From: Apostichopus japonicus
Taxonomy: Eukaryota; Echinodermata; Holothuroidea; Aspidochirotida; Stichopodidae
Direction of reading: 5' to 3'
NCBI RefSeq assembly: GCF_037975245.1
Contig: NC_092570.1
Coordinates: forward strand, 6,367,001-6,431,000
Length of the DNA: 64,000 bases
Shown: in pieces, positions 1-64,000 of the stretch
Numbering within the stretch: the first letter of the stretch is position 1
Layout of the letters: the number at the start of each line of letters is the position of its first letter
Notes under the pieces: model-generated
Told to the model about the DNA's origin: nothing
The model's database searches: none
What the model saw: only the letters and a program-made list of their open reading frames with translations
Program-made: the position numbers and the translations under genes

Positions 1-4369
<4,369 letters not shown>

Positions 4370-4866
4370 AGCAAAGCTCGAATGGCTCGATTTGATGACC
4401 AAACTTTAACAGGAAAATCCAGCACATACGTTAAATTAACTATAAATAAATTTGTGTTATTTCATGGTTAGTTTTATTGTAAATGATAATGTTTCAATAG
4501 CATGTGTAAAAATAATTAGCATGTTTTAAAAAAGACAATTGATGTTCTACTTTGTGCAATATGGTGCTGGATTCATCAGAGCAGAGAAGCGATATTTAGG
4601 TTTCTGTCGAGCCGGAATGTTTTGAAACTTTGAACCTTGACACGAAATGAAAAAGCCATACCTTCTTAGGTCAATTTCAATATCTTATCTTTTATCATAA
4701 AATGTTACTTATAAAGTACTTACAAATTTCGCGATTGACATTTACATATTTTCTCAAGTTTTTTTCAAATACAAGTCTAGTAGTCTCTTAATGTTAACCA
4801 GACGATTGCTTCATCATTCAATTTTCATCTTGTTCATGTAACTACTACCAACAGTGATGTTTTTAA
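4370..4866. other. Short spacer between convergent NALCN and EPDR genes
   Basis: About 500 bp of AT-rich sequence separates the two stop codons. It holds the NALCN AATAAA and, on the minus strand, a possible AATAAA at 4473-4478. If both signals are used, the two 3' UTRs would nearly meet or overlap. No ORF or repeat of note was seen. Confidence 0.5.
4445..4450 (+). terminator. Poly(A) signal of NALCN
   Basis: AATAAA lies 76 bp after the NALCN stop codon. It is the first canonical signal downstream. Confidence 0.6.
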
Positions 4867-7432
4867 CTAATGAGGAGACCATGATCCCAGCATTGCTATC
4901 CTCGACAGCAGGAGATGGTGAAGGGGTACATCATCGACTGATCGACGGGCCTGTGCACAGAGAAAAAAAAGTTGTTTTTGCATTAATGTCCAGTTTTGAT
5001 TAGCAATTTTAAACCAATAACTGTAATATTGAGGTGCATACATCATCATTAAACAGTACACTGATTGTTGTTAGAAACCCACCTTTGAATGAGAGGGTGG
5101 ACAGAAGCTTGGAGGTTTAAACCAGAAGTCTGGGTCAGCAATACCTCTGGTATAGTTAGTGTATACGCCGCTATCACTGACTGGAGCTTTAAAAATAAAA
5201 AAAAACAGAATGGTCATTGTGTTGTGAAATAATATGAGAATACATTTTTGTGCCCCCTATTGACCCCCGGACTGCAAAGTACTCCCTTCCTCTTCTTTAC
5301 AAAAGTTTCTGGGAATTTCAAGAGGAAAAGGAATGTCTACATAAAATCTGTGCTAATAGTTACACCTCTACTGCTCACCATTTTATGTAAAGCTTTGCCC
5401 TAATTATTTTGGTTTCGGACAGTCTAAAGGAAGGTGTGCCACGAATATATCAGGGGTGACAAGAGTGACCTTACCAAACAAGGGGGCTCAACTCTCCCAT
5501 CGACCCCCCTTCCTTCTCCTTTTATGGTGGGTTTGAAACTTAGCAAACCAATTTGGTTTTTTCATATTCTGACCCAGAAAGAAAATTAGTGTTGGCCAAA
5601 TGTTAAAACTTTTCTACAATAGTCATTGAATGAATATGAATACATATCAGTGAAAATGAACTTTTTTAAGTGTTCTTCGTCAATTTTTTGTAAGAATTTC
5701 GTAATCATTTACACCCACCTAAGTTTGGAGGAGCTCCTACATACACCAAGGATGATTGGCCAATTGGAACGCAGCTCTTTACACTGAACGATAGATAATT
5801 GGTTCCGTATATACCATGCTTAGAATCGTTAATCGCTGCACCCCAAACTGCGCCCTCTAATTCTCCATCACCTATCGTAGAAGTATCCACAAAGTCATAA
5901 TCCGCTGACGACAAAATATGAGAATTTGAATATCAATTTATCAATAAAACAAAGGTTTGGCCTCTGACCATTTAAATTTCATTACTAAATATGCATAGTT
6001 TCAACCAACATGTGGCAATTAGAAACAACATTACAAATGAAATTAGTAATCTACTGCCTTTCATTCATGATGTCTCTTCTGGACCACCGTACAAACCACA
6101 TACCTTTTTAATATTAATAATATTCTCTGCTCATGAAATTTAGAATCAAATGGGAGAGGGGAATGAATACCAACGTGAATAAGGTATCTTTTATCATTAT
6201 TAATTTTAAGTTTTGTTGTAATGTAATGGTAGTGCAGAAAATGACTTACTTGTAATACAACGTTGCGGTTCCACGAATACATCTTGCAGTTTAGTACAGG
6301 TCCCATTGAATATATAATACTGTGTATTCTGGTCGAAAAAAGTATAATAAAAATAGAAAATGATTTAATAATTATATTGTGATTGAAAGAAGTTGCAGTT
6401 TAATCACGTGGTTCTTTTTATTATTTGTTTTGATCATAAAATCGATTTGACTGTTGTCTTCCAGGCACTGAATCTAAGTAGTTAACATTCATGTAACTAG
6501 CTTCAACAAAGCAAATGAGATCATTTTCACAGCCATGGACGTGCAGCCACTGGGACTGTTGGAAAGTAACCTAAAAGTAGCCTATTAGGTTACTAGTCCG
6601 GCATGTCGTGGGAAACAGTCAGTGGGAAAGGGCCAAGCAAGGACATTCTGTAATTCAGAAATCTTGCAAAACAAAATTATCGCCAAGAGTTGGCCTCCGA
6701 CAAATTTTGGCAAACTGACCTCTGCTGCTAAGATGATGATCCGAACTCTTATATCCGTACCATTGATGTAAGCGACGTCGCTAATGGAGCCATATCGACG
6801 GGCTGTGAAGTCGTAAGCGCCCCGGACCCGTTGTCGATAATATGAAGTACCGGTCACTACATTGGACCCTATATAAAGCAACAGATATGAAATGGTTGGT
6901 TATTATTCGTTATGAATGATGAAAGTGCGGCCTGCAGGCAGATCAACTGACGGAACTCGAAGAATGAACTGACAGACAAAACGTAGGGACCTACGAGTTG
7001 GCATCGATTTTCACATTTATCATATATGGGCAATATAATGTTGTTTAACCCTTGCAATTGGGCCACTGATACATGTATGGGGAGGGCAAGATTTGTATAC
7101 AGCATTCTGAGGACCATTGGGAATCGGCCTTTTTCCAATGAATGTTATGAAGTTGACAAAATGCAACTCAGTTAGGCTATATATCCATGGTATAGCGCTT
7201 TTGGGGGCGCTCTTCTTTAAGCACCGTATTCTTTCTAGCCCTAACGTGTTTAGTCTAGTTGCTCTTATTAATATTAGTTGCTGTTTTCCTACTTACCATA
7301 AGTCAGTTCCATTAGCTTTCCTGGCATACAACATCTGCCTGCATTGGCCTCGTTGCGAGGAGGAGGAGGAGGCTGACTGGATATCTTAACCAGCAATGCG
7401 TATAATACTGTCGCAAATAGTATTGATTTCAT
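4867..7432 (-). CDS. Ependymin-related secreted protein (minus-strand paralogue), complete
   Basis: Six coding exons read on the minus strand: 7432-7297, 6868-6720, 6328-6250, 5904-5719, 5186-5083, 4950-4867. Lengths of 136, 149, 79, 186, 104 and 84 nt give 245 residues. Donors are GTAAGT, GTCAGT, GTAAGT, GTGGGT and GTGGGT. The start MKSILFATVLYALLVKISSQ is a typical signal peptide. A proline run follows, then RCCMPGKL, the double-cysteine opening of the ependymin-related family. Later family hallmarks are FNGTCTKL and EPQRCIT (exon 3), SCVPIG (exon 4) and GIADPDFWFKPPSFC (exon 5), which matches the DP-x-x-F-x-x-P-x-x-C ending of the family. NGT and NYT are possible N-glycosylation sites. The last exon adds a separate tail starting ARRS. 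Exon phases, and the 79- and 104-nt exon sizes, equal those of the downstream array, so they share an ancestor. Substrate or partner is unknown; secreted or lysosomal location is inferred from the family. Confidence 0.88.
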
Positions 7433-9183
7433 CACGTCGATCTGTATAGTATATTAAGCATGTACTCTACAGTGAACGTTCTACGGTAAACAAATCCGAT
7501 GTGGTAAATGCACTCGCAAAATAAAATAGTTGTTGCTATGTCATACTACCAATAATTGTGCGATATTGTCGTTGATTCATAGATATAGAATTTTTTTATG
7601 GGAGAACGCTAACAATTATATAGCATTACCTCACTAACAATATATAGTTTAACCGCTCACCCCAAAAAAATCGAGGGCGCTGCAGACTTATATAAACTCA
7701 GATTACCGTTATTATCCATTGTTACAGAGAATTAGGCATCAAGCATAAATCGTAATTATTTATCTATGTTTATGGAATGTCTGTTCAAGAAAGGATTGTA
7801 TTAATATATCTGTCGACTTTATGCTGGCTAGTATTCAAGAAAACCTCCAAACTTTTCAGAAGATCCTATTTGTTTAAAGTTTACACAGCTTTCAGGAATT
7901 TCTAATTTGTGCGATCCTCAGACAACGACAAATGCATTTCGTTGTTTACGTTGTCAGTACGTACATGTACGAGTATTCAGTGGTTTCTGTTATCAGTAGC
8001 AGATGCAGATATAGCTTTAAACAGGAGGAGAGGTGACCTTGGGGTCATTGCCAAGGGTCGATCGTTGACCCATGGGTGTGTAGGGGGGTTCTTTTTTTCA
8101 TTGCCCCAAATTATTTGATTAAAAAAATGTTAATTCAAAAATAGTTTGGTACAGGAAAAGGGAAAAATCTAGTTTTCGACGACCTCGAATACTTTCCTCC
8201 TGTTGCCAATGATCGGCAACGTTAACGATATGATACTGTGGGATTTGCGTCAAGCCTTATCTGTAACTTAACCATTGCCTGCCCCCCCCCCCCCCGCCCG
8301 CACCATTTTGTCCTTACAGCTCCCATCCCCGCCCGCTTCAGCTCTCGGACCCTTCAGCTATATGTCAGTCTCTGCTATATTTCTATGGTGCACAATCAGA
8401 TAATCAATCGTTCACCTTTGTTCGGTTCGCATCATATGACTAAAGTCAATATTTACAAATTTATGAGTGTTAATTGTAACGTTACGGCCTACATAAATCA
8501 GTTTACACTTGAACTTGGCAAAAGTCTTGTCGGTGTAGCGGGTAAAACTACTGCAAAAACTCTGAACTTGAAGAGTCCTGCTTATAACCAGCGTGCATAG
8601 TTAGTTATCCACGCATGGACTTATTACTGATATTTTCCCTTCTATGAAGATTTATCAATTGGTTACATCAGGGTAATATGGAAGCTTCAATCGGAGAAGG
8701 GACAGTCTGAGGAGAGGGGAGGGGGAAGGGGTGAAGGATATATTTATTAAAAAATTATCAATTCACTGATTGAACTTAGAGGAAGGTGTTTAATAAGTCA
8801 GAATAACATGTACATACGGGCATCCTCCGCTAATTGGTCGTGGAACTTGACCCCTCGTATATCTCATAAAAGGAGCGCTATGAGATCTAGTAGTTATTAA
8901 TGTTTCATTCGCACGCCCCAGTGTTAAATAGATAGTATTTCTTAAGTCTAATCTCGTGTCAGATGTGACTTCTGTAAAAAATATAATTATGACTGATATA
9001 TCATTTCAGGGACCAAACAGTAGCAAAGTTGAAGATTTGTAGATGTAAGTCTGCCCCTGGAGTTTTATTGGCATTGGAAAAAAATTGAAAGGTTTCAAAA
9101 CAATCACTAGTTTTGGTTTAGGTGTCTTTATCGACGAATGACTTGTTTAGTTCGTTACTTTCTATAATTTATGTTATCTTTTA
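7433..9183. other. Intergenic region between divergent EPDR genes
   Basis: AT-rich spacer upstream of the minus-strand gene. It contains a C homopolymer near 8282-8295 and short ORFs with no recognisable domain. No RNA gene or clear transposon was found. Confidence 0.5.
7688..7695 (-). promoter_or_regulatory. Possible TATA box of the minus-strand EPDR gene
   Basis: TTATATAA lies 256 bp upstream of the minus-strand start codon. The motif is palindromic. The distance would need a long 5' UTR or a non-coding first exon, so this is weak. Confidence 0.3.
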
Positions 9184-10256
9184 CATACTATCTGTTCCCC
9201 TTTTACTTTCGATGCCTTCCACTACCTCACATCAAAGGCTGCGTAAGAGGACAACTGTTAATGGATGAGATGGCTGGGTAGGTGACAACACTATGATTCT
9301 ATCGCCCCGTCCGGCACCCTCTTACACGTATAAGGCAATGTATTAACAGACAAATCACACCCTCACATCATCCAACAAGCCTCCGCTGTAGACTATACGC
9401 CTGTGCTTCTATTTTGAAGTCGAAAGCACTGACAATTAAACGATTTTAATGATTATGTAAAATTAATGTCTTCATATTTGGGATATAACGTTAATACATG
9501 CACTTATATTTTGTAATGAATAGATAGGATGTCCTCTCTCAAAAGTAGCCGTGTAACCGGCAATAATTAGAATTAATTGTAATGTATGTATTCTGAAGAA
9601 AAAAGTCGTTTCATATGATACACTTACAATGACTTTGAAGCAACTGTTTTTCTTTGTTATAAACTTGTTTCAGCAGGGGTCCCTGATCAACTTTTACTAC
9701 GGTTCGCCATTTCCATAGTAGGATTCTTGGAGAAAATAAAAACAGCATGCGCTGTTTTTTTGGGGGGGGGTTGGAGGGGGTGGGGTAGGGGGTTGGAGGC
9801 AGAAGCCTTTCTTTCTCTCTCACTCTCTCTCTCTCTTTGATGGAGTAGGGTACTTTAATTAAATGTATTTGACAAATAACTTGACTACACTGCGACCTGA
9901 GTTATATACAGACAGTCGAAACAAACATAAATCAAACCCTTTGGCAAGAGTTTTTATGAAAAATATTTACTACATATTGTATAATCTATTGTAATAAAAA
10001 TGAGAATAAATTTACATTAAGAGGTTCTAAAGAGTTCGATAATTCACAGAAAAGTTACTTTCGCTTCCCCTTTTTCTTTTCTTTTTATGGTTTGGGGAGA
10101 GGTGGTGAAAATCTATTTCCCCTTCCACATTAAAAGAGAAACTTTATATATATACCTCAAAGTAACACTCAATTTCACATTTCATCATCATCAAAGCCCA
10201 CCAGCTGAATCGTGCAGAAGTGTTATCTAATTTGATCGACTTGGGGTGAATACGAA
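9184..10256 (+). repeat. A-type 5' flank, repeated before copies F, G and H
   Basis: This block, from CATACTATCTGTTCCCC to the start codon of copy A, recurs with few changes at about 47510-48603, 55130-56226 and 62750-63845. It contains a CT microsatellite (about 9810-9838), a G-rich tract on its left, and the TATA motif at its right end. Copies B to E carry a different distal 5' flank; only the last ~200 bp are shared by all copies. The block is therefore a promoter-flank type exchanged within the array. Confidence 0.8.
10143..10154 (+). promoter_or_regulatory. TATA box of copy A
   Basis: TTTATATATATA lies about 103-114 bp before the ATG. It keeps this place in all eight copies, followed by a conserved block with CATCATCATC repeats that is probably the 5' UTR. 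Confidence 0.6.
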
Positions 10257-13200
10257 ATGATATCGCAAAGCATGAAGTGTTTCTTGACTATCGTGTTGTT
10301 GTATATGGGCCAAGCAGCCTATGCTACCAAGGCAACACCTGATCGATGCTGCATCCAAGCTGAACAGTTTCAGGCTAGTTTTGGTGAGTTTTAATCTATA
10401 TCTTGTCGAAATAGATAAATATCCGAATCAATGTATTGACTCATCACAAAAGTTAGCAACGGTTTAGATAACCTAGTCTAGTGCTTATAATAGGGCGGAA
10501 ACCGTTGCTGTCATTGTTGAGACAATAAATTATGGTTGCTGGTGCATTAATGGATAAAGCGGGAAAACCAAGCTTTTAAAACTAATACTACTGAATGATT
10601 CATAGCGCACTATAGATAATCTATCAATGACCAATGGCAAATAAACGATCATTGTGATAATTTGATAATCTCTCCAGTATGAAAAAAGAAACTTGCATAG
10701 TCATATTTTAAACAAGCAGAACAGAAAATTTACAATATCTTTCAAAATAATTCATGAATTATGTCGACAAGCTACAGTCGTTCTCGATTCCAGTGGCAAA
10801 TAAATCATTGAGAAGAACGACAATGCCACCAATTGCCCTGCTGTGGCATTCGATAAACACCAACAACAAACCTTTACATCACGTGATCAGATTCGACCTC
10901 TGCAGGGCACAATTTAATGGACATACATGACACAGGAACTGGGCCTGCATTACACAGTATGCTGGGCCTCCAGAATAAAGCTTACTGGGCCTATAAGGCA
11001 CATTTTACTGGGCCTACAGGACACGTTATAATGGGCCTACAGGACACAGTAAACAGAGCCTACAGGACACAGCATACTGGGACTATTGGACATAGTATAC
11101 TGGGCGGACATGACACAGTATACTTGGCCTGCAGGGCACAAATTGCTGGGCCTAGGGACCCTGCTGGCCGTGACTCATGCAGCCATGGTCAGACACACAT
11201 GTGTATGCTTAAATTGTTCTTTCAGGTGTATTAAGAACATATCATCAGTACGAAGAAGGACTTTTTACTTGCGCCTTTGATTTCAAGAGTAACCAGTTTG
11301 GGTGTGATGTGGACTATGGCTCTCACCGATACAAAACATATCTACTGGTAGATAAGGTAAGGAAAAACGTATTATTTGATCGACAATAAAAATCTCATTC
11401 AACGAATATTGAAGAAACTTGCTGGTAGACTTCAGTTCCTCGGATTCGTATCTGTTTGCTTTTTTACGTTTGAGCTATTTGCTTGTTTCACCATGAAGGT
11501 TTTAAGTAGGTCAAATAGGTTTATTTTGATCCGGTTAATAAGTCATGCCTAAAACATAAAACAATATCGCTATTTTTACATAGACATTGTCAGAAGGGCT
11601 TTGAACATTCTCAATCTAATTGCACAAGACATGTAACCACATAAGTTTTTTCTTAACATTGCTACAGTTTTGTGTAAGTGATTGCTTGTTTTACAGTCCG
11701 CAATTCCTAACAATCTGTAACTTTAATCAAGCGACATGTTGTTTGTATTTCTTTCTTCGGATTTGTTTGATCGATATATCAGAAATTGCTATCAGTATCA
11801 ACTACCATTGCAGCGATATCTATACATTTTCTCCAATTAACTGAAATTTTGAATACATAAAACGTGTTCGATGCTTTCCTATAACTAGACTCTTTTGAAT
11901 TGAAATTTATTAATTTAAGAACAATCTTTTATCTTACTTCGGTTTTTATGTTTCCAACTGCAAATTGATTTAAATTCAGATGTTTTAACGTCTAAAAAAA
12001 TCGAACTAAGTTATCTGCAAACCAAACTAGAGAAATATTCCGAACAGAATCCATGCACTCTTCTGTACAGAGTCGGCGGAAAAGGTCAGGAACCCCTGGG
12101 GGTGGGGGGGGGGGGAATAAACGTCGGTGGGCACTGAGACTTGCGACTTTGCATTGAGGAAGCAAACCGCAACATCACCTCAAAACGCCCGGACCAAACG
12201 GAACCTTGGTAATTTCTTTACCTCAACTCATTTTTTGATATATTTTCAACAAAACAGCAGCCTTTCATTATTTCTTATTTAATTTCCAACAAAATACATT
12301 TTCTAATTATTTTTGCTTATTTTTCCGTTTGTAAACAATTTGGCACTTCTCCATTACAAAATGTGGCAAAAGTGTTTTCATTATCGCATGGGGCATTTAT
12401 AATTTATGGAAAAGGGACATTTTTGAGCTTTTTCACAAAACATTTTTGAGCTTTTTCACAAAACATGTGAAAACTCCTCTAACATCCCCCATCCCCAACC
12501 AAATGGGCTCGGCCGACCATGGTTCTGTCTAATCTTGCCTGTACAGTCTTCGTATTGTTTTCTATTGCATAACCAGGACGTTGAGTACATCGTTGAGGAG
12601 GATTCAACATGCTATAAACATGGGGCCGATCCGGCTCCTCTCCGATGTGTTCCAGGTAGGAATATTTATAATCTAGAAAGATGTTCCGCAAACTTGAGAT
12701 GCGGAAGCTTTCCAAACGTCCGAAATTTATCTATAGTTTGTAGTCAGCGGTCGTCGATATTAATTGACTTTTTGGGGAAAACAGATATAGTTCTAGGAGC
12801 TACATTCGCAAGTATGAAATGTAAACAACAACTTTTTGTCTAAAAATTCCTTCAAGTGGTCGTATTGCGTGTGAAATCGGTTTATTGGAACGTCCATTCG
12901 TTGTTTTCATGCAGTAAAGTTCCTAAACGTGGTACATCATGTGCATTATTATCCAAGCACGGATTCAGTGGGTGTGCCCCCCCCCCCCTTTTTCAACCCA
13001 ACCACACACAAAGCACAATATTGCGTGTAGACCTTGCGTGTGCACCATTTCACGTTTAGAATTGTATCCATTTCTTTGAGGGGGGCAGGGTAGGACCCTA
13101 ACATAGGGGAGTAGTTGGCTTGAACGAGCTCAGGACCATACCCCTTCCTTTGTTAAATCCTGTTATCCAGTATCGTCGGGCATGAGGTAAGTGTCTACAG

Positions 13201-14716
13201 GGACCCTTCGGTCAAGGGGCCAGGAAGGTCACGGAACCTTCGTGAACAACTTCAAGTTTCTGATTTCGTGTTGTGCATGCCAGGCAAACTTCATAGAGAG
13301 GGGAGAGGGCGGCGAGCAAGGAATGAAATGAAGTATGGCAAATCAAAGCCACAATTCGTTGCAAGTATACATAAATGTATGAAGAAGAAGCAATCCTGCC
13401 CTTCATTCTTGGAAGTAGCCTATAAGCTTGATTATGATATTATACAGGTGTTCTGTTTTCTACAAATAAAGAGGCGTGTGTGGTCATTTTCTCCCTCGCT
13501 GTTTATAGATACTTTAAACTACGTCACATCTTTCGCTCTCGGGAACCAAGCTTTACTCGTTGATTCATGGAAATTAAACAGCGATGGCGGGTATGTAACT
13601 ACCGGAAGAAAAGACTGCACACCTGTTTCTGTGACTTCCATAATAAAGGACTTTCAAGAAGGTTGGTTCTGCACCACTCTTAGTTTTTCGAGAAAAAAAG
13701 AAAGAAAGATTAATCATCCAAGGAAACAGGATCAAACGTCGGTTGTTGTTTGGTTTTCTAACAGCAAACCATTCTGGTGAACACGTTTTATTAACAACTA
13801 CTGTATTATGGACACAGGTTTAAAATTAAGAGAGGAAAAACAATATGAAGTTTACTAAAAAATATTATAACAGGTGCATATATAGTCTCCATCATATCAA
13901 ATTAGAGAGAGAATTAAACTCTCATCTCTTGTTTCCTGAAAGTTTACTGCATTCGGGATTTTACAAACGACGATACTAACCGGTCTCCAATCACTTTCTG
14001 CGTCTAACTAAATGATGGGAAACGTTTTTGCACTGTTCCCTCTACTTCAATTTTAATGGGTTAGATCTATTTACCCTAGCCTACCTTCTACGTTCCAAGT
14101 CACGTGGTTGAGGGAAATGAGAATGTACATATGTTAATGGAGACAGGTATGAGAGGAACGAGGTTCAACCTACTATACACTGTTACAGTATTTCTCTACC
14201 GCTCTACTACTGTTACTGTAATCTACTATACCTCTGTTACTGTTATATAAATCATTCGTGATAATAATATGTAAGCAACGCAAACAAGTTGAATGAAGTT
14301 CATGATTTTTTTCAAATTTCTCTAACAGGGTTTTCCACAATTATTGTAACAGTCATGAATTTTACCGACTCTGTCAGTGATCCAGACTATTGGTTTGTAC
14401 CTCCAGCGTCATGCTCTAATGCGACTCAACAGGTAAGTCATCTTATGAAATTTGGAGCCAATATCAAAGTAGTATCCACCAGACCACCCCTCCCACGGCC
14501 CCCCCCCCCCCCTCGAAAAAGTCTTCACTCGTCAAAGTCAGCCTAATATCGTGTAAAAATGCTTGTAACTAAAGCATTTTTGTTTTGTTTTTTATTTGAA
14601 GTTACACTTTTTATTTGAAATGTTTTGTTCTCTTCTCGTCTCTATAGGTACCAAAACCATTTCTCAAACGACTGAATGTCTTGAAACGGCTGCGGGCAGC
14701 TACCTTCTTCCTGTAA
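10257..14716 (+). CDS. Ependymin-related secreted protein, array copy A
   Basis: Six coding exons: 10257-10383, 11226-11356, 12577-12655, 13509-13661, 14329-14432, 14648-14716 (663 nt, 220 aa). The start MISQSMKCFLTIVLLYMGQ is a signal peptide. DRCCIQAEQF is the family's double-Cys opening. Exon 2 carries TCAFDFKSNQFGCDVDY; exon 3 STCYKHGADPAPLRCVP; exon 4 ALGNQALLVDSW and GRKDCTPVS; exon 5 NFTDSVSDPDYWFVPPASC, the family's terminal signature, with NFT and NAT glycosylation sites. Exon 6 gives the basic tail VPKPFLKRLNVLKRLRAATF. The start is the first ATG, in the same place in all copies. Relative to its sisters it lacks one codon in exon 2 and four or five in exon 4, all in frame, so it reads as intact. 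ATTAAA at 14808-14813 may be the poly(A) signal. A role as an extracellular glycoprotein is family inference. Confidence 0.88.
10901..11160 (+). repeat. 23-bp minisatellite, intron 1 of copy A
   Basis: About eleven degenerate units of roughly 23 bp built on GGGCCTACAGGACACAGTA. The array ends about 65 bp before exon 2. All seven complete copies carry it in the same place, so it predates the array's expansion. Confidence 0.9.
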
Positions 14717-16658
14717 AAGACAACGAATTCTCATATCAACTTTGATTCGTTGAATCATTTATATCGTAGCTATTTTAGAGCGCAAAAAGAAAAAGAAAAA
14801 AAAAGCGATTAAAGTAAAGTTAAGTTTGATTATTCTAGTTTTTCTTCCCGCTAACCGTTGGTGTATTTTCATGTTTTTAGAAACATTTGATGATTTCACT
14901 TTCTAGTTTTGACATTCATTTTACAGATAACTCGAATACTTTGTTTTATATACTTTTTTAAATAGAAGAACGTAAAAGTGTTTGCACAACATCCCTTCCC
15001 GCTCCCTCCTGATCATCAACCTTTCTGGGGGGAAAATCCTGAATAGTCCCATAAAAATTGATTTTCTCTTTGAAAGCTATAGTGTAACTAACCTCCTCTT
15101 CCTTATCTGGGCATGTCCAGTGCTCTCGATCTTAAATTACGTTGAAAGTGATTCAAAGTAAGTCTTTAAATAATAATGAACTTTGATTCCTGACGATATG
15201 ATTTCATTTTCACATTGCTTTCGATTTCTATTAAAGTAATGTATTCCTTTATCAATGGCTTACTCTTTCGATATACACGTTTTGCTTTTTTTCTTTTGGT
15301 TTCTATAGTTTTACTCGTGACTTTTAACCAACAGCTTTTCTTTGTGTGACGACCAGATGAATGATATCTATCCAAGAAATATTGCCTACTTCGCTCATGC
15401 CAAGTTTACTTTATAATTCCGCTGATTTGGTCGAATAAGAAAGTGTCTCATAATACAAAATGGATGTTTCCTTGTTTTCGTTAATGCTTGTGATTAGAAA
15501 AGATTACAATCTGACATTTCTTTCGATATCTTAAATGTATTGTCTTTCTTATAGTTATGGCTTACACTTTTCGTATATTCGTTTTTCTTTTTTCGGTTTC
15601 CTTATAATCTTACTCTTGATTTTAACCTATATCCTTTCTGTGTGTGAGTTCAGACACGAATGTTATAGTTTTCCAAATTCAGATGATTCAAATAAGTCTC
15701 TGATGAATCGTGTTCAACGTTTTATAACATTATGAATCTAAACTATAGCGCTCGTTATGACACATTCTCACTAGAACTGAGTGGCACAATATCCCATCAA
15801 GAAAGCTGTTCCAAAACAACACTCATCTAGGTATAGATATTAGACGTATATAAGAGTAAACAAGTACAGAAAAGTTCATGTAAACACAACGTCACTTATA
15901 GATCCTGATGGTTTTCTGCATAAAAGTTACCAAATACTAAAGTTCACAATAAAATTTACCAAGGTTACGAAATCTTCCGTCTCTTCTGTTATTTTATTTT
16001 AATGTTTTTGAATCGTATTTTTTATTTAAGGTCGACTAAATAAAATACCCATGCGTACACGACGTTAAACCACAGATTTTTTTACAGAAATTGCTCATTA
16101 AGAAGCCTAACATACAGCACGACAAAAGTCGTTGTACCCTCCAAGCAAATGACGATGAAGATTAAATGTTTGTGATAAATGATATGCATCCTGTTTGAGT
16201 TGATGTAGCCTTTGTCAAGGCCTATCGGCCAATTTTTCTTTGCCAAATGCGCTGGGACGATTTTTACTATTCATCACGCCATGAGCGATTCGTCGTGTGA
16301 TTGCGCCGGCCTCTACGCCTTGGACAAGTGCTGTTATTCATACACACATGAATAAACAAACCTAGCATGGTGAATGGCGTAACATAAGAAAAAACGATGA
16401 CAAATGAGAATGAATTTATATTTATATGAAATGCAAGAGTTGAGAATTCCATGAAAAGTTATTTCGCTTTCGTTTTCTTTTTCTTTATTTTTTGGGTTGG
16501 GGGGAGGTGACGAAAATCCATTTCCCCATCCACATTACAAGAGAAACTATATATATACATCAAAGTATCATTCAATATCACATTTCATCATCATCAAACC
16601 CACAAGCTGAACCGTGCAGCAGTGTTATCTAGTTTGATCGACTTGGGGTGAGTACGAA
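14717..16658 (+). other. Spacer between copies A and B
   Basis: AT-rich 3' flank with an A-rich purine tract just after the stop, then about 1.3 kb that is repeated after every copy. At about 16090-16460 lies the B-type 5' flank (ATTGCTCATTAAGAAGCC to about 200 bp before the ATG), also seen before C, D and E and, truncated, before F and G. No gene was recognised. Confidence 0.6.
16548..16557 (+). promoter_or_regulatory. TATA box of copy B
   Basis: TATATATATA lies about 102-111 bp before the ATG. Same place as in copy A. Confidence 0.6.
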
Positions 16659-17300
16659 ATGATATCGCAAAGCATGAAGTGTTTCTTGACTATCGTGTTG
16701 TTATATGTGGTCCAAGCAGCCTATGCTACCAAGGCAACACCTGATCGATGCTGCATCCAAGCTGAACAGTTTCAGACGAGCTTTGGTGAGTTTTAATCTA
16801 TATCTTGTCAAAATAGATAAAAATCCGAATCAATATATTGACCTATCACGAAGTTATAGCAACGGTATAGATAACCTAGTGTAGTACTTTACATGTACGG
16901 ATCGAGCGGAAGCTGTTGCTGTCATTAACTGTTGAGACAATAATTTATGGTTGCTGGTGCATTAAGGGATCAAGCTGGAAAACCAAGATTTTAAAACTAA
17001 TATTACTGAATGATTCATAGCGCACGATAGATAATCTATCAATGACCAATGGCAAATAAACGATCATTGTGATAATGTGATAATCTGCCCAGTATGAAAA
17101 GAGAAACTTGCATATTCATGAAAAATTTACAATATCTTTCAAATACTTCATGAATTATGTCGACAGGCTATAGTCGTTCTCGATTCCAGTGGCAAATAAA
17201 TCATTGAGATGAACGACAATGCCACCAATTGCTCTGCAGTGGCATTCGAAAAACGTCAAAACACAAAACAAACCTTTACATCACATGATCAGATTCGGCT

Positions 17301-17675
17301 TCTACAGGGCACATTATAATGGGCCCACAGGACACAATATACTGGGCCCAAAGGACTCAGGATACTGGATTTGCAGGACTATTATAATGGGCCTGAAGGA
17401 CTCAGTATACAGAGCCTGCAGGACACTGTATACTGGACCTACCGGACACAGCATACTTGGCTTAGGACACAGTATACTGGGCCTACAGGACACATTATGA
17501 TGGGCCCACATGACACAGTATACTGGGCATATAGGACACTGTGTACAGCGCCTACAGGGAACAGTATAAATGGCCTACAGGACACAGTAAACTGGGCCTC
17601 CAGGATACAGCATACTGGGCCAACATGACACAGTTCACTTAGCCTGCAGGGCGCAGATTGCTGGGCCTACGGACC
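17301..17675 (+). repeat. 23-bp minisatellite, intron 1 of copy B
   Basis: Degenerate GGGCCTACAGGACACAGTA units, about 16 in number, ending about 65 bp before exon 2. Some units have AAGGACTCAGGAT variants also present in C, D and E but not in A, F or G. Confidence 0.9.
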
Positions 17676-18649
17676 CTGCTGGCCGTGAATCATGCAGCCA
17701 TGGTCAGACACATGTGTATGCTTAAATTTTTCTTTCAGGTGTATTAGAAACATCATATGAACAGTACGAAGAAGGACTTCTTACTTGCGCCTTTGATTTC
17801 AAGAGTAACCAGTTTGGGTGTGATGTGGACTATGGCCCTTACCGATACAAAACATATCTGCTGGTAGATAAGGTAAGGAAAAACGTATTATTGGATCGAC
17901 CAGAAAAATTTCATTCAACGAATATTGAAGAAACTTGCTGGTAGACTCCATGTCCTCGGATTCGTATCTGTTTGCTTGTTTACGTTTGAGATTTTTTCTT
18001 GTTTCACCATGAAGGTTTTAAGTAGCTCAAATACGTTTACTTTGATCCGGTTAATAAGTCATGCCTAAAACATTATCGCTATTTTAACATAGACAGTGTC
18101 AGAAGGGCTTTGAACATTCTCAATCTAATTGCACAAGACATGTAACCACATACGTTTTTTCTTAACATTGCTACAGTTTTGTGTAAGTGATTGCTTTTTT
18201 ACAGTTCGCAATTCCTAAACATCTGTAACTTTAATCGAGCGACATGTTGTTTGTATTTCTTTCTTCGGATTTGTTTGATCGATATATCAGAAATTGCTAT
18301 CAATATCACCTACCATTGCAGCGATATCTATACATTTTCTCCAATTAACTGAAATTTTGAATACATAAAACGTGATCGATGCTTTCCTATAACTAGACTC
18401 TTTTGAATTGAAATTTATTAATTTAAGAACAATCTTTTGTCTTACTTCGGTTCTCATTCGAATTCGAACTAAGTTATCTGCAAACCAAATTAGAGAAATA
18501 TTCCGAACAGAATCCATGCACTCTCCTGTACAGAGTCGGCAGAAAAGTTCAGTCGCCTAGGAAGCGGGGGGGGGGGGGGAATAATCGTCGATAGGCACTA
18601 CTTTGCATTGAGGCAGCAAGCCGAAAAATCACCTCAAACGTCCGGACCG

Positions 18650-18724
18650 AGGACACCGAGGTTTGAACCAGGGACCTCAGGTACTGCAGACGTGCACTCT
18701 CCCGTTCTGCCACCTCACCGCTCT
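18650..18724 (-). repeat. tRNA-like (SINE head or tRNA pseudogene) fragment
   Basis: On the minus strand an A-box-like GGTGGCAGAACGGGAG (18713-18698) and a B-box GGTTCAAACC (18669-18660) have tRNA-like spacing. The sequence stops at the junction with normal intron, so any body is missing. A functional tRNA is unlikely because no clean acceptor stem was found. Confidence 0.55.
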
Positions 18725-18738
18725 AGTACTCTCATCAT

Positions 18739-19026
18739 GATATGATATGATACACCTCGTATTACGCTTCCACCCGAAGGTGCTTCAGCAGACTAAGGAA
18801 ATCCTTAGTCGGAAATTATTGAGGTTCCAAGTTTTTGGGCGTGGAAGGACACCGGCGAAACTCGCCTTCTCTTTTCGAATAGTGCCCTGAAGTAACGAGG
18901 CAGGGGTGTGTAGTCCTGCTCCCGGGACCGCAATTTAACGTCCCCTCCGAAGGACGTGAGTACCGCTTTCCACGTGTAGCCACTTTCCTACCACGAGAAA
19001 GGAGCGGGGTGAAAATTGGTGTCAGT
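18739..19026 (-). mobile_element. SINE-like element with 13-bp target duplication
   Basis: The 13-mer GTACTCTCATCAT occurs on both sides (18726-18738 and 19027-19039). Next to the left copy is an ATGATATGATATG run, which on the minus strand is a short tandem 3' tail. The middle, read on the minus strand, has CGGAGGGGACGTTAAATTGC and GGTCCCGGG. This resembles the conserved central domain reported in many invertebrate SINEs (Nin-type); that assignment is from memory. No clear tRNA promoter was seen at its 5' end, so it may be 5'-truncated. Confidence 0.7.
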
Positions 19027-19439
19027 GTACTCTCATCATAGATACATAGACTTGTCAAGTCATTTAATGGACCTGACAGAGAATACCCAAATCTGAGGAC
19101 ACTGATTGGTCAATTTTTGTATGCCACAGTGTTGAGGCACAGAAGTTATGCCTTATGTGTGCTAGTTTATATAGTTCTTTTTTCATTTTAAAGGCTTTTA
19201 GGTTCTCCCTAATAATGAAAAAAGAATTAATTGTTGTCTCCTCTCAAATATATCAGGGATTCCATGAAGGAATTCTCTATGTATCTATCCTCTGCTTGCT
19301 TTTTTTAGGAAAAGAGATGCATCATATAACTAAGAATAGCAGTTTGTCTCTCTTCTTTATTCAACTCCCCCTATCCACAGGTAATTTGAATTGCCAACAT
19401 TAAGATATGAACAGAACAAAAGGTTTGTCATATCAGTAT

Positions 19440-20366
19440 TGCAAAAATATGGGACAAAATCATGGAAAATTGCTGTAAATGTACCATCATGTTTCATAGT
19501 GTGACCCATATATGTTCTACTGTGGTAAAATCATGGTACAATTATGGTAAATTTACCATAGTATAATTGCACCTTATAGTTTTACCCTATTTTTACTGTG
19601 GTTAATCATGGCACAATTGTAGGAATTTCACATATGTAGTTTATGTACCATATAAACTTACTATACTTTTACTACAGTAATATCATGGTAAAACTATGGT
19701 AAATTTACCGTAGTAAATGTACCACGCTTTTACCCTACTTTTACCGCGGTAATACCATGGTAAAACTGTGGTTAATTTACCGTAGTAAATGTACCGCACT
19801 TTTACCCTACTTATACCGCGGTAATATCATGGTAAAACTGCGGTAAATCTACCGCGGTAAATGTACCACACTTTTACCCTCCTTATACCGCGGTTATATC
19901 ATGGTAAAACTGCGGTAAATTTACCGCAGTAAATGTACCACACTTTTACCCTACTTTTACCGCGGTAATACCATGGTAAAACTGTGGTAAATTTACCATA
20001 GTAAATGTACCACACTTTTACCGCGGTAATATCATGGTAAAACTGCGGTAAATTTACCGCAGTAAATGTACCGCACTTTTACCCTACTTATACCGCGGTA
20101 GTATCATGGTAAAACTGCGGTAAATTTACCGCGGTAAATGTACCGCACTTTTACCTTACTTATACCGCGGTAATATCATGGTAAAACTGCGGTAAATTTA
20201 CCGCAGTAAATGTACCGCACTTTTACCATACTTTTACCGCGGTAATACCATGGTAAAACTGCGGTAAATGTACCACGGTTGATTTTACCACAATTTTACC
20301 ACACATTTACCCTATTTACCATACATTTACCATAGTTTACCGCGGTAAAATTAGGGTACATTTTTT
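19440..20366. repeat. 72-bp minisatellite made of short palindromes
   Basis: Tandem units with a 72-bp period (ACCGCGG at 19743, 19815 and 19887) made of TTTACCGCGGTAAA, ACCATGGT and GTACCGCACTTTTACCC pieces. Units are decayed at the left (19450-19700) and nearly uniform at the right. Almost every unit contains several self-complementary stretches, so the array could fold into hairpins on either strand. It does not code. Confidence 0.9.
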
Positions 20367-22516
20367 GCTGGGCGTTGAGTACATCGTTGAGGAGGATTCA
20401 ACATGCTATGAACAACGGGCCGATCCGGCTCCTCTCCGATGTGTCCCAGGTAGGAATATTAATAATTTAGAAAGATGGTCCGCAAACTTGAGATGCGGAA
20501 GGTTTCCAGACGTCCGAAATTTATCTATAGTTTGTAGTCAGCGGTCGTCGATATTAATTGACTTTTCTGGAAAACAGATATAGATCTAGAAAAAGCTACA
20601 TTCGCAAGTATGAAATGTAAATAACAAATTTTTGTCTAAAAATTCCTTCAAGGGGTCGTATTGCGTGTGAAATACGGTTCATTGGAACGTTCCTTCGTTG
20701 TTTTCATGCAGTAAAGTTCCTAAACATGGTACATCAGGTGCATTATTATCTAGGCACGGATTCAGTGGGCGTGCCCCCACCCCTTTTCAACCCAACCACA
20801 CACAAAGCACAATATTGCGTGTAGACCTTGCGTGTGCACCATTTCACGTTTAGAATTGTATCCATTTCTTTGAGTGGGCCAGGGTAGGACCCTAACATAG
20901 GGGAGTAGTTGGCTTGAACGAGCTCAGGACCATACCCCTTCCTTTGTTAAATCCTGTTATCCAGTATCGTAGGGCATGAGGTAAGTGTCTATACAGGGAC
21001 TCTTAGGTCAAGGGGCCAGGAAGGTCACGGAGCCCTCATCAACAATTTCAAGTTTCTGATTTCGTGTTGTGCATGCCAGGCAAACTTCATAGGGAGGGAA
21101 GGAGGCGGCGAGCATGGAATGGAATGAAGTATGGCAAATCGAAGCCACAATTCGTTGCACGTATACACATATGTATGAAGAAGAATACAATCCTGCCCTT
21201 CATTCTTGAAAGTAGCCTATAAGCTTGATTATGATATAATACAGGTATCCTGTTTTCTACAAATAAAGAGGCGTGTGTGTTCATTTTCTCCCTCGCTGTT
21301 TATAGACACTTTAAACTACGACACATCTTTCGTTCTCGGGAACCAAGCTTTACTCGTTGATTCATGGAAATTCAACAGCTATGACGGGGCTGTGGCGTAT
21401 GTAACTACCGGAAGAAAAGACTGCACACCTGGTTCTGTGGCTATCGTTAGAGAGTTGGCCTATGAAGAAGGTTGGTTCTACCCCACTCTTAGTTATTCGA
21501 GAAAAAGAAAAAAAGAAAAGAAAGATTAATCATCCAAGGAAACAGGATCAAACGTCAGTTGTTGGTTGGTTTTCTAACAGCAAACCATTCTGGTGAACAA
21601 GTTTTATTAACAACTACTGTATTATGGATACACAGGTTTGAAGTAACGAGAGGAAAAACAATATAAAGTTTACTAAAAAGTATTATAACAGGTGTAGGTA
21701 TAGTCTCCATCATATCAAATTAGAGAGAGAAAAAACTTTCATCTCTTGTTTCCTGAAAGTTTACTGCATTTCGGGGTTTTACGAACGACGATACTAACCA
21801 GTCTCAAATCACTTTCTGCGTCCAACTACATGATGGGAAACGTTTTTGCACTGTTCCCTCGATTTCACTTTTACTGGTCTAGATCTATCTACCTTAGCCT
21901 GGCTTCAGTCACGTGGTTGAGGGGCATGAGAATGTACACATGTTAATGGAGACAGGTATGAGAGGAACGAAGTTCAATCTACTATACACTGTTACTGTAT
22001 TACTTTATCGCTCTACTACTGTTATTGTAATCTACTATACTCTGTAACTGTTATATAAATCATTCGTGATAATAATATGTAAGCAGCGCAAACAAGTTGA
22101 ATGAAGTTCATGATTTCATCAAATTTCTCTGACAGGGTTTTCCACACTTTATGGAACAGCCATGAATTTTACCGACTCTATCAGTGATCCAGACTATTGG
22201 TTTGTACCTCCAGCGTCATGCTCTAATGCGACTCAACAGGTAAGTCATCTTATGAAAGTTGGAGCAAATATCAAATTAATATTCAACACACCACCCCACC
22301 CCCCCCCCCAAAAAAACTGTAAATAAAATCGTCACTTGTCAAAGTCAGCCTAATATCGTGTAAAAAAGGCTTGTAAATAAAGGGGTTTTGTTTATTTTAT
22401 TGAAGTGTTTATATTTGAAATGTTTTGTTCTCTTCTCCTCTCTATAGGTACCAAAACCATTTCTCAAACGACTTAATGTCTTGAAACGGCTGCGGGCAGC
22501 TACCTTCTTCCTGTAA

Positions 22517-24442
22517 AAGACAACGAATTCTCATATCAACTTTGATTCGTTGAATCATTTATATCGTAGATATTTTAGAGCGCAAAAAGAAAAAGAAAAA
22601 AAAGTTTTAAAGTAAAGTTAAGTTTGATTATTGTAGTTTTTCTTCCCGCTAACCGTTGGTGTGTTTTCATGTTTTTAGAAACATTTGATGATTTCACTTT
22701 CCAGTTTTGACATTCATTTTACAGATAACTCGAATACTTTTTTATATACATTTTTTTAATAGAAGAACGTAATCGATTTTGCACAACATACCTTCCCGAT
22801 CCCTCCTGATCATCAACCTTTCTGGGGGAAAATCCTGAATAGTCCCATAAAAATTCATTGTCTCTTTGAAAATAATAGTGTAACTAACCCAATCTTCCTT
22901 ATCTGGGCAAGCCCAGCCCTCTCGATATTATATTACGTTGAAAGTGATTCAAAGTAAGTCTTTAAATAATAATTTGCTTTGATTCCTGACGATATGTTTT
23001 CATTTTCACCTTGCTTTCGATTTCTATTAAAGTAATGTATTCCTTTATTAATGGCTTACTCTTTCGATATACGCGTTTTGCTTTTTTCTTTTGGTTTCTA
23101 TAGTCTTACTCGTGACTTTTAACAAACAGCCTTTCTTTGTGTGACGACCAGATGAATGCTATCTATAAAAAAAATATTGTCTACTTCGCTCATGCCAAGT
23201 TTACTGTATAATTCCGCTGATTTGGTCGAATAAGAACATGTATCATAACACAAAATGGATGTTTCCTTGTTTTCGTTAATGCATGTGATTAAAAAAAGAT
23301 TACAATCTGACAATTCTTTCGATATCTTAAATGTATTGTCTTTCTTATAGTTATGGCTTACACTTTTCATATATTCGTTTTTCCTAATCTTACTCGTGAC
23401 TTAAACCTAGATCCTTTCTGTGTGTGAGTTCAGACACGAATGATAGTTTTCCAAATTCAAATGATTCAAATAAGTCTCTGATGAATCGTGTTCAACGTTT
23501 TATAACATCATGAATCTAAACTAAAGCGTTCATTATGACATATTCTCACTAGAACTGAGTGGCACAATATCCCCTCAAGAAAGCTGTTCCAAAACAACAC
23601 TCATCTAGGTATAGATATTAGACGTATATAAGAGTAATCACGTACAGAAAAGTTCATGTAAACCCAACGTCACTTATAGATCCTGATTGTTTTCTGCATA
23701 AAAGTTACCAAATACTAAAGTTCACAATAAAATTTACCAAGGTTACGAAATCTTCCGTCTCTCCTGTTATTTTACTTTAATGTTTTTTAATCGCATTTTT
23801 TAGTTAAGGTCCACTAAATAAAATACCCATGGGTACACGACATTAAACCACAGATTTTTTTTTACAGAAATTGCTCATTAAGAAGCCTAACATACAGCAC
23901 GACAAAAGTAGTTGTACCCTCCAAGCAAATGACGATGAAGATTGAATGTTTGTGATAAATGATATACATCCTGTTTGAGTTTATGTAGCTTTTGTGAAGG
24001 CCTATCGGCCAATTTTTCTTTGCCAAATGCGCTGGGACGATTTTTACTATTCATCACGCCATGAGCGATTCGTCGTGTGATTGCGCCGGCCTCTACGCCT
24101 TGGACAAGTGCTGTTATTCATACACACATGAATAAACAAACCTACCATGGTGAATGGCGTAACATAAGAAAAACAATGACAAATGAGAATGAATTTATAT
24201 GAAATGCAAGAGTTGAGAATTCCATGAAAAGTTACTTTCGTTTTCGTTTTCTTTCCTTTTCTTTTTCTTTATTTTTTGGGTTGGGGAGAGGTGATAAAAA
24301 TCCATTTCCCCATCCACATTACAAGAGAAACTATATATATACATCAAAGTATAATTCAATATCACATTTCATCATCATCAAACCCACAAGCTGAACCGTG
24401 CAGCAGTGTTATCTAGTTTGATCAACTTGGGAAGAGTACGAA
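22517..24442 (+). other. Spacer between copies B and C
   Basis: Repeats the A-B spacer: purine tract, AT-rich 3' flank, then the B-type 5' flank from about 23870. A TATATATATA motif lies at 24332-24341. No gene was recognised. Confidence 0.6.
24332..24341 (+). promoter_or_regulatory. TATA box of copy C
   Basis: TATATATATA lies about 102-111 bp before the ATG, as in the sister copies. Confidence 0.6.
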
Positions 24443-27400
24443 ATGATATCGCAAAGCATGAAGTGTTTCTTGACTATCGTGTTGTTATATGTGGTCCAAG
24501 CAGCCTATGCTACCAAGGCAACACCTGATCGATGCTGCATCCAAGCTGAACAGTTTCAGACTAGCTTTGGTGAGTTTTTATCTATATCTTGTCGAAATAG
24601 ATAGAAATCCGAATCAATATATTGACCTATCACAAAGTTATAGCAACGGTATAGATAACCTAGTCTAGTACTTTACATATACGGATCAGGCGAAAGCTGT
24701 TGCTGTCATTAACTGTTGAGACAATAATTTATGGTTGCTGGTGCATTAATGGATCAATCTGGAAAACCAAGATTTTAAAACTAATATTACTGAATGATTC
24801 ATAGCGCACGATAGATAATCTATCAATGACCAATGGCAAATAAACGATCATTGTGATAATGTGATAATCTGCCCAGTATGAAAAAAGAAACTTGCATATT
24901 CATGAAAAATCTACAATATCTTTCAAATACTTCATGAATTATGTCGTCAAGCTATAGTCGTTCTCGATTCCAGTGGCAAATAAATCATTGAGATGAACGA
25001 CGATGCCACCAATTGCTCTGCAGTGGCATTCGAAAAACGTCAAAAAGCAAAACAAACCTTTACATCACGTGATCAGATTCGGCTTCTACAGGACACAGTA
25101 TAATGGGCCCACAGGACACAATATACTGGGCCCAAAGGACTCAGAATACTGGATTTGCAGGACTATTATAATGGGCCTGCAGGACTCAGTATACAGAGCC
25201 TGCAGGACACTGTATACTGGACCTACCGGACACATTTTTAGCTTAGGACACTGTATACTGGGCCTACAGGACACATTATGATGGGCCTACATGACACAGT
25301 ATACTGGGCATATAGGACACTGTGTACAGCGCCTACAGGGAACAGTATAATTGGCCTACAGGACACAGTAAACTGGGCCTGCAGGATACAGCATACTGGG
25401 CCTACATGACACAGTTCACTTAGCCTGCAGGGCGCAGATTGCTGGGCCTACGGACCCTGCTGGCCGTGAATCATGCAGCCATGGTCAGACACATGTGTAT
25501 GCTTAAATTTTTCTTTCAGGTGTATTAGAAACATCATATGATCAGTACGAAGAAGGACTTCTTACTTGCGCCTTTGATTTCAAGAGTAACCAGTTTGGGT
25601 GTGATGTGGACTATGATTCCTACCGATACAAAACATATCTGCTGGTAGATAAGGTAAGGAAAAACGTATTATTGGATCGACCAGAAAAATTTCATTCAAC
25701 GAATATTGAAGAAACTTGCTGGTAGACTCCATGTCCTCGGATTCGTATCTGTTTGCTTGTTTACGTTTGAGCTATTTTCTTGTTTCACCATGAAGGTTTT
25801 AAGTAGCTCAAATACGTTTACTTTGATCCGATTAATAATAAATGCCTAAACATTATCGCTATTTTAACATAGACATTGTCAGAAGGGCTTTGAACATTCT
25901 CAACCTAATTGCACAAGACATGTAACCACATACGTTTTTTCTTAACATTGCTACAGTTTTGTGTAAGTGATTGCTTTTTTTACAGTAAGCAATTCCTAAA
26001 AATCTGTAACTTGAATCAAGCGACATGTTGTTTGTATTTCTTTCTTCGGATTATTTTGATCGATATATCAGAAATTGCTATCAATATCACCTACCATTGC
26101 AGCGATATCTATACATTTTCTCCAATTAACTGAAATTTTGAATACATAAAACGTGATCGATGCTTTCCTATAACTAGACTCTTTTGAATTGAAATTTATT
26201 AATTTAAGAACAATCTTTTATCTTACTTCGGTTCTCATGTTTCCAACTGCAAATGGATTAAAATTCAGATATGTTTTAACGTCTGGAAAAATTCGAATTC
26301 GAACTAAGTTATCTGCAAACCAAACTAGAGAAATATTCTGAACAGAATCCATGCACTCTTATGTACAGAGTCGACAGAATAGTTCAGTCGCATAGGAATG
26401 GAGGGGGGGGGGGGGAGTAAACGTCGGTGGGCACTGAGACTTGCGACTTTAAAATGCAATTGCATTGAGGCAGCAAACCGCAAAGTCACCTCAAACGTCC
26501 GGACCATACGGAACCTTGGTAAATTCTGTATCTCTACTGATTTTTGATGTATTTTCATTATTTTTTATATAATTTCCAACAAAATACATTTTCTAAGTAG
26601 TTTTGCTCATTTCTCCGTTCGTGAACGATTTGGCACTTCTCCATAACAAAAAGTGGCCAAAGGGTTTTCATTATCGCATGGGGCATTTATAATTTATGGA
26701 AAGGGACACGTTTGAGCTTATTCACAATACACATGAAAACTTCTAACATCCCCCATCCCCAACCAAATCGGCTCGGCCGACCATGGTTCTGTCTAATCTT
26801 GCCTGTACAGTCTCCGCCTTGTTTTCTATTGCATTACCAGGACGTTGAGTACATCGTTGAGGATTCAACGTGCTATGAACAGTGGGCCGATCCAGCTCCT
26901 CTCCGATGTGTTCCAGGTAGGAATATTAATAATCTAGAAAGATGGTCCGAAAACTTTGAGATGCGGAAGTTTTCCAGACGTCCGAAATTTATCTATAGTT
27001 TTCGGCGGTCGTCGACTATTATTTGAGTTTTCTAGGAAAACATATTTAGATCTAGAAATAGCTACATTCGAAAGTTTAAAATGTAGAACAACAAATTTTA
27101 GTACAAAAAAAACTATTACTTGGTCGTACGATTCTTGTGTTGTATACGGTTCATTGGTACGTTCATTCGTTGTTTTCATACAGTTCGTGGTATAAAGTTC
27201 CTACACGTGGTACATCAGTGCAGTGCATTATTATCGAGGAACGGATGCACCCCCCCCCCCTTCTTTTTCAACTCAACCCCACACAAAGCAGTTAACACAA
27301 CTTTGCGTGTAGACCTTATTTATAAGTATGCCACAGAGTGCAACATTTCACGTTTTGGTATTGTATCCTTTTCGTGGGGGCTAGGGGTGGGACCATAACA

Positions 27401-29020
27401 TGGGCGCTTGAACAAACTCAGGGCCATACCCTGTCCATTGTTAAATCTTTTGTTAAATCCTGTCCTTTGTTAAACCTGGAGCCTCCGTGAACACTTCCAA
27501 GTTGATAAATACCGACATACCAAGTTTCTGATTCCGTGTTGTGCATGTCAGGCAAACTTCATGGGGGGGGGGGGGGGGGAGGCGGCGAGCATAGAATGCT
27601 CGCCGGCGTAGAGTCCTTGGCGTTTCAACACAGTGACCCAACCTATAAGAAGTATTATAAATCGAAACCACGGTTCGTTCCACATATGAAGAAGAAACAG
27701 TCATGCCCTTCATTCTTGAAATTAAGCTTATAAGCCTGTCTCTAACATAATACAAGTGTTCCGTTTTCTAAAAAGAAAGAGGCGTCATGTATGTGGTCAT
27801 TTTCTACCTCACTATATAGACACTGCAAAGTACGTCACATCTTTCGTTCTCGGGAACCAAGCGTTACTCGTTGATGCATGGAAATTCAACAGCTATGACG
27901 GGGATGTGACGTATGCAACTACCGGAAGAAAAGACTGCACACCTGGCTCTGTGGCTACCATTACAAAAGAGGAGTACTATGAAGAAGGTGGGTTCTGCTG
28001 CACATTTAGTTTATCGAGAGAAAAAAGAAAGATTAATCATCCAAGAAAACAGGATCAGACGTCAGGTTATTGTTTGGTTTTCTAACAGCAAACCATTCTG
28101 CTGAACAAGTTTTATTAACAACTACTGTATTATGGACATACAGGTTTGTAGGAAAAAACAATGTAACTTTTTCTAAAACAATTATAACATGTGCATGTAT
28201 AGTCTTCATCATATCAAATTAGAGAGAGAATAAAACTCTCATCTCTTGTTTCCTGAAAGTTTACTGAATTCGGGATTCTACGAACGACGATACTAACCTG
28301 TCTCCAATCACTTTCTGCGTCTAACTACATGATGGGAAACGTTTTTGCACTGTTCCCTCTATTTCACTTTTACTGGAATATACCTATCTAGCTAAGCCTG
28401 GCTTCTACATTCCCAGTCACGTGGTTGAGGGAAATGAGAATGTACACATGTTAATGGAGACAGGTATGAGAGGAACGAAGTTCAATCAACTATACACTGT
28501 TACTGTATTACTGTACCGCTCTACTACTGTTACTGTAATCTACTATACTCTGTTACTGTTATATAAATCATTCGTGATAATAATATTAAGCAACGCAAAC
28601 AAGTTGAATGAAGTTCATGATTTTTTTCAAATTTCTCTAACAGAGTTTTCCACACTTTATGGAACAGCCATGAATTTTACCGACTCTGTCAGTGATCCAG
28701 ACTATTGGTTTGTACCTCCAGCGTCATGCTCTAATGCGACTCAACAGGTAAGTCATCTTATAAAGTTGGAGCAAATATCAAATTAGTATTCCCCACACCA
28801 CCCCCCCCCCCAAAAAAAATCTGTTATTAAAGTCGTCACTTGTCAAAGTCATCCTAATATCGTGTAAAAAGGGCTTGTAAATAAAGGGGTTTTGTTTATT
28901 TTATTGAAGTATTTATATTTGAAATGTTTTGTTCTCTTCTCGTCTCTATAGGTACCAAAACCATTTCTCGAACGACTTAATGTCTTGAAACGGCTGCGGG
29001 CAGCTACCTTCTTCCTGTAA
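24443..29020 (+). CDS. Ependymin-related secreted protein, array copy C
   Basis: Six coding exons: 24443-24569, 25520-25653, 26841-26916, 27820-27987, 28644-28747, 28952-29020 (678 nt, 225 aa). All splice sites and the frame are intact. The signal peptide is MISQSMKCFLTIVLLYVVQ; the CC motif, TCAF/FGCDV, STCYEQWADPAPLRCVP, GRKDCTPGS and DPDYWFVPPASC are all present. Differences from sisters: exon 3 has one codon less before DSTC; exon 4 starts DTAKYVTS; exon 5 starts with Glu (donor G plus AG) instead of Gly; the tail has FLER instead of FLKR. AATAAA at 29117-29122 is a good poly(A) signal. Together with A, F and G it is one of the copies that should make protein. Confidence 0.87.
25084..25455 (+). 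repeat. 23-bp minisatellite, intron 1 of copy C
   Basis: Same degenerate unit and place as in copy B, about 16 units. Confidence 0.9.
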
Positions 29021-30957
29021 AAGACAACGAATTCTCATATCAACTTTGATTCGTTGAATCATTTATATCGTAGATATTTTAGAGCGCAAAAAGAAAAAGA
29101 AAAAAAGTAAAATTAAAATAAAGTTAACTTTGAATATTGTAGTTTTTCTTCCCGCTAACCGTTGGTGTATTTTCATGTTTTCAGAAACATTTGATGATTT
29201 CACTTTCTAGTTTTGACATTCATTTTACAGATAACTCGAATACTTTGTTTTATTTACCTTTTTTTTAATAGCAGAACGTAATCGATTTCACACAACATCC
29301 CTTCCCGCTCCCTCCTGATCATCAACCTTTCTGGGGGAACTCCTGAATAGTCCCATAAAAATTGATTTTCTCTTTGAAAGTTATAGTGTAACTAACATCC
29401 TTTTCCTTATCTGGGCATGTCCAGTGCTCTCAATATTAAACTACGTTGAAAGTGATTCAAAGTAAGTTTTTAAATAATAATTAACTTTGATTCCTGACGA
29501 TATGTTTTCATTTTCACATTGCTTTCGATTTCTATTAAAGTAATGTATTCCTTTATTAATGGCTTACTCTTTCGATATACACGTTTTGCTTTTTTCTTTT
29601 GATTTCTATTGTCTTACTCGTGACTTTTAACAAACAGCTTTTCTTTGTGTGACGACCATATGAATGATATCTATCCAAAAAATTGCCTACTTTGCTCATG
29701 CCAAGTTTACTGTATAATTCCGCTGATTTGGTCGAATAAGAACATGTATCATAACACAAAATGGATGTTTCCTTGTTTTCGTTAATGCTTGTGATTGAAA
29801 AAGATTACAATCTGACATTTCTTTCGATATCTTAAATGTATTGTCTTTCTTATAGTTATGGCTTACACTTTTCATATATTCGTTTTTCTTTTTTCGATTT
29901 CCTTATAATCTTACTCTTGATTTAAACCTATATCCTTTCTGTGTGTGAGTTCAGACACGAATGCTAGTTTTCCAAATTCAGATGATTCAAATAAGTCTCT
30001 GATGAATCGTGTTCAACGTTTTATAACATTATGAATCTAAACTATAGCGTTCATTATGACACATTCTCACTAGAACTGAGTGGCACAATATCCCCTCAAG
30101 AAAGCTGTTCCAAAACAACACTCATCTAGGTATAGATATTAGACGTATATAAGAGTAAACAAGTACAGAAAAGTTCATGTAAACACAACGTCACTTATAG
30201 ATCCTGATGGTTTTCTGCATAAAAGTTACCAAATACTAAAGTTCACAATAAAATTTACCAAGGTTACGAAATCTTCCGTCTCTTCTGTTATTTTATGTTA
30301 ATGTTTTTTAATCGTATTTTTTAGTTAAGGTCCACTAAATAAAATACCCATGCGTACACGACATTAAACCACAATTTTTTTTACAGAAATTGCTCATTAA
30401 GAAGCCTAACATACAGCACGACAAAAGTCGTTGTACCCTCCAAGCAAATGACGATGAAGATTGAATGTTTGTGATAAATGATATGCATCCTGTTTGAGTT
30501 TATGTAGCCTTTGTCAAGGCCTATCGGCCAATTTTTCTTTGCCAAATGCGCTGGGACGATTTTTACTATTCATCACGCCATGAGCGATTCGTCGTGTGAT
30601 TGCGCCGGCCTCTACGCCTTTGGACAAGTGCTGTTATTCATACACACATGAATAAACAAACCTAGCATGGTGAATGGCGTAACATAAGAAAAAACGATGA
30701 CAAATGAGAATTTATTTATATGAAATGCAAGAGTTGAGAATTTCATGAAAAGTTACTTTCGTTTTCGTTTTCTTTCGTTTTCTTTATTTTTTGGGTTGGG
30801 GAGAGGTGATAAAAATCCATTTCCCCATCCACATTACAAGAGAAACTATATATATACATCAAAGTATCATTCAATATCACATTTCAACATCATCAAACCC
30901 ACAAGCTGAACCGTGCAGCAGTGTTATCTAGTTTGATCGACTTGGGAAGAGTACGAA
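29021..30957 (+). other. Spacer between copies C and D
   Basis: Same content as the A-B and B-C spacers: 3' flank, then the B-type 5' flank from about 30385, then a TATA motif. No gene was recognised. Confidence 0.6.
30847..30856 (+). promoter_or_regulatory. TATA box of copy D
   Basis: TATATATATA lies about 102-111 bp before the ATG. The promoter looks as intact as in the healthy copies even though the reading frame is broken. Confidence 0.55.
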
Positions 30958-33900
30958 ATGATATCGCAAAGCATGAAGTGTTTCTTGACTATCGTGTTGT
31001 TATATGTGGTCCAAGCAGCCTATGCTACCAAGGCAACACCTGATCGATGCTGCATCCAAGCTGAATAGTTTCAGACTAGCTTTGGTGAGTTTTAATCTAT
31101 ATCTTGTCGAAATAGACAGAAATCCGAATCAATATATTGACCTATCACAAAGTTATAGCAACAGTATAGATAACCTAGTCTAGTACTTTACATATACGGA
31201 TCAGGCGAAAGCTGTTGCTGTCATTAACTGTTGAGACAATAATTTATGGTTGCTGGTGCATTAATGGATCAAGCTGGAAAACCAAGATTTTAAAACTAAT
31301 ATTACTGAATGATTCATAGCGCACGATAGATAATCTATCACTTACCAATGGCAAATAAACGATCATTGTGATAATGTGTTAATCTGCCCAGTATGAAAAA
31401 AAAAACTTGCATATTCATAAAAAATTTACAATATCTTTCAAATACTTCATGAATTATGTCGACAAGCTATAGTCGTTCTCGATTCCAGTGGTAAATAAAT
31501 CATTGAGATGAACGACAATTCCACCAATTGCTCTGCAATGACATTCGAAAAACGTCCAAAAAAACAAAACAAACCTTTACATCACGTGATCAGATTCGGC
31601 TTCTACAGGGCACAGTATAATGGGCCTACAGGACACAATACACTGGGCTCAAAGGACTCAGGATACTGGATTTGCATGACTATTATAATGGGCCTGCAGG
31701 ACTCAGTATACAGAGCCTGCAGGACACTGTATACTGGACCTACCGGACACAGCATACTTGGCTTAGGACACAGTATACTGGGCCTACAGGACACATTATG
31801 ATGGGCCTACATGACACAGTATACTGGGCATATAGGACACTGTATACAGCGCCTACAGGGAACAGTATAATTGGCCTACAGGACACAGTAAACTGGGCCT
31901 GCAGGATACAGCATACTGGGCCTACATGACACAGTTCACTTAGCCTGCAGGGCGCAGATTGCTGGGCCTACGGACCGTGCTGCTGGCCGTGAATCATGCA
32001 GCCTTGGTCAGACACATGTGTATGCTTAAATTTTTCTTTCAGGTGTATTAGAAACATCATATGATCAGTACGAAGAAGGACTTCTTACTTGCGCCTTTGA
32101 TTTCAAGAGTAACCAGTTTGGGTGTGATGTGGACTATGGCTCTTACCGATACAAAACATATCTGCTGGTAGATAAGGTAAGGAAAAACGTATTCTTGGAT
32201 CGACCAGAAAATTTTCATTCAACTAATATTGAAGAAACTTGCTGGTAAACTCCATGTCCTCGGATTCGTATCTGTTTGCTTGTTTACGTTTGAGCTATTT
32301 TCTTGTTTCACCATGAAGGTTTTAAGTAGGTCAAATAGGTTTACTTTGATCCGGTTAATAAGTCATGCCTAAAACATAAAACATTATCGCTATTTTAACA
32401 TAGACATTGTCAGAAGGGCTTTGAACATTCTCAACCTAATTGCACAAGACATGTAACCACATACGTTTTTTCTTAACATTGCTACAGTTTTGTGTAAGTG
32501 ATTGCTTTTTTTACAGTTAGCAATTCATAAAAATCTGTAACTTGAATCAATCGACATGTTGCTTGTATTTCTTTCTTCGGATTATTTTGATCGATATATC
32601 AGAAATTGCTATCAATATCACCTACCATTGCAGCGATATCTATACATTTTCTCCAATTAACTGAAATTTTGAATACATAAAACGTGATCGATGCTTTCCT
32701 ATAACTAGACTCTTTTGAATTGAAATTTATTAATTTAAGAACAATCTTTTGTCTTACTTCGGTTCTCATGTTTCCAACTGCAAATGGATTAAAATTCAGA
32801 TATGTTTTAACGTCTGGAAAAAATCGAATTCGAACTAAGTTATCTGCAAACCAAACTAGAGAAATATTCTGAACAGAATCCATGCACTCTTCTGTACAGA
32901 GTCGGCAGAAAAGTTCAGTCGCCTAGGAATGGGGGGGGGGGGGGTGGCGGAGTAAACGTCGGTGGGCACTGAGACTTGCGACTTTGCATTGAGGCAGCAA
33001 ACCGCAAAGTCACCTCAAACGTCCGGACCATACGGAACCTTGGTAAATTAAGTATCTCTACTCATTTTTGATGTATTTTCATCATTTTTTATATAATTTC
33101 CAACAAAATACATTTTCTAAGTAGTTTTGCTCATTTCTCCGTTCGTGAACGATTTGGCACTTCTCCATAACAAAAAGTGGCCAAAGGGTTTTCATTATCG
33201 CATGGGGCATTTATCATTTATGGAAAGGGACACGTTTGAGCTTATTCACAATACACATGAAAAATTCTAACATCCCCCATCCCCACCCAATCGGCTCGGC
33301 CGACCATGGTTCTGTCTAATCTTGCCTGTACAGTCTCCGCCTTGTTTTCTATTGCATTACCAGGACGTTGAGTACATCGTTTATGAGGATTCAACGTGCT
33401 ATGAACAGTGGGCCGATCCAGCTCCTCTCCGATGTGTTCCAGGTAGGAATATTAATAACCTAGAAAGATGGTCCGAAAACTTTGAGATGCGGAAGTTTTC
33501 CAGACGTCCGAAATTTATCTATAGTTTTCGGCGGTCGTCGACTATTATTTGAGATTTCTCGGAAAACATATATAGATCTAGAAATAGCTACATTCGAAAG
33601 TATAAAATGTAAAACAACAAATTTTAGTAAAAAAAACTATTACTTGGTCGTACGATTCTTGTGTTGTATACGGTTCATTGGTACGTTCATTCGTTGTTTT
33701 CATACAGTTCGTGGTATAAAGTTCCTACACGTGGTACATCAGTGCAGTGCATTATTATCGAGGAACGGATTCAGTGGGTGCACCCCCCCCCCCCTTCTTT
33801 TTCAACTCAACCCCACACAAAGCAGTTAACACAACCTTGCGTGTAGACCTTATTTATAGCTAAATATGCCACAGGGTGCAACATTTCACGTTTTGGTATT

Positions 33901-35543
33901 GTATCCTTTTCGTGGGGGCTAGGGGTGGGGACCATAACATGGGCGCTTGAACAAACTCAGGGCCATACCACGTCACTTGTTAAATCTGTTGTTAAATCCT
34001 GTCCTTTGTTAAACCTGGAGCCTCCGTGAACACTTCCAAGTTGATAAATACCGACATACCAAGTTTCTGATTCCGTGTTGTGCATGCCAGGCAAACTTCA
34101 TAGAGGGGGGGGGGGGGGGCGGGGGCGTAGAGTCCTTGGCGTTTCAACACAGTGAACCAACCTATAAGAAGTATTATAAATCGAAACCACGGTTCGTTCC
34201 ACATATGAAGAAGAAACAGTCATGCCCTTCATTCTTGAAATTTAGCTTATAAGCCTGTCTCTAACATAATACAAGTGTTCCGTTTTCTAAAAAGAAAGAG
34301 GCGTCATGTATGTGGTCATTTTCTACCTCACTATATAGACACTGCAAACTACGTCACATCTTTCGTTCTCGGGAACCAAGCGTTACTCGTTGATGCATGG
34401 CGAATCGCCAGCTATTTCGAATCTGTGACGTATGCAACTACCGGAAGAAAAGACTGCACACCTGGCTCTGTGGCTACCATTACAAAAGAGGAGGGATATG
34501 GAGAAGGTGGGTACTGCTGCACATTTAGTTTATCGAGAAAAAGAAAAAGATTAATCATCCAAGAAAACACGATCAGACGTCAGGTTATTGTTTGGTTTTC
34601 TAACAGCAAACCATTCTGCTGAACAAGTTTTATTAACAACTACTGTATTATGGACATACAGGTTTGTAGGAAAAACAATATAACTTTTTATAAAAATTAT
34701 AACATGTGCATGTATAGTCTTCATCATATCAAATTAGGGAGAGAATAAAACTCTCATCTCTTGTTTCCTGAAAGTTTACTGCATTGGGGATGTTACGAAC
34801 GACGATACTAACCTGTCTTCAATCACTTTCTGCGTCGAACTAAATGATAGGAAACGCTTTTGCACTGTTCCCTCTATTTCACTTTTACTGGTCTAGATCT
34901 ATCTACCTTAGCCTGGCTTCTACATTCCCAGTCACGTGGTTGAGGGAAATGAGAATGTACACATGTAAATGGAGACAGGTATGAGAGGAACGAAGTTCAA
35001 TCTACTATACACTGTTACTGTATTACTGTACCGCTCTACTACTGTTACTGTAATCTACTATACTCTGTTACCGTTATATAAATCATTCGTGATAATAATA
35101 TGTAAGCAACGCAAACAGGTTGAATGAAGTTCATGATTTCTTCAAATTTCTAACAGGGTTTTCCACAAGTTATGGAACAGCCATGAATTTTACCGACTCT
35201 GTCAGTGATCCAGACTATTGGTTTGTACCTCCAGCGTCATGCTCTAATGCGACTCAACAGGTAAGTCATCTTAGGAAATTTGGACCCAATATCAAAGTAG
35301 TATCCTACAGACCACCCCTCCCACCGCCCCCCCCCCCCCCGAAAAAAAATCGTCACTTGTCAAAGTCAGCCTAATATCGTGTAAAAAGGCTTTTAACTAA
35401 AGCATTTTGTTTTGTTTTTTAATTGAAGTTACACTTTTTATCTGAAATGTTTTGTTCTCTTTTCGTCTTTAAAGGTACCAAAACCATTTCTCAAACGACT
35501 TAATGTCTTGAAACGGCTGCGGGCAGCAACCTTCTTCCTGTAA
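30958..35543 (+). pseudogene. Ependymin-related gene, array copy D, stop in exon 1
   Basis: Exons: 30958-31084, 32043-32176, 33364-33442, 34339-34506, 35157-35260, 35475-35543 (681 nt). Splice sites and phases are all normal, but codon 37 (31066-31068) is TAG where the sisters have CAG, just after the RCCIQAE motif. Only a signal peptide and 13 mature residues would be made. No later ATG in exon 1 restores a secreted protein. Exon 4 holds an unusual block, WRIASYFESV, where sisters have WKFNSYDGNV-like sequence. AATAAA is at 35646-35651. The rest of the gene shows no other damage, which suggests a young pseudogene or a polymorphic stop. Confidence 0.8.
31601..31975 (+). repeat. 23-bp minisatellite, intron 1 of copy D
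   Basis: Same unit, length and variant order as in copies B and C. Confidence 0.9.
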
Positions 35544-36768
35544 AAAACAACGGAATTCCCATATCAACTTTTATACGTTGGATCATTTATATCGTAGCTA
35601 TTTTAGAAAGCAAAAAGTAAAAGAAAAAAGGAAAAAGGAAATTAAAATAAAGTTAATTTTGATTTTTCTAGTTTTTCTTCCTGCTAACAGTTTGGTGTAT
35701 TTTCATGATTTTAGAATATTTGATAATTTCTTTTTCCAGTTTTGACATTCATTTTTACAGATAACTCGAATATTTTGTTTTATATACTTTTTTTTAATAG
35801 AAGAACGTAATCGATTTAGCACAACATCCCTTCCCGCTCCCTCCTGATCATCAACCTTTCTGGGGGAAATTCGGAATAGTCCCATAAAAATTTATTGTCT
35901 TTTTGAAAGTAATAGTGTAATTAACCTCCTCTTCGTGTTTCTTATCTGGGCGTATACAAACATGTCCAGTGCCCTTGATATGAAATGACGTTGACAGCGA
36001 CTCAAATTAAGTCTATAAATAAAAATCAACTTTGATTCCTAACGATGTGTTTTCATTTTCACATTACTTTTGATTTCTATTAACGTAACGTATTCCTTTA
36101 TAATGGCTTACTCTTTTTATATACACGTTTTCAAGAACATGTATCATAATACAAAATGGATGTTTCCTTGTTCTCGTTAATGCTTGTGTTTGAAAAAGAT
36201 AACAATGTGACATTTCTTTCGATATCTTAAATGTATTGTTAATTATTTTTGACTTACACTTTTCATATATACGTTTTTCCTTTTCCTGTTTCCTTATTAT
36301 CTTACTCGTGACTTAAACCTACATCCTTTCTGTGTGTGAGGTCAGACGAATGATAGTTTTCCAAATTCAGATGATTCAATTAAGTCTCTGATGAATCGCG
36401 TTCAACGTTTTATAACATCATGAATCTAAATTATAGCGTTCATTATGACACATTCAGACTAGAACTGAGTGGCAAATTATCCCTCAAGAATGCTGTTCTA
36501 AAACAACACTCATATAGATCGCAGACGTATATTGGAGTGAACACGTACAGAAAAGTTCATGTAAACGCAACGTTTTTATAGATCCTGATGGTTTTCGGCC
36601 TAAAAGTTACCAAATACTAAAGTTCAGAATAAAACTTTCCGAGGTTACGAAATCTTCCGTCTCTTCTGTTATTTTATTTTAATGTTTTTTAATCGTATTT
36701 TTTGAGTTAAGGTCCAGTAAATAAAATACCCATGCATACAAAACTTTCAACCACTGATTTTTTTCACA

Positions 36769-37511
36769 AGTAAGCCACTTCCGGTTTGTCGCTTACAGCA
36801 ATTTGGAGATCAACAGCTCACCCAAAAGCGTCAACCTACACTGTTATTTTTACGTAGAGTCTTAACGTTATGCAATGAAGTGCCCAATTAATTTTCCAGA
36901 TTGTAAGAAATTCTTCAAACCAAAAATACACAGAATTGTCAGCCATTCCTAATGGTATACGAGGGCGGAATGGAAAACACAACGGAATCTTTATCATGTG
37001 TGTATTTAATAAAAACTTGGTTCCACGGAACAGTTTCTCACTGCTCGATCTGTAATGCTGTGACGTAACAGTACCATCTACAGGAAAGCATTCTGCACGT
37101 TTAACGACGTTTCAAGGTTCCAAGAAATTGAAATGCGGCTTTTATCTGAGCAAATATACAACTCATATGAAGTAACCGAAATTTTCATTGGTTAGTATAA
37201 TATCTCCGCAAGACTGCGTCTGTTGTTTGGCATTTCACTAGCAGTGGCACAGACGGGCGATAGCACCTGGCTTGCCTAGCCTAGCTACAAGTTAACTACT
37301 ACTGACTACTACTAGTATAACTATAAAGATATCGTTGTATTAAAGTTATAGTAGTAACTAGGCATAGTCTAGGCTATATCCATTTGCTATGATAAGAAAG
37401 TAGAATTCAAATCAAGTCATGGTGATAACAAACTTGTTTTCTTTTTTCTGTTGGGACTGAGATGTAAGTCTGCTCTTACTGTTTACCTAGATAGGTCTAA
37501 CTACATATTAA
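36769..37511. repeat. Extra 0.74-kb insert in the D-E spacer
   Basis: Sisters join the AT-rich 3' flank directly to ATTGCTCATTAAGAAGCC. Here unrelated sequence, beginning near GTAAGCCACTTCCGG and ending near CTACATATTAAG, lies between the two. It has no recognisable ORF. No inverted ends were found, so it is called an insert only because the other spacers lack it. Confidence 0.6.
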
Positions 37512-37964
37512 GAAATTGCTAATTAAGAAGCCTAACATACAGCACGACAAAAGTCATTGTACCTTCCAAGAAAATGACGATGAAGATTAAATGTTTGTGA
37601 TAAATTATATGCATCCTGTTTGAGTTGATGTAGCCTTTGTTAAGGCCTATCGGCCATTTTTTCTTTGCCAAATGCGCTGGGTCGATCTTTACTATTCATC
37701 ACGCCATGAGCGATTCCGTCGTGTGATTGCGCCGACCTCTACGCCTTTGGATAAGTGATGTTATTCATACACACATGAATAAACAAACCTAGCATGGTGA
37801 ATGGCGTAACATAAGAAAAAACGATGACAAATGAGAATGAATTTATATAAATATGAATGCAAGAATTACTTTCGTTTTCGTTTTCTTTCGTTTTCTTTTT
37901 CTTTATTTTTGGATTGGGGAGAGGTGATAAAAATCCATTTCCCCATCCTCACCACAAGAGGAAC

Positions 37965-37974
37965 TTTATATATA
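37965..37974 (+). promoter_or_regulatory. TATA box of copy E
   Basis: TTTATATATA lies about 102-111 bp before the ATG. Confidence 0.55.
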
Positions 37975-38731
37975 CATCAAAGTAGCACTCAATTTCACAT
38001 TTCATCATCATCAAACCCACAAGCTGAATCGTGCAGCAGTGTTATCTAATTTGATCGACTTGGGGTGAGTACGAAATGATATCGCACAGCATGAAGTGTT
38101 TTTTACTATCGTGCTGTTATATGTGGGCCAAGCAGCCTATGCTACCAAGGCAACACCTGATCGATGCTGCATCCAAGCTGAACAGTTTCAGACTAGCTTT
38201 GGTGAGTTTTAATCTACATCTTGTCAAAATAGATAGAAATCCGAATCAATATATTGACTCATCACAAAAGTTAGCAACGGTATAGATAACCTAGTGTAGT
38301 ACTTTACATATACGGATCGGGCGAAAGCCGTTGCTGTCATTAACTGTTGAGACAATAATTTATATATGGTTGCTGGTGCATTAATGGATAAAGCGGGAAA
38401 ACCAAGCTTTTAAAACTAATATTACTGAATTATTCATAGCGCACGATTAGATAATCTATCAATGACCAATGGCAAATAAACGATCATTGTGATAATGTGA
38501 TAATGTGCCCAGTATGAACAAAAGAAACTTGCATATTCATGTTCTAAACAAGCAGAACAGAAAAATTTACAATATCTTTCAAATACTTCATGAATTATGT
38601 CGACAAGCTACAGTCGTTCTCGATTCCAGTGGCAAATAGATCATGATATGAACGACAATGCCACCAATTGCTCTGCAGTGGCATTCGAAAAACACCAACA
38701 ACAAAACTTTACATCACGTGATCAAATTCGA

Positions 38732-39014
38732 CTTCTACAGGGCACAGTATAATGGGCCTACATGACTCAATATACTGGGCCCAAAGGACTCAGGATAATG
38801 GGCCTGCAGGACTATTATAATGGGCCTGCAGGACACAGTATACAGAGCCTGCAGGATACTGTATACTGGGCCTACCGGTCACAGCATACTTTGCTTAGGA
38901 CACTGTATACTGGGCCTACAGGACACAGTAAACTGGGCCTGCAAGACACATTATACTGGGCCTACATGACACAGTTCACTTGTCCCGCAGGGCACAGCTT
39001 GCTGGGCCTACGGA
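38732..39014 (+). repeat. 23-bp minisatellite, intron 1 of copy E
   Basis: Same unit as in B to D but with fewer repeats (about 12). Confidence 0.9.
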
Positions 39015-41690
39015 CCATGCTGGCCGTGAATCATGCAGCCATGGTCAGTCACAATTGTATGCTTAAAATTTTCAGGTGTTTTAGAGACATTTGACTTTGG
39101 GTTCTATGAAGAAGGACTTCTTACTTGCGCCTTTGATTTCAAGAGTAACCAGTTTGGGTGTGATGTGGACTATGGCTCTTACCGATACAAAACATATCTG
39201 CTGGTAGATAAGGTAAGGAAAAACGTATTCTTGGATCGACCAGAAAATTTTCATTCAACTAATATTGAAGAAACTTGCTGGTAGACTCCATGTCCTCGGA
39301 TTCGTATCTGTTTGCTTGTTTACGTTTGAGCTATTTTCTTTTTTCACCATGAAGGTTTTAAGTAGGTCAAATAGGTTTACTTTGATCCGGTTAATAATTC
39401 ATGCCTAAAACATAAAACATTATCGCTATTTTAACATAGACATTGTCAGAAGGGCTTTGCACATTCTCAACCTAATTGCACAAGACATGTAACCACATAA
39501 GTTTTTTCTTAACATTGCTACAGTTTTGTATAAGTGATTGCATTTTTTACAGTTCGCAATTCCTAATGATCTGTAACTTTAATCGAGCGACCTGTTGTTT
39601 GCATTCCTTTCTTCGTATTTTTTGATCGATATATCAGAAATTGCTATCAGCATCACTTATCATTGCAGCGATATCTATACATTTTTCCCGATTCACTGTA
39701 ATTTTGAGTACATAAAAAGTTATCGATGCTTTCCTATAACTACACTCTCTTGAATTGAAATTTATTAATTTAAGAACAATATTTTGTCTTAATTCGGTTT
39801 CATGTGTCCAACTGCAAATTGATTAAAATTCAGATGTTTTAACGTCTGAAAAAATTCGTAATTCGTACTAAGTTATCTGCAAACCAAACTAGAAATATTC
39901 TGAACAGAATCCATGCACTGTTCTGTACAGAGTCGGCGGAAAAGTTCAGTCGCCTAGGAACCCCCGGGGGGGGGGGATAAACGTCGGTGGGCACTGAGAC
40001 TCGCGACTTTGCATTGATAAAGCAAACGGCAACATCACCTCAAAATGTCCGGACCAAACGGAACCTTGGTAAATTCTTTACCCCAACTCATTTTTGGATT
40101 TATTTTCAACAAAACATTCATTATTTTATAAACTTTCATTATTTTTTATTTAATTTCCAACAAAATACATTTTCTAATTATTTTTGCTTATTTCTCCGTT
40201 TGTAAACAATTTGGCACTTCTCCATTACAAAAAGTGACAAAGGGGTTTTCATTATCGTATGGTGCATTTATAATTTATGGAAAGGGACACGTTTGAGCTT
40301 ATTCACAGTACACGTGAAAACCTCTAACATCCCCCATCCCCACCCAATCGGCTCGGCCGACCCTGGTTATGTATAATCCTGCTTGTATACTGTCCGTCTT
40401 GTTTTCTATCGCATAACCAGGACGTTCAGTACATCGTTTATGAGAATTCAACATGCTATGAACAGCCGCCCTTTCCGGCTCCTTTCCGATGTGTTCCAGG
40501 TAGGAATATTAATAATTTAGAAAGATGGTCCGCAAACTTGAGATGCGGAAGGTTTCCAGACGTCCGAAATTTATCTATAGTTTGTAGTCAGCGGTCGTCG
40601 ATATTACTTGACTTTTTTGGAAAACAGATATAGATCTAGAAATAGCTACATTCGCAAATATGAAATGTAAATAACAAATTTTTGTCTAAAAATTCCTTCA
40701 AGTGGTCGTATTGCGTATGAAATACGGTTCATTGGAACGTTCATTCGTTGTTTTCATGCAGTAAAGTTCCTAAACGTGGTACATCAGGTGCATTATTATC
40801 CAGGCACGGATTCAGTGGGTGTGCCCCTCCCCCCTTTTCAACCCAAACACACAAAGCACAATATTGCGTGTAGACCTTGCGTGTGCATCATTTCACGTTT
40901 AGAATTGTATCCATTTCTTTGAGTGGGCCAGGGTAGGACCCTAACATAGGGGAGTAGTTGGCTTGAACGAGCTCAGGACCATACCCCTTCCTTTGTTAAA
41001 TCCTGTTATCCAGTATCGTCGGGCATGAGGTAAGTGTCTACAGGGACTCTTAGGTCAAGGGGCCAGGAAGGTCACGGAACCTTCGTGAACAACTTCAAGT
41101 TTCTGATTTCGTGTTGTGCATACCAGGCAAACTTCATAGGGAGGGAAGGAGGCGGCGAGCATGGAATGGAATGAAGTATGGCAAATCGAAGCCACAATTC
41201 GTTTCACGTATACACATATGTATGAAGAAGAAAACAATCCTGCCCTTCATTCTTGGAAGTAGCCTATAAGCTTGATTATGATATAATACAGGTGTCCTGT
41301 TTTCTACAAATAAAGAGGCGTGTGCGGTCATTTTCTCCCTCGCTGTCTATAGACACTTTAAACTACGTCACATCTTTCGTTCTCGGGAACCAAGCTTTAC
41401 TCGTTGATACATGGAAATTCAACAGCTATGACGGGAATGTGGCGTATGTAACTACCGGAAGAAAAGACTGCACACCTGTTTCTATGACTTCGATAGTAGA
41501 GGGCTATCAAGAAGGTTGGTTCTTCACCACTTTTAATTTTTCGAGAAGAAAAGAAAGAAAGATTAATCATCCAAGGAAACAGGATCAAACGTCGGTTGTT
41601 GTTTGGTTTTCTAACAGCAAACCATTCTGGTGATAAAGTTCTATTAACAACTACTGAACGGAGTGCCAATTGTTTCAAAACATAACCAAA

Positions 41691-42030
41691 CTGAAATCAA
41701 CATGTCCAAACTGAAATCGACATGTCCACACTGAAATCGACATGTACAAACTGAAATCGACATGTACAAACTGAAATCGACATGTCCACACTGAAATCGA
41801 CATGTCCAAACTGAAATCAACATGTCCACACTGAAATCGACATGTACAAACTGAAATCAACGTGTCCACACTGAAATCGACATGTCCACACTGAAATCAA
41901 CATGTCCAAACTGAAATCGACATGTCCACACTGAAATCGACATGTACAAACTGAAATCAACATGTCCAAACTGAAATCGACATGTCCACACTGAAATCGA
42001 TATGTACAAACTGAAATCGACATGTCTATA
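41691..42030. repeat. 18-bp tandem array, CTGAAATCGACATGTCCA
   Basis: About 18-19 units differing at a few positions (CGA/CAA, TCC/TAC, AAA/ACA). Copies F and G have only about four units at the same place, so the array expanded in E or contracted in F/G. Confidence 0.92.
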
Positions 42031-42332
42031 TTGATGTCGGTATATCCATATTGATGTCGGTATGTTCTTGCCGAAATTGAATTCATCATGTCCAAACTGG
42101 TATCAATATACCGAATATAAAATTGACGTATTGAAACTGAAATCAATACAGCCAAAACAAGAACGCATAACTCAAAATGTCACCGCGTTCACTGCTAGCT
42201 TCAAGTTCTGTTTTGATTCACTTGGCAAATTTACAGGTGCGCCGAATATGTCAAAACAACGAAACTGACGACAATATTTCCAAATGAGATAACGCTATGT
42301 CCAAATAAGATATTATAGGGAGGGCTGCCGGT

Positions 42333-43851
42333 CAGCGACGTAGCCAGGAATTTGAAAGGGGGGGGGGGCACATTTTGCGACTGATATGGATTTTCAAATT
42401 GTAGGCACGACTATCTGAGCGGAGCGCCACCATAGGTTGGCGCGGAGCGTACAAGAAAATTTTGGGTTTTACAAACCCCCCAGGTGGCCGGAAACGGCCC
42501 TTCCCGAGTGTTCATTCTGGTTCCATGGCCTCTTGCTAACTTGAGACACCTCATTCAATATCACTTTTAAACCAAAAAAACAAACGAGTTAAAATAGTAC
42601 GTAATTCAATACTACATAATGTTCGGTATTTAAAATTAGCAAAGTACATGTACAGAGTAGTCTTACTTTTCAACTGCTGATACTTGTAGATACATATAAA
42701 GATAGGCCAGAAATGTCTTTGATACAACTATAGCCAGTAATTGTCTTTGATACAACTGTAAATGTTTAAGTTAGCCTAATATTAGAGAAGGCGAGAGCTA
42801 TCCGACGATTGCCATCTGATGCAAATTTCTCAACTGTTTTTTCAACTGAAATATTATCTGCGTAAACGGGTTCTTAACTAGATGTTAAAAAAAACTGACA
42901 AGATCGGATTCTAGACTTTTTCGGCGGGTAGAGTGTTGAATGAAACGGCACGCGATAGAAATGACAGCCTAAATTAGAAGACTAGGTCACCTAATTTAGC
43001 CATATTCTTGCTACGTTCATTTCAATAGTTATTCCTGTCTGGACTCTTAAACTCGTCCAGCAAGCTTATGGATTTGAAATATGGGTGATTTTAAAAAAGA
43101 TAACTTGGCCAAAAAAAGTGTAGGCCCGGGCCTACAGTTCTACATACTGGCCACGGATATCATATTATCAGCAGGTTTTGTTTCCTGTTTGAATTCTTTT
43201 ACATGTTCTTTTACATAATATATCAGAAAGACAAACATAGTGCTCTTTTACAATTTTTCCAGTAGGATGATTCTTGTTTATTGTCCAATGTCTGGACTTT
43301 AACACATTTGACGAACTTAACTGATGGACAATATAAACCTTCATATTTTGTAATATAGCCAGATATGCAGTGGCCTAAAAACAAATATCGTTATCGTTAG
43401 CAGTGTAATAATTATTTAAAGGAAGTGCGTATCACGTACGATTGCTATCTTAGCTTCATAACATGCTGTTCGTGCAACAACTTAGGACGAATCATAGAAA
43501 GGATGAGAACGAACGTTGTCGACGTTGTTGTGCATACGGTTCGTGACATTCCATAGAGTGCGGTTAGGTAGGCAATATGTATTTTATTACGCAGTGGCCA
43601 ACTGTAGGCTTGTAATAGGCTATAGCCTAAATTTAGCTAATTGCATCTGCCAAACTAAGTTAGTAGTTGAATCAGTAGGCGTGAATGTTACTACGATTAT
43701 AACCGAGTTAACGGAGCTGACGAGTATTCAAGATCAAAAGAGCACTGACAAAATATCATGCTAAAAAAACAACAGTTTAAAAAAAAAAAATCGACACTGA
43801 AAGGGGGAGCGGTCGCTCCCCCTGCTCCCCCCCCCCCTGGCTACGTCCCTG
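42333..43851. mobile_element. Non-autonomous hAT-like DNA transposon
   Basis: The left end CAGCGACGTAGCCAGG and the right end CCTGGCTACGTCCCTG form 16-bp inverted repeats with one mismatch. They are flanked by a perfect 8-bp duplication, CTGCCGGT, at 42325-42332 and 43852-43859. Copies F and G keep the empty site (GGGCTGCCGGTTGCC). An 8-bp duplication and CAG...CTG ends fit the hAT superfamily. The 1519-bp body has only short ORFs with no recognisable transposase or BED/dimerisation domain, so it would depend on a transposase supplied elsewhere. A GAGCGGAGCGCC/GGCGCGGAGCG stretch near the left end is a possible subterminal binding site. Confidence 0.88.
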
Positions 43852-45866
43852 CTGCCGGTTGTCATAGCATTTTGCGCTCAACTCATTAAAGTTGCATCGC
43901 ATTTTTACACACGGTACGATAAGGTAGGCTTCCCAGTGGGTGGGATTTGGAAATATAACCAGCAACTGGATAGCAAGTAGTAATAGTTTACGATGGATCA
44001 TGATTTCGAATTATTTTAACTTGCGCATATGGAATCACATACCTTTGTAGGTTAGCTGGACTAGCTAGCTAGCTAGTTACAAAGTACAAATAATAACATT
44101 GTCATAAGCCTACACCTGTACAAATAATACAAGATACGTACGTGTAGGGCCGATATATATGGCATGCAGCGTATACCATAACCAGAAAATAAAATGTTCC
44201 AGATATTATCTATGAAAGGTAGTCAATGGTTCACGAATAACAAGTAAGGTAAGGGGCCTAAATGGATTCATCAAAATAGCCAACTTGATGGAACTACTGA
44301 ACTAGGAATATTTTGATCTCAGATTGGGCCTAGCTAGCTAGTACGTACTACTACTGTTGTCTACATGTCATGTCCAGCTCGGGCGCCGAGTACGAAACGC
44401 ACGTGCTACAAACCATGGAGCTCGGCCCTATGCTATGTTACGTACGTACGACCGTGCCGTGCAGAAATATTTGCGCCCGGGTGCAAATTGCCATGAGAAC
44501 AGACGTGTTTGGATACCTCGATTTATGTTTGGACACGTACGCTGCTATCGAGTTGGACTCTTGAAACAAATGGCACGCCAGGCTAGCGTGGAGTGGACTA
44601 TACAGGAGATGTAGAAACTAGCAAGTATCCCCGTAATTTTTTAAAGTTCGTTGTCAATCTCGCTTTCACTTTTTGGACAAGCCGACATCGCTTTGAACAT
44701 GTAGATTTCACTTAGGACGTATTGATTTCACTTTGAACATGTCGAACATGTCGATTTCAGTTTGGACATTTCGATTTCAGTTTGGACATTTCGATTTCAG
44801 TTTCGACATGTCTATTTCAGTTTGGACACTATTCGATTTCAGTTTTGAAACAATTGGCACTGCGTACTATGTATTATGATAACAGGTTTGGAGTTACGAG
44901 AGGAAAAACGATATAAACTTTCTAAATTAATTATAACATGTACATGTATAGTCTCCATCGTATCAAATTAGAGAGAGAAAAAAACTCTCATCTCTTGTTT
45001 CCTGAAAGTTGACTGCATTCGGGATTTTACGAACGACGATACTAACCTGTCTCCAATCACTTTCTGCGTCCAACTACATGATGGGAAACGTTTTTGCCCT
45101 GTTCCCTCTATTTCACTTTTACTGGTCTAGATCTATCTACATTTAACCTGGCTTCTACATTCCCAGTCACGTGGTTGAGGGAAATGAGAACGTGTACATG
45201 TAAAATTGAGACAGGTATGAGAGGAACGAAGTTTAATCTACTATACACTGTTACTGTATTACTCTACCGCTCTACCACTGTTACGGTAATCTACTTTACT
45301 CTGTTACTGTTATATAAATCATTCGTGATAATAATATGTAAGCAACGCAAACACGTTACTGTAACTGTAACGTTACTGTAATCTATTATACTCTGTTACT
45401 GTTATATAAATCATTCGTGATAATAATATTAAGCAACGCAAACAAGTTGAATGAAGTTCATGATTTTTTTTCAAATTTCTCTAACAGAGTTTTCCACACT
45501 TTATGGAACAGCCATGAATTTTACCGACTCTGTCAGTGATCCAGACTATTGGTTTGTACCTCCAGCGTCATGCTCTAATGCGACTCAACAGGTATGTCAT
45601 CTTATGAAAGTTGGAGCAAATATCAAATTAGTATTCCCCACACCACCCCCCCCCCAAAAAAAAATCTGTTATTAAAGTCGTCACTTGTCAAAGTCAGCCT
45701 AATATCGTGTAAAAAAGGGCTTGTAAATAAAGGGGTTTTGTTTATTTTATTGAAGTATTTATATTTGAAATGTTTTGTTCTCTTCTCGTCTCTATAGGTA
45801 CCAAAACCATTTCTCAAACGACTTAATGTCTTGAAACGGCTGCGGGCAGGTACCTTCTTCCTGTAA

Positions 45867-48603
45867 AAGACAACGAATTCTCATGGCAACTTTGATTCGT
45901 TGAATCATTTATATCGTAGATATTTTAGAGCGCAAAAAGAAAAAGAAAAAAAGTAAAATTAAAAAAAGTTAACTTTGAATATTGTAGTTTTTCTTCCCGT
46001 TAACCGTTGGTGAATTTTCATGTTTTTAGAAACATTTGACGATTTCACTTTCCAGTTTTGACATTCATTTTACAGATAACTCGAATACTTTTTTATATAC
46101 TTTTTTTAATAGAAGAACGTAATCGATTTTGCACAACATCCCTTCCCTCTCCCTCCTGATCATCAACCTTTCTGGGGGGAAAATCCTGAATAGTCCCATC
46201 AAAAATTAATTGTCTCTTTGAAAATAATAGTGTAACTAATCCCTTCCTTATCTGGGCATGTCCAGGGCTCTCGATATTAAATTACGTTGCGAATGATTCA
46301 AAGTAAGTCTTTAAATAATAATTAACTTTGATTCCTGACGATATGTTTTCATTTTCACATTGCTTTCGATTTCTATTAAAGTAATGTATTCCTTTATCAA
46401 TGGCTTACTCTTTCGATATACGCGTTTTGCTTTTTTCTTTTGGTTTCTATAGTCTTACTCGTGACTTTTAACAAACAGCCTTTCTTTGTGTGACGACCAG
46501 ATGAATGATATCTATAAAAAAAAAAAAATATTGTCTACTTCGCTCATGCCAAGTTTACTGTATAATTCCGCTGATTTGGTCGAATTAGAACATGTATCAT
46601 AACACAAAATGGATGTTTCCTTGTTTTCGTTAATGCTAGTGATTGAAAAAGATTACAATCTGACATTTCTTTCGATATCTTAAATGTATTGTCTTTCTTA
46701 TATTTATGGCTTACACTTTTCAAATATTCGTTTTTTCTTTTCCGGTTTCCTTATTTTCTTACTCGTGACTTAAACCTACATCCTTTCTGTGTGTGAGTTC
46801 AGATGAATGATAGTTTTCCATATTCAGATGATTCAAATAAGTCTCTGATGAATCGTGTTCAACGTTGTATAACATCATGAATCTAAACTATAGCGTTCAT
46901 TATGACACATTCTCACTAGAACTGAGTGGCACAATATCCCCTCAAGAAAGCTGTTCCAAAACAACACTCATCTAGGTATAGATATTAGACGTATATAGGA
47001 GTAAACACGTACAGAAAAGTTCATGTAAACACAACGTCACTTATAGATCCTGATGGTTTTCTGCATAAAAGTTACCAAATACTAAAGTTCACAATAAAAT
47101 TTACCAAGGTTACGAAATCTTCCGTCTCTTCTGTTATTTTATGTTAATGTTTTTTAATCGTATTTTTTAGTTAAGGTCCACTAAATAAAATACCCATGCG
47201 TACACGACGTTAAACCACAATTTTTTTTTTACAGAAATTGCTCATTAAGAAGCCTAACATACAGCACGACAAAAGTCGTTGTACCCTCCAAGCAAATGAC
47301 GATGAAGATTAAATGTTTGTGATAAATGATATGCATCCGGTTTGAGTTGATGTAGCCTTTGTTAAGGCCTATCGGCCAATTTTTCTTTGCCAAATGCGCT
47401 GGGACGATTTTTACTATATTCATCACGCCATGAGCGATTCGTCGAGTGAGTGCGCCGGCCTCTACGCCTTTGGACAAGTGCTGTTATTCATACACACATG
47501 AATAAACAAACATACTATCTGTTCCCCTTTTATTTTCGATGCCTTCCACTACCTCACATCAAAGGCTGCGTAAGAGGAAACTGTTAATGGATGAGATGGC
47601 TGGGTAGGTGACAACACTATGATTCTATCGCCCCGTCCGGCACCCTCTTACACGTATAAGGCAATGTATTAACAGACAAATCACACCCTCACATCATCCA
47701 ACAAGCCTCCGCTGTAGACTATACGCCTGTGCTTCTTTTTGAAGTCGAAAGCACTGACAATTAAAAGATTTTAATGATTATGTAAACTTAATGTCTTCAT
47801 ATTGGGGATATAACGTTAATACATGCACTTCTATTTTGTAATGAATAGATAGGCTGTCCTCTCTCAAAAGTAGCCGTGTAACCGGCAATAATTAGAATTA
47901 ATTGTAATAGTTGTATTCTTGAGGGAAAAAAAAGTCGTTTCATATGATAAATTTACAATGACTTGAAAACAATTGTTGTTCTTTGTTATAAACTTGTTTC
48001 AGCAGGGGTCCCTGATCAACTTTTACTACGGTTCGCCATTTCCATAGTAGGATTCTTGGAGAGGGGTTTTGTATAAAAACAGCATGCGCTGTTTTTTTGT
48101 TTTTTTGGGGGGGGGGTAATTTGGAGGGGGTGGGGTGGGGGGTTAGAGGCAGAAGCCTTTCTTTCTCTCTTACTCTCTCTCTCTCTCTCTCTTTGATGGA
48201 GTAGTGTACTTGAATGTATTTGACAAATAACTTGACTACACTGCGACCTGAGTTATATACAGACAGTCGAAACGAACATAAATCGAACCCTTTGGCAAGA
48301 CTTTTTATGAACAATATTTACTACATATTGTATTATCTATTGTAATAAAAATGAGAATAAATTTACATTAAAAGGTTCTAAAGAGTAGATAATTCACAGA
48401 AAAGTTCCTTTCGCTTCCCCTGTTTCTTTTCTTTTTATGGTTTGGGGAGAGGTGGTGAAAATCTATTTCCCCTTCCACATTACAAGAGAAACTTTATATA
48501 TACATCAAAGTAGCACTCAATTTCACATTTCATCATCATCAAACCCACCAGCTTAATCGTGCAGAAGTGTTATCTAATTTGATCGACTTGGGGTGAATAC
48601 GAA
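45867..48603 (+). other. Spacer between copies E and F with flank switch
   Basis: It begins like the other spacers and includes the start of the B-type 5' flank (47230-47509). At about 47510, right after CATGAATAAACAAA, it changes to the A-type 5' flank (CATACTATCTGTTCCCC), with its CT microsatellite at about 48165-48192. No gene was recognised. Confidence 0.7.
48493..48502 (+). promoter_or_regulatory. TATA box of copy F
   Basis: TTTATATATA lies about 102-111 bp before the ATG, inside the A-type flank. Confidence 0.6.
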
Positions 48604-51600
48604 ATGATATCGCAAAGCATGAAGTGTTTCTTGACTATCGTGGTGTTATATATGGGCCAAGCAGCCTATGCTACCAAGGCAACACCTGATCGATGCTGCA
48701 TCCAAGCTGAACAGTTTCAGACTAGCTTTGGTGAGTTTTAATCTATATCTTGTCAAATAGATAGAAATCCGAATCAATATATTGACCTATCCCAAAAGTT
48801 ATAGCAACAGTATAGATAACCTAGTCTAGTACTTTACATATACGGATCGGGCGGAAGCTGTTTCTGTCAATAAATGTTTAGACAATAATCTAAGGCTGCT
48901 GGTGCATTAATGGATTAAGCGGTAAAAAACGAGCTTTTAAACTAATATTACTGACTTATTCATAGCGCACGATAGATAATCTTCAATGACCAATGGCAAA
49001 TTAACGATCATTGTGATAATGTGATAATCTCTCCAGTATGAAAAAGAAACTTGCATAGTCATATCATAAACAAGCAGAACAGAAAATTTACAATATCTTT
49101 CAAAATACTTCATGAATTATGTCGACAAGCTACAGTCGTTCTCGATTCCAGTGGCAAATAAATCATTGAGAAGAACCACAATGCCACCAATTGCCCTGCT
49201 GTGGCATTCGATAAACACCAACAACAAACCTTGATATCACGTGATCAGATTCGACTTCTGCAGGGCACAGTTTAATGGACATACATGACACAGGAACTGG
49301 GCCTGCATTACACAGTATGCTGTGCCTGCAGGACACAGCTTACTGGGCATATATGGCACATTTTACCGGGCCTACAGGACACGTTATAATGGGCCTACAG
49401 GACACGTTAAACAGAGCCTACATTACACAGCATACTCGGCCTATTGGACACAGTATACTGGGCGGACATGACACAGTATACTTGGCCTACAGGACACAGC
49501 TTACTGGGCCTATATGGCACATTTTACTGGGCCTACAGGACACGCTATAATGGGCCTACAGGACACAGTAAACAGAGCCTACAGGACTGCAGCATACTGG
49601 GCCTATTGGACACAGTATACTGGGCGGACATGACACAGTATAATTGGCCTGCAGGGCACAAATTGCTAGGCCTAAGGGCCCTGCTGGCAGTGAATCATGC
49701 AGCCATGGTCAGACACATGTGTATGCTTAAATTTTTCTTTCAGGTGTATTAAAAACATCATATGATCAGTACGAAGAAGTACTTCTTACTTGCGCCTTTG
49801 ATTTCAAGAGTAACCAGTTTGGGTGTGATGTGGACTATGATTCTTACCGAATCAAAACATATCTGCTGGTAGATAAGGTAAGGAGAAACTTTTATTTATT
49901 TGATCGACCAGAAAAATCTCATTCAATTAACATTGAAGAAACTTGCTGGTAAACTCCAGTTCCTCGGATTCGTATCTGTTTGCTTGTTTACGTTTGAGCT
50001 ACTTTCTTTTTTTTTCATCATGAAGGTTTTAAGTAGGTCAAATACGTTTACTTTGATCCGGTTAATAAGTCATGCGTGAAACATATTTTATTTTTACATA
50101 GACAGTTTCAGAAGGGCTTTACACATTCTCAACTTATTTGCACGAGACATGTAACCACAAAAGGTTTTTCTTTACATCGTTAAGAGTTGTTGCGGCCACG
50201 TCAAGTTCATTTGTATTTCAGTTATATTTGCTTCTTCTTACCCTTACCATTTTAATAATATTCAGTAGTCTGCTTTAGGGGAAATGTTTTTGCTAACCTG
50301 TATGCTTCCCGTGCTTCCCTGGAAGGGGAGGTGATACTGATAACATATTCTGAAATTTCGATAAAAAATAATCATAGAAAGGAACACAAATCAACATGTC
50401 GCTCGATTAAAAAAAACAGATGTTTTCGGAATTGCTAACAGTAAAACAACCAAGTACTTTATACGATTTTGTTTTCATTATGGCATGGGACATTTATCAT
50501 TTATGGAAAGGGACACATTTTTGCTTATCCCCACCCAATCGCTTCGGCCGACCCTGGTTCTGTCTAATCCTGCCTGTACAGTGTCCGTATTGTTTTCTAT
50601 TGCATAACCAGGACGTTGAGTACATCGTCAGTGAGGATTCAACATGCCTTGTACTGTCGGCCGATCCAGCTCCTCTCCGATGTGTTCCAGGTAGGAATAT
50701 TCATAATTTAGAAAGATGGTCTGCAAACTTGTGATGAGGAAGTTTTCCGGACGTCCGAAATTTATCTATAGTTTTCGGCGGTCGTCGACTATTACTTGAG
50801 TTTTCTAGGAAAACAGATATAGATCTAGATATAGCTACATTCGCAAGTATGAAATGTTAACAACAACTTTTTGTCTAAAATCTCCTCCAACTGGTCATGG
50901 TATCGTTTGTTGTATACGATTAAGTGGAACGTTCATTCGTTGTTTTCATGCAGTAAAGTTCCTACACGTGGTACATCAGTGGAGTGCATTATTATCCAAG
51001 CATGGATTCACGGGGTGTGCCCCCCCCCCCCTTTCAACCCAAATACACACAAATCACAATCTTGCGTGTAGACCTTGCGTGTGCAACATTTCACGTTTAG
51101 AATTGTCTCCATTTCTTTGAGGGGGGGGGGAGCAAGGTGGAACCCTTACATAGGGGAATAGTTGGTTTCAAAGAGCTCAGGGCCATACCCCTTTCTTTGT
51201 TAAATTCTGTTATCCAGTACATCGGATGAAGTAAGTGTCTACAGGGACTCTAAGGTCAAGGACTCAAGGGGGCCAGGAAGGTCACGGAGCCCTTGTGATC
51301 AATTCCAAGCTTCTGATTTCGTGTTGTGCATGCCAGGCAAACTTCATAGGGAGGGGAGGAGGCGGCGAGCAAGGAATGGAATGAAGTATGGCAAATCAAA
51401 GCCCCAATTGGTTGCTTTCATGCAGTAAAGTTCCTACACGTGGTACATCGGTGGAGTGCCCCCTTTTCCAACCCAAATACAACCCAAATAATATGTATGA
51501 AGAAGAAAAAACCCTGCCCTTTATTCTTGGAAGTAGCCTATAAGCCTGATTATGATATAATACAGGTGTCCTGTTTTTTACAAATAAAGAAGCGTGTGTG

Positions 51601-53483
51601 GTCATTTTCTCCCTCGCTGTCTATAGACACTTTAAACTACGTCACATCTTTCGCTCTCGGGAACCAAGCTTTACTCGTTGATACATGGACATTCAACAGC
51701 TATGACGGGAATGTGGCGTATGTAACCACCGGAAGAAAAGACTGCACACCTGTTTCTATGGCAACCATTACAAGAGAGGAAGGCTATCAAGAAGGTGGGT
51801 TCTGCACTACTTTTAGTTTTTCGAGAAAAAAAGAAAGATTAATCATCCAAGGAAACAGGATCAAACGTCGGTTGTTGTTTGGTTTTCGAACAGTAGACCA
51901 TTCTGGTGATAAAGTAGGCTACTGTATGGAGTGCCGATTGTTTCAAAACATAACCAAACTGAAATCAACATGTCCAAACTGAAATCGACATATTCAAACT
52001 GAAATCAACATGTACAAACTGAAATCGACATGTCTATATTGATGTCGGTATATCCATAGTTATGTCGGTATGTTCTTGCCGAAATTGAATTCATCATGTC
52101 CAAACTGGTATCAATATACCGAATATAAAATTGACGTATTGAAACTGAAATCAATATAGCCAAAACAAGAACGCATAACTCAAAATGTCATCACGTTCAC
52201 TGTTAGCTTTAAGTTCTGTTTTGATTCACTTGGCAAATTTACAGGTGCGCCGAATATGTCAAAACAACGAAACTGACGTCAATATTTCCAAATGAGATAA
52301 CGCTATGTCCAAATAAGATATTATAGGGAGGGCTGCCGGTTGCCATAGCATTTTGCGCTCAAGTCCTTAATTAAAGTTGCATCGCACTTTTACACACGGT
52401 ACGATAAGGTAGGCTTCCCAGTGGGTGGGATTTGTAATATAACCAGCAACTGGATAGCAAGTAGTAATAGTTTAGGACGTATTGATTTCACTTTGAACAT
52501 GTCGAAAATGTCGATTTCAGTTTGGACATTTCGATTTCAGTTTCGACATGTCTATTTCAGTTGGACAATTCGATTTCAGTTTTGAAACAATTGGCACTCC
52601 ATACTATTGAAAAACAATATAAACTTTCTAAAACAATTATAACATGTGCATGTATAGTCCCATCGTATCAAATGAGAGCGAGAAAAAACTCTCATCTCTT
52701 GTTTCCTGAAAGTTTACTGAATTCGGGATTTTACGAATGACGATACTAACCTGTCTCCAATCACTTTCTGCGTCCAACTACATGATGGGAAACGTTTTTG
52801 CACTGTTCCCTCTATTTCACTTTTACTGGTCTAGATCTATCTACATTTAGCCTGGCTTCTACATTCCCAGTCACGTGGTTGAGGGAAATGAGAACGTGTA
52901 TAATTGAGACAGGTATGAGAGGAACGAAGTTTAATCTACTACACACTGTTACTGTAGCACTCTACCGCTCTACGTGCTACTGTTACTGTAATCTACTATA
53001 CTCTGTTACTGTTATGTAAATCATTCGTGAAAATAATATGTAAGCAACGCAAACAAGTTGAATGAAGTTCATGATTTCTTCAAATTTCTAACAGGGTTTT
53101 CCACAAGTTATGGAACAGCCATGAATTTTACCGACTCTGTCAGTGATCCAGACTATTGGTTTGTACCTCCAGCGTCATGCTCTAATGCGACTCAACAGGT
53201 AAGTCATCTTAGGAAATTTGGAGCCAATATCAAAGTAGTATCCACCAGACCACCCCTCCCACGCCCCCCCCCCCCCCCCTCGAAAAAGTCTTCACTCGTC
53301 AAAGTCAGCCTAATATCGTGTAAAAATGCTTGTAACTAAAGCATTTTTGTTTTGTTTTTTATTTGAAGTTACACTTTTTATTTGAAATGTTTTGTTCTCT
53401 TCTCGTCTCTATAGGTACCAAAACCATTTCTCAAACGACTGAATGTCTTGAAACGGCTGCGGGCAGCTACCTTCTTCCTGTAA
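48604..53483 (+). CDS. Ependymin-related secreted protein, array copy F
   Basis: Six coding exons: 48604-48730, 49744-49877, 50612-50690, 51627-51794, 53095-53198, 53415-53483 (681 nt, 226 aa). Frame and splice sites are intact. The signal peptide is MISQSMKCFLTIVVLYMGQ. Differences from sisters: EEVLLTC instead of EEGLLTC and YRIKTY instead of YRYKTY in exon 2; SEDSTCLVLSADPAP in exon 3; WTFNSYDGNV in exon 4. The Tyr after STC, present in all other copies except G, is Leu. Cysteines, NFT/NAT sites and the DPDYWFVPPASC signature are kept, as is the basic tail. Intron 2 has a replaced stretch (about 50180-50440). Intron 4 carries the short inverted-repeat element. ATTAAA is at 53574-53579. Confidence 0.87.
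49256..49680 (+). repeat. 23-bp minisatellite, intron 1 of copy F
   Basis: About 18 units. A multi-unit block containing GGGCCTATATGGCACATTTTA appears twice, so there is a higher-order duplication. Unit variants at the left match copy A rather than B to E. Confidence 0.9.
51925..52603. mobile_element. Short version of the inverted-repeat element in intron 4 of copy F
   Basis: The ends TATGGAGTGCC...TTTCAAAAC and GTTTTGAAA...GGCACTCCATA are inverted copies with one mismatch. The inside matches the E element but lacks the hAT insertion, most 18-bp units and about 700 bp to the right of GCAAGTAGTAATAGTTTA. It adjoins the exon 4 region, beginning about 130 bp after the donor. Confidence 0.8.
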
Positions 53484-56226
53484 AAGACAACGAATTCTGA
53501 TATCAACTTTGATTCGTTGAATCATTTATATCGTAGCTATTTTAGAGCGCAAAAAGAAAAAGAAAAAAAAGCGATTAAAGTAAAGTTAAGTTTGATTATT
53601 CTAGTTTTTCTTCCCGCTAACCGTTGGTGAATTTTCATGTTTTTAGAAACATTTGATGATTTCACTTTCCAGTTTTGACATTCATTTTACAGATAACTCG
53701 AATACTTTGTTTTATATACTTTTTTAAATAGAAGAACGTAAAAGTGTTTGCACAACATCCCTTCCCGCTCCCTCCTGATCATCAAACTTTCTGGGGGGAA
53801 ATCCTGAATAGTCCCATAAAAATTGATTTTCTCTTTGAAAGCTATAGTGTAACTAACCTCCTCTTCCTTATCTGGGCATGTCCAGTGCTCTCGATCTTAA
53901 ATTACGTTGAAAGTGATTCAAAGTAAGTCTTTAAATAATAATTAACTTTGATTCCTGACGATATGATTTCATTTTCACATTGCTTTCGATTTCTATTAAA
54001 GTAATGTATTCCTTTATCAATGGCTTACTCTTTCGATATACACGTTTTGCTTTTTTCTTTTGGTTTCTATAGTTTTACTCGTGACTTTTAACCAACAGCT
54101 TTTCTTTGTGTGACGACCAGATGAATGATATCTATCCAAGAAATATTGCCTACTTCGCTCATGCCAAGTTTACTTTATAATTTCGCTGATTTGGTCGAAT
54201 AAGAAAGTGTCTCATAATACAAAATGGATGTTTCCTTGTTTTCGTTAATGCTTGTGATTAGAAAAGATCATACAATCTGACATTTCTTTCGATATCTTAA
54301 ATGTATTGTCTTTCTCATATTTATGGCTTCCACTTTTCATATATTCGTTTTTCTTTTTTTCGGTTTCCTTATAATCTTACTCTTGATTTTAACCTATATC
54401 CTTTCTGTGTGTGAGTTCAGACATGAATGATAGTTTTCCATATTCAGATGATTCAAATAAGTCTCTGATGAATCGTATTCAACGTTGTATAACATCATGA
54501 ATCTAAACTATAGCCTTCATTATGACACATTCTCACTAGAACTGAGTGGCACAATATCCCCTCAAGAAAGCTGTTCCAAAACAACACTCATCTAGGTATA
54601 GATATTAGACGTATATAGGAGTAAACACGTACAGAAAAGTTCATGTAAACACAACGTCACTTATAGATCCTGATGGTTTTCTGCATAAAAGTTACCAAAT
54701 ACTAAAGTTCACAATAAAATTTACCAAGGTTACGAAATCTTCCGTCTCTTCTGTTATTTTATGTTAATGTTTTTTAATCGTATTTTTTAGTTAAGGTCCA
54801 CTAAATAAAATACCCATGCGTACACGACGTTAAACCACAATTTTTTTTTTACAGAAATTGCTCATTAAGAAGCCTAACATACAGCACGACAAAAGTCGTT
54901 GTACCCTCCAAGCAAATGACGATGAAGATTAAATGTTTGTGATAAATGATATGCATCCGGTTTGAGTTGATGTAGCCTTTGTTAAGGCCTATCGGCCAAT
55001 TTTTCTTTGCCAAATGCGCTGGGACGATTTTTACTATATTCATCACGCCATGAGCGATTCGTCGAGTGAGTGCGCCGGCCTCTACGCCTTTGGACAAGTG
55101 CTGTTATTCATACACACATGAATAAACAAACATACTATCTGTTCCCCTTTTATTTTCGATGCCTTCCACTACCTCACATCAAAGGCTGCGTAAGAGGAAA
55201 CTGTTAATGGATGAGATGGCTGGGTAGGTGACAACACTATGATTCTATCGCCCCGTCCGGCACCCTCTTACACGTATAAGGCAATGTATTAACAGACAAA
55301 TCACACCCTCACATCATCCAACAAGCCTCCGCTGTAGACTATACGCCTGTGCTTCTTTTTGAAGTCGAAAGCACTGACAATTAAAAGATTTTAATGATTA
55401 TGTAAACTTAATGTCTTCATATTGGGGATATAACGTTAATACATGCACTTCTATTTTGTAAAGAATAGATAGGCTGTTCTCTCTCAAAAGTAGCCGTGTA
55501 ACCGGCAATAATTAGAATTAATTGTAATAGTTGTATTCTTGAGGGAAAAAAAAGTCGTTTCATATGATAAATTTACAATGACTTGAAAACAATTGTTGTT
55601 CTTTGTTATAAACTTGTTTCAGCAGGGGTCCCTGATCAACTTTTACTACGGTTCGCCATTTCCATAGTAGGATTCTTGGAGAGGGGTTTTGTATAAAAAC
55701 AGCATGCGCTGTTTTTTTGTTTTTTTTGGGGGGGGGGGGTAATTTGGAGGGGGTGGGGTGGGGGTTAGAGGCAGAAGCCTTTCTTTCTCTCTTACTCTCT
55801 CTCTCTCTCTCTCTTTGATGGAGTAGTGTACTTGAATGTATTTGACAAATAACTTGACTACACTGCGACCTGAGTTATATACAGACAGTCGAAACGAACA
55901 TAAATCGAACCCTTTGGCAAGACTTTTTATGAACAATATTTACTACATATTGTATTATCTATTGTAATAAAAATGAGAATAAATTTACATTAAAAGGTTC
56001 TAAAGAGTAGATAATTCACAGAAAAGTTCCTTTCGCTTCCCCTTTTTCTTTTCTTTTTATGGTTTGGGGAGAGGTGGTGAAAATCTATTTCCCCTTTCCA
56101 CATTACAAGAGAAACTTTATATATACATCAAAGTAGCACTCAATTTCACATTTCATCATCATCAAACCCACCAGCTTAATCGTGCAGAAGTGTTATCTAA
56201 TTTGATCGACTTGGGGTGAATACGAA
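53484..56226 (+). other. Spacer between copies F and G
   Basis: The first 450 bp match the copy A 3' flank closely. Then comes the common 3' flank, a truncated B-type 5' flank (to about 55130), and the A-type 5' flank with CT microsatellite. No gene was recognised. Confidence 0.65.
56116..56125 (+). promoter_or_regulatory. TATA box of copy G
   Basis: TTTATATATA lies about 102-111 bp before the ATG. Confidence 0.6.
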
Positions 56227-59200
56227 ATGATATCGCAAAGCATGAAGTGTTTCTTGACTATCGTGGTGTTATATATGGGCCAAGCAGCCTATGCTACCAA
56301 GGCAACACCTGATCGATGCTGCATCCAAGCTGAACAGTTTCAGACTAGCTTTGGTGAGTTTTAATCTATATCTTGTCAAATAGATAGAAATCCGAATCAA
56401 TATATTGACCTATCCCAAAAGTTATAGCAACAGTATAGATAACCTAGTCTAGTACTTTACATATACGGATCGGGCGGAAGCTGTTTCTGTCAATAAATGT
56501 TTAGACAATAATCTAAGGCTGCTGGTGCATTAATGGATTAAGCGGTAAAAAACGAGCTTTTAAACTAATATTACTGACTTATTCATAGCGCACGATAGAT
56601 AATCTTCAATGACCAATGGCAAATTAACGATCATTGTGATAATGTGATAATCTCTCCAGTATGAAAAAGAAACTTGCATAGTCATATCATAAACAAGCAG
56701 AACAGAAAATTTACAATATCTTTCAAAATACTTCATGAATTATGTCGACAAGCTACAGTCGTTCTCGATTCCAGTGGCAAATAAATCATTGAGAAGAACC
56801 ACAATGCCACCAATTGCCCTGCTGTGGCATTCGATAAACACCAACAACAAACCTTGATATCACGTGATCAGATTCGACTTCTGCAGGGCACAGTTTAATG
56901 GACCTACATGACACAGGAACTGGGCCTGCATTACACAGTATGCTGTGCCTGCAGGACACAGCTTACTGGGCCTATATGGCACATTTTACCGGGCCTACAG
57001 GACACGTTATAATGGGCCTACAGGACACGTTAAACAGAGCCTACATTACACAGCATACTCGGCCTATTGGACACAGTATACTGGGCGGACATGACACAGT
57101 ATACTTGGCCTACAGGACACAGCTTACTGGGCCTATATGGCACATTTTACTGGGCCTACAGGACACGCTATAATGGGCCTACAGGACACAGTAAACAGAG
57201 CCTACAGGACTGCAGCATACTGGGCCTATTGGACACAGTATACTGGGCGGACATGACACAGTATAATTGGCCTGCAGGGCACAAATTGCTAGGCCTACGG
57301 GCCCTGCTGGCAGTGAATCATGCAGCCATGGTCAGACACATGTGTATGCTTAAATTTTTCTTTCAGGTGTATTAAAAACATCATATGATCAGTACGAAGA
57401 AGTACTTCTTACTTGCGCCTTTGATTTCAAGAGTAACCAGTTTGGGTGTGATGTGGACTATGATTCTTACCGAATCAAAACATATCTGCTGGTAGATAAG
57501 GTAAGGAGAAACTTTTATTTATTTGATCGACCAGAAAAATCTCATTCAATTAACATTGAAGAAACTTGCTGGTAAACTCCAGTTCCTCGGATTCGTATCT
57601 GTTTGCTTGTTTACGTTTGAGCTACTTTCTTTTTTTTTCATCATGAAGGTTTTAAGTAGGTCAAATACGTTTACTTTGATCCGGTTAATAAGTCATGCCT
57701 GAAACATATTTTATTTTTACATAGACAGTTTCAGAAGGGCTTTACACATTCTCAACTTATTTGCACGAGACATGTAACCACAAAAGGTTTTTCTTTACAT
57801 CGTTAAGAGTTGTTGCGGCCACGTCAAGTTCATTTGTATTTCAGTTATATTTGCTTCTTCTTACCCTTACCATTTTAATAATATTCAGTAGTCTGCTTTA
57901 GGGGAAATTTTTTTGCTAACCTGTATGCTTCCCGTGCTTCCCTGGAAGGGGAGGTGATACTGATAACATATTCTGAAATTTCGATAAAAAATAATCATAG
58001 AAAGGAACACAAATCAACATGTCGCTCGATTAAAAAAAACAGATGTTTTCGGAATTGCTAACAGTAAAACAACCAAGTACTTTATACGATTTTGTTTTCA
58101 TTATGGCATGGGACATTTATCATTTATGGAAAGGGACACATTTTTGCTTATCCCCACCCAATCGCTTCGGCCGACCCTGGTTCTGTCTAATCCTGCCTGT
58201 ACAGTGTCCGTATTGTTTTCTATTGCATAACCAGGACGTTGAGTACATCGTCAGTGAGGATTCAACATGCCTTGTACTGTCGGCCGATCCAGCTCCTCTC
58301 CGATGTGTTCCAGGTAGGAATATTCATAATTTAGAAAGATGGTCTGCAAACTTGTGATGAGGAAGTTTTCCGGACGTCCGAAATTTATCTATAGTTTTCG
58401 GCGGTCGTCGACTATTACTTGAGTTTTCTAGGAAAACAGATATAGATCTAGATATAGCTACATTCGCAAGTATGAAATGTTAACAACAACTTTTTGTCTA
58501 AAATCTCCTCCAACTGGTCATGGTATCGTTTGTTGTATACGATTAAGTGGAACGTTCATTCGTTGTTTTCATGCAGTAAAGTTCCTACACGTGGTACATC
58601 AGTGGAGTGCATTATTATCCAAGCATGGATTCACGGGGTGTGCCCCCCCCCCCCTTTCAACCCAAATACACACAAATCACAATCTTGCGTGTAGACCTTG
58701 CGTGTGCAACATTTCACGTTTAGAATTGTCTCCATTTCTTTGAGGGGGGGGGGGAGCAAGGTGGAACCCTTACATAGGGGAATAGTTGGTTTCAAAGAGC
58801 TCAGGGCCATACCCCTTTCTTTGTTAAATTCTGTTATCCAGTACATCGGATGAAGTAAGTGTCTACAGGGACTCTAAGGTCAAGGACTCAAGGGGGCCAG
58901 GAAGGTCACGGAGCCCTTGTGATCAATTCCAAGCTTCTGATTTCGTGTTGTGCATGCCAGGCAAACTTCATAGGGAGGGGAGGAGGCGGCGAGCAAGGAA
59001 TGGAATGAAGTATGGCAAATCAAAGCCCCAATTGGTTGCTTTCATGCAGTAAAGTTCCTACACGTGGTACATCGGTGGAGTGCCCCCTTTTCCAACCCAA
59101 ATACAACCCAAATAATATGTATGAAGAAGAAAAAACCCTGCCCTTTATTCTTGGAAGTAGCCTATAAGCCTGATTATGATATAATACAGGTGTCCTGTTT

Positions 59201-61103
59201 TTTACAAATAAAGAAGCGTGTGTGGTCATTTTCTCCCTCGCTGTCTATAGACACTTTAAACTACGTCACATCTTTCGCTCTCGGGAACCAAGCTTTACTC
59301 GTTGATACATGGACATTCAACAGCTATGACGGGAATGTGGCGTATGTAACCACCGGAAGAAAAGACTGCACACCTGTTTCTATGGCAACCATTACAAGAG
59401 AGGAAGGCTATCAAGAAGGTGGGTTCTGCACTACTTTTAGTTTTTCGAGAAAAAAAGAAAGATTAATCATCCAAGGAAACAGGATCAAACGTCGGTTGTT
59501 GTTTGGTTTTCGAACAGTAGACCATTCTGGTGATAAAGTAGGCTACTGTATGGAGTGCCGATTGTTTCAAAACATAACCAAACTGAAATCAACATGTCCA
59601 AACTGAAATCGACATATTCAAACTGAAATCAACATGTACAAACTGAAATCGACATGTCTATATTGATGTCGGTATATCCATAGTTATGTCGGTATGTTCT
59701 TGCCGAAATTGAATTCATCATGTCCAAACTGGTATCAATATACCGAATATAAAATTGACGTATTGAAACTGAAATCAATATAGCCAAAACAAGAACGCAT
59801 AACTCAAAATGTCATCACGTTCACTGTTAGCTTTAAGTTCTGTTTTGATTCACTTGGCAAATTTACAGGTGCGCCGAATATGTCAAAACAACGAAACTGA
59901 CGTCAATATTTCCAAATGAGATAACGCTATGTCCAAATAAGATATTATAGGGAGGGCTGCCGGTTGCCATAGCATTTTGCGCTCAAGTCCTTAATTAAAG
60001 TTGCATCGCACTTTTACACACGGTACGATAAGGTAGGCTTCCCAGTGGGTGGGATTTGTAATATAACCAGCAACTGGATAGCAAGTAGTAATAGTTTAGG
60101 ACGTATTGATTTCACTTTGAACATGTCGAAAATGTCGATTTCAGTTTGGACATTTCGATTTCAGTTTCGACATGTCTATTTCAGTTGGACAATTCGATTT
60201 CAGTTTTGAAACAATTGGCACTCCATACTATTGAAAAACAATATAAACTTTCTAAAACAATTATAACATGTGCATGTATAGTCCCATCGTATCAAATGAG
60301 AGCGAGAAAAAACTCTCATCTCTTGTTTCCTGAAAGTTTACTGAATTCGGGATTTTACGAATGACGATACTAACCTGTCTCCAATCACTTTCTGCGTCCA
60401 ACTACATGATGGGAAACGTTTTTGCACTGTTCCCTCTATTTCACTTTTACTGGTCTAGATCTATCTACATTTAGCCTGGCTTCTACATTCCCAGTCACGT
60501 GGTTGAGGGAAATGAGAACGTGTATAATTGAGACAGGTATGAGAGGAACGAAGTTTAATCTACTACACACTGTTACTGTAGCACTCTACCGCTCTACGTG
60601 CTACTGTTACTGTAATCTACTATACTCTGTTACTGTTATGTAAATCATTCGTGAAAATAATATGTAAGCAACGCAAACAAGTTGAATGAAGTTCATGATT
60701 TCTTCAAATTTCTAACAGGGTTTTCCACAAGTTATGGAACAGCCATGAATTTTACCGACTCTGTCAGTGATCCAGACTATTGGTTTGTACCTCCAGCGTC
60801 ATGCTCTAATGCGACTCAACAGGTAAGTCATCTTAGGAAATTTGGAGCCAATATCAAAGTAGTATCCACCAGACCACCCCTCCCACGCCCCCCCCCCCCT
60901 CGAAAAAGTCTTCACTCGTCAAAGTCAGCCTAATATCGTGTAAAAATGCTTGTAACTAAAGCATTTTTGTTTTGTTTTTTATTTGAAGTTACACTTTTTA
61001 TTTGAAATGTTTTGTTCTCTTCTCGTCTCTATAGGTACCAAAACCATTTCTCAAACGACTGAATGTCTTGAAACGGCTGCGGGCAGCTACCTTCTTCCTG
61101 TAA
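56227..61103 (+). CDS. Ependymin-related secreted protein, array copy G
   Basis: Six coding exons: 56227-56353, 57367-57500, 58235-58313, 59251-59418, 60719-60822, 61035-61103 (681 nt, 226 aa). By eye I found no coding difference from copy F, so both should make the same protein, with the same SEDSTCLVLSADPAP and EEVLLTC variants. Splice sites are intact. The identity of introns and spacers as well shows that this is a recent duplication of the whole 7.62-kb unit, or an assembly duplicate, rather than selection on the protein. ATTAAA is at 61194-61199. Confidence 0.85.
56879..57304 (+). repeat. 23-bp minisatellite, intron 1 of copy G
   Basis: Near-identical to the array in copy F, including its internal higher-order duplication. 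Confidence 0.9.
59549..60227. mobile_element. Short inverted-repeat element in intron 4 of copy G
   Basis: Same ends and length as the element in copy F; it was duplicated with the unit, not inserted anew. Confidence 0.8.
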
Positions 61104-63845
61104 AAGACAACGAATTCTGATATCAACTTTGATTCGTTGAATCATTTATATCGTAGCTATTTTAGAGCGCAAAAAGAAAAAGAAAAAAAAGCGATTAAAG
61201 TAAAGTTAAGTTTGATTATTCTAGTTTTTCTTCCCGCTAACCGTTGGTGAATTTTCATGTTTTTAGAAACATTTGATGATTTCACTTTCCAGTTTTGACA
61301 TTCATTTTACAGATAACTCGAATACTTTGTTTTATATACTTTTTTAAATAGAAGAACGTAAAAGTGTTTGCACAACATCCCTTCCCGCTCCCTCCTGATC
61401 ATCAAACTTTCTGGGGGGAAATCCTGAATAGTCCCATAAAAATTGATTTTCTCTTTGAAAGCTATAGTGTAACTAACCTCCTCTTCCTTATCTGGGCATG
61501 TCCAGTGCTCTCGATCTTAAATTACGTTGAAAGTGATTCAAAGTAAGTCTTTAAATAATAATTAACTTTGATTCCTGACGATATGATTTCATTTTCACAT
61601 TGCTTTCGATTTCTATTAAAGTAATGTATTCCTTTATCAATGGCTTACTCTTTCGATATACACGTTTTGCTTTTTTCTTTTGGTTTCTATAGTTTTACTC
61701 GTGACTTTTAACCAACAGCTTTTCTTTGTGTGACGACCAGATGAATGATATCTATCCAAGAAATATTGCCTACTTCGCTCATGCCAAGTTTACTTTATAA
61801 TTTCGCTGATTTGGTCGAATAAGAAAGTGTCTCATAATACAAAATGGATGTTTCCTTGTTTTCGTTAATGCTTGTGATTAGAAAAGATCATACAATCTGA
61901 CATTTCTTTCGATATCTTAAATGTATTGTCTTTCTCATATTTATGGCTTCCACTTTTCATATATTCGTTTTTCTTTTTTTCGGTTTCCTTATAATCTTAC
62001 TCTTGATTTTAACCTATATCCTTTCTGTGTGTGAGTTCAGACATGAATGATAGTTTTCCATATTCAGATGATTCAAATAAGTCTCTGATGAATCGTATTC
62101 AACGTTGTATAACATCATGAATCTAAACTATAGCCTTCATTATGACACATTCTCACTAGAACTGAGTGGCACAATATCCCCTCAAGAAAGCTGTTCCAAA
62201 ACAACACTCATCTAGGTATAGATATTAGACGTATATAGGAGTAAACACGTACAGAAAAGTTCATGTAAACACAACGTCACTTATAGATCCTGATGGTTTT
62301 CTGCATAAAAGTTACCAAATACTAAAGTTCACAATAAAATTTACCAAGGTTACGAAATCTTCCGTCTCTTCTGTTATTTTATGTTAATGTTTTTTAATCG
62401 TATTTTTTAGTTAAGGTCCACTAAATAAAATACCCATGCGTACACGACGTTAAACCACAATTTTTTTTTTACAGAAATTGCTCATTAAGAAGCCTAACAT
62501 ACAGCACGACAAAAGTCGTTGTACCCTCCAAGCAAATGACGATGAAGATTAAATGTTTGTGATAAATGATATGCATCCGGTTTGAGTTGATGTAGCCTTT
62601 GTTAAGGCCTATCGGCCAATTTTTCTTTGCCAAATGCGCTGGGACGATTTTTACTATATTCATCACGCCATGAGCGATTCGTCGAGTGAGTGCGCCGGCC
62701 TCTACGCCTTTGGACAAGTGCTGTTATTCATACACACATGAATAAACAAACATACTATCTGTTCCCCTTTTATTTTCGATGCCTTCCACTACCTCACATC
62801 AAAGGCTGCGTAAGAGGAAACTGTTAATGGATGAGATGGCTGGGTAGGTGACAACACTATGATTCTATCGCCCCGTCCGGCACCCTCTTACACGTATAAG
62901 GCAATGTATTAACAGACAAATCACACCCTCACATCATCCAACAAGCCTCCGCTGTAGACTATACGCCTGTGCTTCTTTTTGAAGTCGAAAGCACTGACAA
63001 TTAAAAGATTTTAATGATTATGTAAACTTAATGTCTTCATATTGGGGATATAACGTTAATACATGCACTTCTATTTTGTAAAGAATAGATAGGCTGTTCT
63101 CTCTCAAAAGTAGCCGTGTAACCGGCAATAATTAGAATTAATTGTAATAGTTGTATTCTTGAGGGAAAAAAAAGTCGTTTCATATGATAAATTTACAATG
63201 ACTTGAAAACAATTGTTGTTCTTTGTTATAAACTTGTTTCAGCAGGGGTCCCTGATCAACTTTTACTACGGTTCGCCATTTCCATAGTAGGATTCTTGGA
63301 GAGGGGTTTTGTATAAAAACAGCATGCGCTGTTTTTTTGTTTTTTTTGGGGGGGGGGGTAATTTGGAGGGGGTGGGGTGGGGGTTAGAGGCAGAAGCCTT
63401 TCTTTCTCTCTTACTCTCTCTCTCTCTCTCTCTTTGATGGAGTAGTGTACTTGAATGTATTTGACAAATAACTTGACTACACTGCGACCTGAGTTATATA
63501 CAGACAGTCGAAACGAACATAAATCGAACCCTTTGGCAAGACTTTTTATGAACAATATTTACTACATATTGTATTATCTATTGTAATAAAAATGAGAATA
63601 AATTTACATTAAAAGGTTCTAAAGAGTAGATAATTCACAGAAAAGTTCCTTTCGCTTCCCCTTTTTCTTTTCTTTTTATGGTTTGGGGAGAGGTGGTGAA
63701 AATCTATTTCCCCTTTCCACATTACAAGAGAAACTTTATATATACATCAAAGTAGCACTCAATTTCACATTTCATCATCATCAAACCCACCAGCTTAATC
63801 GTGCAGAAGTGTTATCTAATTTGATCGACTTGGGGTGAATACGAA
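61104..63845 (+). other. Spacer between copies G and H
   Basis: Near-identical to the F-G spacer, with the same flank switch at about 62750 and the same microsatellite. No gene was recognised. Confidence 0.65.
63735..63744 (+). promoter_or_regulatory. TATA box of copy H
   Basis: TTTATATATA lies about 102-111 bp before the ATG. Confidence 0.6.
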
Positions 63846-64000
63846 ATGATATCGCAAAGCATGAAGTGTTTCTTGACTATCGTGGTGTTATATATGGGCC
63901 AAGCAGCCTATGCTACCAAGGCAACACCTGATCGATGCTGCATCCAAGCTGAACAGTTTCAGACTAGCTTTGGTGAGTTTTAATCTATATCTTGTCAAAT
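63846..64000 (+). CDS. Ependymin-related secreted protein, array copy H, exon 1 only
   Basis: Exon 1 is 63846-63972 (127 nt, donor GTGAGT), with the signal peptide MISQSMKCFLTIVVLYMGQ and the DRCCIQAEQF motif, same as F and G. The remaining exons lie past the window end, so whether the copy is whole cannot be judged. Confidence 0.8.

Follow-up and report, generated by a model that had tools for sequence, protein, structure and literature searches.

Ependymin-related genes in a young tandem array beside NALCN in the sea cucumber Apostichopus japonicus

Expansions of ependymin-related protein (EPDR) genes recur across animals, and the reason why the copies are retained is stated to be unknown (PMC6280359). 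The question is raised anew by a stretch of 64,000 nucleotides of the Apostichopus japonicus genome (contig NC_092570.1, positions 6,367,001 to 6,431,000; hereafter the window), in which an earlier note had read nine ependymin-related genes next to NALCN. What does this locus encode, how young is it and what might its products do? Here we report the organisation of the locus and the family assignment of its proteins, and we discuss their likely role.

Organisation of the locus

The ependymin-related proteins are encoded by one minus-strand gene (7432-4867) and a head-to-tail array on the plus strand. Position 4867, given earlier as the start of the cluster, is the end of the stop codon of the minus-strand gene, which is intact and encodes 245 aa in exons 7432-7297, 6868-6720, 6328-6250, 5904-5719, 5186-5083 and 4950-4867. 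NALCN is indeed next door: outside the array, at 6-2941 on the plus strand, lie 3′ coding pieces collinear with NALCN residues about 1423-1586, three of them strong and one weak (6-68). These 3′ exons adjoin the minus-strand EPDR gene tail to tail, a neighbourhood that was not found in print within the literature collection searched.

Six coding exons with junction phases 1,0,1,1,0 are common to the minus-strand gene and the plus-strand copies; the identity of phases that the earlier note had claimed holds for both, with copy 5 fitting only when the base missing from its exon 1 is disregarded. The CC motif in exon 1 and the DPDYWFVPPASC-type motif in exon 5, also named there, are present in the minus-strand gene and the array alike. 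This shared structure is more than chance, since the minus-strand gene and copy 1 have only 23% identity and yet agree in exon number, phases and the lengths of exons 3 and 5, and since exon gaps keep the frame: among the distinct gap intervals of copies 1-6, seven of eight in exons are multiples of three, whereas introns 1, 3 and 5 have 11 such intervals among 72 (Fisher p 7e-5).

The head-to-tail arrangement stands, whereas the count of eight full six-exon copies does not: the plus strand of the window holds seven occurrences of exons 2-6 and eight of exon 1, thus seven complete sets and a lone exon 1. Four of the seven sets are intact as assembled. These are copy 1 (10257-14716; exons 10257-10383, 11226-11356, 12577-12655, 13509-13661, 14329-14432 and 14648-14716; 220 aa), copy 3 (24443-29020; exons 24443-24569, 25520-25653, 26841-26916, 27820-27987, 28644-28747 and 28952-29020; 225 aa), copy 6 (48604-53483; exons 48604-48730, 49744-49877, 50612-50690, 51627-51794, 53095-53198 and 53415-53483; 226 aa) and copy 7 (56227-61103; exons 56227-56353, 57367-57500, 58235-58313, 59251-59418, 60719-60822 and 61035-61103), the last two encoding identical proteins. 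Copy 8 is represented by exon 1 (63846-63972), the remainder lying past the window end.

The other three sets are broken as assembled. Copy 2 (16659-22516; exons 16659-16785, 17739-17872, 20371-20449, 21306-21470, 22136-22239 and 22448-22516) would have an open frame if joined, but its exon 3 is preceded by TG instead of AG, and the open stretch upstream offers no phase-compatible AG, so that it is likely broken by a missing exon-3 acceptor. Copy 4 (30958-35543; exons 30958-31084, 32043-32176, 33364-33442, 34339-34506, 35157-35260 and 35475-35543) carries a premature TAG in exon 1 as its sole stop. In copy 5 (38076-45866; exons 38076-38201, 39076-39212, 40421-40499, 41353-41514, 45488-45591 and 45798-45866) exon 1 measures 126 nt instead of 127 nt, which shifts the frame, and exons 2-6 are open in the expected frame; its intron 4 of 3973 bp carries inserted elements, in which a Pfam search found no transposase domain. 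Each of the seven full copies has a minisatellite in its intron 1. Searches with Rfam (at the gathering score) and for tRNAs returned no matches, and NCBIfam nothing relevant.

Family assignment and protein features

The ependymin-related identity proposed from the sequence is borne out by profile search: Pfam Ependymin (PF00811) matches all four proteins tested from joined exons, namely the minus-strand protein and copies 1, 3 and 6, with E-values of 3.7e-6 to 2.7e-8. Copy 6 alone exceeds the gathering score of 32.3 bits (E 2.7e-8, 34.5 bits); copy 1 falls barely under it (E 1.4e-7, 32.1 bits), followed by copy 3 (E 7.1e-7, 29.9 bits) and the minus-strand protein (E 3.7e-6, 27.5 bits). Unspliced translated frames of 8001-16400 (plus) and 1-9000 (minus), in which the exons are short, gave no Ependymin match.

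The three cysteines of all EPDR profiles (alignment positions 23, 94 and 186) are found at residues 31, 98 and 192 of copy 1 and at 34, 106 and 212 of the minus-strand protein, whose full set is 34, 35, 106, 119, 166 and 212. Cysteine profile 2, which characterises clade 2, adds cysteines at 24, 107 and 148 and a proline at 150 (PMC6280359). The corresponding features are the CC motif, exon-3 cysteines 12 apart (copies 1, 3 and 6) or 13 apart (minus-strand gene) and a CTP or CVP triplet, such that the minus-strand gene and copies 1, 3 and 6 have all six profile-2 cysteines. Judged by this cysteine pattern, the array EPDRs would belong to clade 2, whose profile they fit. Membership of clade 1 (MERP) was rejected because profile 1 is without the second CC cysteine and without that at 107, both of which are present here.

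The crown-of-thorns starfish invoked in the earlier note is an apt comparison, as the EPDRs expanded on a large scale in asteroids belong to clade 2 (PMC6280359). Acanthaster planci and other clade-2 EPDRs share with the array signal-peptide proteins of about 213 aa, the six-cysteine profile, genomic clusters and echinoderm expansions; the array differs in an extra exon-2 cysteine pair (58 and 69 in copy 1) in copies 1, 3 and 6, in two copies with identical proteins and in adjoining NALCN (PMC6280359). From its spacing only, the extra pair may form a hairpin disulfide. The parallel drawn with sea cucumber gut regeneration is less apt: the echinoderm sequences of the 2007 study were placed in the MERP group, another EPDR branch, in a dataset without clade 2 (PMC1805737, PMC6280359). 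The ependymin hallmarks derived from that dataset (Asp about 29 residues after the first Cys, with Phe before it in echinoderms, and Trp 11-14 after a common Gly; Suarez-Castillo 2007) give a mixed picture: F60 and D61 of copy 1, with the Asp 30 residues after C31, fit, the minus-strand gene has Tyr before the Asp, and with G124 and W133 the Trp follows the Gly by 9 residues, short of the 11-14 range.

In all three MAFFT modes, three array cysteines align with C113, C172 and C210 of human EPDR1, and the second exon-3 cysteine aligns with EPDR1 position 126, the place named for a clade-2 cysteine (PMC6363788). The KDC.PV and DP...PP.SC motifs match EPDR1 as well, so that these cysteines and motifs are shared with the solved EPDR1 and MERP structures (PDB 6E7O, 6JLD, 6JLA and 6JL9). 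Unlike EPDR1, the array proteins have an N-terminal CC and the cysteine at 126 and none after the PPASC cysteine; MAFFT pairs human C42 with the latter cysteine of the CC motif, a shift by one from the published 42/43, and EPDR1 is not detectable from the array proteins by phmmer. Queries with copy 1, the minus-strand protein and their profile gave no match to solved EPDR1 in the PDB, and those to MS2 coat protein and others (E 0.001-0.85) were taken as chance; scans of prokaryote and virus contigs confirmed no relatives.

The N-termini contain hydrophobic stretches of the secretion type (11 residues with a Kyte-Doolittle mean of 2.3-2.9). Copies 1, 3 and 6 have two N-glycosylation motifs each, and the minus-strand protein has four. 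A cationic amphipathic C-terminal helix, considered because of two KR pairs in exon 6, was discarded: its hydrophobic moments of 0.083 and 0.171 were equalled or exceeded in 94% and 85% of shuffled sequences.

Likely role of the intact genes

We favour, with a probability of roughly 0.55, a recent tandem EPDR array beside a diverged opposite-strand relative, whose intact genes would encode secreted LolA-like carriers of hydrophobic ligands. Each intact gene would give rise to a glycoprotein that has a putative signal peptide and the LolA-like beta-clam fold seen in EPDR1; the protein would probably be dimeric and able to bind a lipid or another hydrophobic molecule. Gene dosage would be raised, and segments exchanged among copies, by unequal crossing over and gene conversion, and altered loops may adjust what each protein binds or contacts. 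The primary role suggested by EPDR structures is the binding of hydrophobic ligands (PMC6363788, PMC6608618); those of EPDR1 are fatty acids and anionic lipids (PMC6608618, PMC6363788). The ependymin-related blue carotenoprotein of a sponge, of the same family, binds a hydrophobic ligand, as the array proteins may; it differs in being clade 1 with profile 1, and, as a point against a ligand groove, its carotenoids are held in the dimer interface, not in the groove (PMC10470211). Published work already describes EPDR genes clustered in tandem, as well as selection on pocket and dimer sites once such genes have been tandemly duplicated (PMC6280359, PMC9997568). The tandem epdl2 paralogs of mormyrid fish are EPDR duplicates like those of the array; their sites changed after duplication map to the pocket lid or lining and the dimer surface, and positive selection was found there by codon models, whereas the array offers a fragile clustering of replacements only (PMC9997568).

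The strongest competitor, which we hold to be possible at about half the weight, is a young duplication hot spot of little functional meaning, in which repeats promote unequal crossing over that generates copies, most of which drift and decay, and loop variability is a sign of relaxed constraint. Three of the seven full sets are broken as assembled, the intron-1 minisatellite is in all seven, and three segments of the copies give conflicting, well-supported trees, which is mosaic ancestry by gene conversion or crossover. Values of pN/pS are 0.79 overall, 1.27 in exon 3 and 0.82 in exon 4, and no exon differs significantly from 1, so these values are as compatible with relaxed constraint as with adaptation, and they do not support diversifying selection as a general claim. 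The clustering of loop replacements described below also weakens without the broken copies. Against decay speak exon 5, at a divergence of 0.032 versus 0.125 in its 150-bp flanks, the frame kept by seven of eight exon gap intervals, the lack of any further stop in copy 4 and the open exons 2-6 of copy 5.

Less probable still, by analogy with starfish, is that the array proteins themselves are secreted signals between cells or animals, with ligand binding secondary. Of 26 crown-of-thorns EPDRs, 15 occur in water-borne plumes (PMC6363788), and six EPDRs, whose expression is not the same in ovary and testis, have been put forward as strong candidates for signalling factors (PMC9759900); the clade-2 nature of the large asteroid expansions (PMC6280359) and the secretion-type N-termini here agree with such a role, but no receptor is named in the passages of these reports that were consulted.

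As carriers of hydrophobic ligands, the intact genes would work like the major urinary protein array of the mouse, a young, homogenised tandem set in which pseudogenes lie among genes for secreted carriers of hydrophobic ligands. The mouse proteins are lipocalins, with a fold unrelated to EPDR.

Age of the array and loop divergence

The youth attributed to the array in the earlier note is supported. The plus strand from 47000 to 64000 is a near-identical repeat with a period of about 7.62 kb, in which 47000-56381 and 54610-64000 are separated over 9.4 kb by 8 substitutions and a handful of short indels. Wherever copies 6 to 8 can be set side by side, they hardly differ; the introns of copies 1-5 diverge from the nearest copy by 0.5-20%. 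That copies 6, 7 and 8 are instead one locus repeated by the assembly, or two haplotypes, is improbable though worth weighing: 50287-56381 and 57910-64000 differ by no substitution and three short indels, but 47842-50286 and 55462-57909 by 8 substitutions and several indels. The array as such is independent of these copies because copies 1-5 differ by the intron divergence just given.

Among copies 1-6, replacement-variable columns may be concentrated at positions aligned with three hairpins on the rim of the EPDR1 groove, L2, L9 and L11, a fragile pattern that depends on alignment, loop and copies. In three alignments, L2, L7, L9 and L11 together hold 27/46 variable columns versus 29/123 elsewhere (Fisher p 4e-5), 22/42 versus 34/127 (p 0.004) and 29/50 versus 27/119 (p 1.5e-5), where the limits of L2, L9 and L11 were set from residues named in the text after the patches had been seen and three of the six counted copies are broken. 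Silent columns are not enriched in these loops (p 0.62-0.80). With the intact copies 1, 3 and 6 only, the p-values become 0.001, 0.15 and 0.002; with L12, also on the rim, added, copies 1-6 give 0.011, 0.17 and 0.007, and the intact copies 0.095, 1 and 0.099. Out of 168 circular shifts, 5, 8 and 5 reach the overlap for copies 1-6, and 5, 41 and 5 for the intact copies. L7, the sole loop with printed limits, is not enriched and finds no support as a variable lid (5/14 versus 51/155, p 1).

Exon 4 clearly exceeds its 150-bp flanks in divergence in one of 15 pairs, copies 3 and 4 (16/168 versus 5/299, p 2e-4), within 60 exon-versus-flank tests in which every other p < 0.05 marks exons less divergent than their flanks. 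Between these two copies, eight codons of exon 4 differ at 11 of 24 bases, with six residues changed, and no donor for the copy-4 loop sequence was found in the window at up to 6 mismatches. The least probable reading, and a doubtful one, is a variable-rim repertoire in a still growing array, its scaffold kept uniform by conversion and purifying selection and L2, L9 and L11 diversified copy by copy, partly in clustered replacement bursts, such that one animal would own carriers for different hydrophobic molecules; the results for L7 taken by itself, and for the intact copies without the broken ones, weaken it.

The locus adds a well-resolved example to a phenomenon known in starfish and other animals. 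In an array where intact copies stand beside decaying ones and beside units that are nearly identical, the divergence of loops can be observed directly, as can duplication and conversion. Should further genomes show the rim-loop pattern as well, EPDR expansion would be tied to ligand choice, and natural variants could then serve to test the carrier hypothesis in binding assays.

Gene models and family membership

Gene models were drawn by hand on translated frames and then extended to the other copies with BLAST. The minus-strand ependymin-related protein (EPDR) gene (7432-4867, 245 aa) has six coding exons of 136, 149, 79, 186, 104 and 84 nt joined in phases 1,0,1,1,0, and the plus-strand array copies share these phases, with exons of 127 (126 in copy 5), 131-137, 76-79, 153-168, 104 and 69 nt; the six-exon structure proposed in the earlier note is seen on both strands. 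Its head-to-tail array of eight plus-strand copies stands in its arrangement, but the count becomes seven full sets and a lone exon 1 (63846-63972), the remainder of copy 8 being cut by the window end: BLAST recovers exon 1 eight times in the window and exons 2 to 6 seven times each. Throughout the seven full sets every intron has a GT donor and, with the sole exception of copy 2 exon 3, an AG acceptor, and all five introns of the minus-strand gene are GT-AG.

The NALCN neighbour could likewise be retraced, as a 3' end at 6-2941 on the plus strand comprising three strong collinear coding pieces (about 873-989, 2118-2285 and 2783-2941, for residues about 1443-1481, 1482-1537 and 1534-1586) and a weak fourth of 5.3 bits (6-68, residues 1423-1443). 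Given this orientation, the minus-strand EPDR gene lies tail to tail with NALCN, whose 3' end is a possible synteny anchor for the EPDR genes. No paper treating ependymin and NALCN together was found within the literature collection searched, and McDougall et al. (PMC6280359) observed no EPDR synteny across their set of species.

A Pfam search with the joined exons supported the ependymin-related identity: all four proteins submitted match Ependymin (E-values of 3.7e-6 for the minus-strand gene and 1.4e-7, 7.1e-7 and 2.7e-8 for copies 1, 3 and 6), copy 6 alone reaching the gathering score. All four contain the six cysteines that define profile 2 in the Results of PMC6280359, namely CC, a pair in exon 3, KDCTP or KSCVP, and PPASC or PPSFC. 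Human, mouse and frog EPDR1 were aligned with the array and minus-strand proteins in three MAFFT modes, and all 28 residue numbers compared with the text of the structure papers agree; a search of the PDB by sequence with copy 1, the minus-strand protein and a profile of both did not find EPDR1. Array cysteines fall on human C113, C172 and C210 in all three modes, and the second cysteine of exon 3 corresponds to human position 126, the site of one of two cysteines gained by clade 2 according to section 15 of Wei et al. (PMC6363788); human C42 aligns with the latter cysteine of CC, a one-residue shift from the 42/43 of that paper. An extra exon 2 cysteine pair, at residues 58 and 69 of copy 1, is present in copies 1, 3 and 6 and missing from the minus-strand gene. 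Exon 6 (14648-14716 and equivalents) encodes a near-invariant basic tail containing two KR pairs; the copy 1 sequence is VPKPFLKRLNVLKRLRAATFFL, and in copy 3 E replaces the K of the first KR. Examined as a helix, the tail has no amphipathic character.

Apparent decay and likely origin of the copies

Copies 1 (220 aa), 3 (225 aa), 6 and 7 (226 aa each) are open and intact, the last two encoding one and the same protein. Copy 2 has tgctg before exon 3 where the six other full copies have accag, and no in-frame codon ending in AG was found in the open stretch upstream; copy 4 carries a TAG within exon 1, and copy 5 has lost one base from exon 1, its exons 2-6 being open in the expected frame. 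These defects may reflect true pseudogenes or errors of assembly. In copy 2, intron 2 also holds a 72-bp minisatellite (19664-20311) with TACCGCGGTA-like palindromes, ending 60 bp before exon 3.

Trees of three segments of the seven copies, read at named forks with starred support, group 1, 6 and 7 and place 5 with 2, 3 and 4 in the 5' part; pair 3 with 4 and 6 with 7 and place 1 with 2 and 5 in intron 3; and group 1, 6 and 7 and place 2 with 3 and 5 in the 3' part. This conflict is a mark of gene conversion or within-gene crossover. The youth that the earlier note ascribed to the array is supported by 47000-56381 and 54610-64000, which are separated by 8 substitutions and a few small indels, none of the substitutions lying beyond 50286/57909; the near-identity would reflect very recent duplication or conversion, or else an artefact of assembly. 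Each of the seven full copies has a 23-bp minisatellite (CTACAGGACACAGTATACTGGGC) in its intron 1 (10903-11154, 17302-17674, 25086-25455, 31603-31975, 38735-39015, 49261-49660 and 56884-57283), which may, by inference, favour misalignment. At a similar site in intron 4, copies 5, 6 and 7 bear inserts (41660-44862, about 51930-52610 and about 59550-60230) that look like a short inverted-repeat transposon: their inverted ends are like AGTGCCAATTGTTTCAAAAC, and they contain inward 20-bp repeats of CCAAACTGAAATCGACATGT type. The copy 5 insert includes additional sequence, among it a stretch (42333-43851) whose inverted ends are like CAGSGACGTAGCCAGG, and Pfam detects no transposase domain in this insert.

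Constraint and variation in the exons

Among distinct gap intervals in copies 1-6, 7/8 in exons are divisible by three versus 11/72 in introns 1, 3 and 5 (Fisher p 7e-5). Mean divergence is 3.2% in exon 5 versus 12.5% in its 150-bp flanks, and 6.6, 11.4 and 12.1% in exons 2, 3 and 4 versus 8.0, 21.4 (pushed up by copy 2) and 13.7%. Selection need not account for all of the conservation seen in exons 5 and 6, because the 3' part is little diverged outside them too (0.038 in the last 120 bp of intron 4, 0.051 in the first 60 bp past the stop). Minimum changes among the six distinct sequences, broken copies counted, are 33 silent and 91 replacement (pN/pS 0.79), and no single exon departs significantly from neutrality.

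Replacements and in-frame gaps cluster at codon alignment columns 46-58, 95-106, 134-147 and 157-171 (past column 48, subtract one for the residue number in copy 6), near human EPDR1 54-66, 106-120, 150-165 and 175-184. For the rim loops of the lipid groove we used L2 55-66, L7 118-131, L9 152-164 and L11 182-185. In three alignments of copies 1-6, replacement-variable columns are enriched in the rim (27/46 vs 29/123, 22/42 vs 34/127 and 29/50 vs 27/119; p 4e-5, 0.004 and 1.5e-5; matched by 5, 8 and 5 of 168 circular shifts), whereas silent-variable columns are not (p 0.80, 0.80 and 0.62). With L12 included the values become 0.011, 0.17 and 0.007; with intact copies 1, 3 and 6 alone, 0.001, 0.15 and 0.002 (5, 41 and 5 shifts), and with L12 as well 0.095, 1 and 0.099. 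L7 by itself, the only loop whose limits are printed, shows no enrichment (5/14 vs 51/155; 2/14 vs 40/155 in intact copies). In most proteins loops are more variable than strands; for this reason, and because the limits of L2, L9 and L11 were taken from named residues after the patches were seen, the clustering there is a hint and no more. Between copies 3 and 4, exon 4 differs at 16/168 sites versus 5/299 in the flanks (p 2e-4, one among 60 tests, copy 4 being itself broken), with 11/24 bases differing at 34398-34430 across eight adjoining codons, six of them replaced; no donor for the copy 4 codons was found within the window.

Possible roles of the array

The reading we favour, with a probability of about 0.55 and by analogy with better-studied relatives, is that the array genes would encode secreted, probably dimeric proteins, that these would carry a hydrophobic molecule, and that copy number, perhaps also the loops, would be what varies. 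Fatty acids and anionic lipids are in vitro ligands of EPDR1 (PMC6608618, PMC6363788), and a sponge EPDR binds carotenoids, but at the dimer interface (PMC10470211). A young duplication hot spot whose copies drift and decay under relaxed constraint appears a tentative, less probable account; it gains where the carrier reading loses, as the intact-only, L12 and L7 tests weaken the clustering. The proteins could possibly act as signal or plume proteins, by analogy with the role proposed for crown-of-thorns EPDRs (PMC6363788 section 15; PMC9759900). A repertoire with rim hairpins L2, L9 and L11 diversified copy by copy for different hydrophobic molecules is improbable, weakened by the same tests.

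The parallel with gut regeneration that the earlier note drew appears to extend to the ependymin family but no closer: a 2007 study from the team that described the sea cucumber regeneration gene assigns echinoderm sequences to the MERP group and not to a clade-2 type (PMC1805737), while the array has profile 2 cysteines. In the array a Phe stands ahead of the conserved Asp, which agrees, though only as a weak sign, with what that paper remarks of echinoderms. The array has published precedents: clustered duplicate EPDR genes are described from A. planci, B. belcheri and A. queenslandica (PMC6280359), and selection acted at pocket and dimer sites of fish epdl2 following tandem duplication (PMC9997568). 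EPDR clusters and post-duplication selection in epdl2 are thus known already, and to these the array adds a young, well resolved example.
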